From NCBI GenBank assembly GCA_949289345.1, contig CASENS010000088.1, positions 54,451-118,450 of the forward strand: a DNA stretch of 64,000 bases. Direction: 5' to 3'. Position numbers and translations under genes: made by a program. Under the pieces are notes generated by a model. The model did no database searches. It was not told the DNA's origin and saw only the letters and a program-made list of their open reading frames with translations. Below, piece by piece: positions 1 through 64,000 of the stretch; position 1 is the stretch's first letter; every line of letters starts with the position of its first letter. The stretch comes from an uncultured Bacteroides sp. GTDB lineage: Bacteria; Bacteroidota; Bacteroidia; Bacteroidales; Bacteroidaceae.

Positions 1-2
1 TT

Positions 3-1226
3 GACTACGACCAAGAGTGGGCGCAGATATTCGATGAGGCTTGGCGCGCTTATCGTGATGGCTTCTATGTGGAGAATATGCATGGCGTAGACTGGAAAGC
101 CATCAAGCGGAAATATGCCGTATTGCTGCCTTATGTCAAGACCCGCCTTGACCTGAATTATGTCATTGGCGAGATGATTGGTGAACTGGCTTGTGGACAC
201 GCCTATGTCAATCCGGGCGATTATCCGAAGCCTGAGCGCATTTCCATGGGTCTGCTTGGTGCAGAATTAAACCGTGATGAGAGCGGCTTCTACCGCATCG
301 ACAAGATTATTCCCGGGGCGCCTTATAGCGAAAAACTACGTTCCCCGCTCACCGAACCTGGCATGAACATCAAAGAAGGTGATTATATCACAGCCATAGA
401 CGGTGTGTCTACGGCTACGGTGGACAACATCTACCAACTGCTTATCGGCAAAGCCGGTGTGCTGACCGAGTTGAGCATCAACACGAAAGCCTCTGCCAAT
501 GGGGCTCGCAAGGTAGTCGTGAAGCCTACGGACAATGAATATCCGCTTTACCATTACAACTGGGTGCAAAATAACATCCGCCGGGTGGAAGAGGCTACCA
601 ACGGACGTGTGGGCTACATCTATATTCCCGACATGGGACCGGAAGGCCTCAACGAATTTGCCCGCTACTTCTATCCGCAATTGGATAAGGAAGCGTTGAT
701 TATCGACGACCGTGCCAATGGAGGAGGCAATGTTTCTCCGATGATTATCGAACGTCTTTTGCGCAAGCCTTATCGCATGACCATGTCACGTGTATCGACC
801 TTGACGGGCACTATCCCCGATGCGACCCAATACGGACCGAAAGTGCTGCTTATCAACAAATATTCGGCCTCGGACGGTGATCTCTTTCCTTGGAGTTTCA
901 AGGCGAACAACCTCGGTACGGTTGTCGGCACACGTACATGGGGAGGTATCGTCGGTATCAGTGGGTCCTTACCCTACATGGACGGTACGGACATCCGTGT
1001 GCCTTTCTTCACCAACTATGATGCCAAGACCGGGCGGTGGATTGTGGAGAACCACGGGGTAGACCCGGACATCTTGATAGACAATGATCCCATCCAAGAG
1101 CAGGCTGGCGTAGACCAGCAATTGGAGAAAGCCATTGAAGTGGTTCTCCAGCAGCTAAAGGACCGCAAGCCTTTGCCAGGTGTACCTGCACCGCGCACAT
1201 TGAAGGACTTGGGCGTGAAAGAATAA
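3..1226 (+). CDS. Tricorn-type S41 peptidase, C-terminal part (gene runs off the left edge)
   Basis: This is the C-terminal part of a tricorn-like serine protease; the frame is open from base 3, so the start lies outside the window. It begins with the helical segment typical of tricorn C1 domains (FDEAWRAYRDGFY...MHGVDW). A PDZ-like domain follows (about 250-520 nt, LLGAELN...DYITAIDGV). The S41 core has DDRANGGGNVS and the nucleophile region NKYSASDGD, with the candidate catalytic Ser codon at 870-872 followed by Asp as in tricorn. The next block, GTRTWGGIVG, is also family-typical. These enzymes degrade peptides, and Bacteroidales versions are usually exported with an N-terminal beta-propeller that would lie upstream here. 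The stop is followed almost at once by a 22-bp palindrome array. Confidence 0.88.
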   Translation, partial: DYDQEWAQIFDEAWRAYRDGFYVENMHGVDWKAIKRKYAVLLPYVKTRLDLNYVIGEMIGELACGHAYVNPGDYPKPERISMGLLGAELNRDESGFYRIDKIIPGAPYSEKLRSPLTEPGMNIKEGDYITAIDGVSTATVDNIYQLLIGKAGVLTELSINTKASANGARKVVVKPTDNEYPLYHYNWVQNNIRRVEEATNGRVGYIYIPDMGPEGLNEFARYFYPQLDKEALIIDDRANGGGNVSPMIIERLLRKPYRMTMSRVSTLTGTIPDATQYGPKVLLINKYSASDGDLFPWSFKANNLGTVVGTRTWGGIVGISGSLPYMDGTDIRVPFFTNYDAKTGRWIVENHGVDPDILIDNDPIQEQAGVDQQLEKAIEVVLQQLKDRKPLPGVPAPRTLKDLGVKE

Positions 1227-1231
1227 GGTGG

Positions 1232-1401
1232 CAGTCCGAAAAGTCCGGTTGTGAATGATTGATATAGCTGTAAACTTACTCACTTGGGCGTCTTGACTAT
1301 CATTGGTTATCCGCCCAAGTATTATTGGATACTTTGTTATTCATCCAACGATACTTTGCCGATTATCCTTGGATACTTTTGTAACCGCTTTCCCGGACTT
1401 A
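1232..1401 (-). repeat. 22-bp-period palindrome array, AAGTATC family copy 1
   Basis: Read on the minus strand, AAGTATC recurs exactly every 22 bp (units 1357-1378, 1335-1356 and 1313-1334). Each unit contains an imperfect palindrome, for example TATCC-AA-GGATA and AAGTAT-N6-ATACTT. The element is bordered by inverted sequences: AGTCCGAAAAGTCCGGTT at the left and AACCGCTTTCCCGGACTT at the right. Copies 2 and 3 are at 27.2 and 42.9 kb; copy 3 also shares the flank containing GATATAGCTG. It lies between convergent genes. Confidence 0.85.
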
Positions 1402-1419
1402 GGGGAAGAGCCATAAAAA

Positions 1420-1462
1420 ACACTCCTGCTCACTTCCTATTTAGCGAAGTCGGCAGGAGTGT
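1420..1462. terminator. Bidirectional hairpin between convergent genes
   Basis: The arms ACACTCCTGC (1420-1429) and GCAGGAGTGT (1453-1462) are a perfect 10-bp inverted repeat. An A-run precedes it and T-rich sequence follows, so it could act as an intrinsic terminator for the tricorn-type gene on + and for the M16 gene on -. Confidence 0.65.
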
Positions 1463-1497
1463 TTCTATATAAGCCGGAAGACTGTTCCGGACTTTAA

Positions 1498-1688
1498 GAA
1501 GCTGTTTTGAATTTCTACAAAAAGTTTTTCTTGGCTTGATGTATTCATTTTCGTGTGTGCTTTGGGTGATTTTTTGGTCCTTTCCGCTTCTGTTCTTCGT
1601 CAGATAGCCCGCTATCTTCCTCATCATAGAAGCGGAAATGCCTCAAAAACTCATCCCAAATCATCGCACGATAAATTCAAAACTGTTT
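1498..1688. repeat. Long imperfect palindrome (MITE-like or giant hairpin)
   Basis: About 190 bp folds back on itself. The outer arms are GTTTTGAATTT (1504-1514) and AAATTCAAAAC (1673-1683). A middle section pairs TTTGGGTGA with TCATCCCAAA. The inner arms TTTCCGCTTCT (1581-1591) and AGAAGCGGAAA (1628-1638) are perfect. The tip is AGATAGC-CC-GCTATCT (1602-1617). No coding potential is evident. It abuts the stop codon of the M16 gene, so it would lie in that transcript's 3' end. It may be a relic of a small non-autonomous mobile element. Confidence 0.7.
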
Positions 1689-4619
1689 CTAATATCCGAA
1701 GATGTCTTTCGTGGTCAGTTCCGTCACAGGGGCAATTTTCTTCAGCGACTCCATATCGAGGTCTTTCTTGTTGCCTAAGATACCATAATAATAAGTACGT
1801 CCCTTAACCCATTTCTGTTGGAAGTCAATCACGTCATTCAGCGTCATGTGCTGAACATCATTATACAGACGGATGCGGCTGTCTTCTGTCTCGCCCATAT
1901 CTTGTGCGTCGATGTAATCCCAAAGCACAGCCGATTTTGTAATGCGGTCGGTACGCAGGCGGGCTATCATTCCTTCTTTAGCCAGTTTGAAGGCGGCTTC
2001 AGATTGTGGCATGTTGTTGATAATGTCGTTGAACGTGTTGATGGCATCAAGCATCTTGTCGCTTTGCGTGGCAATTTGCGACACAAAATAATAGCTTTCG
2101 TCCTTATATCCCGGCTTATTATAGCCAGCCCAAGCTGAGTAGGCTAATCCGCGGCTTTCGCGCATTTCCTGGAATACAATGGAGTTCATACCCCCACCAA
2201 AGTATTCGTTGTACAGCTGGCGCGAAGGTTCAAGAGCAGTCTCGTATTTCTCTCCACGGTTGGAATACTGCGACAAATAAATGTTCTTGGCATCATAAGG
2301 AGCTAAGAAAATGCGGGTTTCTTTGGTTGGTTGCATTTCTATGTTACCTTCCGTGGGGACGTCCTTCAACGTAGCGGGTGTTTTGTGCTCTTTATCCAAG
2401 ACTGTCAGTAGCTCATCGCTGGTGCTGGGGCCATAGTACAAGATACGATGCTTGTAGCTGTTCAACTCATGGATGCGGTCTACCAGTTCCTGTGGGTTCA
2501 TGCCTTTCAGTTCAGCTTCGCTCAGCAAGGTATTGGCGGGATTCTTCGGGCCATAATATACGTAGTTCATCAAACGTGCGAAATTCTGCATCTGGTTCGA
2601 CTTGGCGTCCGCACGTTTTTTCAGTTGGTCAGCAACCAAATTGTCATAAGCTTCCTTGTTCACTTGCGCATCGGCCAACAGCTTTTCAAAGAGAGCCATG
2701 GCTTGAGGCATGTACTCGTTGAGGCCACTTAGTGTGACGTATGTGCGGCGGTTGCCCGGCGATACGTAGAAACTGCATGCCATGCGATAGAATTCGCTCT
2801 TCACCTGTTCAGGGGTCATGTCGCTGGTACCGAGATACTCCAAGTATTGGGCGGCGAGGCCAAGGGCTTTGTCTTGGTTGTTGCCCATGTCGAAAAGGTA
2901 AACCAATTCGAAAAGGTCATCGCTGTTATTCTGTTTATAAAGCACGGGCACACCTTTGCCGGTGGTGAGTTGCGAAAGGTCTTTGTTGTAGTCTAAGAAC
3001 ACCGGCTCAATAGGAGTCGCAGCCGCTGCACTGGCCTGCAAGTCTTTCAGGAAAGCGCTGGCCGTGTCGCGGTTCATGGCGATAGGCGTAATCTGCGGTT
3101 TGTCTATCTTCTTCTCGTTGGGGTCTTTGCCTTGCCGTTTGTAAATGACGGCATAATTGTCGTCTTTCAAGTATTGGTTGGCAAAGGCTACGATGTCTTC
3201 CTTGGTCAGTTTGGACATGCGGTCAAGCGAAGTTACTTCATCGGCCCAATTGCTGCCATTGACGAATGATTGTACAAACCAGTCGGCACGTCCGGCGTTG
3301 CTGCCTGTCTGGTAAAGCTGGTAGAGCTTGAAATTATTGATGTTGGCTTCCATCATCTTCTCGTCAAAGTCACCCTCGCGTAGTTTCTTTATTTCGCCCA
3401 GCAGGAGGTCTTTCACCTCGTCCAAAGTCTGTCCGGTTTTCGGGCGTGCCTGCATCAGCAGAATGCTGTAGTCAGACAACGGATAGACGAAACTGAAAGC
3501 CGACAATGTCTTTTGCTGTTGGGTCAAGTCGAGGTCAATCAATCCGGCCTGTCCGTTATACAGAATTTGCGAAATGATGTTCAGCGTTTCCAATTCCTTG
3601 CTGGCCGCTCCAGGGAAGCGCCATGCCAGCGTGATGTTTTCGGCTTCGAGGCCTAAGACTTCACGTTCGATGGGTGCCGTTATCGGCTCTTCCTTCGTTA
3701 CATTCAGCTTCGGTAAATTGGGATTGGGCTGCATGTCGCCGAAATATTTGTCAATGGTTGCAATCATCTGGTCGGGGTCAAAATCACCGCTGAGACAGAT
3801 GGCCATGTTGTTGGGCACATACCATTCTTTATAGTAGTTCTTAATGTTAGTGATGGACGGGTTCTTCAGATGTTCCTGTGTGCCCAGTACGGTCTGAGTG
3901 CCATAGGGATGATGGGAGAAAAGAGCGGAGAATACGTTTTCAATAACTTTGCGCGAGTCTTGCGTCAACGACATGTTCTTTTCCTCATATACAGTTTCTA
4001 GTTCAGTGTGGAAGCCACGAATGACACAGTTTTTGAAACGTTCCGCCTGAATACGTGCCCAGTTCTCCACTTCATTGCTGGGAATGTCTTCCGTATAGCA
4101 AGTTACGTCATAACTGGTGTAAGCGTTCGTTCCGTTGGCGCCGATGGCGGCCATCAGCTTGTCATATTCGTTGGGAATGGCATACTTCGATGCTTCGTAG
4201 GAAAGGCTGTCGATAACATGGTATATAGCTTTACGTTCGGCTTCGTCCGTAGTTTTGCGATATACCTCAAATTGTTGTTCAATCTGGTCAAGCAAAGGCT
4301 TCTCGGCTTCATAATTCTGGGTGCCGAAGTGGCTTGTACCTTTAAACATCAGGTGCTCGAAGTAGTGTGCCAGTCCGGTGGTTTCGGCCGGGTCATTCTT
4401 GCCGCCCACACGCACGGCAATATATGTCTGGATGCGTGGTTCGTCCTTGTTGACGGTCATGTACACTTTCAACCCGTTATCCAGGGTATAGATACGAGCC
4501 TGTAACGGGTCATTGGGAACAGTTTCGTAGTTGTACTTCGATGTTTGTGTACAACTACTTAGACTCAGCACTGCCAAAGTCAGCAGCGGCAAGCCAATTT
4601 TTCTGAATAATTGGTTCAT
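1689..4619 (-). CDS. M16 (insulinase/pitrilysin) family zinc peptidase, lipoprotein
   Basis: This is a large two-unit M16 metallopeptidase (about 976 aa) with the inverted zinc motif HYFEH in LAHYFEHLMFKGT near residue 75. Glutamates in the ETVYEEKN helix, about 70 residues on, are the usual third ligand region. The C-terminal half is the non-catalytic repeat (GGGMNSIVFQEMRESRGLAY). The start was set at 4619 because MNQLFRKIG begins a lipoprotein signal with lipobox LSLSSC (Cys about residue 23), and a -7 motif TATATTTG (minus strand of 4647-4654) sits just upstream. It is expected on a membrane facing the periplasm, degrading peptides. It appears monocistronic. Confidence 0.9.
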   Translation of the reverse strand: MNQLFRKIGLPLLTLAVLSLSSCTQTSKYNYETVPNDPLQARIYTLDNGLKVYMTVNKDEPRIQTYIAVRVGGKNDPAETTGLAHYFEHLMFKGTSHFGTQNYEAEKPLLDQIEQQFEVYRKTTDEAERKAIYHVIDSLSYEASKYAIPNEYDKLMAAIGANGTNAYTSYDVTCYTEDIPSNEVENWARIQAERFKNCVIRGFHTELETVYEEKNMSLTQDSRKVIENVFSALFSHHPYGTQTVLGTQEHLKNPSITNIKNYYKEWYVPNNMAICLSGDFDPDQMIATIDKYFGDMQPNPNLPKLNVTKEEPITAPIEREVLGLEAENITLAWRFPGAASKELETLNIISQILYNGQAGLIDLDLTQQQKTLSAFSFVYPLSDYSILLMQARPKTGQTLDEVKDLLLGEIKKLREGDFDEKMMEANINNFKLYQLYQTGSNAGRADWFVQSFVNGSNWADEVTSLDRMSKLTKEDIVAFANQYLKDDNYAVIYKRQGKDPNEKKIDKPQITPIAMNRDTASAFLKDLQASAAAATPIEPVFLDYNKDLSQLTTGKGVPVLYKQNNSDDLFELVYLFDMGNNQDKALGLAAQYLEYLGTSDMTPEQVKSEFYRMACSFYVSPGNRRTYVTLSGLNEYMPQAMALFEKLLADAQVNKEAYDNLVADQLKKRADAKSNQMQNFARLMNYVYYGPKNPANTLLSEAELKGMNPQELVDRIHELNSYKHRILYYGPSTSDELLTVLDKEHKTPATLKDVPTEGNIEMQPTKETRIFLAPYDAKNIYLSQYSNRGEKYETALEPSRQLYNEYFGGGMNSIVFQEMRESRGLAYSAWAGYNKPGYKDESYYFVSQIATQSDKMLDAINTFNDIINNMPQSEAAFKLAKEGMIARLRTDRITKSAVLWDYIDAQDMGETEDSRIRLYNDVQHMTLNDVIDFQQKWVKGRTYYYGILGNKKDLDMESLKKIAPVTELTTKDIFGY

Positions 4620-4751
4620 AATTAGAATAATTAGTGTTGTTGCCTGCAAATATATTTATTTTTTTCATACAATAGTCATTCTCCGCGCTCCATTTTTTAT
4701 CTCTTACGACAAATTTTCATCCCGAAAGCCTGATAAGTATAATCATTTTCA

Positions 4752-4759
4752 TACCTTTG
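4752..4759 (+). promoter_or_regulatory. -7 promoter element of prfB
   Basis: TACCTTTG matches the Bacteroidales -7 consensus TAnnTTTG. No clear -33 TTTG is seen at the right distance. Transcription would start near 4766, giving a leader of about 20 nt before the prfB ATG. Confidence 0.5.
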
Positions 4760-4784
4760 CAAACTAAACATAAAAATCCCTTTT

Positions 4785-5903
4785 ATGATAACTGTTGAAC
4801 AACTGAAAGATATTAAAGACCGTACCGAAGCATTGCATCGCTATTTGGACATCGACAGCAAGAAAGTCCAAGTAGAAGAGGAGCAGCTCCGTACGCAGGC
4901 ACCCGGTTTCTGGGACGACCAAAAAGCGGCCGAGGCGCAGATGAAAAAAGTAAAAAGTCTGCAACAATGGATTGCAGGCTATAACGAAGTCAAAACGCTG
5001 GCCGATGAACTGCAATTAGCTTTCGATTTCCACAAAGACGAGCTGGTGACTGAGGAGGAAGTAGACGAAGCTTATAAGAAAGCCTCCGAAGCCGTTGAAG
5101 CACTGGAACTGAAAAACATGCTGCGCGATGAAGCCGACCAGATGGACTGCGTGCTTAAAATAAACTCCGGGGCAGGCGGCACCGAAAGCCAAGACTGGGC
5201 CAGCATGCTGATGCGCATGTATCTGCGTTATGCGGAAACACACGGTTATAAAACTGCCATTGCCAACTTACAGGAAGGCGATGAGGCCGGCATCAAAACC
5301 TGTACCATTGAAATCAGTGGAGACTACGCCTACGGTTATCTGAAAGGTGAAAACGGTGTACACCGTCTGGTTCGTGTATCGCCCTACAACGCCCAAGGCA
5401 AGCGTATGACATCTTTTGCTTCTGTATTCGTCACTCCTTTGGTGGATGATACCATTGAAGTAAATATAGAGCCGGCACGCATCTCATGGGACACTTTCCG
5501 AAGCGGAGGTGCGGGTGGCCAGAACGTGAACAAAGTGGAGTCTGGCGTACGTTTGCGCTACCAATATAAAGACCCTTACACGGGTGAAGAAGAAGAAATT
5601 CTCATTGAGAACACCGAAACGCGCGACCAGCCCAAGAACCGTGAAAATGCCCTTCGACTCCTCCGTTCCATGCTCTACGATAAGGAAATGAAGCACCGAA
5701 TGGCGGAACAGGCCAAAATAGAAGCGGGTAAGAAAAAGATAGAATGGGGGTCACAAATACGCAGTTACGTTTTTGATGACCGTCGTGTGAAAGACCATCG
5801 TACCAACTACCAGACCAGTGACGTGAATGGGGTGATGGACGGTAAGATAGACGGCTTCGTCAAAGCCTATCTCATGGAGTTTGCCGGGCAAGGCGAAGCA
5901 TAA
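4785..5903 (+). CDS. prfB: Peptide chain release factor 2 (RF2)
   Basis: RF2 recognises UGA/UAA stop codons and triggers peptide release on the ribosome. The 372-aa product is full length. It has the peptidyl-hydrolase GGQ motif at about residues 244-246 (RSGGAGGQNVNKVESGVRL). The codon-recognition loop reads SPY (199-201, VRVSPYNAQGKR) where many RF2 proteins have SPF. Many bacterial prfB genes need a programmed +1 frameshift at an early UGA. Here the corresponding stretch (ALHRYLDIDSKK) is continuous, so that autoregulation is absent. It is monocistronic with its own -7 element upstream. Confidence 0.96.
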   Translation: MITVEQLKDIKDRTEALHRYLDIDSKKVQVEEEQLRTQAPGFWDDQKAAEAQMKKVKSLQQWIAGYNEVKTLADELQLAFDFHKDELVTEEEVDEAYKKASEAVEALELKNMLRDEADQMDCVLKINSGAGGTESQDWASMLMRMYLRYAETHGYKTAIANLQEGDEAGIKTCTIEISGDYAYGYLKGENGVHRLVRVSPYNAQGKRMTSFASVFVTPLVDDTIEVNIEPARISWDTFRSGGAGGQNVNKVESGVRLRYQYKDPYTGEEEEILIENTETRDQPKNRENALRLLRSMLYDKEMKHRMAEQAKIEAGKKKIEWGSQIRSYVFDDRRVKDHRTNYQTSDVNGVMDGKIDGFVKAYLMEFAGQGEA

Positions 5904-5913
5904 ATTGGGACAT

Positions 5914-5986
5914 GGAGGCACAAAGTCACAGAGATTTTATTTCATGGATTTGCAAATGTATTTTTTCACTGTGGCTTTTTGTCCCC
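5914..5986. repeat. Intergenic imperfect inverted repeat after prfB
   Basis: GGCACAAAGTCACAG (about 5917-5931) is an imperfect inverted partner of CTGTGGCTTTTTGTCC (about 5969-5984). The stem could terminate prfB, although it is not a compact GC-rich hairpin. Confidence 0.45.
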
Positions 5987-6050
5987 GAATTTTAGAATTG
6001 TCAAGACATTTCTATCATCCGGAAATGCGAATTCCTTAGAATGTAATGCG

Positions 6051-7040
6051 TTATAGTAACTGAGAAAGTTTCTTTAACGTTTGGTCGATGTTTTCAGCCA
6101 AAGCTATTTGTTGGCCTTTTAAGCAAATGGCATATCCAGATTTGGTGATGTATATGCTTATATCCGAAATTATCTCCGAATTTGCTTCAATGCCGTTACG
6201 GCGTAACGCCTTGCACATCATGGCATACCGCTGTCCTTCCCCCTCAAGGTGGATATGGGTTGCGCAGGCAAACTCGATGTGAAATAATCCTGTATTCTGA
6301 TCAAAACCAACCCCTTTGCGAGTAAAAAAACGGGCAAGGCTACCTTCCAGTGTCAAATCTTCAGGTGTACCAATAGTCACATCCTCCAATGGCTTCATCA
6401 GCCAAAGCTTGTCCGCTACCTGTAAAGCCAATTCCAAGTCATGTGTAGACAGGAAGATTGCCTTACCTGTCTGACGACTAATCCGGTGAAGCAATTGCAT
6501 CATCTCGACCTTACTTGGAAAATCAAGAAAAGCGGTGGGCTCGTCCAAAAGGATAATGGGTGTTTCCTGTGCCAGAGCTTTGGCAATCATCACTTTCTGA
6601 CGCTCACCGTCACTCAGTGTATGCATCATGCGGCGAGTCAGCGGTTCAATACCTGTCAATGCGATGGCACGACGGGCAGCGGCATGGTCTTCTTTACCTA
6701 AGGTACCCCAAAAGTCGGTGTATGGGCTACGTCCCATGTCGACCAAGTCTGCTACAGATAAGTTGCGCACGTCACACCGCTCAGTCAGCACAACGCTAAC
6801 CGTGTGTGACAGCTGCTTGCCGGTATATTCCTCCAGTTCTTTTCCTTGGATATAGATTGAACCTCCCAATTTGGGTTGGAAAGCAGAGAGTGTGCGGAGC
6901 AAAGTCGATTTGCCCACTCCATTTGTTCCTAACAAGCAAGTCAATTCCCCGCCTCGGATGTTGGCATTGATATGTGTCGCTACGACATGGATCCTACCTT
7001 TATCTCGGTAACCAATGGACAAATTTTCTATTCGGATCAT
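6051..7040 (-). CDS. ABC transporter ATP-binding protein, iron-siderophore/cobalamin type
   Basis: This is the ATPase subunit of an importer of the FecCD/BtuCD type. It has Walker A GTNGVGKST (about residue 40), signature LSDGERQKVMIAKALAQ, Walker B IILLDEPTAFLDFPSK and the switch His in STHDLELALQVAD. After about residue 230 it carries about 90 extra residues not needed for the ATPase core, which may be a regulatory tail. No permease or binding-protein gene adjoins it, so it either serves a transporter encoded elsewhere or is an orphan. It starts 31 bases downstream of the GH3-family gene stop and is probably co-transcribed with it. The substrate cannot be told from sequence alone. Confidence 0.85.
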   Translation of the reverse strand: MIRIENLSIGYRDKGRIHVVATHINANIRGGELTCLLGTNGVGKSTLLRTLSAFQPKLGGSIYIQGKELEEYTGKQLSHTVSVVLTERCDVRNLSVADLVDMGRSPYTDFWGTLGKEDHAAARRAIALTGIEPLTRRMMHTLSDGERQKVMIAKALAQETPIILLDEPTAFLDFPSKVEMMQLLHRISRQTGKAIFLSTHDLELALQVADKLWLMKPLEDVTIGTPEDLTLEGSLARFFTRKGVGFDQNTGLFHIEFACATHIHLEGEGQRYAMMCKALRRNGIEANSEIISDISIYITKSGYAICLKGQQIALAENIDQTLKKLSQLL

Positions 7041-7071
7041 ACGGGCCGTTTTCTTCCCTTGTACATAACTG

Positions 7072-8580
7072 TCAGTTCAACTTCAACATTTCCTCTATAT
7101 ATTCCCTTGTGTTGCTCAAGCGGGGAATTTTATGCTGCCCACCCAGCTTGCCTTTCTGATCCAGCCAATCGTGAAAGAGTCCTTGACGGGCTACAATAAT
7201 CTCCAAAGGCTGCAAGGCAAGGTCATTTTGGCGTTTGGCCTCATAGTCCGAATTTACTTCTTTCAATGTGTCATCCAGAATACGGGCAAACTTAGCCAAA
7301 TCGTCCGGCATCTGGGCAAACTCTATTAACCATTGATGGCGGCATTTGGCGTGCTCGTCCATGAAAACAGGTGCGGCAGAATAGTCCGTTATCCGAGCTC
7401 CCGTGGCTGCACAGGCCTTGGCCAAACCTTTTTCTGCATTGTCAACTATTAACTCTTCGCCGAAAGCATTGATGAAATGCTTTGTCCGGCCTGTAATGAT
7501 GAACTTGTATGGTCGGTTGTTGGTGAACTTCACCGTATCACCTATCATATATCGCCAAAGTCCTGCCGAGGTAGAAATGACCATGGCGTAGTTCTTGCCT
7601 ATCTCTATTTCTTCCAGCGAGTACACGCGTGGATTATCCTTGCCTACGTCTTCCAATGGGATGAACTCGTAGAATACACCGTAGTCTATCATCAGAAGCA
7701 ACGACGGGTCATTCGGGTCGTTTTGTGTGCCAAAGTAGCCTTCCGAAGCATTGTAGGTTTCCACGTAGTGCATTTTGGGCGAGCGAATAACCTCTTTATA
7801 TTGTTCACGATAGGGAGTGAAGGCCACTCCTCCGTGGAAGAAGACTTCCAGATTGGGCCACACCTCTTCCAGTGTTTGTTTGCCGGTTTTCTCCAGGATG
7901 TGTTTGATGAGCACCAGCATCCATGAAGGCACTCCGGAAAGGTTGGTTACATTAGCGTGAATGGTTTCGCGAGTTATTGCCTCCATCTTTGGTTCGAAAT
8001 GCTCCATCAAAGCCGTGGCTTTGCTGGGCACACGGATATAGTTCACCAGCGGATTGAGATTTTCCATCAGAATGGCCGACAAGTCCCCCACCAGGCTATG
8101 GTTGGTATTGAGATTGGGCGCATGGCTTCCGCCCAGTATCAATCCTTTGCCGGAGAAAAAACGGCTTTCGGGGTTCTGCCCTAAATAAATGGCTACGGCA
8201 TCCTGTCCGCCCCGATAATGGGTGTCATGCAAGGACTCCTTGCTTACGGGCAGAAACTTGCTCTTGTCGTTCGTAGTACCCGATGACTTGGCGAACCAGC
8301 GTATTTCCGACGGCCACAACAACTTTTGCTCACCGGCTCTTAAACGAGCCACATAAGGCTTAATCTCTTCGTAAGTCTGTATAGGCAAGCGGTTCTTGAA
8401 GTCTTCATAGGTACGGATGGAGGAGTAATTGTATTTCTTTCCCCACTCGGTAGAGGCCGCCATTCCAACCAGCCGCATGAGGACACGTTGTTGCAAATCC
8501 CCGGCATGGCCGGCATACTGTTCTATTTCCTTCAGACGGGAATTGAAATAAATCTTATGGAGGAATCTCGTAATATTCAT
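7072..8580 (-). CDS. GH3 auxin-responsive-promoter family protein (adenylate-forming acyl/amino acid ligase-like)
   Basis: This is a bacterial member of the plant GH3 family, whose plant relatives adenylate a carboxylate and conjugate it to an amino acid. The ATP/AMP motif SSGTTNDKSKFLP is near residues 90-100, followed by GGVAFTPY, YNASEGYFGTQ and YMIGDTVKF, all typical of the fold. The start at 8580 (MNITRFLHKIYF) is preferred over a longer frame. A -7 motif TACTTTTG on the minus strand (8610-8617) places transcription start near 8603, downstream of the alternative start. The substrate in Bacteroidales is not established. It is followed by the ABC ATPase gene on the same strand. Confidence 0.82.
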   Translation of the reverse strand: MNITRFLHKIYFNSRLKEIEQYAGHAGDLQQRVLMRLVGMAASTEWGKKYNYSSIRTYEDFKNRLPIQTYEEIKPYVARLRAGEQKLLWPSEIRWFAKSSGTTNDKSKFLPVSKESLHDTHYRGGQDAVAIYLGQNPESRFFSGKGLILGGSHAPNLNTNHSLVGDLSAILMENLNPLVNYIRVPSKATALMEHFEPKMEAITRETIHANVTNLSGVPSWMLVLIKHILEKTGKQTLEEVWPNLEVFFHGGVAFTPYREQYKEVIRSPKMHYVETYNASEGYFGTQNDPNDPSLLLMIDYGVFYEFIPLEDVGKDNPRVYSLEEIEIGKNYAMVISTSAGLWRYMIGDTVKFTNNRPYKFIITGRTKHFINAFGEELIVDNAEKGLAKACAATGARITDYSAAPVFMDEHAKCRHQWLIEFAQMPDDLAKFARILDDTLKEVNSDYEAKRQNDLALQPLEIIVARQGLFHDWLDQKGKLGGQHKIPRLSNTREYIEEMLKLN

Positions 8581-8728
8581 CTTTCTATAGATAGATTTGA
8601 TTTCATGCACAAAAGTACGCTTATTTCTTGTTTCCCTCTATTTTTTTCCCTATTTTTTTCTATCTTTACGCCTTGATTTGTGGTCATATTGCCACATGAA
8701 CAGATTATCATCATAGAATATTGGGCAT

Positions 8729-9739
8729 ATGAGAATAGGAATTTTGACTTCCGGAGGTGATTGTCCGGGTATTAACGCGACCATCCGTGGCGTATGCAAG
8801 AAAGCCATTCTACATTATGGAATGGAGGTCATAGGCATTCATAGCGGCTTTCAAGGATTGATGACTAAAGAGACAGAACCTTTCACCATAACTTCTCTGT
8901 CCGGCTTGCTGACGCAGGGAGGCACGATATTGGGTACTTCCAGGGAAAAGCCTTTTAAACGCGGAGGGCTGATGGAAGGGGTAGACAAACCTGCACTCAT
9001 TATGAAGAACATAAAAGAGTTAGGACTGGACTGCTTGGTGTGTATAGGCGGAAACGGCACACAAAAAACGACTGCCCGGTTTGTGGAAATGGGAGTGAAC
9101 ATTGTGGCCATTCCTAAGACTATCGATAATGACATTTGGGGAACAGACTTCTCCTTTGGTTTTGATACCGCTGTGAGTATAGCCACCGACGCCATTGATC
9201 GCCTGCACTTTACGGCAAGTTCCCATAAGCGGGTCATGGTCATTGAGGTAATGGGGCACAATGCGGGCTGGATAGCGCTTTATGCGGGTATGGCCGGTGG
9301 AGGCGATGTAATTCTGATACCGGAGATACCTTATAGCATACACAACGTAGGCGAACTGATACTGAACCGTTTGAAGCAGGGAAAACCATATTCCATTGTG
9401 GTGGTGGCGGAAGGTATCCCTACGGACGGGCGGAAACGGGCTGGTGAGTACATCGCTCAAGAGATAGAATATGAAACTGGTATCGAAACGCGCGAAACGG
9501 TGCTCGGATATATTCAACGGGGTGGTTCGCCTACACCTTTCGACCGCAACTTGGCCACACGTATGGGAGGTCATGCCGCAGATTTGATAGCTTCCGGACA
9601 ATTCGGACGTATGATTGCCTTACGTGGAAATGAAATCAGTTCCATTCCGTTGGCTGAAGTGGCTGGGAAATTGAAGTTGGTGACTGAAGATAACGACCTC
9701 GTGGTGCAAGGACGTCAGATGGGTGTTTGTTTCGGATAG
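8729..9739 (+). CDS. pfkA: 6-phosphofructokinase
   Basis: It phosphorylates fructose 6-phosphate to fructose 1,6-bisphosphate in glycolysis. The 336-aa protein has the phosphodonor loop LTSGGDCPGINATIRG at the N-terminus and the catalytic TIDND block (PKTIDNDIWGTDFSFGFDTA). The loop corresponding to E. coli Asp103-Gly104 reads GGNGT. In this family Gly at the second position usually goes with ATP use, while the Lys in PKTIDND resembles pyrophosphate-type and mixed group III enzymes. ATP is therefore likely but not certain as donor. The 3' end overlaps the convergent rnc gene by 25 bases. Confidence 0.9.
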   Translation: MRIGILTSGGDCPGINATIRGVCKKAILHYGMEVIGIHSGFQGLMTKETEPFTITSLSGLLTQGGTILGTSREKPFKRGGLMEGVDKPALIMKNIKELGLDCLVCIGGNGTQKTTARFVEMGVNIVAIPKTIDNDIWGTDFSFGFDTAVSIATDAIDRLHFTASSHKRVMVIEVMGHNAGWIALYAGMAGGGDVILIPEIPYSIHNVGELILNRLKQGKPYSIVVVAEGIPTDGRKRAGEYIAQEIEYETGIETRETVLGYIQRGGSPTPFDRNLATRMGGHAADLIASGQFGRMIALRGNEISSIPLAEVAGKLKLVTEDNDLVVQGRQMGVCFG

Positions 9740-10512
9740 TCGCTTTCTGCTTTCTTTTGTCCTATCTGCTCTCTGAAGACTGTATCAGTCTTCAGTTTTT
9801 TGAGGGCCATTTGTGAGGCTTGTTGTTGGGATTCCTTTTTTGAATAGCCTTTTCCCGTACCAGCAGGTATGCCTTCAATGCGCACTTCGGTTTGGAAAAC
9901 AGGGTTGTTTTCCCGATCGGTGAATTGTTCAATAAGCTCAAAGGACACCTCTATTTTGTTTTTCTGACTCCATTCTATCAAACGGGACTTGAAGTTCATC
10001 TCCTTACGCGACATCTTGTCCAGATCGATGTAATACTTGAAAATTTTTTTCTCGATAAAATTCTTGCATCGCTCGTATCCTTGATCTAAATAAATAGCGC
10101 CAATCAAAGCTTCGAAGGCGTTGCCATACATGTAACTGTTGTGTGAGGATGAACGTTGCGAATATTTTACCAACTTATCCAGTCCGATTTCAACGGCCAG
10201 TTTATTCAGCGTTTCCCGTTGCACAATCTTAGCCCGCGTATTGGTGAGGAAGCCTTCCCGTTTTCCGGCAAAGTGTCGGAAAACAATGTCTCCCACAACA
10301 GCGTCCAGAATGGCATCACCCAAAAATTCCAATCGCTCGTTATTCAACGGTTTGCCTTCTGTCGAACGAAGAGAAGTAGATTTATGGAGCAGAGCCTGTT
10401 TGTAGACTTTGATGTTGTGCGGAAAGAAACCCAAGATCCGGTAAAAACAAAAATAAGACTCTCGCTCCTTGTGGAACAAGAATCTTATTTTGTCTATTTG
10501 GTTACACAACAC
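9715..10512 (-). CDS. rnc: Ribonuclease III
   Basis: RNase III cleaves double-stranded RNA in rRNA and mRNA maturation. The RNase III signature NNERLEFLGDAILDAVVGD (about residues 57-75) holds the metal-binding acidic residues. A second acidic helix (YGNAFEALIGAIYLDQGY) follows, and the C-terminus is a double-stranded-RNA-binding domain ending in KKESQQQASQMALKKL. Its start is GTG at 10512; no ATG occurs before the catalytic core, and the gene begins 4 bases after the fabF stop. It is the third gene of the acpP-fabF-rnc operon, and its last 25 bases overlap pfkA on the other strand. Confidence 0.95.
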   Translation of the reverse strand: MLCNQIDKIRFLFHKERESYFCFYRILGFFPHNIKVYKQALLHKSTSLRSTEGKPLNNERLEFLGDAILDAVVGDIVFRHFAGKREGFLTNTRAKIVQRETLNKLAVEIGLDKLVKYSQRSSSHNSYMYGNAFEALIGAIYLDQGYERCKNFIEKKIFKYYIDLDKMSRKEMNFKSRLIEWSQKNKIEVSFELIEQFTDRENNPVFQTEVRIEGIPAGTGKGYSKKESQQQASQMALKKLKTDTVFREQIGQKKAESDYPKQTPI

Positions 10513-10516
10513 GACT

Positions 10517-11782
10517 TTATTCAGCGTATTTCTTAAAGATTACACATGCGTTGTGTCCGCCAAATCCAAACGTATTGGATAAGGCTACGTTTACTTCACG
10601 CTCCTGAGCCTTGTTGAACGTAAAGTTCATGTCGTAATCAATGTTCTCATCGTTATCGCCTTCCTCGTGGTTGATAGTAGGAGGTACAACACCATTCTTG
10701 ATGGCGAGAATGCTGGCAATGGCTTCTACAGCACCTGCTGCACCCAGTAAATGGCCGGTCATGGACTTTGTAGAACTGATGTTCAGTTCGTAAGCATGCT
10801 TGCCGAATACCTCTTGAATGGCTTTTACCTCTGAAATGTCACCTACGGGAGTAGAAGTGCCGTGTACGTTGATGTAATCTACTTCTTCAGGCTGCATTTC
10901 CGCATCCTCCAATGCGTTCATCATCACGAGCTTGGCACCCAAACCTTCGGGATGTGAAGCTGTCAGATGATGAGCGTCGGCGGACATACCTACGCCTGCT
11001 ACCTCAGCATAAATCTTTGCGCCGCGCGCTTTGGCATGCTCCAGTTCTTCCAAAACCAAGCATCCGCCACCTTCGCCCATGACGAAACCGTCACGGCTGG
11101 CACTGAACGGGCGTGATGCAGTCTCGGGAGAATCGTTGCGCGTAGAAAGTGCATGCATGGCATTGAAACCACCTACACCGCAAGCGGCAATAGCAGCTTC
11201 CGAGCCACCGGTCACAATGGCATTGGCCTTGCCCAAACGAATAAGGTTAAACGCATCAGCTATGGCGTTGGTCGAAGTGGCACAAGCCGAGCAAGTGGCA
11301 TAGTTGGGTCCATGGAAGCCATACAGGATAGAAATCTGTCCGGCTGCAATATCCGAAATCATCTTGGGAATGAAGAACGGATTGAACTTGGGGCCTACTT
11401 CCTTACCGTGCAACGCATAGTTGCCGGCTTCTTCCTCGAACGTGCGGATACCGCCGATACCTGCGCCGAAGATAACTCCGATTCTGTTTAAATCCTCATT
11501 TTCGACGTCAAGACCCGAATCACCTACCGCTTCCTTTGCCACAGCGATGGCATATTGTGTGTACAAGTCCATCTTGCGTGCTTCCTTACGGTCAATATAT
11601 TTAGTGGCGTCGAAGTTTTTCACCTCACACGCAAACTGGGTCTTGAATAAAGATGCATCGAAATGCGTAATGGGTCCCGCCCCACTAACCCCATTCACAA
11701 GGTTTTCCCAAAATTCGGGAACACTGTTGCCAATGGGAGTAATGGCGCCGAGACCTGTTACTACAACTCTTTTTAATTCCAT
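10517..11782 (-). CDS. fabF: 3-oxoacyl-[acyl-carrier-protein] synthase II
   Basis: FabF elongates acyl-ACP by condensing it with malonyl-ACP in cytosolic type II fatty acid synthesis. The nucleophile Cys lies in YATCSACATSTNAI (about residue 165). The two catalytic His are in NVHGTSTPVGD and SMTGHLLGAAGA, and the C-terminal glycine-rich segment is NTFGFGGHNACVIFKK. Length (421 aa) is normal. It lies 24 bases downstream of acpP and directly upstream of rnc, the common bacterial order. Confidence 0.97.
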   Translation of the reverse strand: MELKRVVVTGLGAITPIGNSVPEFWENLVNGVSGAGPITHFDASLFKTQFACEVKNFDATKYIDRKEARKMDLYTQYAIAVAKEAVGDSGLDVENEDLNRIGVIFGAGIGGIRTFEEEAGNYALHGKEVGPKFNPFFIPKMISDIAAGQISILYGFHGPNYATCSACATSTNAIADAFNLIRLGKANAIVTGGSEAAIAACGVGGFNAMHALSTRNDSPETASRPFSASRDGFVMGEGGGCLVLEELEHAKARGAKIYAEVAGVGMSADAHHLTASHPEGLGAKLVMMNALEDAEMQPEEVDYINVHGTSTPVGDISEVKAIQEVFGKHAYELNISSTKSMTGHLLGAAGAVEAIASILAIKNGVVPPTINHEEGDNDENIDYDMNFTFNKAQEREVNVALSNTFGFGGHNACVIFKKYAE

Positions 11783-11806
11783 GTTCAGAAAAAACGGATG
11801 GATAAA

Positions 11807-12043
11807 TTACTTGGAATGTTCCTCGATGTAAGAGATAGCATCACCTACAGTGGCAATTTTCTCTGCTTGATCATCAGGAATAGAAATACCGAATTCCTTT
11901 TCAAATTCCATAATCAATTCTACTGTGTCAAGAGAATCTGCTCCCAGATCATTAGTGAAGCTGGCTTCGTTAGTAACTTCAGATTCTTCTACGCCTAATT
12001 TATCGACGATGATAGCTTTCACTTTTGATGCAATTTCAGACAT
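11807..12043 (-). CDS. acpP: Acyl carrier protein
   Basis: This small acidic carrier (78 aa) takes a 4'-phosphopantetheine arm on Ser37 in the motif [17 protein letters not shown]. It shuttles acyl chains between the fatty acid synthesis enzymes. The sequence is complete and canonical. It is the first gene of the acpP-fabF-rnc operon and has a promoter with good Bacteroidales spacing about 55-85 bases upstream. Confidence 0.98.
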
Positions 12044-12095
12044 AACTTTAAGTTTTTAATTAATAAATTGAGTTTATTTCTTTATTTTTGCGTTG

Positions 12096-12127
12096 CAAAG
12101 GAATAAATATTTATCTACCTGCGCAAA
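12096..12127 (-). promoter_or_regulatory. Probable acpP operon promoter
   Basis: On the minus strand TTTG (12124-12127) is followed after exactly 20 bases by TTCCTTTG (12096-12103). This is one mismatch from the Bacteroidales -7 consensus TAnnTTTG at the preferred spacing. Transcription would start near 12089. Confidence 0.6.
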
Positions 12128-12148
12128 TATTTGAGGAATTAAATGCGT

Positions 12149-12183
12149 TTTTTTGCACAAAAAACATGCTTTTGTGCAAAAAA
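12149..12183. promoter_or_regulatory. Perfect 14-bp inverted repeat upstream of purN
   Basis: TTTTTTGCACAAAA (12149-12162) and TTTTGTGCAAAAAA (12170-12183) are perfect inverted partners separated by 7 bases, 21 bases before the purN ATG. It could be an operator for a dimeric repressor in the acpP/purN divergent region or a leader hairpin. The purN RBS (AAGGAGG) lies just after it. Confidence 0.6.
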
Positions 12184-12204
12184 TAAGCCAATAAAGGAGG
12201 TTTT

Positions 12205-12795
12205 ATGGAGAAAAAGATTGCGATTTTCGCTTCGGGAAGCGGCACGAACGCCGAAAACATTATTCGCTATTTTCAAGCGAAACAGGGAGAAACACAAGTT
12301 GTACTGGTCGTATGCAACCGTCAGCAAGCAAAAGTTTTCGACAGAGCCAAACAGTTGGATGTGTCTTGTATATATATGAATAAAGATGCATGGGTCACCG
12401 GAGAAGAAGTCATGCGCTTGCTGCATGAGCGGGAAATAGACTTCATTGTGTTGGCTGGTTTTCTGGCTCGTGTGCCCGATATCATTCTGCAAGTCTATCC
12501 AAGGCGGATTGTGAACATCCACCCGTCGCTCTTGCCCAAGTTCGGAGGTAAGGGCATGTATGGCGACAGGGTTCACCGGGCGGTGTTGGAAGCCGGCGAG
12601 CACGAAAGTGGCATCACTATCCAATATGTCAATGAGCATTACGATGAGGGAGATATCATCGCCCAGTATCGTTGTCCCGTCCTTCCGGAGGACACACCGG
12701 AAGAATTGGCCAAACGAGTGCACGCTTTGGAATATGAGTTCTATCCGCAGGTGGTGGAGCGGCTTGTCAAGGCAGATTGTCAGCCTTGCCATTGA
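12205..12795 (+). CDS. purN: Phosphoribosylglycinamide formyltransferase
   Basis: PurN transfers the formyl group of 10-formyltetrahydrofolate to GAR in purine synthesis. The 196-aa protein has the phosphate loop FASGSGTNAENI at the N-terminus. The catalytic Asn and His lie in NIHPSLLPKF (near residues 100-110), and the catalytic Asp in the ESGITIQYVNEHYDEGDI block. A strong RBS (AAGGAGG) precedes the ATG, and a perfect inverted repeat lies upstream. It is monocistronic. Confidence 0.96.
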   Translation: MEKKIAIFASGSGTNAENIIRYFQAKQGETQVVLVVCNRQQAKVFDRAKQLDVSCIYMNKDAWVTGEEVMRLLHEREIDFIVLAGFLARVPDIILQVYPRRIVNIHPSLLPKFGGKGMYGDRVHRAVLEAGEHESGITIQYVNEHYDEGDIIAQYRCPVLPEDTPEELAKRVHALEYEFYPQVVERLVKADCQPCH

Positions 12796-12819
12796 TAAAA
12801 AGTAGCAGTATTTTTATCG

Positions 12820-12865
12820 CCCCCAATCCTTCGTCAGTTTATATGTGCTAATGGCTGATTGGGGG
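12820..12865 (+). terminator. Hairpin downstream of purN
   Basis: CCCCCAATC (12820-12828) pairs with GATTGGGGG (12857-12865) across a 28-base loop. There is no long T-run after it, so its efficiency as an intrinsic terminator is uncertain. It lies about 25 bases after the purN stop. Confidence 0.5.
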
Positions 12866-13002
12866 TAAGGTTTCGATTGGACAAGATGTTGAAGAGGCAA
12901 AGAGGTTGCCTCTGTGAATATTTGACAAAGGGTGACGTGAATAACATCTGTTATAACTTGCAGTTCCCTTATGCAAGACTATGCTTCTGTCAATGCCTTA
13001 TC

Positions 13003-14592
13003 TTATGGATACATGCGCAGCGGTTTCACCACTTCATATTCGGCACTGCCTGTGTGAATCTGACCAAACATATCCGTCACCTTTATATCGACCTTATGCG
13101 TACCCAACGGAAGAGAGGAAGGGACACGCATACGCCAAATGTGAGTAGAAGGATAAGAAGCAGCTGGCCAACGGGCCAGTTTAGGAGCTGTGTCACGATT
13201 CCAACGCTGCACCATGTAGTCATGGTCTGGGTCTATTACTTCTTCCTGTTTCATGCGTTTCCATTCTCCGCCGTCAATACGGCAAAGCACTTCATCATCG
13301 GCCGAGCCCATAAAGAAATTGACGGTAATAAAAGCAGGGGTATAACGGTCTTGTACTACCTGCCGGGGCGCATTGACAGACATGCGATAGTCGGCCGGAT
13401 GTCCTGCCACCTTGTAGTCGATGCTGTAGGTGTTGCCGTCTACTTTGAGGTAAGCATACCCTTTTGGGGTACCGTCCGACATCAGAGAACAAGGTACACT
13501 ATCGGCATCCAGATAGCCCGAATAGAAGTCACCACAAGTGGCACCGGCATTGAACTCATGCAGCGGCTTAGGGCCTCTCCAGCCATCTTCGGCTGTATGA
13601 AACAATTGTATTTGTCGGTGTAAATGCGCTGAAAGTAACAGAACATGGGGAAAATCCTTCAGACAATCAAAAAGAAATTGCTTATCTTCCTTACGTATGG
13701 CATTCTCATCCAACATAGGTATATGAAAAGCTACAACGACTAACTTATCCTTATCTACCAATCGAAGGTCGTTTTCAATGAAACGTTTCTGGTCTTCCCG
13801 AAAGCCGCCCCAGTAGCCTTTTCCACCTCGGGGATTGGGATAAAGCACATCGTCCAGTACCAAAAAATGGGTACGGGCATAGTTGAAAGCATAGTTGGCA
13901 GGCCCTACAAAGGTTTCGAATGCATCGTCGGCTTCCTCGTCAGTCTGTGCCTCGTAATCCATATCATGATTGCCCATCAGGTTATACCAAGGAACCCCAA
14001 TCTTTGCCGTCTCGGTCAGATAAGGATTGAAGAGTGCGAAGTTCTCATCGTTCACGTCACCCAGACTGATACCGAAGCTCACGCCTTGTACATTTTCCAG
14101 TTCAGACACGATAGCTTTAGAGAAATAGCGAATATGGTCCGGGAAGTGCGGCTGCGGGTCACCAAACACTAAGGCTTTAAACGTATCGGGTTCTTCCTGC
14201 GGAACCAAACCAAAATCTATGGACGAGGGTAACTTACCCGTGGGACGGATGCCTTGATAAGCTGTTCGTTCGGGAGTACCTTCGGGCTTGTGATAATAAT
14301 AAAACTGTGGACGGTTGTAACGGTCGAGAGCCGTACGATACCCTGTTGGTTTAATAACAGCTATAGTAGCTTCACCGACTACGGGCAAGCGATATTGACC
14401 CTTTTTGTCGGTGAGTACAATATCGGTACCATTGGTCACGGCCACGCCTTCCAGATATTGTTCGTCCCGGTCGTGCCGACCATTGGCATTATTGTCACTG
14501 TAAATACGCCCTTTAGCATACTGTTGTGTCTGGGCCGACAGGCTTGAAGCAAGCAGGCTCAATATAGAAATGATTAATAGATTTTTCTTCAT
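13003..14592 (-). CDS. Calcineurin-like phosphoesterase with MetallophosN/MetallophosC-type domains, exported
   Basis: This is a secreted or periplasmic metallophosphoesterase of about 529 aa. MKKNLLIISILSLLASSLSAQ is a signal peptide, which set the start at 14592. An N-terminal Ig-like region (GRIYSDNNANGRHDRDE) precedes the catalytic domain. The metal-binding motifs are GDPQPH, GDVNDE, GNHDMD, AFHIPM and SAHLH. A C-terminal beta-domain follows. Its ATG overlaps the stop of the upstream phosphoesterase (ATGA), indicating translational coupling. It is the last gene of the susC-susD-phosphoesterase operon. The natural phosphoester substrate is unknown. Confidence 0.87.
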   Translation of the reverse strand: MKKNLLIISILSLLASSLSAQTQQYAKGRIYSDNNANGRHDRDEQYLEGVAVTNGTDIVLTDKKGQYRLPVVGEATIAVIKPTGYRTALDRYNRPQFYYYHKPEGTPERTAYQGIRPTGKLPSSIDFGLVPQEEPDTFKALVFGDPQPHFPDHIRYFSKAIVSELENVQGVSFGISLGDVNDENFALFNPYLTETAKIGVPWYNLMGNHDMDYEAQTDEEADDAFETFVGPANYAFNYARTHFLVLDDVLYPNPRGGKGYWGGFREDQKRFIENDLRLVDKDKLVVVAFHIPMLDENAIRKEDKQFLFDCLKDFPHVLLLSAHLHRQIQLFHTAEDGWRGPKPLHEFNAGATCGDFYSGYLDADSVPCSLMSDGTPKGYAYLKVDGNTYSIDYKVAGHPADYRMSVNAPRQVVQDRYTPAFITVNFFMGSADDEVLCRIDGGEWKRMKQEEVIDPDHDYMVQRWNRDTAPKLARWPAASYPSTHIWRMRVPSSLPLGTHKVDIKVTDMFGQIHTGSAEYEVVKPLRMYP

Positions 14593-16340
14593 GGCTGTTG
14601 AGAGGTTTGTTGGTGTATATAGTTTCTGATGGGAACAGGTAAATTGACGACCTGGTTCAACTGGCCTTTCCCTACTTGAAAGGAACGGCCTGAGTCTAAT
14701 TTGAGTATTCCCGATGCCGGATAGTAAACAGCAGGTTGGACACGTCCTGTACCTTCGTAATCGCCGGGTGCTGGAATTGCTTCGGTGCCACCCAATGTTA
14801 CCTGTTCTTTGCCTAATATGGACCATTTACCGGTGGCAGGACTATAAACGGCAGGCTCTACCCGTCCGTCTCCATTATAGTCAGCAGGGACGGGGATATC
14901 CCCTTCACTTCCTAACGGTATATTGGCTATCTCGGCAATATAGAATGTATGGTTGTCTATCCGATAGACAGCAGGTTCCACATGTCCGTCACCATCGTAA
15001 TCAGCAGGAACAGGAATACATGATTTAAAACCGTGTTTAAGGGGTTGGCGCCCTTGGATATACCACTTCAAGTCAGAAGGATTCCAGGTCGCCAATTCCA
15101 CCAATCCATCACCATCATAATCGGCCGGTACAGGTATGTCGCCCGGATTTCCCCAAACTACTTTCCCTTTTCCTTGTATAGTGAATGTACTCGTAGCCGG
15201 AGCATAAACGGCCAAAGTCGTTTTCCCGTCACCTCGGTAATCGGCCGGTACAGGCAGAGTACGCTCCATACCGAAAAGCACTGTTTCTTTCATATCTTCT
15301 ATTTGCCAACGTCCGCCATTAAACAAAGCAAACTCTGATTTCCCGTCATTATCAAAGTCATAGATACGTGTAGCGGTCGACTCCCGCATCCAAGGCTTAA
15401 CAAAACGGCTGTCGGCATCGGTCTCTTCCGTATGAAAATAAGGGGCAATGGTACGTACTTGGATAAGGTCGTTGTCTTTATCAAAAGTCATTAACCTCAT
15501 TAAGCTGCCTCCACCCAAGGGGCGACTTTGGTAGTCGGCCAAAAAAGTCTTTATAGTGTGTCCTGCGTAACCGTCTTCCCGGTAACCCTCGCCGTTGTCG
15601 CCCACATGTCCGCACAACATCATGAATACGTTCGGACAACGTTTCAGCCGGTCGTAAATTCGTTCGCCTTGCTTTAACCAGGGGGCGTTACCATTCACTC
15701 CTTCCACCGGGTTGTAGTGGATAATACCATGACTGACAATAATCGCCCGACGCGAGGCATACTTTTCACATAATGAAGCTGCCCAATCATTGAGTCGGTC
15801 GATATTCTCGTCCATGGCGTCGTATTCGAGATAAATGACAATGAAGTCCATACCGGCAGCCGAGAATAGGTCATAATGACTGTCATTGTCTGTGCCGTAG
15901 GCTCCTCCATAATAATCCCTTCCTTTGAAATGGTCAATGCCGAAGTAATGGTTGAACCACTTTGTCTGTCCGCTTAAAGCAAACTGGCTTGGGGTCTGTT
16001 CATGGTTGCCTACAGCCAGTCCGTAAGGGATGCCGTGGGGCAATCCGGGCAAGGGCTGTTCCAAAATGGAAAGTGCCCTTGCCGCATTGGCCCATTGCTC
16101 AGGCCGCTCATCACCCCGATTGACGATATCACCCACGTGAACAACGTAAACGATGTTCTCCTTTTGATAATTGTCAACAATCCATTGCGTTTGGCTTTCG
16201 AAAAGCGTATTATTACGTTCGCCTTTTTCTTCCGTATACATTTGAGTATCGGGCAGTACGGCAATGGTGAATGTTTTGTCTTGGGCAATCGACAAGCTGA
16301 TGCTTGCCATTGCCCCTACTATACAGGCTAAGATTCTCAT
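14589..16340 (-). CDS. Metallophosphoesterase with C-terminal FG-GAP/VCBS-like repeats, exported
   Basis: The 583-aa protein has an N-terminal signal peptide (MRILACIVGAMASISLSIAQ). Its metallophosphoesterase domain has LPDTQMY, HVGDIVNRGD, VGNHEQ and SHGIIHYN. The last motif reads CGHVGD rather than the usual GHxH, so one metal ligand may come from elsewhere. The C-terminal half has about six repeats of 40-48 residues, each with a Ca-loop-like PVPADYDGDG, resembling integrin/VCBS beta-propeller blades that may bind a ligand or surface. It is encoded between susD (18-base gap) and a second phosphoesterase (4-base overlap), so the three are probably co-expressed. Confidence 0.85.
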   Translation of the reverse strand: MRILACIVGAMASISLSIAQDKTFTIAVLPDTQMYTEEKGERNNTLFESQTQWIVDNYQKENIVYVVHVGDIVNRGDERPEQWANAARALSILEQPLPGLPHGIPYGLAVGNHEQTPSQFALSGQTKWFNHYFGIDHFKGRDYYGGAYGTDNDSHYDLFSAAGMDFIVIYLEYDAMDENIDRLNDWAASLCEKYASRRAIIVSHGIIHYNPVEGVNGNAPWLKQGERIYDRLKRCPNVFMMLCGHVGDNGEGYREDGYAGHTIKTFLADYQSRPLGGGSLMRLMTFDKDNDLIQVRTIAPYFHTEETDADSRFVKPWMRESTATRIYDFDNDGKSEFALFNGGRWQIEDMKETVLFGMERTLPVPADYRGDGKTTLAVYAPATSTFTIQGKGKVVWGNPGDIPVPADYDGDGLVELATWNPSDLKWYIQGRQPLKHGFKSCIPVPADYDGDGHVEPAVYRIDNHTFYIAEIANIPLGSEGDIPVPADYNGDGRVEPAVYSPATGKWSILGKEQVTLGGTEAIPAPGDYEGTGRVQPAVYYPASGILKLDSGRSFQVGKGQLNQVVNLPVPIRNYIHQQTSQQP

Positions 16341-16358
16341 AGCTTCTTCATTTTCTAT

Positions 16359-17891
16359 TTAATATCCCGGGTTCTGCTCCAGTTCGTCATTCATGGCTAC
16401 TTCGTCATAGGGCAACGGGTAGAGCAAGTGATGTTCGTCCACTTGGTAGGCGGCATCTATCAGATAACTGTATTGCTCCTTCAACTTTCGGCCATAGGCG
16501 TTCATCACTTCCACGGCCTTGCCGCTGCGCACCAGGTCGTGCCAACGCTTGTTCTCAAAAGCAAGCTCCACACGGCGTTCGTGCAGGATGATGTCACGTA
16601 ACTGAGCTTGGTCGGTCACGGTCACATCGGGCAGTCCGGCACGTTGACGTACCCGGTTGAGGTAGGGGAGAGCCTCAGCGGGACGGCCTTGTTCGTTGAC
16701 GGCTTCGGCCAGGAAGAGCAAGGCTTCGGCGTAGCGGTAGATGGGCCAGTTGTCATCCGTATTGTTGGGGTCGGTATGCGGATGCAGGTACTTTTTGATG
16801 TAAGGCACACCGGATACGCCTTCTTGGGGAACATAGTCATCAATCTCCGTCTTGGCCGTATAGGTGAACATGTAACTGCTATTGTATGTCCCTTCGGCAA
16901 TGCCGATGGAGGCTGCACGGCGCTTGTCACCCGGTTCATAGTCGTTTATCAAGTCCTGGGTCGGTACATTCCATCCTCCTAAGGAACTGTTGTTGGTAGC
17001 TACACCGGTCAGTATCTCCGTATTGGTGGAGCGGGGGATGAACTTGTAGATGAAGTTGCTTTGCTGTCCGCCTTGCAATCCCTGCATATACTGTATCTCG
17101 AAGAGGGATTCCCGGCTGTTCTTGTTGGACGTAGAGAATACCTCGGCATAGTCGTCCAGCAGGCCGTATCCCATGTCCTCCAGGGTCAACAACAAGCGTT
17201 CGGCTTCGGCATACTCTCCTCGTGTGACGTAGACATCGGCCAGCAGAATCGTGGCAGAACCACGGGTAGCTTCACCGCTTGCAGGAAACTCTGCGGGCGG
17301 GTCGAGGTTGGCAATGGCATATTCCGCATCGGCTATAATCTGTGCATAAACTTCATCGGCCGTGGAGCGGGGCAGAAAAGCATCTTCGGCCGTAGTGACT
17401 TCGTGCAGGTAGAGGGGCACGCCGCCATAGTAACGCACCAATTTATAATAGAAGAAAGCACGCAGGAAACGAGCCTGTCCCATGAGGTTGCACTTCACGG
17501 TTTCGTCGATGGCAGCCGTCTCCAGATGGTCAATGGCTATGTTGGCACGTGAGATGCCTTTGTAGCAATGATAGTACACGGCACTGACATAGGTGTTCTG
17601 CGGCCCGTTGGTGAAGTCGTACACTTCCTCCCGATAGACGTAGGCCGAACCTCGGTTGGCGGGTGTATAATCGTAATGCGTATTGTCCGAACGGCCTTCG
17701 CCCGTGAAGAAATCGTTATCGGCAAAAGCTCGCAGAGGCACATAAGCCGCCACAACGGCCTGTCGGAGTTGGTCTTCAGTCTGATAGAAAGACCCTCCCG
17801 ACTCTTTGTCGCCGGGAACCAGGTCGAGGAAATCGGAGCAGCTGCTCAACAGAGTCAAGCCGGCTGCCAACAAAAATTGATACAGTTTCAT
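16359..17891 (-). CDS. SusD/RagB family nutrient-binding outer-membrane lipoprotein
   Basis: This surface lipoprotein acts as the lid of a SusC channel and binds the substrate. The signal peptide ends in lipobox LLSSC (Cys18), followed by SDFLDLVPGDKESGGSFYQTEDQL, the typical SusD start. TPR-like helices follow, and a C-terminal RagB block has LAEAVNEQGRPAEALPYLNRVRQRAGL and ELAFENKRWHDLVRSGKA. It sits downstream of its SusC partner across a 205-base gap and upstream of two phosphoesterases, which suggests a phosphorylated ligand. Confidence 0.94.
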   Translation of the reverse strand: MKLYQFLLAAGLTLLSSCSDFLDLVPGDKESGGSFYQTEDQLRQAVVAAYVPLRAFADNDFFTGEGRSDNTHYDYTPANRGSAYVYREEVYDFTNGPQNTYVSAVYYHCYKGISRANIAIDHLETAAIDETVKCNLMGQARFLRAFFYYKLVRYYGGVPLYLHEVTTAEDAFLPRSTADEVYAQIIADAEYAIANLDPPAEFPASGEATRGSATILLADVYVTRGEYAEAERLLLTLEDMGYGLLDDYAEVFSTSNKNSRESLFEIQYMQGLQGGQQSNFIYKFIPRSTNTEILTGVATNNSSLGGWNVPTQDLINDYEPGDKRRAASIGIAEGTYNSSYMFTYTAKTEIDDYVPQEGVSGVPYIKKYLHPHTDPNNTDDNWPIYRYAEALLFLAEAVNEQGRPAEALPYLNRVRQRAGLPDVTVTDQAQLRDIILHERRVELAFENKRWHDLVRSGKAVEVMNAYGRKLKEQYSYLIDAAYQVDEHHLLYPLPYDEVAMNDELEQNPGY

Positions 17892-18096
17892 AGTTCGTTT
17901 ATTTTTTTAATGAAGATACCTAAATTATTCTATACCATCCATAAGGAGGCCGAGGAGGATGTCCTGCCTTGGGGCCAAACTGCTAACAGGCTGTCTGCCT
18001 TATTCCAAAGCTTGATTCCATCGGGACCTCCCAATAGTCTCATCGGAGAGATAGATTCCGTCGGCAGAAAGGCAAGCATATCGTCTTCGTTATGGA

Positions 18097-21000
18097 TTAA
18101 AATGTCACATTCAGTCCCAGGGAATAGACTCGCGGGATGGGGTAAGAGTTCTCGTCCACACCGATGCCCGTACCGTTCAGTCCGTTGAGACTGACTTCGG
18201 GATTAGCCCCACTGTACTGGCTGATGAAGAACACATTCTGGATGGAAGCATACACGCGAAGGTTGGAACAATACTTGTTCTTAGGCAGAGGCACTTGATA
18301 GCCCAACGTAATGTTCTTCACACTGAGGTGCGAGTTGCTCTCAATCCAGCTGGTGTTCACCTTGCGATGTTCGGCCGTGGTACCGGTCATCGTACGCGGA
18401 TAGACACCCGAACCGGGATTCTCCGGTGAACGCCAACGGTTCTTGGCTGCTGCCAACAGATTGAATGCTCCATCCAGATTGCCCAGATACTGATGCGTCA
18501 AACTGCTGATGATTTTTCCGCCATACGAACCGGTCATGGTAATGCCCAAGTCGAAACCGGCGTATTCAAAGTTGTTGGTGAAGCCGAAGAGGAAGTCGGG
18601 ATTGGGGTCGCCGATGAAAGTACGGTCCTGCACGTTGATGACACCGTCCTCGTTCACATCCTTAAACTTGATGGTTCCTACCTGCGAGGTACTGCTCTTG
18701 GGCGAATTGGCCAAGTCTTCTTCATCCTTATAAAGCCCCAACTTAATGTATCCGAAGAACTGGCTCAGCGGATACCCTTCTTGATTGCGATAATAGTCGG
18801 AATATTCGCTGGTATTGCGGGTAATGTAGCCCGGGTCTACTAATTCAACAATCTTATTGCGGTCGAAAGAGATGTTGAAGTTGGACTGCCAGGAGAATTT
18901 GCCAAACCGATTATTATATCCCAAGCTGATTTCATGCCCCCAGAAGTGAATCTTTCCCACGTTGGAGGTGATGGAAGCAAACCCCGATGCTTCCGGTATG
19001 GGGCGGTCCTGAATCATGTTGTCAGTAGCCTTCTTATAATAATCGTACGAGAGGCTGAAGCGATTGTTGAACATCGTGATGTCCACTCCGAAGTCGAATT
19101 GTGCCGTACGTTCCCAAGCCAAGTCCGTATTGGCAATGTTACTGCCGGAAGCTCCGCTGACCAAGGCACCGCCGAACACATAGTTATACTCACCGATATT
19201 GGCAATATGAGTATAGTTTCCGATGTTGTCGTTACCCGTGATACCATAGCTGGCTCTCAGCTTGAGCATGTCCAGATGGGGGACTGCCTGCATGAACTTC
19301 TCCTCGCTGACTACCCAGCCACCTGAGATAGAGGGGAAATAACCGTAACGCTTGGAAGCACCGAAACGGGATGAACCGTCACGCCGGATGGCAGCCGAAA
19401 TCAGATACTTGCCCCGATAGTTGTAATTGATACGGCCTAAGAGAGACAACAAGGCATACTCTGTGATATTGCTCGTACCGGAAGTAATGCTGGTAGCATT
19501 GCTCAAGTAAGGAATGTCATCGCTGCTGAAGTTGCTGCCCGACAGACTATTGCTCTCTTTGGTATATTTCTGTGCCGAGAAGCCTAAAAGCACTTCCAGC
19601 TTGTGCGCTTCTTTGAATGTGTTGGCATACGTCAAGTTGGTTTCCGAAATCCAAGTATAGTCATTATAATAGCTACTGGTTCCGGTGGCTACGTTGTCGG
19701 CAGTGATGCTGCCCGGTCTGAAGTACTTCCGACGTTCCCAGGTCATGTCGGTAGCCAGACTGGTCTTCAATGTAAGTCCTTTCAAGGGTGTGATGCTGAG
19801 GTATCCATTAGCCAACAGACGAGCCGTGGTATAGTCATCTACCGTCTCCATGATAATCTTATAAGGGTTGATATTATTCAGCATCGGTGAAGTATTGACA
19901 TAAAGCGGCATATTGCCGTCCTCATCCACTGGCGCTACCAACGGACTGGCTTGCAACGCCTTGTTAAAGATGTTGTTTACCCCGTCAAAGGCCATGAGCG
20001 AGTTATGGTCCAACTTGTAGGAAGGAGCCACGTTGATGCCAATCTCAGCAAAATCTTTCAACTTAAACATCTGATTGAGGCGGGCAGAAATCATCTTTAC
20101 ACCGGTATTCTCCACTACACCGTCCTGCATGGAATAGCCTATCATAGCAGAGGTAGAATAATTATCACCTCCTTTAAAGAGCGACAAATCATACTTTTGG
20201 ATGGCTGCACTGCGTGTCATCACGTCAAACCAGTCGGTACCTTCGCCATAACGTTCGGGATTCTCATAAAGTGGGTCAAGCTCTCCCGTATATCCCTCGT
20301 ACTTCACCCGATCCTCGTAGTATTCATTCTGAAACTCAGCCCATTCACGCGCATTCATCATGTCGGGACGTCCGCGCTGTGGCACAGTCTGCACTCCGTA
20401 ATTGGCGGAAAACTCCAAACGCGCATCACCGGCTTTAGCCTTACGGGTAGTGATCAGGATAACTCCATTGGCTGCCCGCGAACCGTAGAGCGCACTGGCT
20501 GAAGCATCTTTCAACACACTGAGCGACTCAATCTCGGCAGGATTGATATTATTGGCATCACCCGTAAGCGGAATACCGTCTACTACAATCAGCGGACTGT
20601 TACCCGATGACAGAGAGGCTGCTCCACGGATGCGGAATGCCATGCCCGAACCTACCCGGCCACTGTATTGGTTGACTTGTACACCGGCTATCTTACCCTG
20701 CATTTCCTGGGAGAATTGCAACACCGGCATATCGGAAAGCCCCTTAGTATTAAGTTGCGATACCGAACCTGTGACTTCTCGTTTCAGCTGGCTGCCATAA
20801 CTCACAATAACCACTTCATCCAGCATCTTAGAGTCTTCATCCAAGGTAATGTCCAGCTTGGTTTGTCCTTTAACTTTCACCTCCCGTGTGGCATAACCAA
20901 TGAAGGACACTTTAATCGTGGCGTCAGATGTCACCGCTAACGAAAAACATCCATCAGCATCAGTTATGGTACCGGTGTGTGCTCCATTTTGGATAACATT

Positions 21001-21408
21001 AGCTCCGATAATTGGCTCACCGGTAGCATCTTTTACTTTGCCAGATACGGTAATACGTCGGGCGGGAACTTTCTTCTCTTCAGAAGATTTTCGGATAATC
21101 ACTTGATTTCCTCTGATTTCGTATTTCAGACCCTTCAATGTTTCCGACAGGACCTTGTCGAGACTTTGGCCGGAGTAGACAGCGTTTATTTTTCTCCCGG
21201 TATCAACGTCCGCTGCATCGTAGACAAAGGTATAGTCCGACTGGTTTTCAATGGTGGCGAACAGCTCTTTAAGCGTAACATCACGTAGAGAAAGGGTTAG
21301 TGAAGTATCCGTCCCTTGAGACCAGACACTTACATAAGCCCAACATGCAAGCAGGGCCATTATGATAAATCTTTTTACCATGAGGCTTGAATTCTTTTTC
21401 TTATTCAT
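18097..21408 (-). CDS. SusC/RagA family TonB-dependent outer-membrane transporter with STN signalling domain
   Basis: This 1103-aa TonB-dependent importer takes up large nutrients with SusD. After the signal peptide comes an STN domain (about residues 37-105, LRDVTLKELFATIENQSDYTF...VIIRK), which contacts a FecR anti-sigma. A carboxypeptidase-regulatory-like domain follows (ISGKVKDATGEPIIGANV, with VSGKV as written). The plug has VDGIPLTGDANNINPAEIESLSVLKDASASALYGSRAANGVILI, then the beta-barrel ends in YSLGLNVTF. The STN domain matches the adjacent FecR and ECF sigma genes, suggesting substrate-induced transcription. It is the first gene of the operon. Confidence 0.95.
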   Translation of the reverse strand: MNKKKNSSLMVKRFIIMALLACWAYVSVWSQGTDTSLTLSLRDVTLKELFATIENQSDYTFVYDAADVDTGRKINAVYSGQSLDKVLSETLKGLKYEIRGNQVIIRKSSEEKKVPARRITVSGKVKDATGEPIIGANVIQNGAHTGTITDADGCFSLAVTSDATIKVSFIGYATREVKVKGQTKLDITLDEDSKMLDEVVIVSYGSQLKREVTGSVSQLNTKGLSDMPVLQFSQEMQGKIAGVQVNQYSGRVGSGMAFRIRGAASLSSGNSPLIVVDGIPLTGDANNINPAEIESLSVLKDASASALYGSRAANGVILITTRKAKAGDARLEFSANYGVQTVPQRGRPDMMNAREWAEFQNEYYEDRVKYEGYTGELDPLYENPERYGEGTDWFDVMTRSAAIQKYDLSLFKGGDNYSTSAMIGYSMQDGVVENTGVKMISARLNQMFKLKDFAEIGINVAPSYKLDHNSLMAFDGVNNIFNKALQASPLVAPVDEDGNMPLYVNTSPMLNNINPYKIIMETVDDYTTARLLANGYLSITPLKGLTLKTSLATDMTWERRKYFRPGSITADNVATGTSSYYNDYTWISETNLTYANTFKEAHKLEVLLGFSAQKYTKESNSLSGSNFSSDDIPYLSNATSITSGTSNITEYALLSLLGRINYNYRGKYLISAAIRRDGSSRFGASKRYGYFPSISGGWVVSEEKFMQAVPHLDMLKLRASYGITGNDNIGNYTHIANIGEYNYVFGGALVSGASGSNIANTDLAWERTAQFDFGVDITMFNNRFSLSYDYYKKATDNMIQDRPIPEASGFASITSNVGKIHFWGHEISLGYNNRFGKFSWQSNFNISFDRNKIVELVDPGYITRNTSEYSDYYRNQEGYPLSQFFGYIKLGLYKDEEDLANSPKSSTSQVGTIKFKDVNEDGVINVQDRTFIGDPNPDFLFGFTNNFEYAGFDLGITMTGSYGGKIISSLTHQYLGNLDGAFNLLAAAKNRWRSPENPGSGVYPRTMTGTTAEHRKVNTSWIESNSHLSVKNITLGYQVPLPKNKYCSNLRVYASIQNVFFISQYSGANPEVSLNGLNGTGIGVDENSYPIPRVYSLGLNVTF

Positions 21409-21505
21409 GTTTCAAGTCGATTAAAAATTGTAATCCTGATAGAAATAATGATGATTTATAAGGTATATCTACTAAAACAGGACGGCATACGTCCCGATGC
21501 TGAAT

Positions 21506-22486
21506 TTATTTATAAACAATGGTGACCTCCTTTTCTTTGATTACATACTCGATAGGAGTGATTGCGCCAATCAACTCCAACATTTTTTCAACAGATTCTG
21601 TTTGTATTGTCACATTATATAAGTGATTCTTTTTCGGCATATTCTTAACCACGAACTTCCTACCATACCAATGTCCCATTTTGTCCCATAACACGGGAAT
21701 AGTCACATCTGTCAGTTTCAGTTCCTGTTCCCTCCAAATACCGGCATCGGCCATGCTTCCACCCGTCAATCGGAGGGTATGGTCTTTCTGGTTATAACAG
21801 ATTTTCTCATTGGGTCGCAACTTTACTTCCTTCTTCAGGTGATTCATCTGCAAGCCGACACTTCCTTCCACCAACGCAACGGCAAACAGGGAGTCGCGAC
21901 TGTGTGCCTTTACATTAAATGAAGTTCCATAGACTCGGATGGTGCCGTAAGAAGTATGTACCTCGAAACTGTGTTTCTTGTCCTTAGCCACTTCAAAATA
22001 AGCTTCTCCTTCCAAGGCTACGTCGCGAACGTTGTCTTCCGACCAACGTAACACGCTTTCCGAGTTAAGCCATACTTTGCTGCCATCGGCCAGTGTGAGC
22101 ATTGCTTTGTTGCCACGGTCTACACGGAATGTCACCTCATCGGGAACTCTGGACGGATGCTTCGTCTGCGTGAAGTAAGTGATTCCACCGCCTACAATCA
22201 ATAACAGGACTGTCGCTGCAGCTCCCAGCCACGTTTTCCGATAACGGGCCAAGCTATGGAAAACCAGTTTTCTTTTGATTCGATTCATAATACGATGATA
22301 AATTACATCCTGACCTACACCTTTCTGAATCGAAGTTTCAAACATCAACGTATCCATATAACGGGCACATGCTTCCTCTCCTTCGGTCGTATCGAGCCAT
22401 TCCAAAAGTTCTTGTAATTCTCCCTTTGAAAGTGGGCGTTCCCGATACTGTCTCAGCAACTCTATATATTCTTTTTCTGTCTTCAT
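21506..22486 (-). CDS. FecR family anti-sigma factor
   Basis: This is an inner-membrane anti-sigma regulator (326 aa). A cytoplasmic N-terminal segment that would bind the sigma factor is followed by one transmembrane helix (TWLGAAATVLLLIVGGGITYF, about residues 85-105). The periplasmic FecR domain then has FRVDRGNKAMLTLADGSKVWLNSES, GEAYFEVAKDKKHSFEV and VYGTSFNVKAH. The C-terminal domain is of the DUF4974 type. It should relay loading of the SusC STN domain to the ECF sigma encoded divergently 250 bases away. Confidence 0.93.
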   Translation of the reverse strand: MKTEKEYIELLRQYRERPLSKGELQELLEWLDTTEGEEACARYMDTLMFETSIQKGVGQDVIYHRIMNRIKRKLVFHSLARYRKTWLGAAATVLLLIVGGGITYFTQTKHPSRVPDEVTFRVDRGNKAMLTLADGSKVWLNSESVLRWSEDNVRDVALEGEAYFEVAKDKKHSFEVHTSYGTIRVYGTSFNVKAHSRDSLFAVALVEGSVGLQMNHLKKEVKLRPNEKICYNQKDHTLRLTGGSMADAGIWREQELKLTDVTIPVLWDKMGHWYGRKFVVKNMPKKNHLYNVTIQTESVEKMLELIGAITPIEYVIKEKEVTIVYK

Positions 22487-22690
22487 TTTCTTATAATCTA
22501 AAAAACTTGTTCACCACTATAGTCGGGAAAACATCCGAAAACTACTACTCCCAAAGCCGCTTCCAGAGCAGTTTTCATGAAAATGAAATAGCTGAAACAA
22601 TAGTGAAATACGACCGAAAGATAGAAGTAACGCTTGCTAAGATTTGATGATAATTCGCTAAACGCCATCCGACGGACACATTTATATCAC

Positions 22691-22698
22691 TACTTTTG
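22691..22698 (+). promoter_or_regulatory. -7 promoter element of the ECF sigma gene
   Basis: TACTTTTG fits TAnnTTTG and lies 37 bases before the sigma gene ATG. No TTTG is found at the usual -33 distance. The 250-base gap between the fecR and sigma genes shows no other feature I can name. Confidence 0.45.
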
Positions 22699-22735
22699 TT
22701 CCCGGATAGTTCAATAAACAGGGAAATTTGCTAAT

Positions 22736-23314
22736 ATGGAAAAATCGGATAAACAGAGCTGTATGGAGATAGAAGAAGTCTTTAAAAGATACTTTGACCG
22801 TATCTATCATTTGGCGATTCAAACCTGCAAGTCACCGGAAGTTGCAGAAGATCTTACGCAGGAAATCTTCATTAAATACTGGGAATGCAGTCTGAACAGT
22901 CCAATTATGTTCACGGAAAATTTTTTATATACTCTTGCCAAAAGGACAACCATTGATCATTTGAGAAGAAGCATCAGTCACGATTTAGTGTTATCATTTA
23001 CAGAAGAAGAACTAAACCAGGAATACTGTATGCAGCTGGATGACAGTGAAGAAGAAAGGGAAAGAAAAATCTCGATGGAAAAGAAGTTGGCATTCATCAC
23101 AGAGGTCGCCAGGCAAATGCCCGAAAAGCGATTGCAAATATTCAAATTAAGATGGGAAGAGGGACTCTCCATCAAGGAAATAGCCGAAAACCTAAACATC
23201 TCGCTATCCACAGTCAACATTCAATTGAAGAAAGCGATGGATTTCTTGAAAAGCAATGCGCAACTTACAACCGCAGAATTATTACTTGTTTGTGTACTAT
23301 GGAGCTTCTGGTAA
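22736..23314 (+). CDS. ECF-type RNA polymerase sigma-70 factor
   Basis: This 192-aa sigma factor has region 2 (FKRYFDRIYHLAIQTCKSPEVAEDLTQEIFIKYW) and a region 4 helix-turn-helix (LRWEEGLSIKEIAENLNISLSTVNIQLKKAMDFL). The hydrophobic C-terminus (LLLVCVLWSFW) is seen in several Bacteroidales ECF sigmas. It is divergent from the fecR gene rather than in the more usual sigma-then-fecR order. The probable target is the susC promoter, activated when FecR releases it. Confidence 0.93.
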   Translation: MEKSDKQSCMEIEEVFKRYFDRIYHLAIQTCKSPEVAEDLTQEIFIKYWECSLNSPIMFTENFLYTLAKRTTIDHLRRSISHDLVLSFTEEELNQEYCMQLDDSEEERERKISMEKKLAFITEVARQMPEKRLQIFKLRWEEGLSIKEIAENLNISLSTVNIQLKKAMDFLKSNAQLTTAELLLVCVLWSFW

Positions 23315-23341
23315 ATGCCCTTTGAAACACACATTGTATTT

Positions 23342-24391
23342 CTATTTATTGTTTATCAGAATGCGGTAAGCCCCCTTCTCCCTGCGCAACGGATAGTCCC
23401 CCCGCAGTTTCTCAAAGCATTCGGGATGGGCGCGCAAAGCCTGGCAATCGAGGCGGGGGTCATACATTTGCAGGCAGGCTTCTGTCTCGTCGTGTGCCTC
23501 AATCAGAGTCCGGTCAGGTAGAGGAGGCTCAATCGTGTAATGAGCGTCGATGTGAAAGAAACGGCAGAGGGCATCGAGCGCCATGCGGGTGGCGTTCGCT
23601 TTCCCGTCGGCCGAATAGCCGGCTATGTGTGGGGTGCCGATAAAGACTTTGCCCAATAGCTCGCGATTGATGTCAGGTTCGTTTTCCCATACGTCAATGA
23701 TGGCGTCAGCTATGCGGCCTTTATTCAGAGCGTCAAGCAAGGCTTGTGTTTCAATGACTTCGCCCCGCGAAGTATTGACAAGGACTGCGCGGGACTTTAA
23801 CCGGGTCAAAATTTCGCGGTTCACTAAGTGATACGTAGGATGCTTCCCTTCACGGACGAGCGGCACGTGAAGAGTCAGCACGTCACACTCCTCCAGAAGT
23901 CTTTCCAAGGGGCTGAATGCCGTGTTCCCTTCCTTTTCTTCGCGGGGAGGGTCGTTCAGCAGAACTTTCATGCCTAAGTCACGGCCTACTTGAGCCACCT
24001 TGCTTCCTACATTACCTACCCCGACGACTCCCAACGTCATGTCTTCCAGCCGGAATCCTTTTTCCTGTTGGAGCAGTAGGAGGGAGGACTGCAGGTATTG
24101 TGCCACGGAGGCAGAGTTGCATCCCGGAGCGTTTTGCCAAGTGATGCCTGCCCGGCGGCAATATTCAGTGTCAATATGGTCGAAACCGATAGTGGCTGTA
24201 GCAATGAAGCGCACACGGCTTCCTTCCAGCAACCGGCGGTCGCACTGGGTGCGGGTGCGGATAATCAATGCATCGGCATCCTTCACCAGTTCCGGCGTAA
24301 AGTCCTTGCCGGGTGTATAGACTACTTCATCGGCAATGTTTGCCAATGCCTCTCTTATATAAGGTATTTTCTCGTCTACGATTATTTTCAT
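23342..24391 (-). CDS. pdxB: Erythronate-4-phosphate dehydrogenase
   Basis: PdxB oxidises 4-phosphoerythronate in the DXP-independent branch of pyridoxal phosphate synthesis. It is a D-2-hydroxyacid dehydrogenase with NAD loop GVVGVGNVGSKVAQVG, the catalytic Arg region VNTSRGEVI, a Glu in DVWENEPDIN and the His in GTPHIAGYSADGK. The C-terminal dimerisation extension distinguishes it from SerA. ATG at 24391 was chosen over an in-frame GTG 12 bases upstream; this leaves 4 bases after the stop of the glycosyltransferase gene, with which it forms an operon. Confidence 0.93.
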   Translation of the reverse strand: MKIIVDEKIPYIREALANIADEVVYTPGKDFTPELVKDADALIIRTRTQCDRRLLEGSRVRFIATATIGFDHIDTEYCRRAGITWQNAPGCNSASVAQYLQSSLLLLQQEKGFRLEDMTLGVVGVGNVGSKVAQVGRDLGMKVLLNDPPREEKEGNTAFSPLERLLEECDVLTLHVPLVREGKHPTYHLVNREILTRLKSRAVLVNTSRGEVIETQALLDALNKGRIADAIIDVWENEPDINRELLGKVFIGTPHIAGYSADGKANATRMALDALCRFFHIDAHYTIEPPLPDRTLIEAHDETEACLQMYDPRLDCQALRAHPECFEKLRGDYPLRREKGAYRILINNK

Positions 24392-24395
24392 CCTG

Positions 24396-25337
24396 TCAAT
24401 CACATTTCACCCCCTTTTCAATGATGTATCGGGGTCTCCGTTTCACTTCCTTATAAATTTTGCCGATATATTCGCCTATGATGCCACATGCCAGCAGAAT
24501 GGCGCCGCCGATGAACCACACGGAAACAATGAGCGATGTCCACCCGGGAATGGTTTGCCCGTCGGCATACGAACATAATCCGTAGATAATGGCGGCTACG
24601 GCTATCAGCATGAATAAAATTCCCAAGTAAGCGATGTAACGTATGGGACGTACCGAGAAAGAGGTGATACCGTCTATAGCGAAGCTCAGCATCTTTCGGA
24701 ACGGATATTTCGATTCACCCGCAAGCCGCTCTTTCCGGTTATAATAGACCAAAGCCGAAGGAAATCCCAATGAGGACACCATTCCGCGCAGAAACAAGTT
24801 GCGTTCAGGAAAGGAAACTAAGGCTTGCAACGCCCTGCGGCTCATCAGACGGAAGTCGGCGTGATTGTACACGATGTCACCTCCTAACCCACGCATCAGC
24901 CGATAGAACCCTTGTGCCGTGGTACGTTTGAAGAAAGTGTCAGTTTTCCGTTCCCGACGAACTCCGAACACAACGTCTATGCCTTTCGCGTAATATGCTA
25001 CCATTTCACCGATTACGTTCACATCATCCTGCAAATCCGCATCAATGGATACAGAGGCGTCCGCATGGACGGCTGCCCACTCTAATCCGGCCCAAAGTGC
25101 CTGTTGGTGCCCCACGTTGTGTGCCAGTTTGATGCCAGCCACATACGGATTTTCCCGTGCATAGGTCTCTACCAGTTCCCATGTCCGGTCTTTGCTGCCG
25201 TCATCCACATAGAGAATGACTCCTTCATCCACCAACTTCCCGTCTTTCAAAATGTCCAGCACGTGTGACAATTGGGCGGTGGTTTCCGTCAGCACTTCCT
25301 CTTCATTATAGCAGGGAACAACAATTGCCAATTTCAT
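24396..25337 (-). CDS. Polyprenyl-phosphate glycosyltransferase, GT2 family (GtrB/DPM1-like)
   Basis: This membrane glycosyltransferase (313 aa) probably makes a polyprenyl-phosphate sugar. The GT2 domain has VVPCYNEEEVL, YVDDGSKDRTW and the DxD motif SIDADLQDD. Two C-terminal transmembrane helices (YLGILFMLIAVAAIIYGL and IVSVWFIGGAILLACGIIGEYIGKIY) are typical of the GtrB/DPM1/ArnC group. It lies 4 bases downstream of a GT39-like membrane transferase that could use its product as donor. The sugar cannot be deduced. Confidence 0.88.
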   Translation of the reverse strand: MKLAIVVPCYNEEEVLTETTAQLSHVLDILKDGKLVDEGVILYVDDGSKDRTWELVETYARENPYVAGIKLAHNVGHQQALWAGLEWAAVHADASVSIDADLQDDVNVIGEMVAYYAKGIDVVFGVRRERKTDTFFKRTTAQGFYRLMRGLGGDIVYNHADFRLMSRRALQALVSFPERNLFLRGMVSSLGFPSALVYYNRKERLAGESKYPFRKMLSFAIDGITSFSVRPIRYIAYLGILFMLIAVAAIIYGLCSYADGQTIPGWTSLIVSVWFIGGAILLACGIIGEYIGKIYKEVKRRPRYIIEKGVKCD

Positions 25338-25341
25338 ACAT

Positions 25342-27054
25342 TTACTCCTTCCTCAATTTGAACTGATAAAGCCGCACCACCTTATGGTCGTCGCAACTAC
25401 GGCGTTTGCTATCGTACACCAAGTGTGTTTCGTAATCAGGATAAGCTTCTCCGAAAGCCTCCACATCCGAGGCGCCCACTACCAAATAGCCTTCATCGGG
25501 CAGGAACACATCGAACGGCACGATACGGTCACCCAAGTAGAAGTTAATGGTAAAAGGATGCGTCCGGTTTGCCAGATATACATCCGTACGGTAGGAATAC
25601 AATCTCCCTTCGGGAACAAGTTCCGCAATCTTTTCCGCTACTGGCTTGTCCGACTTCACATTCAGCACTGTTGGCTGATAGAAGCCGTCCAATGCCATAA
25701 ACAGCGTGAAAGCCATTCCTGCCACCGCATAAAGTACGGGCGTTTCCCGTTTTGTCGACTTCATTTTAAAGAATACATACACTGCCGCCAAAGGCAACAA
25801 GACGACCAACCATTTCCAATCCATGGATATATCTTTCAGCGCATGCATATAGGCGATGTTCTCCGCCGCATGTTTCCCCGAGAATATTGTATCGGGCACG
25901 ATGCCGCAACGCACCGCAATAAATGCCACGAACAACAGGACCGACAGACTACCCACGAGGGTGCCGAACAAGGTGATGGCTTTCCGATGATTACGAATGA
26001 GGTAAATCATGTATTCCGCCAGAAAATAAGCGATAAACGGATAGATGGGCAGCAGATAGACACTTCGTTTGCTTTTGGGAATGCAATAGAACACGAAGAT
26101 AACCACAATGCTGAGCAACGAGAACAAACGTGCGTCATCCATGTGCCGGATGTACGTTTTGAACCGTATCCACCATTCCTGCGGTTTGCTTTGTATCCGT
26201 TTGTATTTTAAGAAGAACAATGAAATCAGCGCCAGCAAGGTATAGGGCACATAACCTGACAGAACCGTCAGGAAATTGTAATGTAGCGGATTGATGTGCG
26301 ACTCATATGACATCTTTCCCAAGAAACGCAATACGTTTTCTTCTAACACTAATTGCAGGAAACGGTCGCCCCCTTGCCGGTAAGCGGCCAGATACCAGCA
26401 TGCCGGAAGCGCGCACGACAGCAACACTACTCCAAAGAAGGAGAAAAATATGCGCCAGAAGTTCAACCCGCGAATCCACAGGAACACTGCTACTACCAAG
26501 CAGGGAAGTAACACGCCGACTGGCCCTTTTGTCAGAAAAGCTCCGCTCAGACACAGCACACCCAGCCAAGGTATGCCCTGTAGACGTTTCTCTCCCCATT
26601 TATAAAGCTGATAGAGTGCCAGCACCATCAATGCCGAAAGCAACATGTCCACTCGACAGTTCGTCCCTGCGCGATGCACCTCAAAATTGGTCAGCGTAAT
26701 CAAACCCATCAGAAAAGCCACTTCCGTTCCTCTCCGTCGGGCGTAGAACACATATCCGGCAAGAACCATTACTGCCAACGCTACCGCCGATGGCATGCGT
26801 GAAGTATATTCGGTGACTGCTCCGGTCACAGTGGAGAAAACTGCAATCAACCAATGAAACAAAGGTGGCTTGAAAGCCAGTTCTGTACCGTTGTTTACCG
26901 GCAGAATCCAATTGCCGTCCTGCAACATCGAAAGCGCGACAACAGCTTCACGTGGCTCTCCCCGTGTATGGAAAGATGTTTCTCCGATAAACAGGAAAAG
27001 CGAAAGGATGCACAATGCAAACAGTACCCACCCATATTTCTTCTCTTTACTCAT
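25342..27054 (-). CDS. Membrane glycosyltransferase of the ArnT/PMT (GT39) superfamily
   Basis: This polytopic protein (about 570 aa) has roughly a dozen transmembrane helices. The first periplasmic loop carries the acidic motif TRGEPREA, equivalent to the catalytic DE region of ArnT and protein mannosyltransferases. It would transfer a sugar from a polyprenyl-phosphate donor to lipid A or another envelope acceptor on the periplasmic side. The start MSKEKKYG (27054) is supported by a -7 motif TATCTTTG on the minus strand at 27082-27089, which excludes a longer frame. It heads the operon GT39-GT2-pdxB. Confidence 0.85.
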   Translation of the reverse strand: MSKEKKYGWVLFALCILSLFLFIGETSFHTRGEPREAVVALSMLQDGNWILPVNNGTELAFKPPLFHWLIAVFSTVTGAVTEYTSRMPSAVALAVMVLAGYVFYARRRGTEVAFLMGLITLTNFEVHRAGTNCRVDMLLSALMVLALYQLYKWGEKRLQGIPWLGVLCLSGAFLTKGPVGVLLPCLVVAVFLWIRGLNFWRIFFSFFGVVLLSCALPACWYLAAYRQGGDRFLQLVLEENVLRFLGKMSYESHINPLHYNFLTVLSGYVPYTLLALISLFFLKYKRIQSKPQEWWIRFKTYIRHMDDARLFSLLSIVVIFVFYCIPKSKRSVYLLPIYPFIAYFLAEYMIYLIRNHRKAITLFGTLVGSLSVLLFVAFIAVRCGIVPDTIFSGKHAAENIAYMHALKDISMDWKWLVVLLPLAAVYVFFKMKSTKRETPVLYAVAGMAFTLFMALDGFYQPTVLNVKSDKPVAEKIAELVPEGRLYSYRTDVYLANRTHPFTINFYLGDRIVPFDVFLPDEGYLVVGASDVEAFGEAYPDYETHLVYDSKRRSCDDHKVVRLYQFKLRKE

Positions 27055-27200
27055 GCTTCTTCTTCTGAATGTTTTGGAAAGCAAAGATAGTGTTTTTACA
27101 CCATTCTCTGGTTTATAGACTTTATTTTTATGTCGGAAGCATATAAAAAACAGCAACTATAGGTAAATTCAGAAGCATTCCGGTCCTCCGCCGTTCTAAC

Positions 27201-27305
27201 CCGAAAACCCGGTCGCGGGAGTATCCAATATGACAGGGCAAAGTATCCTTGGATAAATGGTCAAGTATCCAATATTACTTGGTCAAGTATGCAATGATGC
27301 ATTTG
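27201..27305 (+). repeat. 22-bp-period palindrome array, AAGTATC family copy 2
   Basis: The heptamer (A/G)AGTATC (or AAGTATG) recurs at 27219, 27241, 27263 and 27285, exactly 22 bp apart. Units include palindromes such as TATCCTTGGATA. The left border CCGAAAACCCGGTCGC matches the left end of copy 3; no matching right border was found, so the copy may be truncated. It lies in the divergent region between the GT39-like gene and the DUF5672-like gene, flanked by their -7 elements. These elements and the array account for the 329-base gap. Confidence 0.85.
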
Positions 27306-27351
27306 TCATCAAATGTTTGAACAAATGTAATGCGTTTACCGTAATATCATC

Positions 27352-27359
27352 TATCTTTG
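27352..27359 (+). promoter_or_regulatory. -7 element of the DUF5672-like gene
   Basis: TATCTTTG fits TAnnTTTG. Transcription would start near 27366, which favours the ATG at 27383 over the one at 27371. No -33 element is evident. Confidence 0.5.
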
Positions 27360-27382
27360 TCCGCAAATGAATGATTGAGTTT

Positions 27383-28174
27383 ATGAAGACAAGCGTAAAA
27401 GTCGTTATCCCATTCTATAAAGAGACATTGAATCAATGGGAAAGCAAAGCGTTGGCTAATAATATGCAAGTGTTATCCGCCCATCCGACAGTATTCCTGA
27501 AACCGGATGGATTATCTGTTGCGTCCCTCACAGCCAAGTATCCTCAAGCGGAGGTATTGAACGTTTCGGAAAATTGGTTGGGTACCAAACGGGGAATTGC
27601 CGGCTACAATGAGATGATGATGTCCCAAGCCTTTTATGACTTGTTTGGCGACACCGAGTATATCTTGATTTGTCACACGGATGCATGGGTCTTTCGGGAT
27701 GAATTATCAATTTGGTGTGGAGCTGGATACGATTTGGTTGCCGCTCCTTGGCCTCTCCGTCCACGTTACCGTTATTTCCCTTTTAAGCAATTCTTGACTC
27801 TGAAAAAAAGGTTCTCCCGCTCTTCCCATGGTTTCTCCAGGTGGGATTTGTTAGAAAAAATAGGAAATGGAGGGTTATGCTTGCGTCGGGTTTCGGCATT
27901 CAGCGCCGCTTGTATGCGTTATGCGGAAGACATCAAACGTCTTAGTAACCAACCGGGTGAAGTCTATGAGGATGCTTTTTGGGCATTGATTCCACAGGAA
28001 CTGCGCTACCCCAGTGTGGATACTGCACTACGGTTTGCATTCGATGTCAAACCGGAAGTGTGTTATGATCTCAATAATCGGCAACTTCCCATGGGGTGTC
28101 ACGGCTTTATGCACCGAAGCCGTGCGAAATTCTGGCAGCGTTTTATTCCAGAATTACGCACGGATACAGAATAA
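27383..28174 (+). CDS. DUF5672-like protein, probable glycosyltransferase
   Basis: The protein (263 aa) resembles DUF5672, a family with a predicted GT-A-like fold and unknown activity. It begins VKVVIPFYKE. A DxD-like CHTDAWVFRDEL lies in mid-sequence, then the glycine segment GNGGLCLR, the acidic EVYEDAFW and the C-terminal LPMGCHGFMHRSR, which I recall as family hallmarks. ATG at 27383 is preferred because the -7 element at 27352 would leave only a 5-base leader for the upstream ATG. It sits alone on the + strand beside envelope glycan genes and ends 7 bases before the convergent glycosyltransferase gene, so a role in surface glycan synthesis is inferred. Confidence 0.72.
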   Translation: MKTSVKVVIPFYKETLNQWESKALANNMQVLSAHPTVFLKPDGLSVASLTAKYPQAEVLNVSENWLGTKRGIAGYNEMMMSQAFYDLFGDTEYILICHTDAWVFRDELSIWCGAGYDLVAAPWPLRPRYRYFPFKQFLTLKKRFSRSSHGFSRWDLLEKIGNGGLCLRRVSAFSAACMRYAEDIKRLSNQPGEVYEDAFWALIPQELRYPSVDTALRFAFDVKPEVCYDLNNRQLPMGCHGFMHRSRAKFWQRFIPELRTDTE

Positions 28175-28181
28175 CCGATAT

Positions 28182-29090
28182 TCAGAAAGGCTTCAAACGC
28201 TCGAAGAACTTGCAGATTGTATCATCCTCGTACACATATCCGTCTGCCCGTAATTGGTCGAACACCCGGCTGCCAATGACACGCTCGTATTCCTCCTCCA
28301 GCTTTCCTTCCTTATACAAGCGGTAGAAGTAACGCCAGTGACGGCCTCCGTGCTTGCCCTTATGTTGTTCCAGTTGCTTGCCTCCATTTATCATTTTCTC
28401 CAAGAATTGTTGTTTACCCCGTATATTATAATGATATACACGGACGGTACTTTCCTTGGAATGTTTGGGAAACATAGTCACCTTATGATTACCCATAGAG
28501 ATTTGCAGGTACCCGGCCGTACGATGAATGACCTTTTTGTTTTGGCGTTCAAAAATGGAATACGGTGAAAGGTTGTAACGTTCTTGGTCGGGCACATAGT
28601 TTACCGCTCTATGCCATAGCCAAAACGGTTTGCCATCTTCAGGATAAAGGCTGCGCATTTTGCAATTGAGTACATTGGCATGTGTATGGCTTAATTCTTC
28701 TTTCAGATTTCCCGAAGGAGCATACCATAACTCATCGGCATCAGCATTGATTACCCAATCGGCCTTGTAAAGTCTCTTGGCTTTCCATATCATACGATCT
28801 ACCCATACTTTCTGTTCATAATTGGTAGCAGTTTCGTTTATCACCTCCTTTATCCAGCCCATTTGTTGGTACTTCCGGATAATTTCCGGTGTACGGTCAG
28901 TCGAATTATTGTCGGTCACAATAAAACCGTCCACGCCCATTGCTTTATGGAAACGTAAATTCTCTTCCAACATACCTTCCTCATTCTTTACTAATAAAGT
29001 CATAATAAGTTGTGGAGAAGAAGTATAGCAGAAAGTCTTAAAGCATTCTACTAAAGCTACTCCTATTTTCTGCAATAGAAACATGTCCAT
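28182..29090 (-). CDS. Glycosyltransferase family 2/92-like protein
   Basis: The 302-aa protein has MTLLVKNEEGMLEENLRFHKAMGVDGFIVTDNNSTDRT and the acidic VINADADELWY, the pattern of the GT2-like/GT92-like group. No membrane helix is evident, so it is likely cytosolic and peripheral to the inner membrane. It is the last gene of the five-gene glycan operon, 11 bases after the GT11 gene. The sugar and acceptor are unknown. Confidence 0.82.
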   Translation of the reverse strand: MDMFLLQKIGVALVECFKTFCYTSSPQLIMTLLVKNEEGMLEENLRFHKAMGVDGFIVTDNNSTDRTPEIIRKYQQMGWIKEVINETATNYEQKVWVDRMIWKAKRLYKADWVINADADELWYAPSGNLKEELSHTHANVLNCKMRSLYPEDGKPFWLWHRAVNYVPDQERYNLSPYSIFERQNKKVIHRTAGYLQISMGNHKVTMFPKHSKESTVRVYHYNIRGKQQFLEKMINGGKQLEQHKGKHGGRHWRYFYRLYKEGKLEEEYERVIGSRVFDQLRADGYVYEDDTICKFFERLKPF

Positions 29091-29101
29091 AAATCAATTC
29101 A

Positions 29102-29947
29102 TTATAGGTTTGCAACTTTAATCCATTCGTCCGGAACGATTTCCCGACTATCCATATCACGTGTCCACCGCTCCGGAGCGATTACGATTTTCCCTTTATG
29201 TGGGTTCAACCAGGCTCCCCACCAACTGAAGGAGCTGTTGCAGATGATGTGGTGCCGGCAGCGGCTCATCAGCATCATGTCCTGCCAGCTGTCTTCGCCT
29301 TTGTTCCAGTCCACATAGACGGTGTCTGCAGGCAACGGCAGGTTGGCTTTTACCCAGTCCAAATCTTCCGAGAATACGTAGTAGTGGGGTACGGGCACGT
29401 GTCTCACCATTTCCTTGACTGCATTCCGGTAGTAAGGCAGTTGGCATATGGAACCAATGGATTCGTAGAACTTGGGCTGCAGGTAGTCGCCCCGCCTGAC
29501 GTGGAGCGAAACGGCTTGTTCGTCTTTATCTATTTGTTCGCGCATCTGGAGCGTTTGTTCACTGGCTTGACGCAAGTCGAACTGAAAGGTGCGGCGCACT
29601 TCGTCCTTGATGTCCGCAAAATATTTCTCCGACTGGTAGAAACCTTTAAAATAGATAAACGGCCAAAGGTAACGGCATTCGTAAGGGCGTAGCGCCCCAT
29701 GCTGCTTCCGTTCGATTATTGTCTTGAAGAATAGGAACTCAAGTACTTTCTTTAAGGGCTGGTTCATGCAGAACTCCACATGCGGCAACCCGAATACCCG
29801 GCGCATCTCGTATCCGTAATGCGCATGGTAGTGCATCATGTCCGTCAGGTCAATATATACGTGCGGGAAACGCTTTTTCATCTGCAGGTAGAACGCATAG
29901 ATGAACATTTGGTTTCCCAAGCCTCCGGTAATCTTTATCAGTCTCAT
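29102..29947 (-). CDS. Alpha-1,2-fucosyltransferase-like glycosyltransferase, GT11
   Basis: The 281-aa protein has the GT11 features GGLGNQMFIYAFYLQMKK at the N-terminus, the donor-binding motif VSLHVRRGDYL in the middle, and ICNSSFSWWGAWL near the C-terminus. GT11 enzymes use GDP-fucose, mostly forming alpha-1,2 linkages on Gal; some relatives use other GDP-sugars. It is 12 bases downstream of the Galf-type transferase gene. A terminal fucose-like residue on the envelope glycan is inferred. Confidence 0.88.
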   Translation of the reverse strand: MRLIKITGGLGNQMFIYAFYLQMKKRFPHVYIDLTDMMHYHAHYGYEMRRVFGLPHVEFCMNQPLKKVLEFLFFKTIIERKQHGALRPYECRYLWPFIYFKGFYQSEKYFADIKDEVRRTFQFDLRQASEQTLQMREQIDKDEQAVSLHVRRGDYLQPKFYESIGSICQLPYYRNAVKEMVRHVPVPHYYVFSEDLDWVKANLPLPADTVYVDWNKGEDSWQDMMLMSRCRHHIICNSSFSWWGAWLNPHKGKIVIAPERWTRDMDSREIVPDEWIKVANL

Positions 29948-29959
29948 AGTGCATGTCTT

Positions 29960-30859
29960 TTACTTAATTATTCCCAACCGTTCGTTCACTCCGTCGCGAT
30001 AGGCACGCCAGAATCTGGCAATGTCGCTCCATCGGTATGCGTCGCTGAAGGGGCAAGTAAGCAGGGCTATCAAAATATATCCTATCACTCCGTTGAATCC
30101 CCGCAGGTATTTCACGGCCCAATTCCGTCCGTAGTGATGGTTCAGGTAAGCGGAGTTGCGCACCTGGTAAAAGCGTTTCCATTTCTTCTTCCGGTTACGT
30201 TCTGCCCATGTGTCGTTCGTGAAGAACTTCTCTTTATCCATCAAGGCATCGGGAATATACAGGATTTTATATCCGGCCGACACTGTGCGGATGCAATAAT
30301 CCGTATCGTCGCAGAAGATAAAAAGGTCTTTTTGGGGCAAGCCGATTTTGTCCGCCACTTCCCTGCGGATGAAGGGACCCTCGAAAGCGGTACCGCATAT
30401 TTCTGTGGGACCCGCAATCTTCCTCTTCGATAACTTGCCTTTATATAAAGAAGCGAAAGGATTGGTCAGATTCAATCCTTGGAAATCGTTGGTGTATATT
30501 TCTCCACCCAACAGGCGGCGGGGAGCGAGTATCCCTACCTGGGGATTGTCCGCATGCTTCAAAAGACGTTCCAGACAGTCTGGCCGTGGGAACACGTCAT
30601 CGTCCATACACCATATCCAGTCGGCACCCAGTTCACAAGCTTTCTGGATGCCGGTATGAAATCCGCCGGCTCCCCCGACATTCGCCTGCTTGATTACCGT
30701 CAACGTCGGTTGTGCGTCCAGCCATTCCGCAGTACCGTCGGTGCTTCCGTTATTGACAACCACAATAGCGTCTAACGGCTTATTCCGTTGCAGGCAGGAG
30801 ATATTGCGTTTCAACAGTTCCAACCGGTTGTATGTGACCACTACAGCTATGATGTTCAT
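29960..30859 (-). CDS. GT2 glycosyltransferase, galactofuranosyl/rhamnosyl-transferase type
   Basis: The protein (about 299 aa) has AVVVTYNRLELLKRNI, VNNGSTDGT, NVGGAGGFHTGI and the acidic CMDDDVFPRPD, then CDDTDYCIRT. This pattern is shared by GlfT2-like galactofuranosyltransferases and rhamnosyltransferases. UDP-galactopyranose mutase is encoded 1.7 kb upstream, so Galf transfer is a reasonable inference. Its ATG overlaps the stop of the kinase gene by four bases (ATGA), which set the start at 30859 and suggests translational coupling. Confidence 0.85.
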   Translation of the reverse strand: MNIIAVVVTYNRLELLKRNISCLQRNKPLDAIVVVNNGSTDGTAEWLDAQPTLTVIKQANVGGAGGFHTGIQKACELGADWIWCMDDDVFPRPDCLERLLKHADNPQVGILAPRRLLGGEIYTNDFQGLNLTNPFASLYKGKLSKRKIAGPTEICGTAFEGPFIRREVADKIGLPQKDLFIFCDDTDYCIRTVSAGYKILYIPDALMDKEKFFTNDTWAERNRKKKWKRFYQVRNSAYLNHHYGRNWAVKYLRGFNGVIGYILIALLTCPFSDAYRWSDIARFWRAYRDGVNERLGIIK

Positions 30860-31626
30860 ATCTTTCCTTCGTTTTGTTCCAATGCTTCTATCTCTTTTTT
30901 CTCCTTGCCGGGTTGTGTGCTGCGGAATGCCACCATCAACCGGAAACATGCGTCGGCATCCAGACCGCGTACTTTGGCATACTCATCTGCAATGACCCTG
31001 TGCATGGCGGGCGTGGCAGGTAGACGCTCCAGGTTCTTGCAGCCTTTGCGCATGTCCAGTGGACCGATGGCCATCCGGTTGAGGTCTACTATATCGAGCT
31101 TGATGCCTTGGCCTGTCTTCTCGAACAGGATGTTGGCGCGTCCATAATCCTTGTGGGCATAACCATGGTTGTGCAGGATACCTGTCACGTGTCCCACGGC
31201 ACGCAACACCTCGCCCTCGTACGGAAACTCCCGATGGAACAAATCTTCATAGCGGTATGGGCACGTGGATGCCAGGGTGACATAATAACTTCGGTCGAAC
31301 AACAAGCCTTTGCGTATGTTCAGATAGCCCACCGGGCGTGGCGTTCCTACACCGATGGCCAGCAGCAACTCTGCATGTTCATACGAGCGCTTGGCTTTCG
31401 ACGCGCGGAAAACGCCATACACAAAGCGGTTGATGAAGTTGGGGCGGCGGAAAGACTTCACGACATAATCCGTCCCTTGCCAAGTAATCCGCCTCAGCTG
31501 GTTACGCCCGTCATGGATGAGTGTTCCTTCACCTTGCGAAAAACGCTCGGGCAGGGAAAACATAAAATCTTTCAGCTCGGCAAAATCCGGGTGCAGTACC
31601 AATGTGCAATGATTAAACAAACCCAT
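30856..31626 (-). CDS. InaA/WaaP-like lipopolysaccharide core or Kdo kinase
   Basis: The 256-aa protein has a eukaryotic-like kinase fold. It has an ATP-lysine region (DYVVKSFRR), catalytic loop HKDYGRANIL (about residue 170) and metal-binding DLN in DIVDLNRM. It belongs to the lipopolysaccharide kinase group (InaA, WaaP, KdkA). Encoded between glycosyltransferases, it probably phosphorylates a sugar of the lipopolysaccharide core. It is translationally coupled to the downstream transferase (ATGA overlap) and starts 5 bases after the upstream transferase gene. Confidence 0.84.
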   Translation of the reverse strand: MGLFNHCTLVLHPDFAELKDFMFSLPERFSQGEGTLIHDGRNQLRRITWQGTDYVVKSFRRPNFINRFVYGVFRASKAKRSYEHAELLLAIGVGTPRPVGYLNIRKGLLFDRSYYVTLASTCPYRYEDLFHREFPYEGEVLRAVGHVTGILHNHGYAHKDYGRANILFEKTGQGIKLDIVDLNRMAIGPLDMRKGCKNLERLPATPAMHRVIADEYAKVRGLDADACFRLMVAFRSTQPGKEKKEIEALEQNEGKI

Positions 31627-31631
31627 AAGTG

Positions 31632-32348
31632 TCAGATTTTATCAAGGCCTTTCGTGTATTTTAGCCAGTAATATTTCAACGGGTTCTTGTATTTTAACTG
31701 TTTCCAAGGACGGCTGCCGTGCGGACGATGCCATACGGGCAGATTGGCAAACACATAGTTACAGAACCCCAACGTCAATGCCTCGTGTGAGATGGTGACG
31801 TCGAACCAATTCTTTCCTGCATCCAACCGCTGGAAGTCGAAAGCTCGCAGAAAATCGGGAGTCAACAGGGAGCAGCAGAAGCTGCAATGCTTTTTCTCGG
31901 CATACACAGTTCCTTCTTTCCCCTTGGCGTGCAGGTAGGGATAGTTGATGGTTCCTGTCGCATCTACGGTGACCGCCGCCGCGATGGCACATTTCTCTTT
32001 TTCCAATGCGCCGTCATACAATCCTTGCAAGGTGTTCTTCTTTACCACTACGTCCGACTCCACAATCAGCAGTGCGGCATCTGCCTCAATGGCTTCCCGC
32101 TGAGCCATCTGCAACACTAACAGATAGTTGGGTGAAGGATGGTCGGTCACGTCCGCCAAGTTCACCAACCGGAAGCCCAATTGGGATGAGGCTTCTTGCA
32201 GGCGGGCGGTGTTTTCAGCGGTACTGAAGTCGTTGTACACCGTATAGCGGTGGGGAACAGTGATGTCTGACTCCATCACGGCATGGATGGTCTCCAGCGT
32301 GAGGTCTATCGAGTCCTTGACTGGGGTTAGGATATGCAGTTGTTTCAT
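31632..32348 (-). CDS. GT2-like glycosyltransferase
   Basis: The protein (238 aa) begins MKQLHILTPVKDSIDLTLETI and has VYNDFSTAEN and LLIVESDVVVKKNTL, a degenerate GT-A nucleotide-binding pattern. Then come FDVTISHEALTLGFCNYVF and WHRPHGSRPWKQ. The ATG at 32348 was chosen because the longer frame reads through the leader of a well-formed promoter. It is the first gene of the operon that continues with a kinase and three transferases. Confidence 0.78.
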   Translation of the reverse strand: MKQLHILTPVKDSIDLTLETIHAVMESDITVPHRYTVYNDFSTAENTARLQEASSQLGFRLVNLADVTDHPSPNYLLVLQMAQREAIEADAALLIVESDVVVKKNTLQGLYDGALEKEKCAIAAAVTVDATGTINYPYLHAKGKEGTVYAEKKHCSFCCSLLTPDFLRAFDFQRLDAGKNWFDVTISHEALTLGFCNYVFANLPVWHRPHGSRPWKQLKYKNPLKYYWLKYTKGLDKI

Positions 32349-32496
32349 ATTATATCGTAATTTAATGTGCTGATGTGCCTGGGCTGCGCTGTGTTTGCGA
32401 CACAATGCTTTTTCCATGCCGCATGGCATTAGCGCATTGACACATTGTGGAGCTACGCCCCGCTAAATTATTAGTTAACTTCGTACATAATCATTG

Positions 32497-32528
32497 CAAA
32501 AGTATCTCTTTTCCACTGAACTGACAAA
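32497..32528 (-). promoter_or_regulatory. Promoter of the five-gene glycan operon
   Basis: On the minus strand TTTG (32525-32528) is followed by exactly 20 bases and TACTTTTG (32497-32504), a full match to the Bacteroidales -33/-7 promoter. Transcription would start near 32490, giving a leader of about 140 nt. That leader has small hairpins (TGTGT-N5-ACACA at 32390-32404 and CCATG-CCG-CATGG at 32414-32426). Confidence 0.72.
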
Positions 32529-32531
32529 TTA

Positions 32532-33650
32532 TTACCTTGTTATCTCCTGTCGGGCAAGCTCCAGTGCGGATGCCACCGTGTCGTCCATGTCAGCATACGT
32601 GTATTGTGCCAGGCGTCCTCCAAACAATACGTTACAAGAGTTTTGAGCCAACCGGCGGTAATCCTCGTAAAGGAGCGTATTCCGTCCGTGGTTCACCGGA
32701 TAGTAAGGCTCTTTGCCCGGGGCGAAGTTGTCAGGGTATTCGCGTGTGATGACTGTGTGTGGCTGGGTACCGAATTCAAAATGCTTATGTTCGATGACAC
32801 GCGTGTAGGGCACTTTGCGGTCCGTGTAATTCACTACAGCATTGCCTTGGAAGTTCGCCGTTTCCAGCCGTTCTTCCTCGAACCGGAGGCTACGGTACTC
32901 CAGATGTCCGAGACGGTAACCGAAAAACTCGTCGATACAACCGGTAAAAATCACCTTCTCCGCTACAGCGTCCAGTTCCGCCTTGTGGGTAAAGTAATCG
33001 GTGCCGAGACGCACGTCTGCGCTTTGAAGCAAGGCGTCAGTCAGGACGTTGTATCCGCCGATGGGGATGCCTTGGTAGGCGTCGTTGAAGTAATTGTTGT
33101 CAAACGTAAAACGGAACGGCAGACGTCGGATGATGAAAGCGGGAAGCTCCGTGCACGGACGCCCCCACTGTTTCTCCGTATAGCCCTTGATAAGACGTTC
33201 GTAGATGTCGCGCCCGCACAACTTCAACGCCTGCTCTTCCAGATTGGCGGGCTCGGTGATGTGGGCATATGCCGCCCGCTGCTCTTCAATCTTGACTTTG
33301 GCCTCTTCGGGCGTTGTTGTTCCCCATAATTGATAGAAAGTGTTCATGTTGAAAGGCAGGTTGTACAGCCGGCCTCCATAACGTGCCACGGGCGAGTTGG
33401 TGTAGCGGTTGAATGTCACGAAACGGTTCACGTAGTCCCACACCGCTTTGTTGTCCGTATGAAAGATGTGTGCGCCATACTTGTGTACATGGATGCCGTC
33501 CACGTTCTCACAATAGACGTTGCCTCCGGCATGGTCGCGTCTGTCCACCACCAGACAGCGTTTGCCGGCTTCATGTGCCTCGCGCGCAAAGACGGATCCG
33601 AACAGTCCCGCGCCTACAATCAGGTAGTCGTATGCTTTCTTCGCTTTCAT
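32532..33650 (-). CDS. glf: UDP-galactopyranose mutase
   Basis: Glf converts UDP-galactopyranose to UDP-galactofuranose using reduced FAD. The N-terminal FAD motif is YLIVGAGLFGSVFAREA, followed by HKYGAHIFHTDN, the family signature around the flavin, and the C-terminal NTLLYEDYRRLA. Length (372 aa) is normal. The start at 33650 is supported by a TTTG-N19-TACATTTG promoter just upstream. It is divergent from an MsbA-like transporter gene and precedes a Galf-transferase-like gene, pointing to galactofuranose in a surface glycan. Confidence 0.95.
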   Translation of the reverse strand: MKAKKAYDYLIVGAGLFGSVFAREAHEAGKRCLVVDRRDHAGGNVYCENVDGIHVHKYGAHIFHTDNKAVWDYVNRFVTFNRYTNSPVARYGGRLYNLPFNMNTFYQLWGTTTPEEAKVKIEEQRAAYAHITEPANLEEQALKLCGRDIYERLIKGYTEKQWGRPCTELPAFIIRRLPFRFTFDNNYFNDAYQGIPIGGYNVLTDALLQSADVRLGTDYFTHKAELDAVAEKVIFTGCIDEFFGYRLGHLEYRSLRFEEERLETANFQGNAVVNYTDRKVPYTRVIEHKHFEFGTQPHTVITREYPDNFAPGKEPYYPVNHGRNTLLYEDYRRLAQNSCNVLFGGRLAQYTYADMDDTVASALELARQEITR

Positions 33651-33677
33651 GGGAAATAATCCTAAAGGGATGCGCTG

Positions 33678-33708
33678 CAAATGTAAGCATAATACCTAAG
33701 TTATCAAA
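33678..33708 (-). promoter_or_regulatory. glf promoter
   Basis: Minus-strand TTTG (33705-33708), 19 bases, then TACATTTG (33678-33685). The divergent msbA-like gene has its own -7 motif TACCTTTG on + at 33717-33724, so the two promoters are back to back. Confidence 0.7.
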
Positions 33709-33755
33709 GAAAATGCTACCTTTGCACTCTATAATCAATTTTACTACGAACCGAA

Positions 33756-35591
33756 ATGAAAGAATTCCTCCGACTGCTGCGCCGCTTTGTGCCGCCTTAC
33801 AAGAAGTACTTGGGTTGGGCTTTGTTCCTCAACTTGCTCTCTGCCTTTCTCAATATATTCTCCTTCACGCTCATCATCCCCATCCTCCAGATATTGTTCG
33901 AGATGGATACCAAAGTCTACGAGTTCATTCCGTGGGATGCCGCGGACATGGGGATGAAAGATGTCGTGGTAAACAACTTCTATTATGGCGTGTCACAACT
34001 TATAGCCGAACGGGGGCCATCGCTCACGCTGCTCATCCTGGGTGTGTTCCTGGCTGTGATGACGTTGCTGAAGACATTGGCCTATTTCGCCTCGTCGGCA
34101 GTGATGATACCGTTGCGCACGGGCGTGGTAAGGGATATACGCATGCAAGTATATAATAAGGTGTTGCGTTTGCCGCTCGCCTTCTTTTCCGAGGAACGTA
34201 AGGGAGACATCATTGCCCGCATGAGTGGAGACGTCACCGAGGTGGAAACGTCTGTCACCAGCTCATTGGACATGCTCATCAAGAATCCTGTCCTCATTAT
34301 CGTCTACTTTGGCACGCTGATAGCCGTCAGCTGGCAACTCACGCTGTTCACCTTGCTTGTGGTGCCCGCCATGGGTTGGGTGATGGGTGCCGTTGGCAAA
34401 AAACTCAAGCGCCAGTCGCTGGAGGCGCAAGGCAAATGGAGCGACACCATGTCGCAGCTGGAAGAGACGCTTGGTGGTCTGCGCATCATTAAAGCCTTCC
34501 TGGCCGAAGGCAAGATGGCAGCCCGCTTCGAACGGTGCAGCAACGAGTATCGCGACGCCACAAACCGCGTGGCCACCCGCCAGGTGTTGGCACATCCCAT
34601 GAGCGAATTCCTCGGCACGTGCCTCATTGTTCTCGTCCTGTGGTTCGGTGGCACGCTGATATTGAACAACGCCTCCACCATCGACGCTCCTTCGTTCATC
34701 TTCTACCTCGTCATCCTCTACAGTGTCATCAACCCTTTGAAGGAATTTTCCAAGGCAGGATACAACATCCCCAAAGGACTAGCCTCCATGGAACGCATCG
34801 ACAAGATACTCTTGGCGGAGAACCCCATTAAGGAACCGGCGCATCCCCTGCCCTTGCCTCGCCTGGAACATCAGATAGAATTCCGCGACATCACTTTCAG
34901 CTACGACGGACGGCGGCAGGTGCTCCGGCATGTCAATCTTACTATCCCACGGGGAAAAACCATCGCCCTCGTGGGGCAGAGCGGCTCGGGAAAGTCTACC
35001 TTGGTGGACCTCCTGCCCCGCTATCACGATGTGCAGCAAGGTGAAATACTGATTGACGGGGTGAACATCAAGGACGTGCGCATACACGACTTGCGTTCGC
35101 TCATAGGCAACGTCAACCAGGAGGCCATCCTCTTTAATGATACGTTCTTCAATAACATAGCTTTCGGGGTGGAGAACGCCACGATGGAGCAGGTGGTGGC
35201 CGCCGCCAAGATAGCCAATGCGCACGACTTCATCATGGAGACGCCCGATGGCTACGATACGAACATCGGGGACCGGGGTGGCAAACTGTCTGGCGGACAA
35301 CGCCAGCGCATCAGCATCGCCCGCGCCATCTTGAAAAACCCGCCTATCCTCATCTTGGACGAAGCCACCTCGGCACTCGACACGGAAAGTGAACGACTGG
35401 TACAGGAAGCCTTGGAGCGGCTGATGAAGACCCGCACCACTATCGCTATCGCCCACCGCCTCTCCACCATCCGCAGCGCCGACGAGATATGCGTCCTGCA
35501 CGACGGGGAAATCGTGGAACGCGGACGACACGAAGAACTGCTCGCCCTCGGCGGCTACTACAAGCGGCTGAACGACATGCAAAATAACTGA
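33756..35591 (+). CDS. MsbA-like ABC transporter, fused permease and ATPase
   Basis: The 611-aa half-transporter has an N-terminal six-helix exporter domain (about residues 1-330) and a C-terminal ATPase. The ATPase has Walker A LVGQSGSGKSTLVD, Q-loop VNQEAILFNDT, signature KLSGGQRQRISIARAI, Walker B ILILDEATSALD and the H-loop in IAHRLSTIRSAD. It resembles lipid A-core flippases of the MsbA group acting as homodimers in the inner membrane. Its position next to glf and the glycan operon supports export of a lipid-linked envelope molecule. A DUF6078-like gene follows 17 bases later. Confidence 0.9.
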   Translation: MKEFLRLLRRFVPPYKKYLGWALFLNLLSAFLNIFSFTLIIPILQILFEMDTKVYEFIPWDAADMGMKDVVVNNFYYGVSQLIAERGPSLTLLILGVFLAVMTLLKTLAYFASSAVMIPLRTGVVRDIRMQVYNKVLRLPLAFFSEERKGDIIARMSGDVTEVETSVTSSLDMLIKNPVLIIVYFGTLIAVSWQLTLFTLLVVPAMGWVMGAVGKKLKRQSLEAQGKWSDTMSQLEETLGGLRIIKAFLAEGKMAARFERCSNEYRDATNRVATRQVLAHPMSEFLGTCLIVLVLWFGGTLILNNASTIDAPSFIFYLVILYSVINPLKEFSKAGYNIPKGLASMERIDKILLAENPIKEPAHPLPLPRLEHQIEFRDITFSYDGRRQVLRHVNLTIPRGKTIALVGQSGSGKSTLVDLLPRYHDVQQGEILIDGVNIKDVRIHDLRSLIGNVNQEAILFNDTFFNNIAFGVENATMEQVVAAAKIANAHDFIMETPDGYDTNIGDRGGKLSGGQRQRISIARAILKNPPILILDEATSALDTESERLVQEALERLMKTRTTIAIAHRLSTIRSADEICVLHDGEIVERGRHEELLALGGYYKRLNDMQNN

Positions 35592-35608
35592 CCTAATACT
35601 TCTGCCCT

Positions 35609-36052
35609 ATGGATTTCGATTACACCCAATTCCCAAAGAACTACACCCTCTGTCCCAACACGGAGTGCCCTCGGGCAGGGCGATGCCTGCGGCAAGCGTT
35701 GTACAACAATGTGCCCGCCAGCATTACCTATCTGACCATCCTTTCGCCCGCCGCCTCCCGGCAGTTGGCCGGAGGTTCGTGCCCACACTTTCGCCCCATA
35801 CAGTTGGTGCGCTTCGCCCGTGGCATCGATGCCCTGTTGGCGCAACTGCGCAAATTCCCCTATGATGACGCCGTCCTGCTGAGACGTGAAATGTATGAAT
35901 ATTTTGGTAAGAACAAATACTACGAAATCAAGAATCGGAAACGGCTGGTCACACCGGAGGAACAGGAGGAAATCTTGTCGTTCTTCCGCAAACGAGGTAT
36001 TGCGGAATGCCCTTTGTACGACGAATATATTGACAAATTTGACTATAGATAG
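35609..36052 (+). CDS. Small cysteine-containing protein, DUF6078-like
   Basis: The 147-aa protein has no signal peptide or membrane segment. The N-terminus carries closely spaced cysteines (LCPNTECPRAGRC) and a later GGSCPHF, which could bind a metal. The C-terminal part is RLVTPEEQEEILSFFRKRGIAECPLYDEYIDKFDYR. I associate it with DUF6078 from memory and have not checked. It follows the msbA-like gene by 17 bases and may be co-transcribed. A broken relative lies at 45039-45247. Both are followed within 50 bases by a 22-bp palindrome array. Confidence 0.7.
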   Translation: MDFDYTQFPKNYTLCPNTECPRAGRCLRQALYNNVPASITYLTILSPAASRQLAGGSCPHFRPIQLVRFARGIDALLAQLRKFPYDDAVLLRREMYEYFGKNKYYEIKNRKRLVTPEEQEEILSFFRKRGIAECPLYDEYIDKFDYR

Positions 36053-36077
36053 TGCTGATTGACAGATATATAGTATT

Positions 36078-36202
36078 CTGGTTGTTTTTCTTATAAAACC
36101 AGAAAGGTTTTCTGTCTCTTTCAGAAGACCTTTCTGTTTCTAACAGAAACCCTTTCTGCTACTACCGGAAAATGTTTCTGGTACGGGCAGAATAAAAACA
36201 GG
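36078..36202. repeat. 22-bp-period palindrome array, CAGAAA/TTTCTG family
   Basis: Four palindromes CAGAAA-N3-TTTCTG start at 36100, 36122, 36144 and 36166, exactly 22 bp apart, with 7-base spacers that differ. Units 2 and 4 have G at one arm position (CAGAAG and CGGAAA) opposite T, which keeps G-T wobble pairing. Degenerate units border the array: CTGGTT...AACCAG at 36078-36102 and CAGAATAAAAACAG at 36188. It lies between the convergent DUF6078-like gene and dnaX and fills most of their 248-base gap. Confidence 0.85.
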
Positions 36203-36300
36203 AAAGTGCCACGGGAAAAAGACGTAAGCCACGGAGGGCGCATAAGTTACTCACCGGACGTCGCGACAGGCTTCCGGAGGATGGATGGAAGTTTCTTGTG

Positions 36301-38109
36301 TTAAGAAAATTCCAATCCGAACTCTTCCGTCAACTGCTGTAGTGCCTTATTTTTTTGCACCATCATCTGGTATTTCTCCACCCGGCTGTAGGCGCGCGGA
36401 CGCTCGGATAGCTCGCTGACCCGTACTTTCATGGTAAGTTTGCGGTTCTTCAGCCGGGCGCGCAGGTAGGCTTCCACGCCCGGTGCCAAGGCTACGAATT
36501 CTTTGGCGATGACCTCGTTGTCCACCACAACCTCGAACGTAGTGTTGTCGTCCAGCAGGTGGAGACGCATGGCATGCATGCGGGTGGAGAGGGCGACTTG
36601 TGCCTGGGGCATGTTGTTGGCATATTCCTGCCAGTAAAAGTTGATGTCGCGCTCGTTCACCATGTAATCCTCCCCGTCCGGCGCTTGCTCCTGGGGCGTT
36701 TGCTCCGCGACAACCTGTGGCGTCTCGTTGGCGGGCTGCGTATAGTGTTTGATGGAGATGCCTAGTCCGCCTGCCTTCACTACGGGTATCTTCTTCTCTT
36801 GCTTTTCTTTGGTCAGCAGGAGGGAGGCCGTAGAGGCGTGCGCGGCTTGGGAGGCGGTCTGTGCGGTTGCAACGGGTTGGGATTGCGCCGGCTGTTGTTG
36901 CTTCCGGGCGGAGGTTGCCGTTGTCGCCGGCTGTGCGGGCGTGGCGGCTTGGGGTGTTTGTAGGGGTTTTATCTTCTGCTCAGGGCTACGCCCCCCGCTG
37001 GCGGTGTCATCCTCGTCGGAGGTCAACTGTGCCACTTGTATCAAGGTCAGTTCCACCAGCAGGCGTTTGTTCTTGCTGGCGCGATAGTTGAGGTCGCAGT
37101 CGTTGCACAGCTTCATGGCGCGGTACAGGAAAGGCAGGGGACACTTCTGCGCCTGTTCCTGGTAGCGCTGGCGGATGCCGGCTCCCACTTCGAGCAGGGG
37201 CAGGGTGACGGGGTCTTTGCTTACCAAGAGGTCGCGGAAATGGGAGGCGAGGCCGGTGATGAAGTGGCTTCCCTCGAACCCTTTGTTCAGCACCTCGTTG
37301 AAAAGCAGCAGGGTGTCTGTCACTTTGTTCTCCAGAAAGTAATCGGTCAGGCGGAAATAATATTCATAGTCCAACACATTCAGGTTCTCGATGACGCTGC
37401 GGTAAGTGATGTTTCCGCCAGTGAAACTTACTACTTGGTCGAAGATGGACAAGGCGTCGCGCATGCCGCCGTCGGCTTTTAGGGCGATGACGTTGAGCGC
37501 TTCCGGTTCGGCGGTGATGCCTTCCTTCGACGCCACGTAGGCCAAATGGGTCACGATGTCCTCCACCCGGATACGGTTGAAGTCGTATATCTGACAACGG
37601 GACAAGATGGTGGGCAGTATTTTGTGTTTCTCCGTAGTGGCGAGGATGAAGATGGCGTGGTGGGGCGGCTCTTCGAGTGTCTTGAGGAAGGCGTTGAAAG
37701 CGGAGGCGGAGAGCATGTGCACCTCGTCGATGATGTACACCTTGTACTTCCCTATCTGAGGCGGGATGCGCACCTGCTCCACAAGTTGGCGGATGTCGTC
37801 CACCGAGTTGTTGGAAGCGGCGTCCAGTTCGTGTATGTTGTACGAGCGCTGTTCGTTGAAAGCGGTGCACGACTCGCAGGCATTGCACGCTTCACCGTCA
37901 GCGGTGGGGTGCAGGCAGTTGATGGTTTTGGCGAAGATGCGGGCGCAGGTGGTCTTTCCTACTCCACGGGGTCCGCAGAACAGATAGGCATGCGCCAGCT
38001 TGCCGGTGGCAATGGCGTTTTTCAGGGTAGTGGTCAAGGCGTGTTGCCCCACGACTGACTCAAAGGTTGAGGGGCGGTATTTCCGGGCCGATACGATATA
38101 ATCTTCCAT
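36301..38109 (-). CDS. dnaX: DNA polymerase III subunit gamma/tau
   Basis: This is the clamp-loader ATPase of the replicase. The 602-aa protein has Walker A FCGPRGVGKTTCARIFAK (about residue 45), a four-Cys zinc module (CLHP...CNACESC), Walker B IIDEVHML and the SRC motif ILSRCQIYDF. A proline/alanine/glutamine-rich linker lies at about residues 370-440. The C-terminal tau-like domain ends in LTEEFGLEFS. A -7 motif TACATTTG lies upstream on the minus strand (38144-38151). I see no obvious programmed frameshift for a separate gamma form but did not test it. Confidence 0.96.
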   Translation of the reverse strand: MEDYIVSARKYRPSTFESVVGQHALTTTLKNAIATGKLAHAYLFCGPRGVGKTTCARIFAKTINCLHPTADGEACNACESCTAFNEQRSYNIHELDAASNNSVDDIRQLVEQVRIPPQIGKYKVYIIDEVHMLSASAFNAFLKTLEEPPHHAIFILATTEKHKILPTILSRCQIYDFNRIRVEDIVTHLAYVASKEGITAEPEALNVIALKADGGMRDALSIFDQVVSFTGGNITYRSVIENLNVLDYEYYFRLTDYFLENKVTDTLLLFNEVLNKGFEGSHFITGLASHFRDLLVSKDPVTLPLLEVGAGIRQRYQEQAQKCPLPFLYRAMKLCNDCDLNYRASKNKRLLVELTLIQVAQLTSDEDDTASGGRSPEQKIKPLQTPQAATPAQPATTATSARKQQQPAQSQPVATAQTASQAAHASTASLLLTKEKQEKKIPVVKAGGLGISIKHYTQPANETPQVVAEQTPQEQAPDGEDYMVNERDINFYWQEYANNMPQAQVALSTRMHAMRLHLLDDNTTFEVVVDNEVIAKEFVALAPGVEAYLRARLKNRKLTMKVRVSELSERPRAYSRVEKYQMMVQKNKALQQLTEEFGLEFS

Positions 38110-38216
38110 ACTCAGTTAGCAGCGTTCTTGGTTAGTCACTTTGCAAATGTACGCAAAAAAAGCGTTCTATCGGACATTTCCCTTGTCTTTTCATGGCACG
38201 CTTGAATGTTTTACAT

Positions 38217-38224
38217 TATCTTTG
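38217..38224 (+). promoter_or_regulatory. -7 element of the ftsB-like gene
   Basis: TATCTTTG matches TAnnTTTG and lies 22 bases before the ATG at 38246. This supports that start over a longer in-frame ORF. No -33 TTTG is seen. Confidence 0.5.
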
Positions 38225-38245
38225 CCTCGACAAAGCATAATCATT

Positions 38246-38560
38246 ATGGACAACCTGGTTTTATTCTGGCACCGTATTTGTAGACACAAATATCTGATAA
38301 CTTTGCTGATATTTGGTGTTATCATCATTTTCCTGGATGAAAACAGCCTTATCCGGCGGCTGAAACTGTATCATGAGTCGAGCGAACTTCGCAGCGAGAT
38401 AGACAAGTACCGTACGGAGTTCGAGAACAGTACCCGTCGGCTGAACGAATTGGCTGTGGACTCGGTAGCCATCGAACGGGTGGCACGTGAACGGTACCTC
38501 ATGAAGAAACCCAATGAAGACATCTATGTATTTGAAGAAGATATGGAGGATATGAAATAA
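38246..38560 (+). CDS. FtsB/DivIC-like septum formation initiator
   Basis: This small bitopic cell-division protein (104 aa) has a short cytoplasmic start, one membrane helix (YLITLLIFGVIIIFL, about residues 16-30), then a periplasmic coiled coil (RRLKLYHESSELRSEIDKYRTEFENSTRRL). The conserved C-terminal ERVARERYLMKKPNEDIYVF follows. It would join the FtsQLB complex at the septum. ATG at 38246 follows a -7 element closely. It is coupled to the next gene by a TAATG overlap. Confidence 0.9.
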   Translation: MDNLVLFWHRICRHKYLITLLIFGVIIIFLDENSLIRRLKLYHESSELRSEIDKYRTEFENSTRRLNELAVDSVAIERVARERYLMKKPNEDIYVFEEDMEDMK

Positions 38561-38907
38561 TGAAACGGATACTTCCCGCACTGTTTGCCGTAGGAGCTTT
38601 CATGGCAGTTGTAGGCGCCGGTGTCTACATCACCGGTTGGCCGGCGGCTCCCTATGTCTACACGGTAGGAGCCACTCTTGTAGCATTGGCGCAGATTAAC
38701 GACCGTCCCCGTGTGCAGAACCCTGCCATCCGCCGATTGCGTTTCCAGCAGATACTGGGCGCCCTGCTTCTGGTGCTGGCTGGCACACTGATGCTCCTTG
38801 CCAGCCACAATGAATGGATTGTGTGCCTTACCATAGCTGCTATCTTTGAGCTATATACTTCCATACGCCTTCCGCAAGAGGAGGAGAAAGAATTGAAGGG
38901 GAAGTAA
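38560..38907 (+). CDS. Small integral membrane protein of unknown function
   Basis: The 115-aa protein is predicted to have four membrane helices: ILPALFAVGAFMAVVGAGVYI, YVYTVGATLVALAQI, ILGALLLVLAGTLMLLA and IVCLTIAAIFELYTSI. A charged tail follows (LPQEEEKELKGK). I do not recognise a function. Its ATG overlaps the stop of the ftsB-like gene by one base, so it is translated from the same mRNA. It ends one base before the convergent M16 gene. Confidence 0.78.
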   Translation: MKRILPALFAVGAFMAVVGAGVYITGWPAAPYVYTVGATLVALAQINDRPRVQNPAIRRLRFQQILGALLLVLAGTLMLLASHNEWIVCLTIAAIFELYTSIRLPQEEEKELKGK

Positions 38908-38908
38908 A

Positions 38909-40144
38909 TCAGCTCTTGCGATAGTGCAACACTACACTATTCTCACGCCGAAGCGCCTGATGGGAAACTTCGCGTAAGCGCCCGACAGTCACGGCACGAT
39001 AATGAGGCACTTCCCGGTTGATGTCTTCGGCTTGTCCGGTGAGTTCGAACCACGCCAGGTTGGTGGCTACATTCAGATAGTTGATGTTGCCGAAAATCTG
39101 GGCAGACTCAAACTTGTTCTTCACTTTCTCCAATTCGCGTTCGTCCACGGTTTTGTGCCGGAGCGAGTCCAGCTCCGTCCAAATGGCGTCCTCGGCTTCT
39201 TCCAACGAGACTCCTTCGGAGGGACGTCCGCTGATTTGGAGCAATCCGGCGTCGCGTGAACCGGAAATGTAGGCATCTATCTGGGAGAAAAGTTTGCGCT
39301 CCTGCACCAATTGCCGGTTCAAGCGGCTGGAACGTCCGTTGGCCAGCAAGTCGGACAGGATATCGAAGGCATAATAATCCGGGTCATCCCTGCGGCACAT
39401 GTGGAAAGCCATGAAAAGCGCGTCAACCGGCACAGGACGTTCCACCGTGAGACGTCGTTCTCCGGTTTGTTCCGGTTCTTGAGGAAGCTGGCGGACCGGT
39501 ACGTCCCTGCGCGGAATGTCACCGAACCATTTCCGGGTGAGACGCGCCGCCTCGGGCCATGGGATGTTTCCCGTTACGGCCAACACGGCATTATTGGGAG
39601 CGTAATGGTGATAGAAGAAAGCGCGGACTTCATCGAGCGTGGCTTGCGCGATGTGAGACAATTCCTTGCCAATGGTAGGCCAACGGTAAGGATGCGCCTT
39701 ATAAGCCAGTGGGCGCAATAAGTGCCCCACATCACCGTAGGGCTGGTTCAGGCAGCGCTGCTTGAATTCCTCCATCACGACGTCCCGCTGTACTTCCAGG
39801 CTACGTTCGCTGAAGTCCAGCCCCAACATGCGGTCGGACTCCAGCCAGAAGCCTGTCTCCACGTTTGCCTTGGGCACGGTCAGATAATAATTCGTAATGT
39901 CGTTGTTGGTCCAGGCATTGTTCTCGCCACCGGCCAACTGGAGGGGTGTGTCATAATCGGGAATATGGCAAGAACCGCCAAACATCAAGTGCTCGAACAG
40001 ATGGGCAAATCCTGTATGGTCGGGATGTTCATCGCGCGCGCCTACATCGTAGACGATGTTCAACGCCACCATCTGCGTTGAGGTGTCTTCATGATGCACC
40101 AGGCGCAACCCGTTCTCCAGCGTCAGCCGATTGATGTGTTCCAT
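38909..40144 (-). CDS. M16 family zinc peptidase, single-unit type
   Basis: The 411-aa M16 peptidase has the inverted zinc motif HLFEH (HTGFAHLFEHLMFGG, about residue 49), the helix QRDVVMEEFKQR with the distal glutamate, and a C-terminal M16 domain. There is no signal peptide, so unlike the 976-aa lipoprotein at the left it is probably cytosolic. It lies 11 bases downstream of a cyclophilin gene on the same strand and is probably co-transcribed with it. Its substrate is unknown. Confidence 0.9.
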   Translation of the reverse strand: MEHINRLTLENGLRLVHHEDTSTQMVALNIVYDVGARDEHPDHTGFAHLFEHLMFGGSCHIPDYDTPLQLAGGENNAWTNNDITNYYLTVPKANVETGFWLESDRMLGLDFSERSLEVQRDVVMEEFKQRCLNQPYGDVGHLLRPLAYKAHPYRWPTIGKELSHIAQATLDEVRAFFYHHYAPNNAVLAVTGNIPWPEAARLTRKWFGDIPRRDVPVRQLPQEPEQTGERRLTVERPVPVDALFMAFHMCRRDDPDYYAFDILSDLLANGRSSRLNRQLVQERKLFSQIDAYISGSRDAGLLQISGRPSEGVSLEEAEDAIWTELDSLRHKTVDERELEKVKNKFESAQIFGNINYLNVATNLAWFELTGQAEDINREVPHYRAVTVGRLREVSHQALRRENSVVLHYRKS

Positions 40145-40155
40145 GAGAGAATGTC

Positions 40156-40992
40156 TTAAAGCACTTCTACCTTCTTAATCTTGACATCTTCTTCCGGGCG
40201 GTCGTTGCGGTCGGTTTTCACCTGCTGGATTTTGTCCACAACGTCCATGCCTTCCACCACTTCACCGAAAACGGTGTATTCACCATCCAGATGAGGAGTG
40301 CCTCCTACGGTCGTATAAGCTTTTACCTGTTCGGGCGTGAAGCGGAATTCGGGCTGCCCCGCCATCTGCTTCTCCACTTGGGCTATGAGCGAGTCTTGCA
40401 GGTTCATCAATCCTTCCTGGTCGTTGTTGCGGCGCATTTTGTAGATGTCCTTCGCATGTTTGGCGGCCAGCGCGTTGAAAGCATTGTTGAAGCGCATGTT
40501 GTTCATTTGTGTCTCCATGTCCAGCAGGGTGGAGTCGCTATAGACTTTTCCCGTGACAATGTAGAACTGGCAGCCGGAAGATGCTTTCTCGGGGTTCACC
40601 TGGTCGCCTTGACGGGCGGCGGACAGCGCTCCGCGCTTATGGAAATACTTGGGATAGACGAATTCGGCCGGAATCGTGTAGCCTACATCGCCCGCTCCCA
40701 GCATTTTCCCCTTAGGGGCGTCTTTCGAGTCGGGGTCGCCCGCCTGTATCATAAAGTCTTTAATGACACGGTGGAACAAAGTGCCTTCGTAAGTACCGTT
40801 CTGCGCAAGTTTGATAAAGTTTTCGCGATGCTTTGGAGTTTCGTTGTAGAGCTTGACGATAATGTCGCCCGCCGTAGTTTCAATCTTCAGTTTGGTTTCC
40901 TCATTCATATCTTTATTCTCCTTTTGTCCGGGTTTGCATGCCGTCATACAGCACGCAAACAGGGTTAATAATACAATTACAGTCCCTTTCAT
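40156..40992 (-). CDS. Cyclophilin-type peptidyl-prolyl cis-trans isomerase, lipoprotein
   Basis: This periplasm-facing foldase begins with a lipoprotein signal (FACCMTAC, lipobox Cys about residue 19). The cyclophilin core has NGTYEGTLFHRVIKDFMIQAGDP and, late in the protein, GEYTVFGEVVEGMDVVDKI. An insert of about 80 residues between the two halves (YSDSTLLDMETQMNNM... to the helix before RFTPEQVKAY) makes it longer than a minimal cyclophilin, as is common in Bacteroidales. A -7 motif TATATTTG lies upstream on the minus strand (41019-41026). Confidence 0.92.
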   Translation of the reverse strand: MKGTVIVLLTLFACCMTACKPGQKENKDMNEETKLKIETTAGDIIVKLYNETPKHRENFIKLAQNGTYEGTLFHRVIKDFMIQAGDPDSKDAPKGKMLGAGDVGYTIPAEFVYPKYFHKRGALSAARQGDQVNPEKASSGCQFYIVTGKVYSDSTLLDMETQMNNMRFNNAFNALAAKHAKDIYKMRRNNDQEGLMNLQDSLIAQVEKQMAGQPEFRFTPEQVKAYTTVGGTPHLDGEYTVFGEVVEGMDVVDKIQQVKTDRNDRPEEDVKIKKVEVL

Positions 40993-41047
40993 TTCGCTTT
41001 TTGTTTAATTTAAGTCTGCAAATATACTAAAATCAGTCAAAAGCAAT

Positions 41048-41055
41048 TACCTTTG
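41048..41055 (+). promoter_or_regulatory. -7 element of the NtrC-type regulator gene
   Basis: TACCTTTG matches TAnnTTTG, 28 bases before the ATG. No -33 TTTG is seen. Confidence 0.45.
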
Positions 41056-41082
41056 TGGGATAAAAGATAAAAACGTCAAGCT

Positions 41083-42441
41083 ATGAAATCCATTTTGATT
41101 GTAGAAGATGACATTACTTACGGCATCATGCTGAAAACCTGGCTCACGAAAAAAGGCTTTCAAATCCATTCGGCCAGCAACGTAGCCCGTGCCCAAAAGG
41201 TAATAGAGACGGAAGCAATAGACTTGATCTTGTCTGATTTGCGCCTGCCCGACCAAGACGGCATAGGCATTTTGCGATGGCAAATAAAGCATGGGCGCAT
41301 GATACCTCTTATCATCATGACCGGATATGCCGACATCCAATCGGCCGTACAAGCCATGAAACTGGGAGCATGTGACTATGTGCCAAAGCCCATCAATCCC
41401 GATGAACTGCTGAAAAAAATAGATGAAGCACTGAAGAAAGGCGACATGATGAGCGGAGCGCCTGTCCCGGGACAGAAACAGGCCACAAGCGGGACGCCTT
41501 CCACCGTTTCGACCGATTTTCTGGAAGGAGAAAGCGATGCGGCCAAGCAACTTTATAATTATGTAAGATTGGTGGCGCCCACCACGATGTCGGTGCTTAT
41601 TACCGGTGCCAGCGGCACAGGCAAGGAATATGTGGCTCACCGCATTCACCAGCTCAGCAAGCGGGGACAGCATCCTTTCGTAGCCATTGATTGCGGTGCC
41701 ATCCCTAAAGAACTGGCGGCGTCAGAGTTCTTCGGGCATGTGAAAGGCGCGTTTACAGGAGCGCTGACAGACAAAACCGGTGCGTTTGTGGAAGCCAATG
41801 GAGGGACTATCTTTCTGGATGAAATAGGAAATCTGAGCTACGAGATACAGATACAATTACTCCGTGCCCTGCAGGAACGGAAGATACGTCCCATAGGCTC
41901 TAACAAAGAAATACAGGTGGACGTGCGTCTGATTTCGGCCACCAACGAAGACTTGGAACAGCAAATAGGGAAAGGCACATTCCGTGAGGACCTGTATCAC
42001 CGTATCAACGAATTCACGTTGCACATGCCTCTGCTGAAAGAACGTAAAGAGGATATTCTGCTTTTTGCCAACTTCTTCCTTGATAAAGCCAACCAAGAAA
42101 TGGACAAACACCTCATAGGATTTGACGCGCAAGCCTGTAAAGTGATGGAAATGTATCACTGGCCGGGGAACCTGCGCCAGATGAAAAACGTCATCCGTAG
42201 AGCCACATTGCTGGCAACGGGCAATCTTATTACCGTAAATGATCTGGCGGACTTGCAATATGCCTCCGCCGCTCCATCGGCAGGCATTTCATTGCGTAAT
42301 GAGGAAACGGAGAAACGTCACATTATTGAAGCTTTGCGCCAGACTGGGAACAACAAGAGTCGTGCCGCCCAATTGCTGGGCATTGACCGCAAAACCTTAT
42401 ACAACAAGCTCAAGTTGTACAACATAGGTGAGAGTCTGTAG
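41083..42441 (+). CDS. Sigma-54-dependent response regulator, NtrC family
   Basis: The 452-aa regulator has a receiver domain with acceptor Asp52 (ILSDLRLPDQDG) and the Lys of VPKPINP. An AAA+ domain follows, with Walker A GASGTGKE, the sigma-54 contact loop GAFTGA and Walker B TIFLDEIGNL. The C-terminal Fis-type helix-turn-helix is ALRQTGNNKSRAAQLLGIDRKTLYNKLKLY. It would activate RpoN promoters when phosphorylated. No histidine kinase gene adjoins it, so its partner is elsewhere. Confidence 0.95.
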   Translation: MKSILIVEDDITYGIMLKTWLTKKGFQIHSASNVARAQKVIETEAIDLILSDLRLPDQDGIGILRWQIKHGRMIPLIIMTGYADIQSAVQAMKLGACDYVPKPINPDELLKKIDEALKKGDMMSGAPVPGQKQATSGTPSTVSTDFLEGESDAAKQLYNYVRLVAPTTMSVLITGASGTGKEYVAHRIHQLSKRGQHPFVAIDCGAIPKELAASEFFGHVKGAFTGALTDKTGAFVEANGGTIFLDEIGNLSYEIQIQLLRALQERKIRPIGSNKEIQVDVRLISATNEDLEQQIGKGTFREDLYHRINEFTLHMPLLKERKEDILLFANFFLDKANQEMDKHLIGFDAQACKVMEMYHWPGNLRQMKNVIRRATLLATGNLITVNDLADLQYASAAPSAGISLRNEETEKRHIIEALRQTGNNKSRAAQLLGIDRKTLYNKLKLYNIGESL

Positions 42442-42665
42442 AAAAAATCCACACTCCACACCTCAATTCCACACCGTCTCCACACTTTGGAATACTTTAT
42501 TCCATCCGTTATTTGGCTGTATAACAGTTGTTTATATACGTGTTCATTTGTTTGGCACAACAATTGAGGGAATTATTGTAATTGTAGTATAACTTAAACC
42601 AAACTTAATGTATTAATCATAAAAGCAAGTGAAAAATAAACGTTAGTATTAGTAGTAGCCCTGTT

Positions 42666-42880
42666 TATGTTTGTTTGTGGAAGTCTGCCCGGTTAAGTTC
42701 TGAAAAGGGCTTGCCGGGAGACTTAAATACAAATGAGAAGACATAAAGCCCAATGCCTGTTTCAATTGTTTCCACAAACACATAGCATCTGCTCGAAGTC
42801 GCTGAACAACAGTAAGCCGCTAACAAGAAAAAGCCGTTCCCATCTTGTCTATTCTGGGGAACGGCTTTTTCTTGTTTATG
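42666..42880 (+). ncRNA. Candidate structured RNA of about 195-215 nt ending in a terminator hairpin
   Basis: A -7-like TATGTTTG lies at 42666-42673. Downstream, AAGTCT-G-CCCGG (42681-42692) pairs with CCGGG-AGACTT (42714-42724). GGGCTT in its loop (42707-42712) can pair with AAGCCC (42746-42751) as a pseudoknot. TGTTTGTGG (42672-42680) and CCACAAACA (42772-42780) enclose this, although if transcription starts near 42680 that 5' arm would be outside the RNA. The hairpin at 42823-42875 would end the transcript. Size is compatible with a 6S-like or other regulatory RNA, but I could not match a family. Small ORFs here look spurious. Confidence 0.42.
42823..42875. terminator. Strong bidirectional terminator hairpin
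   Basis: ACAAGAAAAAGCCGTTCC (42823-42840) and GGAACGGCTTTTTCTTGT (42858-42875) form a perfect 18-bp inverted repeat with a 17-base loop. The A/T-rich outer arms serve as a T-tract in both directions. Confidence 0.8.
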
Positions 42881-42891
42881 CTTCCTTTTAT

Positions 42892-43040
42892 TCCGGACAG
42901 TCCGAAAATCCGGTCGCAAAAGTATCCAAGAATAAACGCCCAAGTATCATTGGATAAACAGCGAAGTATCCAATAATACTTGGGCGACTTGGCAATAATC
43001 AGCTATATCTGTCAATAATTCACGACCGGCTTCTTCGGAT
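42892..43040 (+). repeat. 22-bp-period palindrome array, AAGTATC family copy 3
   Basis: AAGTATC starts at 42920, 42942 and 42964, exactly 22 bp apart. The ends are inverted partners: TCCGAAAATCCGGTCGC at the left (42901-42917) and ACGACCGGCTTCTTCGGA at the right (about 43022-43039). The first unit also holds CGGAC-A-GTCCG. Copy 1 shares both the AAGTATC units and the flank with GATATAGCTG (here in reverse). It lies between convergent genes, the NtrC-type regulator and ettA, after the candidate RNA terminator. Confidence 0.87.
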
Positions 43041-43049
43041 TGCCCCCCC

Positions 43050-44744
43050 TTATTCCATAAGCTTGCGATAGCGTACGCGTTTGGGTTCTTCACGTCCCAA
43101 ACGTTTGAGCTTATTCTCCTCGTATTCGGTATAAGACCCTTCAAAGAAGAACACGTTGGAGTCGCCTTCAAAGGCCAGAATGTGAGTGCAGATACGGTCA
43201 AGGAACCAGCGGTCGTGGCTGATGACTACAGCGCATCCGGCAAAGTCTTCCAAGCCTTCTTCGAGTGCACGTAAGGTGTTCACGTCGATGTCATTGGTAG
43301 GTTCATCCAGTAGCAGGACATTGCCTTCTTCCTTAAGGGCCATAGCCAAGTGGAGGCGATTGCGTTCACCACCGGAGAGAACACCGCAAAGTTTCTCTTG
43401 ATCGGCTCCGGAAAAATTGAAACGGGACAGATAAGCGCGGGCGTTAATATCCCGGCCACCCATGCGGATCAGTTCATTACCACCCGAAATTACTTGATAG
43501 ACGCTTTTGTTCGGATCTATATCTCTGTGCTGCTGGTCCACGTATGCCAATTTAACGGTTTCGCCGACCTCGAACTCTCCACTGTCGGGCTTTTCCAGTC
43601 CCATAATGAGACGGAACAACGTGGTTTTTCCCGCACCGTTTGGACCAATGATGCCCACAATGCCATTGGGCGGAAGCATGAAGTTAAGGTCATCGAAAAG
43701 CAGTTTGTCGCCGTATGCTTTAGCCACATGTTTGGCTTCAATGACTTTATTGCCGAGACGTGGTCCGTTGGGGATGAAGATTTCCAATTTTTCTTCCTTC
43801 TCTTTCACATCTTCGTTAAGCAATTTGTCGTAGGAGTTGAGACGGGCTTTACCCTTAGCTTGACGAGCTTTTGGCGCCATGCGCACCCATTCTAACTCGC
43901 GCTCTAAAGTCTTGCGGCGCTTGCTGGCCACCTTCTCTTCCATCTCCATACGCTTGGTCTTCTGTTCCAGCCAACTGGAGTAGTTTCCTTTCCAAGGGAT
44001 GCCTTCACCACGGTCAAGTTCCAAAATCCATCCCGCCACATGGTCAAGGAAGTAACGGTCATGCGTCACGGCAATCACCGTACCCTCATATTGTTGTAAA
44101 TGTTGTTCCAACCAGTCAATGGATTCGGCATCAAGGTGATTGGTAGGCTCGTCCAGCAAAAGTACATCCGGTTTCTGCAACAACAGGCGGCAAAGAGCTA
44201 CCCTGCGGCGTTCACCGCCCGAGAGATGTTCTACCGGCTGGTCTTCGGGAGGACAACGAAGCGCATCCATGGCTCGTTCCAGTTTGCTGTCAAGATTCCA
44301 AGCGTCGGTTGCGTCGATGATATCCTGTAGTTCAGCCTGGCGGGCAAAGAGCTGATTCATCTTTTCCTCATCTTCGTAATATTCGGGCAAACCGAATTTC
44401 TGATTGATTTCTTCATACTCGTTGAGCGTATCTACAATAGGCTGCACGCCTTCCATGACAACCTCTTTCACAGTTTTAGTCGGTTCCAAGTAGGGTTCCT
44501 GCGCCAGGTAACCTACCGAGTAACCGGGTGCAAACACCACTTCTCCTTGATAAGACTTATCCAATCCGGCAATGATTTTAAGTAGGGTTGACTTACCTGC
44601 TCCATTCAAACCAATGATGCCGATCTTAGCGCCATAAAAGAACGAAAGATAAATGTTCTTCAGCACCTGTTTGTTATTCTGCTGGATGGTCTTGTTTAGA
44701 CCTACCATAGAAAAAATAATCTTTTTGTCGTCTACTGTCGCCAT
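43050..44744 (-). CDS. ettA: ABC-F protein, energy-dependent translational throttle EttA
   Basis: EttA is a ribosome-bound ATPase that gates entry into elongation according to energy status; it has no membrane part. The 564-aa protein has two ATPase domains with Walker A GLNGAGKST and GPNGAGKTT. The signatures are LSGGERRRVALCRLL and LSGGERNRLHLAMAL, and the Walker B motifs are LLLDEPTNHLD and LLLDEPTNDID. The linker between them is the P-site tRNA interaction motif region. It ends in EEPKRVRYRKLME. The ATG overlaps the 3' end of a proC remnant, whose promoter (TACTTTTG, minus strand 44958-44965) may now drive it. Confidence 0.95.
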   Translation of the reverse strand: MATVDDKKIIFSMVGLNKTIQQNNKQVLKNIYLSFFYGAKIGIIGLNGAGKSTLLKIIAGLDKSYQGEVVFAPGYSVGYLAQEPYLEPTKTVKEVVMEGVQPIVDTLNEYEEINQKFGLPEYYEDEEKMNQLFARQAELQDIIDATDAWNLDSKLERAMDALRCPPEDQPVEHLSGGERRRVALCRLLLQKPDVLLLDEPTNHLDAESIDWLEQHLQQYEGTVIAVTHDRYFLDHVAGWILELDRGEGIPWKGNYSSWLEQKTKRMEMEEKVASKRRKTLERELEWVRMAPKARQAKGKARLNSYDKLLNEDVKEKEEKLEIFIPNGPRLGNKVIEAKHVAKAYGDKLLFDDLNFMLPPNGIVGIIGPNGAGKTTLFRLIMGLEKPDSGEFEVGETVKLAYVDQQHRDIDPNKSVYQVISGGNELIRMGGRDINARAYLSRFNFSGADQEKLCGVLSGGERNRLHLAMALKEEGNVLLLDEPTNDIDVNTLRALEEGLEDFAGCAVVISHDRWFLDRICTHILAFEGDSNVFFFEGSYTEYEENKLKRLGREEPKRVRYRKLME

Positions 44745-44932
44745 ACGTTAAATATATTAAGGGCAAATTTAGATATAAATCTGATACTCAAAGCACCTTT
44801 GCTCAGTTTGTCCAATTGGGGCTGCGAAGGATTGGATACATAAATATCCTTTGTATCAATGGTCAGACCCAAAATCAGTCCGCATGCGATGGCGCCTCCC
44901 ATGTTTCCTGCGCCGATGATTGCAATCTTCAT
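44732..44932 (-). pseudogene. proC: Truncated 5' remnant of pyrroline-5-carboxylate reductase
   Basis: The first 45 or so residues (MKIAIIGAGNMGGAIACGL...DIYVSNPSQPQLDKLSK) are a clear ProC N-terminus with the NAD(P) glycine motif GAGNMGGAIA. The frame then runs into unrelated sequence and stops after 66 codons, against about 260 in intact ProC. The stop overlaps the ettA start. The rest of the gene, including the substrate-binding helices, is missing, so it cannot be functional. Its position downstream of argD fits an ancestral argD-proC order that I recall from related genomes. Confidence 0.85.
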
Positions 44933-44957
44933 GACTGATGTATTTTTGGTTTTGCGG

Positions 44958-44989
44958 CAAAAGTAAACCTTTCCGCACAGAAAAACAAG
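44958..44989 (-). promoter_or_regulatory. Promoter of the proC remnant, now upstream of ettA
   Basis: Minus-strand CTTG (44986-44989), 20 bases, then TACTTTTG (44958-44965): one mismatch in the -33 element. Transcription would start near 44951, run through the remnant and into ettA. Confidence 0.55.
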
Positions 44990-45038
44990 CCTTTTGGCGG
45001 AGATTTATGCATAGTTGCCGGCAAAAAGCAGTTGATAT

Positions 45039-45247
45039 ATGGAGAAAGAATTTGATTATGCCTCGGTGCCCCATGTGCGGTGCGTGAACCCCGCCGCCTA
45101 TCCTCCGGAGGGGGAAGCGTGTGCCTGGTTCAGGCCCATCCGGCGCTTCCGCCCGCCGAGCAGAAGCGGATTGAAGCCCTCTTTGCCCGCCACGGGCTGA
45201 CGGACGGACAGGTGTTCGACCGCGTGGAGATGGTGTATGATTGGTAG
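45039..45247 (+). pseudogene. Broken DUF6078-like gene with internal deletions
   Basis: The first frame gives MEKEFDYASVPHVRCV, then NPAAYPPEGEACAWFRPIR, which aligns with SPAASRQLAGGSCPHFRPIQ in the intact relative at 35609-36052; about 30 residues between them are missing. After a frame change, LPPAEQKRIEALFARHGLTD and QVFDRVEMVYDW align with its C-terminus (VTPEEQEEILSFFRKRGIAE... DEYIDKFDYR). Two deletions, at least one out of frame, have thus destroyed the gene. It is GC-rich and followed after 30 bases by a palindrome array. Confidence 0.75.
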
Positions 45248-45276
45248 GCTGAGCCGTGATGAGTCCGGCAATGAGC

Positions 45277-45386
45277 CAAGTCCCCTGCGGTACGGATTCA
45301 GTTCCATGCAGGGTGGAACTCAGTTCCCTGTTGTGCGGAACTTGGTTTCATGCTTGGCGAAACTTAGTTCCATACAGGGTGGAACT
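45277..45386. repeat. 22-bp-period palindrome array, AGTTCC/GGAACT family
   Basis: Four tandem 22-bp units have arms AGTTCC-N9-GGAACT (arm starts 45300, 45322, 45344 and 45366). Unit 3 reads GGTTTC-N9-GAAACT; the C-to-T and G-to-A changes compensate each other and the end pair becomes G-T. A fifth degenerate unit (AGTCC...GGATT, 45277-45298) precedes them and keeps pairing. It lies downstream of the DUF6078-like pseudogene and converges on the toxin gene. Confidence 0.88.
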
Positions 45387-45410
45387 TACCTCACCCGCCG
45401 ACTGATGTGG

Positions 45411-45451
45411 GAAGCCCCGCCGGGAGTGGTTGGCTCGGCCGGCGGGGCTTC
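45411..45451. terminator. GC-rich hairpin between the array and the toxin gene
   Basis: GAAGCCCCGCCGG (45411-45423) and CCGGCGGGGCTTC (45439-45451) are a perfect 13-bp inverted repeat with a 15-base loop. No T-run follows. It lies 24 bases beyond the toxin stop on the minus strand and could end the arginine/toxin transcript. Confidence 0.55.
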
Positions 45452-45474
45452 AAACGTTAAAGTAAGTCTTTCAG

Positions 45475-45786
45475 TTATTCCATTTGTTCCTTTAAATCAT
45501 CAGGATTGCGGCTGGTATGCCAAAAGAAGTGTATTCTTACAAAATCGTCTTTGACTGAATAGATGATTTTGTAAGGTTTCACCAACAGATATCTGTACTC
45601 ATGGGTGTCATCGGACAGTTCATGTTCAATACTTCCGGCGAAAGGATTTGACTTTAGGATAGATATGTTCTGCCGGATGGCCGCTTTGTATCTCAAAGCC
45701 GTATTGGGACCAAAATGCGCTTTGCCGTAATGGAATATCTCTTCAATTTGTTGGCGGGCTTGCCTGTCATAAACAATCTTTTTCAT
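45475..45786 (-). CDS. RelE/ParE family toxin
   Basis: The 103-aa protein has the compact ParE/RelE pattern: an N-terminal VYDRQARQQIEEIFHYGKAHFG helix hairpin, then RYLLVKPYKIIYSVKDDFVRIHFFWHTSRNPDDL, the typical beta-sheet ending in a histidine and arginine. RelE members cleave mRNA on the ribosome and ParE members poison gyrase; the sequence alone does not decide. Its ATG overlaps the antitoxin stop by one base (TAATG). The pair sits between argD and the decayed proC. Confidence 0.85.
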   Translation of the reverse strand: MKKIVYDRQARQQIEEIFHYGKAHFGPNTALRYKAAIRQNISILKSNPFAGSIEHELSDDTHEYRYLLVKPYKIIYSVKDDFVRIHFFWHTSRNPDDLKEQME

Positions 45787-46031
45787 TATCGCAGGTTGTT
45801 ATAGCAGTTTTCCATCTCCTCTTCGGTGAGGTGTTCCCCCCGCTCAAAGCGCTCTTCCGAGGCCTTCAGTAAGTCTTTGGCTTCGCTGAGGCTCATTTGT
45901 CCCGGCACCGTTTGCCTTGACTCGCGGGCGGATTCTATCAGTTTCTCGGCCAGCCAGGTTTTGTTGTCCGCGCTCAGTTGGAGCGATTGCAGGAAATCGA
46001 ACAGGGCATCTAATGATATACTCGCTTTCAT
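45786..46031 (-). CDS. Putative antitoxin partner
   Basis: The 81-aa acidic, helical protein (MKASISLDALFDFLQSLQLSADNKTWLAEKLIESA...) has no family I can name. It precedes and overlaps a RelE/ParE toxin gene by one base, the usual antitoxin-first arrangement. The C-terminal half (DLLKASEERFERGEHLTEEEMENCYNNL) is strongly charged and could wrap the toxin. Assignment rests on context. Confidence 0.7.
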   Translation of the reverse strand: MKASISLDALFDFLQSLQLSADNKTWLAEKLIESARESRQTVPGQMSLSEAKDLLKASEERFERGEHLTEEEMENCYNNLR

Positions 46032-46139
46032 CGTGTTGGGTATTATGGTTCAACAGGGGCAAAGGTACATATTTAAATGAGAACTTAAAAGATAAAAGGA
46101 TGAAGATTTCATCGTGTTTCTTCATCCTTTTATCAGGTG

Positions 46140-47267
46140 TCACAGCACCTTCGACAGCCGTTCGAGGAACTGGTCGGCCTCGTCCATCGTGAGGCACAGG
46201 GGCGGAAGCAGGCGGATGACGTTCGTGCCGCTGACGCCTGTAAAGACCTTCTGCTCGTGCAGCAGGCGCGAGCGCAGCTCCTTGATGGGACTGTCGAACT
46301 CGATGCCTATCATGAGGCCTTGGCCGCGCACTTCCTTCAGCCCGGGCAGTTTCTTCAGTTCGTCCAGCAGATAGTTGCCCACGATAGCGGCATTCTCCAT
46401 CAGTCCTTCGCCCTCGATGACGTCGAGCACGGCCAAGGCTGCCGCACAGGCCAGGTGGTTGCCGCCGAACGTGGTGCCCAGCTGTCCGTAGACGGGCGCG
46501 AACATCGGGCTGATGAGCACGCCGCCCATGGGGAAGCCGTTGCCGATGCCCTTGGCCACGGTGATGATGTCCGGACGGATGCCGGTGTATTGGTGGGCGA
46601 AGAAGCGGCCGCTGCGTCCGTATCCGCTCTGTATTTCGTCGAGGATGAGCACGGTGCCCGTTCGCGTACACTCTTCACGCAAGGCCTGCATGAATGACGG
46701 GTCGGGCACGCGGATGCCGCCAATGCCCTGTATGCCTTCGATGATGACGGCGCAGACATCGCCCTTGCGCAGTTCGGCCTGCATGGCTTCCGTGTCGTTC
46801 AGAGGCAGGTAAGTGGTATGCCCGTTGTCGTTGATGGGGGCGATGATTTTGGGGTTGTCCGTCACTTCCACCGCCAGCGAGGTGCGCCCGTGGAAGGCTT
46901 TGCCGAAGGAGACTACCCGTGTCCGTCCGTTATGGAACGAGGCCAGCTTCAGCGCGTTCTCGTTGGCTTCGGCGCCGCTGTTGATGAGGAAGAGCTGATA
47001 GTCGTCATAGCCGCAGACTTTGCCCAAGCGTTCGGCCAGCGTCCGCTGTAGTTTGTTGATGACGGAGTTGGAGTAGAACCCCAGCTGCGCCACTTGTTTA
47101 CTGATCATCTCCACATAATGCGGATGGCTGTGGCCGATGGAGATGACGGCGTGTCCGCCGTAAAGGTCGAGGTACTCGGTGCCTTGCTCGTCCCAGACGT
47201 GGCAGGCCTTACCCCGAACAATATTGATATCAAATAATGGATATACGTCAAATAGTTTCATAATCAT
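46140..47267 (-). CDS. argD: Acyl-ornithine aminotransferase, arginine synthesis
   Basis: This pyridoxal-phosphate aminotransferase converts acyl-glutamate semialdehyde to acyl-ornithine. It has NSGAEANENALKLA, the PLP-binding EIQSGYGRSG and the Lys in TVAKGIGNGFPMGG, plus TTFGGNHLACAAA. Length (375 aa) is normal. Bacteroides are known to make arginine through N-succinyl intermediates, so the natural substrate may be N-succinylornithine. It begins 6 bases after the argC stop; an in-frame ATG at 47261 is an alternative start. Confidence 0.95.
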   Translation of the reverse strand: MIMKLFDVYPLFDINIVRGKACHVWDEQGTEYLDLYGGHAVISIGHSHPHYVEMISKQVAQLGFYSNSVINKLQRTLAERLGKVCGYDDYQLFLINSGAEANENALKLASFHNGRTRVVSFGKAFHGRTSLAVEVTDNPKIIAPINDNGHTTYLPLNDTEAMQAELRKGDVCAVIIEGIQGIGGIRVPDPSFMQALREECTRTGTVLILDEIQSGYGRSGRFFAHQYTGIRPDIITVAKGIGNGFPMGGVLISPMFAPVYGQLGTTFGGNHLACAAALAVLDVIEGEGLMENAAIVGNYLLDELKKLPGLKEVRGQGLMIGIEFDSPIKELRSRLLHEQKVFTGVSGTNVIRLLPPLCLTMDEADQFLERLSKVL

Positions 47268-47273
47268 TCGTAT

Positions 47274-48242
47274 TTAAAACGCGGAGGGCTTGAGGCGTAA
47301 GCCGACGGTCTCCTCCAGGTTGAACATCAGGTTCATGTTGTGGACGGCCTGGCCGCTGGCACCCTTCAGCAGATTGTCTATGCAGGAGATGATGAGCAGC
47401 TTGTCGCCATGCTTCTCCAAGTGGAGGAGGCACTTGTTGGTGTTCACCACCTGCTTGAGGTCGATGTTCTTGGCCACCACGTGGGTGAACGAGTCTTCGG
47501 CATAGTATTCCTCGTAGATGCGGGTCAGCTCCTCGATGCTGCACTTGTTCTTTACCACGATGGTGCAGAAGATGCCGCGCGGGAAGGCACCCCGGTAAGG
47601 AATGAAGTCTATCTCCGAGTGAAAGCTGTTTTGCAGCTGCTTCAGCGATTGTTTGATTTCGGGCACGTGCTGATGCTCGAACGCCTTGTAGACGCTCAGG
47701 TTGTTGTCGCGCCAGCTGAAGTGGCTTGTGGCACCCGGCTTCACGCCCGCACCGGTGCTGCCTGTGATGGCGTTCACCGTGATGTCATCGTTCAGCATCA
47801 GATGCTTGGCCAGGGGAAGCAGACCCAACTGAATGGCTGTGGCAAAGCAGCCGGGGTTGGCCACGTGGAGGGCGGAGCAGGTGGCACGGCGGTTCAGTTC
47901 CGGCAGTCCGTAGACGAAGTCGTTGCCCTCGGCCTTCAGCCGGTAGTCCATCGAGAGGTCGATGACCTTCAGTCCTTCGGGCAGGTTATGGCTGTCCATG
48001 AACTTGCGCGTGTCGCCATGAGCGGTGCAGAAGAACAGACAGTCGATGTCCTCCAGCGGCAGTTGGTCGGTAAATCGGAGGTCGGTTTCGCCATACAGTC
48101 CTTCGTGCACATCGGTCACAGGATTGCCTGCGTTACTTTGGCTGTTGATGAAGACGATTTCCGCCTCGGGGTGATTGATGAGCAAGCGGATGAGCTCGCC
48201 GGCGGTGTACCCCGCACCGCCTATGATTCCTACTTTTATCAT
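47274..48242 (-). CDS. argC: N-acyl-gamma-glutamyl-phosphate reductase
   Basis: ArgC reduces acyl-glutamyl phosphate to the semialdehyde using NADPH. The 322-aa protein has the nucleotide motif GIIGGAGYTAGELIRLL and the catalytic Cys in HVANPGCFATAIQLGLLPL (about residue 133). The His of GATSHFSWRDNNLSV lies downstream. It is followed directly by argD. Upstream, an 88-base gap with small inverted repeats separates it from a pspC-like gene. Confidence 0.95.
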   Translation of the reverse strand: MIKVGIIGGAGYTAGELIRLLINHPEAEIVFINSQSNAGNPVTDVHEGLYGETDLRFTDQLPLEDIDCLFFCTAHGDTRKFMDSHNLPEGLKVIDLSMDYRLKAEGNDFVYGLPELNRRATCSALHVANPGCFATAIQLGLLPLAKHLMLNDDITVNAITGSTGAGVKPGATSHFSWRDNNLSVYKAFEHQHVPEIKQSLKQLQNSFHSEIDFIPYRGAFPRGIFCTIVVKNKCSIEELTRIYEEYYAEDSFTHVVAKNIDLKQVVNTNKCLLHLEKHGDKLLIISCIDNLLKGASGQAVHNMNLMFNLEETVGLRLKPSAF

Positions 48243-48249
48243 ATTGATG

Positions 48250-48322
48250 AAGAATTAAGAATGAAGAACGAAGAATGACGATTCTTCATCCGGAGGCGAA
48301 GCCGACATTCTTCATTCTACAT
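48250..48322. repeat. Intergenic inverted repeats of the GAAGAAT type
   Basis: Several copies of AAGAATGAAGAA-like sequence face TTCTTCATTCT-like sequence around an inner GAATGACGATTCTTC. A related hairpin is at 60095-60136 in the rhamnose operon. It could be an attenuator or processing site inside the arginine operon. Confidence 0.45.
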
Positions 48323-48330
48323 TTAAAAGG

Positions 48331-48543
48331 TTATTGCTGGAAGTATCGGTTCTCTTCTTCGGGGATGATAATCAACAGGATGATGTAGATAATCACACCG
48401 GTGAAGGCGGTGAACACGGTGGCCAGCGCGTAGATGACACGTACCAGCGTTACGTCGAGGCCGAAGAAGTTGGCCAATGCGGCACATACGCCCGACAGCA
48501 TCCGGCCCGTACGAGGGCGTCGGAGTTTCTTTTGATTGTCCAT
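48331..48543 (-). CDS. PspC-domain small membrane protein
   Basis: The 70-aa protein has the PspC core: RTGRMLSGVCAALANFFGLDVTLVRVIYALATVFTAFTGVIIYIILLIIIPEE in two adjoining stretches, a short amphipathic segment and one or two membrane helices. PspC proteins respond to envelope stress. It lies between argG (7-base gap) and argC on the arginine transcript, with no obvious metabolic link. Confidence 0.88.
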   Translation of the reverse strand: MDNQKKLRRPRTGRMLSGVCAALANFFGLDVTLVRVIYALATVFTAFTGVIIYIILLIIIPEEENRYFQQ

Positions 48544-48550
48544 GGTTCTA

Positions 48551-49762
48551 TCAAATATTATTCAATTCATCGCGGTGTCCGGCGTAGTAGGCGCGCAAGG
48601 CAGTGCTGGTCACCTTGATGAAGCCTTTGGCGTCTTCGGCTGTCCAGCCCTTCTGCATTTCGCCATATTCGCCGAACTTGTTCTTCACCAGGTCGTCCTC
48701 GCTTTCCACGCCCACGGTGTGGAAGCCGTAAGGGCGAAGTTCCAGGATGGCGGTGCCGTTCACGTTACGCTGGCTGGAGGTCAGCATGGCCTCGATGTCG
48801 CGCATCACCGGCTCCAGGTATTCGCTCTCGTGCAGGAACATGCCATACCAGTTGGCCACCTGGTCCTTCCAATACTGCTGCCATTTGCTCAGCGTGTATT
48901 TTTCCAGGAAGCGGTGCGCGCCGATGATGAGCATGGGCGCGGCGGCCTCGAAGCCTACACGGCCTTTGATGCCGATGATGGTGTCGCCCACGTGCATGTC
49001 GCGGCCGATGGCGTATGCTGCGCCAATCTCCTCTACTTTTTGAATAGCCTTGATGGGGTCGTCGATGCGTTCGCCGTTCACGGCTTTCAGTTCACCCTGT
49101 TCGAAGGTCAGCCGCAGTTGTTCGGTGCCCTCCTTGGTGCAGTGCTTCAGATAGGCCGATTCGGGCAGCCCCTGTGCCGAGTCGAGTATTTCGCCTCCGC
49201 AGATGCTGGTTCCCCAGATGCCTACGTTGTAGGAATACTTCAGCTTGGCGAAGTCGGCGGCAAATCCGTGCTTGTTCAGGTAGTCGATTTCTTCTTGACG
49301 GCTCAGTGCCATGTCGCGGGTCAGCGTAATGATTTCCACGCCCGGTGCCATCACGAGGAACGTCATGTCGAAGCGCACCTGGTCGTTGCCCGCACCCGTA
49401 GAGCCGTGGGCAATGGCATCGGCGCCGATTTCGTTGGCATAGCGTGCGATGGCCAGTGCCTGGAAGATGCGTTCGGAGCTGACCGAGATGGGGTAGGTGC
49501 CATTGCGCAGCACATTGCCGTAGACCATGTACTTCAGGCTCTTCTTGTAATACTCGTGCGTCACGTCGAGGGTAACGTACTTGGTGGCGCCCAGTTTGTA
49601 GGCGTTCTCCTCGTTGGTCTTGAGCTGTTCGGTACTGAATCCGCCCGTATTGGCGCAGGCGGCATACACTTCGTATCCTTTTTCTTTGGCCAGATACATC
49701 ACGGTGAACGAGGTGTCCAGCCCGCCGCTGAATGCGACTACTACTTTCTTTTTCTGTTCCAT
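48551..49762 (-). CDS. argG: Argininosuccinate synthase
   Basis: ArgG joins citrulline and aspartate with ATP. The 403-aa protein begins MEQKKKVVVAFSGGLDTSFTVMYL with the ATP pyrophosphatase loop SGGLDTS. HGSTGAGNDQVRFDMTF follows, with the citrulline/aspartate-binding residues. The start at 49762 was chosen because the longer frame reads through a Lys/Asn-rich stretch and overlaps the upstream gene's end. It lies 13 bases after the GNAT gene. Confidence 0.95.
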   Translation of the reverse strand: MEQKKKVVVAFSGGLDTSFTVMYLAKEKGYEVYAACANTGGFSTEQLKTNEENAYKLGATKYVTLDVTHEYYKKSLKYMVYGNVLRNGTYPISVSSERIFQALAIARYANEIGADAIAHGSTGAGNDQVRFDMTFLVMAPGVEIITLTRDMALSRQEEIDYLNKHGFAADFAKLKYSYNVGIWGTSICGGEILDSAQGLPESAYLKHCTKEGTEQLRLTFEQGELKAVNGERIDDPIKAIQKVEEIGAAYAIGRDMHVGDTIIGIKGRVGFEAAAPMLIIGAHRFLEKYTLSKWQQYWKDQVANWYGMFLHESEYLEPVMRDIEAMLTSSQRNVNGTAILELRPYGFHTVGVESEDDLVKNKFGEYGEMQKGWTAEDAKGFIKVTSTALRAYYAGHRDELNNI

Positions 49763-49775
49763 ATTCTTGTTTTTA

Positions 49776-50333
49776 TTATATCTTGTCTTCTTCATGTAAA
49801 GCCGGGTCATACAACATCGCCGTGCAGATGCAGAACTTGCGATTCTTGGCTACAAGGATATCGTGGTTGATACATCCTTCGCACCCCTTCCAAAAAGCGT
49901 CGTCGTCTGTCAGTTCGTTGAAGGTGACAGGCACGTACCCCAGCTCAGTATTCATCTTCATCACGGCCGCACCACTGGTGAGGCTGAATATCTTAGCCCA
50001 CGGCCATCGCAGGCGTGCCAGGCGGAAGGAGGCCTGTTTGATGCGCTTGGCCAGTCCGATGCCTTGGTATTTGGGATGTACGATGAGGCCCGATGTGGCT
50101 ACATATTGTTTGTTGCCCCAACTCTCGATGTAGCTGAATCCGGCAAACTCCGTGCCGTGCAGGGCGATGATGGCCTTGCCCTCTTTCATTTTGGTGGCCA
50201 CATATTCGTGTGTGCGCTCGGCGATACCTGTGCCGCGCTTCTTGGCGGCTTCGCGGATGGTGTCGAGTATGGTGTCTACATAAACTTCATGGGAGGCGTC
50301 TGCCACCATGACTTCTATTTCCTTTACGTCCAT
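49776..50333 (-). CDS. GNAT N-acyltransferase in the arginine operon
   Basis: The 185-aa protein has the acetyltransferase acyl-CoA motif HPKYQGIGLAKRIKQASFRLAR and preceding strands AIIALHGTEFAGFSYIESWG. The C-terminal Cys-containing segment CEGCINHDILVAKNRKFCICTAML is unusual for GNATs. Its place between argR and argG suggests the first step, acylation of glutamate (succinyl or acetyl), for which no classical ArgA or ArgJ is seen here. That role is an inference. Confidence 0.8.
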   Translation of the reverse strand: MDVKEIEVMVADASHEVYVDTILDTIREAAKKRGTGIAERTHEYVATKMKEGKAIIALHGTEFAGFSYIESWGNKQYVATSGLIVHPKYQGIGLAKRIKQASFRLARLRWPWAKIFSLTSGAAVMKMNTELGYVPVTFNELTDDDAFWKGCEGCINHDILVAKNRKFCICTAMLYDPALHEEDKI

Positions 50334-50366
50334 TTCTACTTATTATTCTATATCAATCTTTATTGT

Positions 50367-50840
50367 TTAAACATTCGGTATGGTTTCAGACAAAAAAGCG
50401 CGGATATCCTCGTGCGCGGCTTCTTCGGCCAGCACCAGCATGATGGTGTCATCGCCGGCGATGGTGCCTAAAATGTGCCTGCACTCACGGTTGTCTATGT
50501 CGTAAGCAATGCTGCTGGCATAGCCCGGGCGGGTGCGGATGACGGCAATGTTGCGCGAGAATTGCAACGACACAAAGCCGGTCGACCTCATCATCTCACT
50601 CGCGCTTTGAGGAGTGGTCGTGCGTTTGTACATGATATCGTTAGGCAACACATATACATACTTTCCGTTTGTATTGGCGGCCTTGGCCACTTTGAGCTGC
50701 TTCAAGTCGCGCGACAGGGTGGCCTGTGTCAGCTCGAATCCCTCCTTGTTCAAGGCTTGGAGCAACTCATCCTGCGAGCCCATTTCCTTGCTCGATATTA
50801 TCATCTTAATGGCGTCCAATCGGTTGGCTTTCTTTTTCAT
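50367..50840 (-). CDS. argR: Arginine repressor
   Basis: ArgR is a hexameric regulator of arginine genes. The N-terminal winged helix contains SQDELLQALNKEGFELTQATLSRDLKQLKVAK. The C-terminal oligomerisation and arginine-binding domain has GTIAGDDTIMLVLA with the paired aspartates. The start at 50840 gives MKKKANRLDAIK; an ATG at 50849 would overlap a putative operator. It heads the arginine operon and is preceded by two TATGCATA sites that suggest autoregulation. Confidence 0.93.
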   Translation of the reverse strand: MKKKANRLDAIKMIISSKEMGSQDELLQALNKEGFELTQATLSRDLKQLKVAKAANTNGKYVYVLPNDIMYKRTTTPQSASEMMRSTGFVSLQFSRNIAVIRTRPGYASSIAYDIDNRECRHILGTIAGDDTIMLVLAEEAAHEDIRAFLSETIPNV

Positions 50841-50842
50841 CT

Positions 50843-50903
50843 TATGCATATTTATTCTTAATTGGTCGCAAAAGTAGGGAATATTTTTGAAATAATATGC
50901 ATA
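50843..50903 (-). promoter_or_regulatory. argR operon promoter with paired TATGCATA operator-like sites
   Basis: The -7 motif TACTTTTG lies on the minus strand at 50869-50876. TATGCATA palindromes occur at 50843-50850 and 50896-50903, 53 bp apart (about five helical turns), in inverted A/T-rich contexts sharing AATAA-TATGCATAA. They bracket the promoter, as expected for ArgR boxes. The rest of the 350 bases to the GH105 gene shows only that gene's -7 motif TACATTTG (51124-51131). Confidence 0.5.
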
Positions 50904-51190
50904 ATCGGCCAGATTTTATTGCTTTATACTATTTTCTGCATATTGAAGCTGTTCATGCCAGGCGATGACACTGGGGGAATGCTGATTTTCTTTCGACAAG
51001 TTCCCGTCTTCCTTTCGAGGAGGTGAGTCCTTTCCTTCGCAAAGATATACAAGAAATTCATACGAAAATCAAAAAACATAAGATTAGCGTCAAAATAAAC
51101 GGGCTTGTTTGAAAAATAATTGCTACATTTGCCCATAAGCTTTGCACTTTGAAGTCTGTTTATATAAAAATATCAAACTATAGGAAACAC

Positions 51191-52411
51191 ATGTGGAAAA
51201 GTTATCTGTTATTTGCCTTTTTACTGATGCCGACATTGCTTTGCGCTGGAAATCGGTGTCACTCATCTATTATACATATATATAATAATGGTGTAAACAA
51301 TGTGGATGAAGAACGTTCGTACGCTCAGTGGTTTGCTGATTCCGAAATGGCTCGTTTCCCTCAAGCCTATCAGTTGGACCATGGAAAGCGTCTTTTCTTC
51401 GGTTATGCACAGGGGGTGGGTTGTTGCGCCATGCTTCGCATGTGGAAATCCACGGGCGAGCGGCGCTATTACGACTATGTGAAACAATGGGCGGACAGCC
51501 TCATCAATGAAAAAGGCGAAATTCACCTCTACGATATGTCGGCCTATAACCTGGACTTCATCAATTCGGGCAAAGTCCTGTTCGACCTTTATGAGGAAAC
51601 TGGTGACGTGCGTTATAAGAAAGCGATGGATACGTTGATAAAGCAACTCCAGCGCCAGCCCCGCACTTTAAAAGGAGGCTTCTGGCATAAGTTGATTTAT
51701 CAGCACCAGATGTGGTTGGACGGACTGTACATGGCTTCACCCTTCATGGCGCAATATGGAGCCGAGTTCACCCGTCCGGAGTGGATAGACGAGGCTGTCA
51801 AGCAATTCCGCTTGTGCCATCAATATACCTATGATGCCGCCACGGGGCTTTATTATCATGCGTGGGACGAAAGCAAAAGTCAACGTTGGGCCAATCCGGA
51901 AACCGGTCATTCTCCTAATTTCTGGGGGCGTAGTATCGGTTGGTGGTTTATGGCTTTAGTCGATGCGTTGGATTATATTCCGGAGAGACATGAAGGGTAT
52001 GCTGACTTGGTAGCTTATATTCGTGGGTTGGCGGAAGTTCTGCCTAAGTATCAGGATAAAGACGGCCTTTGGTATCAAGTGCTGGACCAGCCAGAACGTA
52101 AAGGGAATTTCCCAGAAGCGAGCGTGACCGCTCAATGTATGTATGCGTATGCTAAAGCTGTGAACAAAGGATATATTGATGTCCGATATAAAGAAGTGGC
52201 CGAAAAGGCTTTTGAAGGATTGAAAAACAAACTGATTGTGGAAAATCCGGACGGCACATTGACCTTGACTCGGTGTTGCCAAGTGGGAGGTTTGGGTGGA
52301 AATCCTTACCGGGATGGCAGTTTCGAATATTATATAGGCGAAAAGATGCGTGACAATGATGCCAAAGCCACGGGACCTTTCATTATGGGGTGTCTGGAGT
52401 TGGGCAAATAA
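51191..52411 (+). CDS. GH105 unsaturated rhamnogalacturonyl hydrolase, exported
   Basis: It removes the unsaturated galacturonic acid left at the end of oligosaccharides by rhamnogalacturonan lyase. The protein (about 406 aa) starts with signal peptide MWKSYLLFAFLLMPTLLCAGN. The alpha6/alpha6-barrel blocks are YQHQMWLDGLYMASPF, HAWDESKSQRWANP, FWGRSIGWWFMALVDALDYIPE and QDKDGLWYQVLDQP. The Asp in MWLDGLYM corresponds to the catalytic residue of YteR-type enzymes. ATG at 51191 is chosen because it begins the signal peptide. The GH106 gene follows after 39 bases. Confidence 0.9.
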   Translation: MWKSYLLFAFLLMPTLLCAGNRCHSSIIHIYNNGVNNVDEERSYAQWFADSEMARFPQAYQLDHGKRLFFGYAQGVGCCAMLRMWKSTGERRYYDYVKQWADSLINEKGEIHLYDMSAYNLDFINSGKVLFDLYEETGDVRYKKAMDTLIKQLQRQPRTLKGGFWHKLIYQHQMWLDGLYMASPFMAQYGAEFTRPEWIDEAVKQFRLCHQYTYDAATGLYYHAWDESKSQRWANPETGHSPNFWGRSIGWWFMALVDALDYIPERHEGYADLVAYIRGLAEVLPKYQDKDGLWYQVLDQPERKGNFPEASVTAQCMYAYAKAVNKGYIDVRYKEVAEKAFEGLKNKLIVENPDGTLTLTRCCQVGGLGGNPYRDGSFEYYIGEKMRDNDAKATGPFIMGCLELGK

Positions 52412-52450
52412 GACGATAAACAAGAATAATTATCAAAATACCATAAAACT

Positions 52451-55210
52451 ATGATGAACAAGAGATTGCTAACTTATCTCATGGCCTTGGGCATATGCGG
52501 TTCCATAAGTGCGCAAACCGTAACGTGGCCTGAAATAAAGACAGAAGCCAAAGCTTCCGCCCGTTGGTGGTGGATGGGAAGTGCGGTAGACGAAGAAAAC
52601 TTAACCCGTAATTTGGAGGAATATGCCCGTGCTGGCATGGGTTCTATGGAGATTACTCCCATTTATGGCGTACAGGGTAACGAAGCACGCGACATAGACT
52701 TCCTCTCACCCCGCTGGATGGAAGTGTTACGCTATACGGAAAGCGAAGCTGCCCGATTGGGTATGCTTATCGATATGAACACAGGCACCGGATGGCCCTT
52801 TGGCGGGCCGGAAGTTTCCATTGAGGATGCCGCCTGCCGTTTGCTCATTGAAGAATATCATTTAAAGGAAGGGCAACGTCTGGAGCAGAAGATTGAGACC
52901 TCGGACGAGAAGCAAAAAAACTGCGCCACATTGGAGCGCCTGATGGCTTTCTCCTCGGACGGAAAATGCTTGGACTTGACCGGCAAAGTAAAGGACGGAA
53001 AATTGAATTGGAAGACTCCGAAAGGTGAATGGCGCTTGATAGCCGCCTTTTGCGGCAAAACATTTCAGCAGGTGAAGCGTGCGGCTCCTGGTGGCGAGGG
53101 ATATGTGATGAACCACTTTTCGCACGGAGCGGTCGAACGCTATCTGGCACGTTTCGACAAAGCCTTTGAAGAAACGGATACAAAGGTTTTTCCGCACAAT
53201 TTCTTTAATGATTCGTACGAAGTCTATGGGGCAGACTGGACGAGCGGATTGTTCGACGAATTTCTGGCCCGCCGGGGATATAAATTGGAAGAGCATTTGC
53301 CGGAGTTCCTTCTGGAAGATGACGAACGCACGGATGAAGCTCGCCGCATCATCTCAGACTATCGCGAGACGCTAGGCGAGATGCTACGTGAGAATTTCAC
53401 TGCCCAGTGGACAGATTGGGCACACAAGCATGGTTCCAAGACCCGTAATCAAGCACATGGTTCTCCTGGCAATCTGATAGATATTTATGCTACAGTAGAT
53501 GTGCCCGAGTGCGAGGGTTTCGGCTTGTCGGACTTCGGCATCAAAGGCTTGCGTAAGGACTCCTTGACCCGCCCCAACGATTCTGACCTGTCCATGTTGA
53601 AGTATGCCTCTTCAGCCGCCCATATCTCTGGCAAAACACTTACCTCGTCAGAAACATTTACCTGGCTCACCGAGCACTTCCGTACCTCCCTTTCACAATG
53701 CAAACCAGACCTTGACTTGATGTTCATCTCGGGAGTCAACCATACCTTCTTCCACGGTACTACCTACTCGCCCGCTGATGCGGCTTGGCCCGGGTGGAAA
53801 TTTTATGCTACGGTGGATATGAGTCCCACGAACAACATCTGGCGTGATGCTTCGGCTTTTTTCGACTACATCGCCCGATGCCAGAGTTTCTTGCAGATGG
53901 GCAAGCCGGACAATGATTTCCTGGTTTATTTGCCCGTATATGACATGTGGCAGGAGCAAGGCGGACGACTCCTGATGTTTGACATTCACAAGATGGCCGA
54001 ACGCGCACCTCGTTTTATTGAGGCCGTACACCGTATCAACGATGCCGGCTATGACATGGACTACATTTCCGATAATTTTGTCCGCACCTTAACCTATAGG
54101 GATGGGGAGCTTGAAACTTCGGGTGGAAGCCGCTATAAAGCTTTGGTAGTGCCCGGTGCCCGTTTGATGCCTGCTGATGTATTGGCCAAATTGCTTCAAC
54201 TGGCCAAGGAGGGAGCTACGATTGTCTTCCTTGACCGATATCCAGAAGACGTGCCCGGCTATGGGAATCTGGAAATACGCCGTGCTGACTTCAAGAAAAC
54301 ATGGAGTGAAATAGAAGCTTTACAAAAATCCGGCAAAGGCCATATCCTTTTCGGCACTGACTATGCTAAAACCCTGGCGCAAACATCAGCTATACCCGAA
54401 GCTATGAAAACGGCCTTTGACTTGAGTTGCATCCGCCGCACCAATGCCGATGGATATCATTATTTTATCTCAGCCTTGACCGATAAGGATACAGAGGCAT
54501 GGATACCCCTCTCCGTAAAAGCACGTTCGGTAATGTTTTACAATCCTATGAATGCTACTTCTGGCAAAGCCCGCATCCGCCAAAGCGTAGATAAGACGGA
54601 AGTGTTCGTCCAGTTACGGTCGGGAGAATCAGTCATCTTGAAGACTTTTACTGAAGCTGACGTACAAGTGCCTGCTTGGGCTTATACTACCCCTGCGAAC
54701 AAGGCCGTACAATTGGATGGCAAGTGGGGCTTACGCTTTGTTCAGAGCGCCCCGAAAGTAGCCAATGTGCCTGACTCCGTATTCTTAGGTTCATGGACAG
54801 ATTTAGATTTCGATGGTTCACACGCTACGATGGGCACAGCTTGCTATAGCGCCACCTTCACCTTGGACAATCCGGCCTCATATGCCGATTGGGAGCTCGT
54901 TCTGGGCGATGTCCGCGAGAGTGCCCGTGTTCGCATCAACGGAATAGAGGTGGCAACTCTTTGGGCAGTGCCCTTCCGTTGCAATATAGGAAAATATCTT
55001 CGTCCAGGCAAGAATGTGCTTGAAGTCGAGGTCACCAACCTTCCCGCCAATCGTATCTCCTACATGGATAAGCGAGGCGTGAAGTGGCGTATCTTCAAGG
55101 ATATCAACATTGCTGCCTTAGGCTACAAAAAAGGTGATTATGCGGGATGGGCACCTGTGCCAAGCGGTTTGTTGGGGCCGGTGAAATTGATACCGCTGAA
55201 GGTTGAGTAA
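52451..55210 (+). CDS. GH106 alpha-L-rhamnosidase, exported
   Basis: This 919-aa protein is a GH106-type enzyme that releases L-rhamnose from rhamnogalacturonan fragments. After the signal peptide (LLTYLMALGICGSISAQ) come SARWWWMGSAVDEENLTRNLEEYARAGMGSMEI split by family-typical residues, GTGWPFGGP, NFFNDSYEVYGADWT and SSETFTWLTEH, with acidic residues suited to catalysis. The C-terminal part has a galactose-binding-like domain (GDVRESARVRINGIEVATLWAVP). It lies between the GH105 and PL11 genes. Confidence 0.88.
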   Translation: MMNKRLLTYLMALGICGSISAQTVTWPEIKTEAKASARWWWMGSAVDEENLTRNLEEYARAGMGSMEITPIYGVQGNEARDIDFLSPRWMEVLRYTESEAARLGMLIDMNTGTGWPFGGPEVSIEDAACRLLIEEYHLKEGQRLEQKIETSDEKQKNCATLERLMAFSSDGKCLDLTGKVKDGKLNWKTPKGEWRLIAAFCGKTFQQVKRAAPGGEGYVMNHFSHGAVERYLARFDKAFEETDTKVFPHNFFNDSYEVYGADWTSGLFDEFLARRGYKLEEHLPEFLLEDDERTDEARRIISDYRETLGEMLRENFTAQWTDWAHKHGSKTRNQAHGSPGNLIDIYATVDVPECEGFGLSDFGIKGLRKDSLTRPNDSDLSMLKYASSAAHISGKTLTSSETFTWLTEHFRTSLSQCKPDLDLMFISGVNHTFFHGTTYSPADAAWPGWKFYATVDMSPTNNIWRDASAFFDYIARCQSFLQMGKPDNDFLVYLPVYDMWQEQGGRLLMFDIHKMAERAPRFIEAVHRINDAGYDMDYISDNFVRTLTYRDGELETSGGSRYKALVVPGARLMPADVLAKLLQLAKEGATIVFLDRYPEDVPGYGNLEIRRADFKKTWSEIEALQKSGKGHILFGTDYAKTLAQTSAIPEAMKTAFDLSCIRRTNADGYHYFISALTDKDTEAWIPLSVKARSVMFYNPMNATSGKARIRQSVDKTEVFVQLRSGESVILKTFTEADVQVPAWAYTTPANKAVQLDGKWGLRFVQSAPKVANVPDSVFLGSWTDLDFDGSHATMGTACYSATFTLDNPASYADWELVLGDVRESARVRINGIEVATLWAVPFRCNIGKYLRPGKNVLEVEVTNLPANRISYMDKRGVKWRIFKDINIAALGYKKGDYAGWAPVPSGLLGPVKLIPLKVE

Positions 55211-55224
55211 AGCAATGGGGTATC

Positions 55225-55239
55225 CCACTACCTTAGTGG
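55225..55239. repeat. Single palindrome matching the rhaT-rhaD array unit in reverse
   Basis: CCACTACCTTAGTGG, 15 bases after the GH106 stop, is the exact reverse complement of CCACTAAGGTAGTGG at 61210-61224 in the rhaT-rhaD array. No 22-bp neighbours are recognisable, so it may be an eroded array. Confidence 0.6.
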
Positions 55240-55335
55240 TTCTCGTTGCCCTTATTGACTAAACCTCGTAACGTTGGTGGAACATTCTCATCCGATGAGA
55301 GATTAGTTAACATATATAGAAGAAAAATATCAGCA

Positions 55336-57168
55336 ATGAAACGGACGATGATTTTGATTGGCGCCTTGTTGTGTGCCAACTGTTTCCTTCAAGCGCAAGA
55401 CCCGAGGGAGAGGTATTATTATTATGAAGTGCTCGCTCCCCAGCATGAACCGAAACCTTTGGTCGAGGGCTATGCGGAGAGCCGGGTGGTAGAGAACTTA
55501 AATCGAGGTTTGACTGTCGCACCGGGGCAAGATGGAAAGTCTGTTTATCTCAGTTGGCGTCTGTTGGCTTCAGATAGCGTTGATGTAGCTTTCCACGTCT
55601 ATCGTGAAGCGGACGGACATAAAAAGAAACTGACACGAAAGGCTTTGAACACAACATGCGACTTTGTAGACAAAAAACCGGTAGCCCGCGCCACTTATTG
55701 GGTGGAAGCCTGCACAACAGGAATGGAACCTTTTGCTTCGGAGAAATGTGAAGTGGTATTGGCCGACTTGAAGAACTACACTTCCATCCGTTTACACAAC
55801 AACGACCGTGCGGGGAAGGTTGCCTTGGCCGACTTAAATGGCGACGGAGCATACGATTATGTTGTCCGTACACCCGAATCGAATGTCGATCCTGGTACAC
55901 GGGGTGATACGAAAGGCATTACTTATAAAATATCGGCTTATTTGAGTGACGGCACTTATCTGTGGACGTACGACATGGGGGCTGGCATCGAACCGGGTAT
56001 TTGGTATTCGCCTTTTATCGTGTATGACTTTAATGGAGATGGAAAAGCGGAAGTAGCTTTGAAAACCGCTGGTGATGATTTCGTGAAAAACAATCAAGGC
56101 CGCGTATGTGGCGGAGGTGAATACCTGTCTGTCCTTGATGGCATGACGGGTCGGATAATTGACCGCGTGGATTGGCCGGAGCGCAATGACCGCTATGGAA
56201 ACTTGAACCGCCAAAACCGAAATCAGATAGGCATGGCGTATCTGGATGGAAAAACTCCCTACATATTGGCGGCACGTGGCACTTACAAATTGATGGTGGT
56301 AGATGCCTGGATGCTGAAAGATGGCAAACTGGAACGTGCGTGGCGTTGGGACGGTGATGAAGAAAATCCTGTCATCCGCAGCATGGGAGCTCATAGCATG
56401 GTGACGTCAGATGTTGATAATGACGGCCGGGACGAAGTAATGCTAGGCTCATGCATGCTCGATGACAACGGCACTTTGTTGTGGTCTACTGGGCTGGGAC
56501 ATAGCGACAAGGCTTATTTATGCAAATTGCTTCCTGATAGTGAAGGCATGCAAGTATTCATGGTGAGTGAGCCGAAGAAGGAGGACGGGCGTGGCGTATC
56601 TGTAGTGGATGCCGCTACGGGCAAACTCGTATGGAAGATGGGTGGCACTACCTATCACGTAGGCGACGGGATGGTGACCGACTTCGACCCTGCTCATCCC
56701 GGCTTAGAGTGTTTTGCCAGCGAAGACAAGAAAGGAGGAAGTACGGACAAATATCTGCTGACGGCCGACGGACAACGTTTGAATGTGAACAAGGAAGATA
56801 TTCCCGGATGCCGCAACTGGATATGGTGGGATGCCGACTTATTACGCGAAACTTTCAAAGGTGATGATAATCGTTGGGGGGCCGGTTCTTCATCAGATGG
56901 CCGTAAATTAGATATTTGGAAATGGAAAGGTGAAGTACTGGCAGATGGCATCGAAGGTGATATCGTACTGATAGCCGACATGGATGGCGATTGGCGTGAA
57001 GAAGTCGTGACAGCTTTGGATGGTGAGTTGCGAGTATATCGTACAAATATTCCTTCGCACGACCGTCGGATAACCTTGATGCAGGATGCTTTATATCGTA
57101 GCTACATAGCCCATCGCAGCATGGGATATCCACAAGCCCCGGTGCCTTCATTCTATTTAGGTGAATGA
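55336..57168 (+). CDS. PL11 rhamnogalacturonan lyase, exported
   Basis: It cleaves the rhamnose-galacturonate backbone of rhamnogalacturonan I by beta-elimination. The protein is about 610 aa with signal peptide MKRTMILIGALLCANCFLQAQ, which set the start at 55336. The beta-propeller carries Ca-type loops (DLNGDGAYDYV, DFNGDGKAEVALKTA, DVDNDGRDEVML, DMDGDWREEVV). The C-terminal blocks GCRNWIWWDADLLRE and SYIAHRSMGYPQAPVPSFYLGE are typical of the PL11 family. It follows GH106 by 125 bases. Confidence 0.92.
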   Translation: MKRTMILIGALLCANCFLQAQDPRERYYYYEVLAPQHEPKPLVEGYAESRVVENLNRGLTVAPGQDGKSVYLSWRLLASDSVDVAFHVYREADGHKKKLTRKALNTTCDFVDKKPVARATYWVEACTTGMEPFASEKCEVVLADLKNYTSIRLHNNDRAGKVALADLNGDGAYDYVVRTPESNVDPGTRGDTKGITYKISAYLSDGTYLWTYDMGAGIEPGIWYSPFIVYDFNGDGKAEVALKTAGDDFVKNNQGRVCGGGEYLSVLDGMTGRIIDRVDWPERNDRYGNLNRQNRNQIGMAYLDGKTPYILAARGTYKLMVVDAWMLKDGKLERAWRWDGDEENPVIRSMGAHSMVTSDVDNDGRDEVMLGSCMLDDNGTLLWSTGLGHSDKAYLCKLLPDSEGMQVFMVSEPKKEDGRGVSVVDAATGKLVWKMGGTTYHVGDGMVTDFDPAHPGLECFASEDKKGGSTDKYLLTADGQRLNVNKEDIPGCRNWIWWDADLLRETFKGDDNRWGAGSSSDGRKLDIWKWKGEVLADGIEGDIVLIADMDGDWREEVVTALDGELRVYRTNIPSHDRRITLMQDALYRSYIAHRSMGYPQAPVPSFYLGE

Positions 57169-57249
57169 TGATTTGAATTAGAAAAAAACACGACCGATTG
57201 TCATGAAACAATTAAAATTGTCGCTATATTTGTGTGGATTTCATATGCG

Positions 57250-57265
57250 ATGTCAAATCGGACAT
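57250..57265 (+). promoter_or_regulatory. Inverted repeat upstream of rhaB, possible activator site
   Basis: ATGTC-N6-GACAT lies about 43 bases upstream of the -7 element of rhaB. Position and symmetry suit an activator, but no consensus is known to me. Confidence 0.3.
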
Positions 57266-57307
57266 GTTAAATGCCAAAATCAATATATTTAAGAACTTAC
57301 AATCAGC

Positions 57308-57315
57308 TATCTTTG
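57308..57315 (+). promoter_or_regulatory. -7 element of the rha operon
   Basis: TATCTTTG matches TAnnTTTG and lies 29 bases before the rhaB ATG. No -33 TTTG is present at 19-21 bases, which fits a promoter needing an activator such as RhaR. Confidence 0.55.
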
Positions 57316-57344
57316 TAACATTATTAATATAAAAACTAATAGCC

Positions 57345-58805
57345 ATGGAACAATGTTTTTTTGCGGTTGATTTAGGCGCGACCAGTGGCCGTACCATTTT
57401 GGGGAGTTTTACTCCTGAAGGTTTGAAGATGGAAGAAATCAATCGTTTCTCCAATCATTTGATAGAAGTTACCGGACATTATTATTGGGACATCTATGAA
57501 TTGTATCGCAATATCATTGAAGGATTGAAACTTGCCTCCCGTAAAGAAGGGGTGGAAATTGTTTCTATCGGCATCGACACGTGGGGCGTGGATTTTGTCT
57601 GTGTAGGTAAGGATGGCCAGTTCTTACGCCAGCCTTATTCCTATCGTGATCCGCATACGGATGGCGCGCCGGAAGAGTTCTTCTCCCGTGTACCCCGCAA
57701 ACATGTGTATGAACTGACCGGTATCCAGGTGATGAATTTCAATTCCTTATTCCAACTCGATACAATGCGAAGAGCCGGTGATAGTGCCTTGGAGGCAGCC
57801 GATAAGTTCCTCTTTATTCCCGATGCGCTAAGCTACTTGCTAACGGGTGAGATGGTGACCGAATATACCATTGCCACTACAGCCCAGTTGGTAAACGCCG
57901 CCACACGTAAGTTTGAACCGGAATTATTGAACGCACTTGGATTAACGGAGCAGAACTTCGGACGTTTTGTATATCCGGGTGAAAAGATTGGGACGCTTTC
58001 TCCGGAAGTACAACGTATGACGGGGCTGAGTGCCATACCTGTCATAGCCGTAGCTGGACATGACACGGCATCTGCTGTAGCAGCCGTTCCTGCTCAAAAT
58101 CGGAACTTCGCATATTTGAGTAGCGGTACGTGGTCATTGATGGGAATCGAGGCCGATGCGCCTATCATCACGGAAGAGACGGAAGCTTTGAACTATACCA
58201 ATGAAGGAGGGGTAGACGGAACTATCCGTGTGTTGAAGAACATTTGTGGCATGTGGTTGCTGGAGCGTTGTCGTTTGCAATGGGGTGAGACTTCTTATCC
58301 GGAACTGATAGCCGAGGCCGAATCGTGTGAAGCTTTCCGTAGCCTGATTTATCCGGATGATGCGATGTTTGCCAATCCTTCCGACATGCAGCAGGCCATC
58401 CAGGATTATTGCCGGAAGACAAGACAACCTGTGCCGGAGACTCGTGGACAGATTGTGCGTTGTATTTTTGAAAGTCTGTCTTTGCGTTATCGTCAGGTGC
58501 TGGATGCTTTACGTTCTCTGTCTCCACGTCCGTTGGAAACCTTGCATGTCATAGGCGGAGGAAGTCGGAATGACCTTTTGAACCAGTGGACGGCCAATGC
58601 CGTGGGTATTCCGGTAGTGGCAGGTCCGTCTGAGGCAACGGCTATTGGTAATATTATGCTTCAGGCACTTTCAGCCGGTAAAGCGAAGGATATACCTTCC
58701 ATGCGTCGCCTGGTGGCACAATCCATTCCTTTGAAAACGTTCCAACCACAGGATGCCGACCTTTGGGCGGAAGCATATAACCAATTTGAACAAAAAACGA
58801 ACTAA
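57345..58805 (+). CDS. rhaB: Rhamnulokinase
   Basis: It phosphorylates L-rhamnulose at C1. The 486-aa FGGY-family kinase has the N-terminal phosphate motif AVDLGATSGRTILG, IGIDTWGVDFV with the catalytic Asp, HDTASAVAAVP, LSSGTWSLMGIE and HVIGGGSRNDLLNQWTANA. Bacteroides literature calls it rhaK. It is the first gene of the rha operon; rhaA follows after 26 bases. Upstream is a -7 element without a -33 match. Confidence 0.95.
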   Translation: MEQCFFAVDLGATSGRTILGSFTPEGLKMEEINRFSNHLIEVTGHYYWDIYELYRNIIEGLKLASRKEGVEIVSIGIDTWGVDFVCVGKDGQFLRQPYSYRDPHTDGAPEEFFSRVPRKHVYELTGIQVMNFNSLFQLDTMRRAGDSALEAADKFLFIPDALSYLLTGEMVTEYTIATTAQLVNAATRKFEPELLNALGLTEQNFGRFVYPGEKIGTLSPEVQRMTGLSAIPVIAVAGHDTASAVAAVPAQNRNFAYLSSGTWSLMGIEADAPIITEETEALNYTNEGGVDGTIRVLKNICGMWLLERCRLQWGETSYPELIAEAESCEAFRSLIYPDDAMFANPSDMQQAIQDYCRKTRQPVPETRGQIVRCIFESLSLRYRQVLDALRSLSPRPLETLHVIGGGSRNDLLNQWTANAVGIPVVAGPSEATAIGNIMLQALSAGKAKDIPSMRRLVAQSIPLKTFQPQDADLWAEAYNQFEQKTN

Positions 58806-58831
58806 TTATAAACTCTAAAAAATTCATCACC

Positions 58832-60088
58832 ATGAAAGAAGAATTGATTAACAAAGCGTATGCGATAGCCAAAGAACGTTATGCAGCTATCGGTGTAGAT
58901 ACAGACAAAGTATTGGAAACTCTTCAGGGTATCCAGATATCCATGCACTGCTGGCAGACCGACGACGTGGTGGGCTTTGAGCCGAAAGCAGGTGCTCTGT
59001 CGGGCGGAATACAGACTACAGGAAACTATCCGGGCAAGGCTCGCAACATCGACGAGGTGCGCAAGGACTTGGAATTTGCCATGTCGTTGCTGCCCGCCAA
59101 ACAACGTGTTAACCTCCACGAAATCTACGGAGACTTCCAGGGCAAGTTCATCGACCGCGACCAATGCTCCATTGACCAGTTCAAGAGTTGGATGGAGTGG
59201 GCTGATGCACAAGGCATCAAGTTGGACTTCAACTCTTCGTCTTTCTCTCATCCGAAAAGCGGTAACCTCTCCCTTTCCAATCCTGACAAAGGCATCCGCG
59301 ATTTCTGGATTGAACACACGAAACGCTGCCGTGAGATAGCCGAAGAAATCGGAAAGCATCAGGGAGACACTTGTTACATGAACCTGTGGGTGCATGATGG
59401 TAGCAAGGACATCACTCTGAACCGCATGAAGTACCGCGAATTGTTCAATGACTCGCTCGACCAGATATTCGCTGTGAAGTACGACCACATGAAAACCGGT
59501 TTGGAAAGCAAGGTGTTCGGCATCGGACTGGAGCACTATACGGTTGGCTCTAACGAGTTCTGCATGGGTTATGCTACCAAGCATCAGACTTACTTGACCA
59601 TTGATACCGGACACTATCATCCTACCGAAGTGGCTGCTGACAAGGTGTCGTCGGCATTGCTTTTTGTTCCGGGACTTATCCTGCACGTGAGCCGTCCCAT
59701 CCGTTGGGATTCCGACCACGTTACACTGATGGACGATGCCACTACCGAACTGTTCCAAGAACTGGTTCGTTGCGACGCACTCGACCGTACAGCCATTGCG
59801 CTCGACTATTTCGATGCCAGCATCAACCGCATCGGTGCTTATGTCATCGGTACGCGTGCCGCACAGAAGAGTCTGCTCCGCGCTTTGCTCGAACCGCTTG
59901 CAACTTTGCGTAAGTACGAAGCAAACGAACAAGGTTTCCAGCGTCTGGCTCTGCTGGAAGAGTGCAAGTCGCTGCCTTGGAATGCCGTATGGGATATGTT
60001 CTGTTTGAAGAACAATGTGCCGGTAGGTGAAGAATTCATTCCCGAGGTAGAGAAATATGAAGCAGAAGTAACCTCTAAGAGAAACTAA
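58832..60088 (+). CDS. rhaA: L-rhamnose isomerase
   Basis: It converts L-rhamnose to L-rhamnulose. The 418-aa protein has the family blocks IQISMHCWQTDDVVGFEP, GGIQTTGNYPGKARNIDEV split in two, LNLDFNSSSFSHPKSG-like LDFNSSSFSHPKSGNLSLS, WVHDGSKD, LTIDTGHYHPTEVAADKVSS in parts and HVSRPIRWDSDHV, which supply the metal-binding acidic and histidine residues. Named rhaI in some Bacteroides papers. A hairpin separates it from rhaT. Confidence 0.95.
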   Translation: MKEELINKAYAIAKERYAAIGVDTDKVLETLQGIQISMHCWQTDDVVGFEPKAGALSGGIQTTGNYPGKARNIDEVRKDLEFAMSLLPAKQRVNLHEIYGDFQGKFIDRDQCSIDQFKSWMEWADAQGIKLDFNSSSFSHPKSGNLSLSNPDKGIRDFWIEHTKRCREIAEEIGKHQGDTCYMNLWVHDGSKDITLNRMKYRELFNDSLDQIFAVKYDHMKTGLESKVFGIGLEHYTVGSNEFCMGYATKHQTYLTIDTGHYHPTEVAADKVSSALLFVPGLILHVSRPIRWDSDHVTLMDDATTELFQELVRCDALDRTAIALDYFDASINRIGAYVIGTRAAQKSLLRALLEPLATLRKYEANEQGFQRLALLEECKSLPWNAVWDMFCLKNNVPVGEEFIPEVEKYEAEVTSKRN

Positions 60089-60094
60089 GATTCG

Positions 60095-60136
60095 ATGAAG
60101 AATGAAGAATAGCTGTTTCTGTTCTTCATTCTTCAT
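60095..60136 (+). terminator. Hairpin between rhaA and rhaT
   Basis: ATGAAGAATGAAGAA (60095-60109) and TTCTTCATTCTTCAT (60122-60136) form a perfect 15-bp inverted repeat with a 12-base loop, followed by TTTTG. Inside the operon it may attenuate transcription or protect the upstream rhaB-rhaA message. Confidence 0.6.
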
Positions 60137-60151
60137 TTTGAAAATAGCGTT

Positions 60152-61186
60152 ATGGAAATTGTTATAGGACTGTTAATCATTGCTATCGGCGCGTTTTGCC
60201 AATCAAGTTGTTATGTGCCGATTAACAAGATAAAAGACTGGAGTTGGGAATCCTATTGGGTAATCCAAGGCGTGTTTGCCTGGTTGGTATTCCCGTTCTT
60301 AGGCGCATTGTTGGCTGTTCCGTCCGGATACAGTCTTTTCGGTTTGTTTGCCGATGCCCAGACATTGGACATTGCCATGACCATGCTGTTCGGTGTGTTG
60401 TGGGGAGTCGGCGGCTTGACGTTCGGTTTGTCCATGCGTTACTTGGGTGTGGCGTTGGGACAAAGTATTTCATTGGGTACTTGTGCCGGATTGGGTACTA
60501 TTCTGGCGCCGGTCATGCTGAACATCTTCTATCCGGAAGCTCATCATCTGGAGAAGCTGACGGCTTCTGTCATCATCGGTGTGGTGGTGACGCTCATCGG
60601 TATTGCCATCATTGGGGTGGCCGGTAACATGAAGTCGCAGAGCCTGAGCGAGGAGGAGAAGAAGGCTGCCGTGAAGGATTTCAACTTTCCGAAAGGTATC
60701 GCCATTGCTTTGTTGGCAGGCTTCATGAGCGGCTGCTTCAATGTGGGGCTGGAGTTTGGTTCGTCCATCCACTTCGAAGAGTCAGCCGAAATGTTCCGCA
60801 CGTTGCCTGCCACTTTCCTGGTGACGTTGGGAGGTTTTGTGACCAACGCCGTTTATTGCTTCTACCAGAACAGCAAGAACCATACGTGGGGCGACTATCG
60901 CAAGGGGAATGTGTGGGGCAACAACCTCGTGTTCTGCGCTTTGGCCGGTGTGCTTTGGTACAGCCAGTTCTTCGGTCTGGCACTGGGCAAAGGTTTTCTC
61001 ACCGATTCACCCGTATTGTTGACCTTCTCTTTCTGCATCCTGATGGCGCTCAATGTCGTGTTCTCGAACGTGTGGGGCATCATCCTGAAAGAGTGGAAAG
61101 GTTGCTCGCCCAAGACTGTTGTCGTATTGCTGCTTGGTCTGGTGGTACTTATCGTGTCGTCTTTCCTGCCTCAATTGTTGGGATAG
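60152..61186 (+). CDS. rhaT: L-rhamnose/proton symporter
   Basis: This inner-membrane permease (344 aa) imports L-rhamnose with a proton. It has about ten membrane helices in the DMT-like RhaT pattern. Conserved blocks are FCQSSCYVPINKIKDWSWESYW at the start (split by the first helix), LFGVLWGVGGLTFGLSMRYLG and GFMSGCFNVGLEFG. Called rhaP in some Bacteroides papers. It lies 63 bases after rhaA; a palindrome array separates it from rhaD. Confidence 0.93.
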   Translation: MEIVIGLLIIAIGAFCQSSCYVPINKIKDWSWESYWVIQGVFAWLVFPFLGALLAVPSGYSLFGLFADAQTLDIAMTMLFGVLWGVGGLTFGLSMRYLGVALGQSISLGTCAGLGTILAPVMLNIFYPEAHHLEKLTASVIIGVVVTLIGIAIIGVAGNMKSQSLSEEEKKAAVKDFNFPKGIAIALLAGFMSGCFNVGLEFGSSIHFEESAEMFRTLPATFLVTLGGFVTNAVYCFYQNSKNHTWGDYRKGNVWGNNLVFCALAGVLWYSQFFGLALGKGFLTDSPVLLTFSFCILMALNVVFSNVWGIILKEWKGCSPKTVVVLLLGLVVLIVSSFLPQLLG

Positions 61187-61193
61187 ACATCCG

Positions 61194-61281
61194 CATTAGT
61201 GGGTCAAAGCCACTAAGGTAGTGGGTCGGACCGACCCGCTCTGGTCGAGGTAGTCGACCAACTCTAGTCGGGTGAGCCGAC
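61194..61281. repeat. 22-bp-period palindrome array inside the rha operon, unit-specific arms
   Basis: Four consecutive 22-bp units (61194, 61216, 61238 and 61260) each hold a different palindrome: TTAGTGG-N7-CCACTAA, GGGTCGG-A-CCGACCC, GGTCGA-N5-TCGACC and GTCGG-N5-CCGAC. The arms differ but stay complementary within each unit. It occupies most of the 140-base gap between rhaT and rhaD. Confidence 0.82.
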
Positions 61282-61326
61282 GCGCTATTCGTAAACAAAG
61301 TATTTAACAGTTAAAATTATATAGTT

Positions 61327-62136
61327 ATGAAATCAATATTGGAAGGACGTCCGGCGCTGGCTGCCGAGGTTAATAAAGTGGCCGAAGTGGCCGGTTACTT
61401 GTGGCAGAAAGGCTGGGCCGAACGTAATGGAGGTAATATCACGGTCAATGTGACCGAATACGTGGACGATGACATCAAGGCCATGCCTGCCATCAGTGAA
61501 GTAAAGCAGATAGGAACGGCGCTTCCTCATCTGAAGGGTTGCTATTTCTATTGCAAGGGTACGCAGAAGCGTATGCGCGATTTGGCCCGCTGGCCGATGG
61601 AGAACGGTTCGATTATCCGCATCTTGGACGATTGTGCCAGCTATGTGATTATTGCAGACAGTCCTGTGATGCCTACGTCCGAGCTCCCTTCTCACTTGAG
61701 CGTACACAACTATCTGATTGCCAAAGGTTCGCCCTATAAGGCATCGGTACATACACATCCCATTGAGTTGGTGGCCATGACGCATTGCAAGAAGTTCTTG
61801 GAAAAGGACGTAGCCAGCAACCTGTTGTGGAGCATGATTCCCGAGACCAAGGCATTCTGTCCGCGTGGTTTGGGTATCATTCCTTATAAGCTGCCCAGTT
61901 CGGTGGAATTGGCTGAGGCCACTATCCGTGAGTTGGACGATTATGATGTCGTGATGTGGGAAAAGCATGGTGTGTTTGCCGTAGATGTAGATGTTATGGC
62001 GGCTTTCGACCAGGTAGATGTGTTGAACAAGTCGGCCCTTATCTACATTGCTGCTAAGAACATGGGCTTTGAGCCCGACGGCATGAGCCAGGAACAGATG
62101 AAGGAAATGACCGTGGCATTCAACTTGCCGAAATAA
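61327..62136 (+). CDS. rhaD: Rhamnulose-1-phosphate aldolase
   Basis: It splits rhamnulose 1-phosphate into dihydroxyacetone phosphate and L-lactaldehyde. The 269-aa class II (zinc) aldolase has WAERNGGNITVNVT for phosphate binding, the metal histidines in VHTHPIELVAMTH, and a further histidine and glutamate in MWEKHGVFAVDVDVMAAFD. It follows rhaT across a 140-base palindrome array and precedes fucO by 37 bases. Confidence 0.94.
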   Translation: MKSILEGRPALAAEVNKVAEVAGYLWQKGWAERNGGNITVNVTEYVDDDIKAMPAISEVKQIGTALPHLKGCYFYCKGTQKRMRDLARWPMENGSIIRILDDCASYVIIADSPVMPTSELPSHLSVHNYLIAKGSPYKASVHTHPIELVAMTHCKKFLEKDVASNLLWSMIPETKAFCPRGLGIIPYKLPSSVELAEATIRELDDYDVVMWEKHGVFAVDVDVMAAFDQVDVLNKSALIYIAAKNMGFEPDGMSQEQMKEMTVAFNLPK

Positions 62137-62173
62137 CAGGTATATTAATCTTTAAACATGAATAGTTTCAGAA

Positions 62174-63328
62174 ATGTATAGAATGATTTTGAATGAGACA
62201 TCCTACTTTGGTGCAGGGTGTCGCGCGAATATAGCCGTTGAGGCTGCCCGCAGAGGTTTTAAGAAAGCTTTCTTTGTAACCGATAAGGATTTGGTCCGTT
62301 TCCATGTAGCGGACAAGGTGATTGAAGTGTTCGACCAGAATAACATAGCCTACGAGCTGTTCAGCGATGTGAAGGCCAACCCGACCATTGCCAATGTGCA
62401 GCACGGTGTGGAAGCATTCAAGGCTTCGGGTGCTGATTTCATTGTGGCCTTGGGTGGAGGTTCCGCCATTGATACGGCCAAGGGTATCGGTATTGTGGTG
62501 AACAATCCGGATTTTGCCGATGTGAAATCGTTGGAAGGAGTAGCTGATACCCGTCAGAAAGCCGTGACTACTTTTGCACTGCCTACTACGGCTGGTACGG
62601 GAGCTGAGGTGACCATCAACTATGTCATCATCGACGAAGAGGCCAAGAAGAAAATGGTATGTGTAGACCCGAACGACATTCCTGCCGTGGCTATCGTAGA
62701 TCCGGAACTGATGTACTCAATGCCGAAGGGTCTGACCGCTGCTACGGGTATGGATGCCTTGACGCATGCCATCGAGAGCTTTATTACGCCCGGTGCCTGG
62801 CTGATGTCGGACATGTTCGAGTTGAAGGCCATTGAAATGATAGCCGGTAATCTGAAAGCGGCCGTGGACAATGGCAACGATGCCGTGGCTCGTGAAGCGA
62901 TGTCGCAAGCACAGTACATTGCCGGCATGGGCTTCAGCAACGTAGGTTTGGGTATTGTTCACTCCATGGCTCACCCCTTGGGCGCTCACTACGATACGCC
63001 TCATGGTGTGGCCAATGCACTGTTGCTTCCTTATGTCATGGAATATAACGCCGAATCGCCGGCCGCTCCTAAGTATATCCAGATAGCCAAGGCTATGGGT
63101 GTAAACACTGAGGGCATGAGCGAAGCCGAAGGCGTACAGGCAGCTATCGAAGCGGTTCGTCAGCTTTCGTTGAGCATCGGCATCCCGCAGAAGTTACACG
63201 AGATTGGCGTACGCGAGGAAGACCTGCATCAGTTGGCCATCGATGCGTTCAACGATGTATGCACGGGCGGCAATCCGCGTCCTACTTCGGTAGAAGACAT
63301 CGAAGCCTTGTATCACAAGGCATTCTAA
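62174..63328 (+). CDS. fucO: Lactaldehyde reductase, iron-type alcohol dehydrogenase
   Basis: It reduces L-lactaldehyde to 1,2-propanediol with NADH, disposing of the second rhamnose aldolase product. The 384-aa group III alcohol dehydrogenase has the NAD motif ALGGGSAIDTAKGIG and TTAGTGAEVT. The iron ligands lie in DALTHAIESF and GIVHSMAHPLGAHYDTPHG. Called rhaO in some Bacteroides papers. It is the last gene of the operon, followed by a terminator. Confidence 0.94.
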   Translation: MYRMILNETSYFGAGCRANIAVEAARRGFKKAFFVTDKDLVRFHVADKVIEVFDQNNIAYELFSDVKANPTIANVQHGVEAFKASGADFIVALGGGSAIDTAKGIGIVVNNPDFADVKSLEGVADTRQKAVTTFALPTTAGTGAEVTINYVIIDEEAKKKMVCVDPNDIPAVAIVDPELMYSMPKGLTAATGMDALTHAIESFITPGAWLMSDMFELKAIEMIAGNLKAAVDNGNDAVAREAMSQAQYIAGMGFSNVGLGIVHSMAHPLGAHYDTPHGVANALLLPYVMEYNAESPAAPKYIQIAKAMGVNTEGMSEAEGVQAAIEAVRQLSLSIGIPQKLHEIGVREEDLHQLAIDAFNDVCTGGNPRPTSVEDIEALYHKAF

Positions 63329-63361
63329 TCCGATTGGAACAGACAGATTAAGAAACAACGG

Positions 63362-63409
63362 CGGACTTGTCGATATCCTTTATAAAAAGCCTCGGCAAGT
63401 CCGTTTTTT
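63362..63409 (+). terminator. Rho-independent terminator of the rha operon
   Basis: CGGACTTGTCGA (63362-63373) pairs with TCGGCAAGTCCG (63392-63403), 12 bp with one G-T pair, and is followed at once by TTTTTT. It is the clearest intrinsic terminator in the window. Confidence 0.85.
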
Positions 63410-63966
63410 AATAGATAAAAAAGCTGATACGACTGGGCACATATTCGTCAAAGCGAACCGCCCATACTTCCGTAACGAGACGTAGCATCAATGATACTGA
63501 TGAGAGGCAAAGATAGCACTGATGGTATACAAAGGTAATACTGAGCCGTGCCCTGCATTAATCTTAAAATAACGTGAGTTCGATATAAAGATAAATATAT
63601 TTTTCTGATAATTAAAAACATAGCGATAAAAGTATTAAATTTATAGTGTCCAATTATAACATTTAAACGATTACCACTATGTTTCCAGAGTCTAAAGTTA
63701 CGGAGAATCTCTGGAATAACCTCCAAATTTCGGAAGATTAACGCAATAGAAATTGGGAATTAAGCAGTTAGGAGAAAATCACGGAAGTTGGAAAAGGGGC
63801 TGAAAACCGTTTCAAAGCGGATTGAAGCAAAAGAACGGTTTCCTATCCGTTACCCGATGGAAGTGCAGATTTAACAGTCACCGTTCCGTTTGCGCCGCTC
63901 TGCGTAGTTTTGCTTGTCAAGGATTAACTCGTTGATTTATAGTTTTGCAACCAAAAAAGAACGAGT
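63410..63966. other. Long intergenic region before the recombinase gene
   Basis: About 560 bases without a supportable gene; the 92-codon frame on the minus strand has no recognisable features. TAGTTTTG occurs at 63905-63912 and 63940-63947, and the second fits a -7 element 20 bases before the recombinase ATG. An attachment site could lie here but cannot be identified from one end. Confidence 0.5.
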
Positions 63967-64000
63967 ATGGCAAGAAGTACATTTCGCGTGCTGTTCTATG
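63967..64000 (+). CDS. Start of a tyrosine-type site-specific recombinase (truncated by the window)
   Basis: Only the first 11 codons are visible, MARSTFRVLFY. The STF-VLFY start is characteristic of Bacteroides tyrosine integrases of conjugative and mobilisable elements. If correct, a mobile element begins here, right after the rha operon. The call rests on this short stretch only. Confidence 0.6.
   Translation, partial: MARSTFRVLFY

Follow-up and report, generated by a model that had tools for sequence, protein, structure and literature searches.

Can non-coding repeats that differ in sequence belong together by their geometry alone? The question is raised by a 64,000-nt stretch of contig CASENS010000088.1 from an uncultured Bacteroides sp. 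(GCA_949289345.1), here called the window, in which six intergenic arrays had been predicted to repeat a palindrome every 22 bp. All six are present and lie outside called genes, the calls being those of our own hexamer model, not annotation, on draft assemblies. In the arrays beginning at 1232, 27201, 36078, 42892 and 45277, lag 22 gives the highest identity among lags 15-30 (0.39-0.64), matched by 0 of 200 dinucleotide shuffles in each case. The array at 61194 has a mixed 22/23 period: its top lag is 23 (0.45), and its lag-22 identity (0.36) is attained by 10 of 200 shuffles. The predicted phasing of the palindromes at 22 bp was borne out in three arrays, strongly in 36078 (0.92) and 45277 (0.87) and moderately in 27201 (0.72), where 22 is the top dyad period among 18-26. 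In the other three the dyad is weak at 22 and another period scores higher (1232, 0.57 against 0.58 at 24; 42892, 0.50 against 0.57 at 26; 61194, 0.67 against 0.83 at 24).

The arrays at 1232, 27201 and 42892 are copies of one dispersed element of ~170 bp (family 1), described below. Family 2 (36086..36180, strand unassigned, as for families 3 and 4) has the form TTTCTG-N7-CAGAAA-N3 with a 22-bp period. It scores 17 of 21 in the dyad scan, is also found by Tandem Repeats Finder (TRF), has relatives in its own genome, and lies 3' of dnaX (identified by Pfam); its left edge, starting at ~36070, resembles a longer hairpin. Family 3 (45298..45408; TRF, dyad scan, BLAST families) has the form AGTTCC-N9-GGAACT-N1, and a second locus with shared flanks has fewer units. 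Family 4 (61197..61281) consists of TAGTG/GGTCGAC types with the mixed 22/23 period, between a rhaT-like and an aldolase-II gene (Pfam).

A 22-bp period across the clade

We extended a sequence-blind scan to 2.035 Mb from the window's genome and eight sister genomes, the sisters having been chosen for carrying family 1. Clusters of three in-phase dyads number 37 at 22 bp, 7 at 23 bp and 13 at the 33-bp harmonic, and at most 3 at any other period from 14 to 40 (2 at 21 bp, 1 at 24 bp); these counts include one cluster (L122:222) that by eye is probably a tRNA gene. The window together with a further 397 kb of its genome yields 13 clusters at 22 bp, 6 at 33 and 0-1 elsewhere over the same range of periods, whereas three shuffled sets of this DNA give 1, 0 and 0 at 22 bp. 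Shuffled sequence thus does not reproduce the 22-bp runs, and the period is not free to vary, 23 bp being a minor companion; both checks had been proposed with the original prediction. In TRF output, whose rows may overlap, period 22 accounts for 115 of 283 rows in the clade sample and 3 of 34 in 378 kb of other Bacteroidales.

Tandem repetition by itself does not account for the dyads. Among 66 arrays picked purely as 22-bp tandem repeats, 26 have dyad symmetry at p<=0.05 when each is compared with column-permuted copies of itself (~3 expected), and 40 fall short of this level. The test of restriction to this clade is a weak one, covering 120 kb of two same-genus outsiders (G059 and G165) scanned sequence-blind, in which one array of TRF period 22 (L090) was found. 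Within the clade, the 31-kb sample of G234 contains no array.

Sequence families and species-private motifs

The 110 arrays fall into 51 BLAST families, 35 of them single-locus in the sample. Symmetry and period therefore recur without shared sequence, as predicted, although three of the six arrays that prompted the claim turned out to be the one family-1 element. One motif dominates in each of three genomes: GATATC in G294, ACGCGT in G274 and the AAGTATC element in the window's genome. Pairs of the form GATATC-N16-GATATC number 297 in G294, 16 in G263 and 0-5 in each of the other 16 genomes (the reversed control gives none in G294 or G263 and 0-18 in the rest). ACGCGT-N16-ACGCGT occurs 161 times in G274, once in G310 and not at all in the other 16 (control, 0 in G274, 0-10 in the rest). 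Chance would give fewer than one 22-bp pair of either motif. Within a species, the GATATC or ACGCGT motif recurs at many loci with differing spacers, and the GATATC chains at 12 loci hold four exact motifs (nine loci) or three (three loci). Units of the G274 arrays are homogenised within a locus and differ between loci.

Alignment of 44 unique GATATC units, phased on the hexamer, reveals mirror symmetry outside it: C at -4 (41/44) faces G at +9 (39/44), G at -3 (39/44) faces C at +8 (34/44), and G at -7 (32/44) faces C at +12 (38/44). The symmetry is incomplete: at position +7, 19 of the 44 units have C and 16 have G.

Genomic placement and neighbours

Only 6 of the 110 arrays lie inside called genes. 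The 96 arrays in classified gaps are somewhat more frequent between convergent genes (22; 14.5 expected by gap length) and less frequent between divergent ones (16; 23.6 expected), with co-directional gaps as expected (58; 57.9). Neighbouring genes are ordinary: the 88 genes nearest to 93 non-family-1 arrays carry 209 Pfam families, none in more than three of these genes, and the 25 commonest include no Rep and no ParA/ParB. At the 3' end of dnaX, seven sister species could be read: by eye, four carry an array of another sequence (G310, G234, G294 and, as two units ~400 bp off, G259) and three carry none, which is no more than suggestive of a hot spot or a function there. An array near carB is absent from that gene in all seven sisters read.

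We tentatively read the arrays as multi-site platforms for putative lineage-private dimeric DNA-binding proteins, and rate this at somewhat below an even chance. Other explanations have to be weighed against it.

Possible passengers of mobile elements

The arrays could be functionless minisatellites inside many MITE families, spread by transposases acting on terminal repeats. We regard this as a serious possibility, if on balance an unlikely one. Family 1 is itself MITE-like, with terminal inverted repeats and many copies (nhmmer, own-genome BLAST), and being mobile it could carry its array as a passenger. The copy at 1231..1399 (minus strand, ~169 bp; nhmmer copy L022:1420-1588, model positions 1-169 of 170) comprises a terminal inverted repeat, four ~22-bp AAGTATC-type units, a tail and the second terminal inverted repeat; the unit is an imperfect dyad with the consensus, as read, AAGTATCNNNNGATACTT plus ~4 bp. 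The copy at 27200..27363 (plus strand; nhmmer model positions 3-154, the model stopping short of the right end) includes the array at 27201-27305 and sits in a divergent (5'-5') gap according to the gene calls. The third (42895..43049, plus strand, nhmmer) has a shortened tail. Its site is empty in two sister species, the flank matches being 26 bp apart in G310 (against 178) and 4 bp apart in G259 (against 171). A candidate 7-bp target duplication, TTATTCC, is visible by eye at 42888-42894 and 43050-43056, and other family-1 copies showed no clean one by eye.

On our reading, arrays would spread partly, perhaps largely, inside MITEs. Two GATATC arrays of G294 lie within 167-bp elements with perfect 10-bp inverted ends, and of ten family-1-type end pairs in the sampled DNA eight are 158-171 bp apart and nine 158-196 bp, the remaining pair (in G303) being 2788 bp apart. 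At 29 family-1 places in the sampled stretches the left end is present in 24, the right in 12 and both in 11; that arrays outlast loss of the ends is a weak argument. Against a general MITE origin, a 12-bp inverted repeat flanks only 7 of 105 arrays (2.7 expected), in a test that caught 2 of 16 family-1 arrays and so misses most decayed ends. In a search for a universal element end, no 7-mer flanking 33 non-family-1 arrays (16 families, window's genome) is common to more than six families. In a passenger repeat, moreover, one would expect unrelated families to differ in period, dyads not to covary (below) and no single motif to persist amid differing spacers.

The nearest published element we found is BrickBuilt of Porphyromonas gingivalis, described as a MITE with 23-nt tandem repeats and thus a precedent within the Bacteroidales (PMC4596501). 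As described there, it resembles our arrays in being intergenic and in its near-equal repeat length, the repeats being part of a MITE that also has a leader and a tail; for strain W83, direct repeats of 22 and 23 nt are also cited, and MITE464/PgRS has nearly the ends of BrickBuilt with different, 41-nt repeats (PMC4596501). Compared by description, BrickBuilt differs in being one sequence family (19 copies in strain ATCC 33277) with 1 to 22.8 repeats and no many-family 22-bp rule, and its published terminal inverted repeats, of the GAGACCTTTGCA type, are by eye unlike the family-1 ends (PMC4596501). The main text of that paper has no word beginning "palindrom-", though stem loops are predicted (PMC4596501). 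The original claim that no such element had been described therefore needs qualifying by this Bacteroidales MITE with tandem repeats of nearly this length.

Mutation, RNA hairpins and REP elements as alternatives

Slippage or template switching at small hairpins, with a built-in preference for 22 bp, could produce arrays without any selection. Homogenised units within the G274 loci, the 35 single-locus families and the differing unit number at the two AGTTCC loci with common flanks would all follow from such a process. We nevertheless think it improbable, given the sharpness of the period, the recurrence of one motif at many loci with different spacers inside a species, and the runs of exact motifs in the GATATC chains. 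Copying across a hairpin loop also cannot yield covariation of the innermost pairs. These are Watson-Crick in 67 of 84 same-unit pairings and in 250 of 412 pairings with a partner from another unit; at distances 3-10 the counts are 475 of 606 and 1269 of 2012. Only columns differing from unit to unit were compared, and these had been chosen beforehand for being mostly paired, a choice that favours same-unit pairing.

The same covariation bears on the suggestion that the units form small hairpins in 3' regions of transcripts and serve in termination, in stability or in the binding of RNA and protein. Hairpins with arms of 6-7 bp can be drawn for the units, and the excess in convergent gaps would suit such a role. 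In 48 oriented co-directional arrays, however, the sense strand carries 31 G.T and 27 A.C mismatches; 13 arrays are richer in G.T, 9 in A.C and 26 are tied, a slight lean to G.T. We disregard a per-unit count on the arbitrary plus strand (68 G.T, 36 A.C), in which a long array contributes one mismatch several times over. A hairpin loop has no need to be a palindrome, yet the centres GATATC and ACGCGT are palindromes in themselves. The window gives no Rfam match at the gathering threshold, and for the conserved non-coding DNA preceding 42892 there are three weak matches (E 0.016-0.082), all far under their gathering scores. Since there is no clear G.U preference and the innermost pairs covary, duplex DNA is probably what is read, and we consider RNA hairpins, an alternative in the original prediction, very unlikely.

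REP/BIME elements, to which the arrays had been likened, are also high-copy intergenic palindromes with lineage-private sequences. REP units are given as 20-40 bp with two large tag families, GTAG and CGTC (PMC3733652), and genes of the atypical Bacteroidetes subclass 2.6 of Y1 (RAYT) transposases are reported to have on their flanks atypical structures that recur at other places in the genome (PMC6006769), which would offer a route of mobilisation. The likeness stands, but kinship is least probable of all: REP elements have Y1 transposases in many cases, our arrays have a fixed 22-bp period in many families at once, and the Y1 family PF01797 was not found in the window's genome or in eight of nine sisters, the assemblies being 74-92% complete, so that a gene may be missed.

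Arrays as putative protein-binding platforms

We return to the reading of arrays as platforms for dimeric proteins. An array would consist of dyad sites in duplex DNA, usually three to five in succession, spaced 22 bp or about two helical turns apart, and a homodimeric DNA-binding protein would sit on one face of the helix at consecutive sites. Evidence for this same-face reading, part of the original prediction, is indirect. Period, symmetry, private motifs, intergenic location and the MITE nature of family 1 are observed; dimer binding, same-face occupancy and function are inferred. Recognition sequences would differ by lineage, with geometry alone common to the families; one motif would dominate each genome, and the many minor motifs may be older or rarer systems. 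Some arrays travel in MITE-like elements of ~170 bp, namely those of the AAGTATC type and two or more with GATATC. An architectural or transcription-blocking role would fit better than promoter regulation, because the arrays are intergenic, somewhat fewer in divergent (promoter) gaps and more in convergent ones.

The sharp 22-bp peak, the 51 families, the private motifs, the covariation and the dyads beyond tandem repetition count in favour of binding platforms. Counting against them are the ordinary neighbours without a recurrent Pfam family, the carB array absent from that gene in the sisters read, the 40 of 66 arrays short of symmetry, the asymmetry at +7, the slight G.T lean and the array-free G234 sample. 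In addition, about 50 specificities within one clade is many for one protein family.

Plasmid iterons and partition sites are likewise phased tandem units, ~11 or 22 bp apart, with a sequence that varies by system. They occur at a single origin or centromere accompanied by a rep or par gene, whereas the arrays are scattered along chromosomes beside ordinary genes. Searches for carriage by phages or plasmids came back empty for two patterns: TTTCTG and the family-1 core had no match among viral contigs, and BLAST found no family 1 in phages or plasmids and no TTTCTG in plasmids. The triple GATATC pattern matched 19 viral stretches, by eye mostly 11-bp or other tandem types in unrelated DNA; two viral contigs have GATATC arrays, mostly in 11-bp steps, just upstream of a ParA-like ORF.

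Implications

A wider interpretation, possible but doubtful, is that geometry and not sequence defines a whole class of chromosomal element, the 22-bp-phased dyad arrays, whose readers would be dimeric DNA-binding proteins of one fast-evolving family. A private motif would be multiplied to ~100 loci per species and later replaced, in parallel with coevolving centromere- or hotspot-binding systems.

Within one clade, dozens of unrelated families obey a rule that does not depend on sequence: dyads 22 bp apart, between genes, usually in three to five units. A period and dyad scan that ignores sequence is thus a simple finder of elements that similarity-based repeat searches would miss, because 35 of the 51 families are single-locus in the sample. 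Since each dominant motif is confined, or nearly so, to its species, the putative reader protein should be directly findable, a motif pair present 297 times being a ready-made bait. The arrays would either add a new level to chromosome organisation in Bacteroides or reveal a new way for non-coding repeats to spread and be renewed.

Period of the arrays

All six arrays predicted in the window, named here by their start positions (1232, 27201, 36078, 42892, 45277 and 61194), are present. The 22-bp period ascribed to each holds for five, in which identity at lag 22 exceeds that at every other lag from 15 to 30 and in 200 of 200 shuffles, and gives way to a mixed 22/23-bp period in 61194. The predicted in-phase palindromes are best at 22 bp in 27201, 36078 and 45277, and weak in 1232, 42892 and 61194. 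Nor are the six all separate cases: 1232, 27201 and 42892 are copies of one AAGTATC element (family 1). In the same genome, the TTTCTG array (36078) has nine relatives (E <1e-7; one place counted twice, on both strands), the AGTTCC array (45277) has one, and 61194 has weak matches only. Right of 45277, window 45413-45526 and 45794-46400 are 99% identical to G259:C120, from a sister genome, against 74-83% for the remaining G259 matches in that comparison; a recent transfer is possible. The window also holds 7-bp tandem repeats (ATGAAGA and its complement) at 48247-48278 and 60095-60137.

We scored symmetry at every centre, requiring three successive centres at a given period. In the window and 20 further stretches of its genome (461 kb), a period of 22 bp accounts for 13 clusters and one of 33 bp, 1.5 times as long, for 6; other periods have 0-1. 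Shuffling abolishes the peak: three shuffled sets have 1, 0 and 0 clusters at 22 bp. A wider sample, 861 kb from the window's genome plus 1.17 Mb from 8 of the 9 other AAGTATC-bearing genomes (sisters thus chosen by presence of the element), has 37 clusters at 22 bp, 7 at 23 and 13 at 33, and no remaining period between 14 and 40 exceeds 3; a single shuffle, run at periods 21-24 only, gave 0, 0, 0 and 2. Tandem Repeats Finder, which ignores symmetry, assigns period 22 to 115 of 283 rows (56 per Mb) in this clade (the window's genome and its AAGTATC-bearing sisters), against 3 of 34 (8 per Mb) in 378 kb sampled from 12 Bacteroidales genomes outside it. Behind period 22 in the clade come 21 bp with 25 rows, 7 bp with 23 and 23 bp with 20.

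Symmetry and placement

Merging dyad-scan and tandem-repeat detections yielded 110 arrays. By length, 77 have three or four units, 13 two, 13 five and 7 six or more; in some, two different 22-bp palindromes alternate (L215:9533-9597). BLAST divides them into 51 families, 35 of them single-locus and the largest being AAGTATC (17 members). Symmetry and period recur across families that differ in sequence, which supports the original reading that the former are conserved and the latter is not.

Tandem repetition alone does not entail dyad symmetry. The 66 tandem-only arrays average a best dyad score of 0.794, which drops to 0.688 when the 22 columns are permuted, and 26 reach p<=0.05; symmetry is therefore not a by-product of repetition. 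A cruder and weaker consensus-unit test agrees: units have on average 6.57 paired positions (5.51 after shuffling), and 26% of 101 rows exceed the 95th percentile. Dyad symmetry is thus common and not universal.

Most arrays (96) lie in gaps between genes, with 6 in called genes and 8 at stretch edges. The gaps are convergent in 22 cases, co-directional in 58 and divergent in 16; gap lengths would predict 14.5, 57.9 and 23.6. The 88 nearest genes fall into 209 Pfam families, none found in more than three of them. The TTTCTG array of the window's genome lies at the 3' end of dnaX. Of seven sisters compared there, four carry other sequences by eye: AGTCCT units in G310 and in G259, GATATC units in G294, and in G234 a different 22-bp unit after a family-1-like end. 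No array lies at this place in G274, G263 or G303, and the contig of G216 ends there. The array that the window's genome has near carB (Pfam) is missing in seven of seven sisters, where neighbouring genes often differ. Between the arrays of stretch L066, positions 4750-4945 are another high-copy repeat, whose many matches, mostly in G234 and G310, are 73-90% identical.

Family 1 and MITE carriage

A full family 1 copy measures about 170 bp. Its inverted terminal repeats enclose four units of AAGTATCNNNNGATACTT type, each with some 4 bp more, and then a tail. The 42892 copy has at least 59 BLAST matches in the 3.44-Mb draft genome, counting short and reverse partial ones (107 first-look candidates, 40 of them scored), and iterated nhmmer gathered 88 distinct sequences from the DNA analysed of this genome. 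Extrapolation from 29 places in 861 kb suggests about 115 copies per genome. All 29 cover the array, 24 reach the left end (model position 11 or less), 12 the right end (161 or more) and 11 keep both. Two sister species have an empty site at 42892: the distance between the matching flanks is 26 bp in G310 versus 178 in the window's genome, and 4 bp in G259 versus 171. Given this empty site, the terminal repeats and the copy number, family 1 is a mobile, MITE-like element. It occurs in 9 other genomes among 119 of the genus. In G303, L131:3957-6744 has a family-1-like terminal repeat pair 2788 bp apart, possibly an autonomous relative or a chance pair.

Each of two GATATC arrays of G294 lies inside a 167-bp element whose 10-bp ends are perfect inverted repeats; these elements resemble the AAGTATC element in size and layout and differ from it in their ends. 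A 12-bp flanking inverted repeat was found at 7 of 105 arrays versus 2.7 expected; this test is insensitive, since it flagged just 2 of 16 family 1 arrays. Because of this, and because ends are kept at many family 1 places, MITE carriage may be common. The main rival to the platform reading given below, that the arrays are passenger repeats of MITEs, seems to us somewhat less likely than that reading.

Species-private motifs

In nine sampled arrays of G294, GATATC recurs every 22 bp between spacers that differ; flanks are alike along their whole length in two, partly alike in two more and unlike in the rest (the last two judgements by eye). Whole-genome counts of GATATC-N16-GATATC are 297 in G294, 16 in G263, 2 in G311, 1 in G216, none in the six remaining clade genomes and 0-5 in eight same-genus outsiders. 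The reversed pattern gives 0 in G294 and G263 and up to 18 elsewhere, so single-digit counts carry no meaning. ACGCGT-N16-ACGCGT occurs 161 times in G274, once in one genome and never in sixteen (reversed control 0 in G274, up to 10 elsewhere). By our estimate, twelve fixed bases are expected about 0.2 times per 3 Mb. At 12 chained-motif loci of G294, four exact GATATC occur at nine and three at three. Viral contigs L278 (5115-5164) and L289 (7986-8035) have GATATC tandem arrays, mostly at 11-bp steps, directly upstream of a ParA-like ORF (Pfam AAA_31, MipZ, CbiA), possibly candidate partition sites; 11-bp GATATC steps recur in several further viral contigs.

Duplex DNA or RNA hairpin

G.U is tolerable in RNA stems and A.C is not. 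In 48 arrays between co-oriented genes, turned to the sense strand, stem mismatches are 31 G.T versus 27 A.C (13 arrays G.T-richer, 9 A.C-richer, 26 ties). The variable innermost pair, impossible in an RNA hairpin or cruciform, is Watson-Crick in 67 of 84 same-unit pairings versus 250 of 412 with a partner from another unit, and at distances 3-10 the values are 475 of 606 versus 1269 of 2012; the columns had been chosen for being mostly paired, a bias towards same-unit pairing that applies at all distances. These mismatch and covariation counts disfavour the RNA hairpins once proposed. Among 44 unique GATATC units, mirror pairs extend outside the hexamer (C -4/G +9, G -3/C +8, G -7/C +12) and mirror symmetry fails at +7; the hexamer's own conservation is not counted, as units were phased on it. 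GATATC and ACGCGT, the conserved centres, are each a palindrome in their own right. This, with the covarying innermost pairs and the lack of a clear G.T excess, points to a putative symmetric reader of duplex DNA.

Before array 42892, a non-coding stretch (window 42480-42885, core CCCTGTTTATGTTTGTTTGTGG) follows a sigma-54 response-regulator gene (Pfam). By eye, its core and strong terminator-like end recur in several sister species, and no Rfam family scores above its gathering score; it is a candidate small RNA.

Relation to known elements and proposed role

In titles and abstract openings of mainly open-access literature, we found no description of 22-bp-phased palindromes across families. 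The nearest published element found is BrickBuilt of P. gingivalis (PMC4596501), a MITE whose tandem repeats are 23 nt long, compared with 22-bp units here; direct repeats of 22 and 23 nt in strain W83 are also cited in that source. Excerpts of PMC3733652, PMC10969869, PMC4524435 and PMC5771137 contain nothing resembling the arrays. Bacteroidetes Y1 transposases flanked by atypical structures are described in PMC6006769; the Y1 family was not found in the window's genome or in 8 of 9 sisters, and the REP/BIME comparison initially drawn is a likeness only.

Family 1 by itself is a new but ordinary MITE-like element. No known family considered fits the class as a whole, whose arrays, defined by geometry, are real, numerous and private to lineages. 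A 22-bp step is close to two helical turns and would place successive readers on one face of the DNA. Tentatively, and with slightly less than even confidence, we propose that the arrays would serve as multi-site dyad platforms for putative dimeric DNA-binding proteins and that MITEs would account for part of the arrays' spread.
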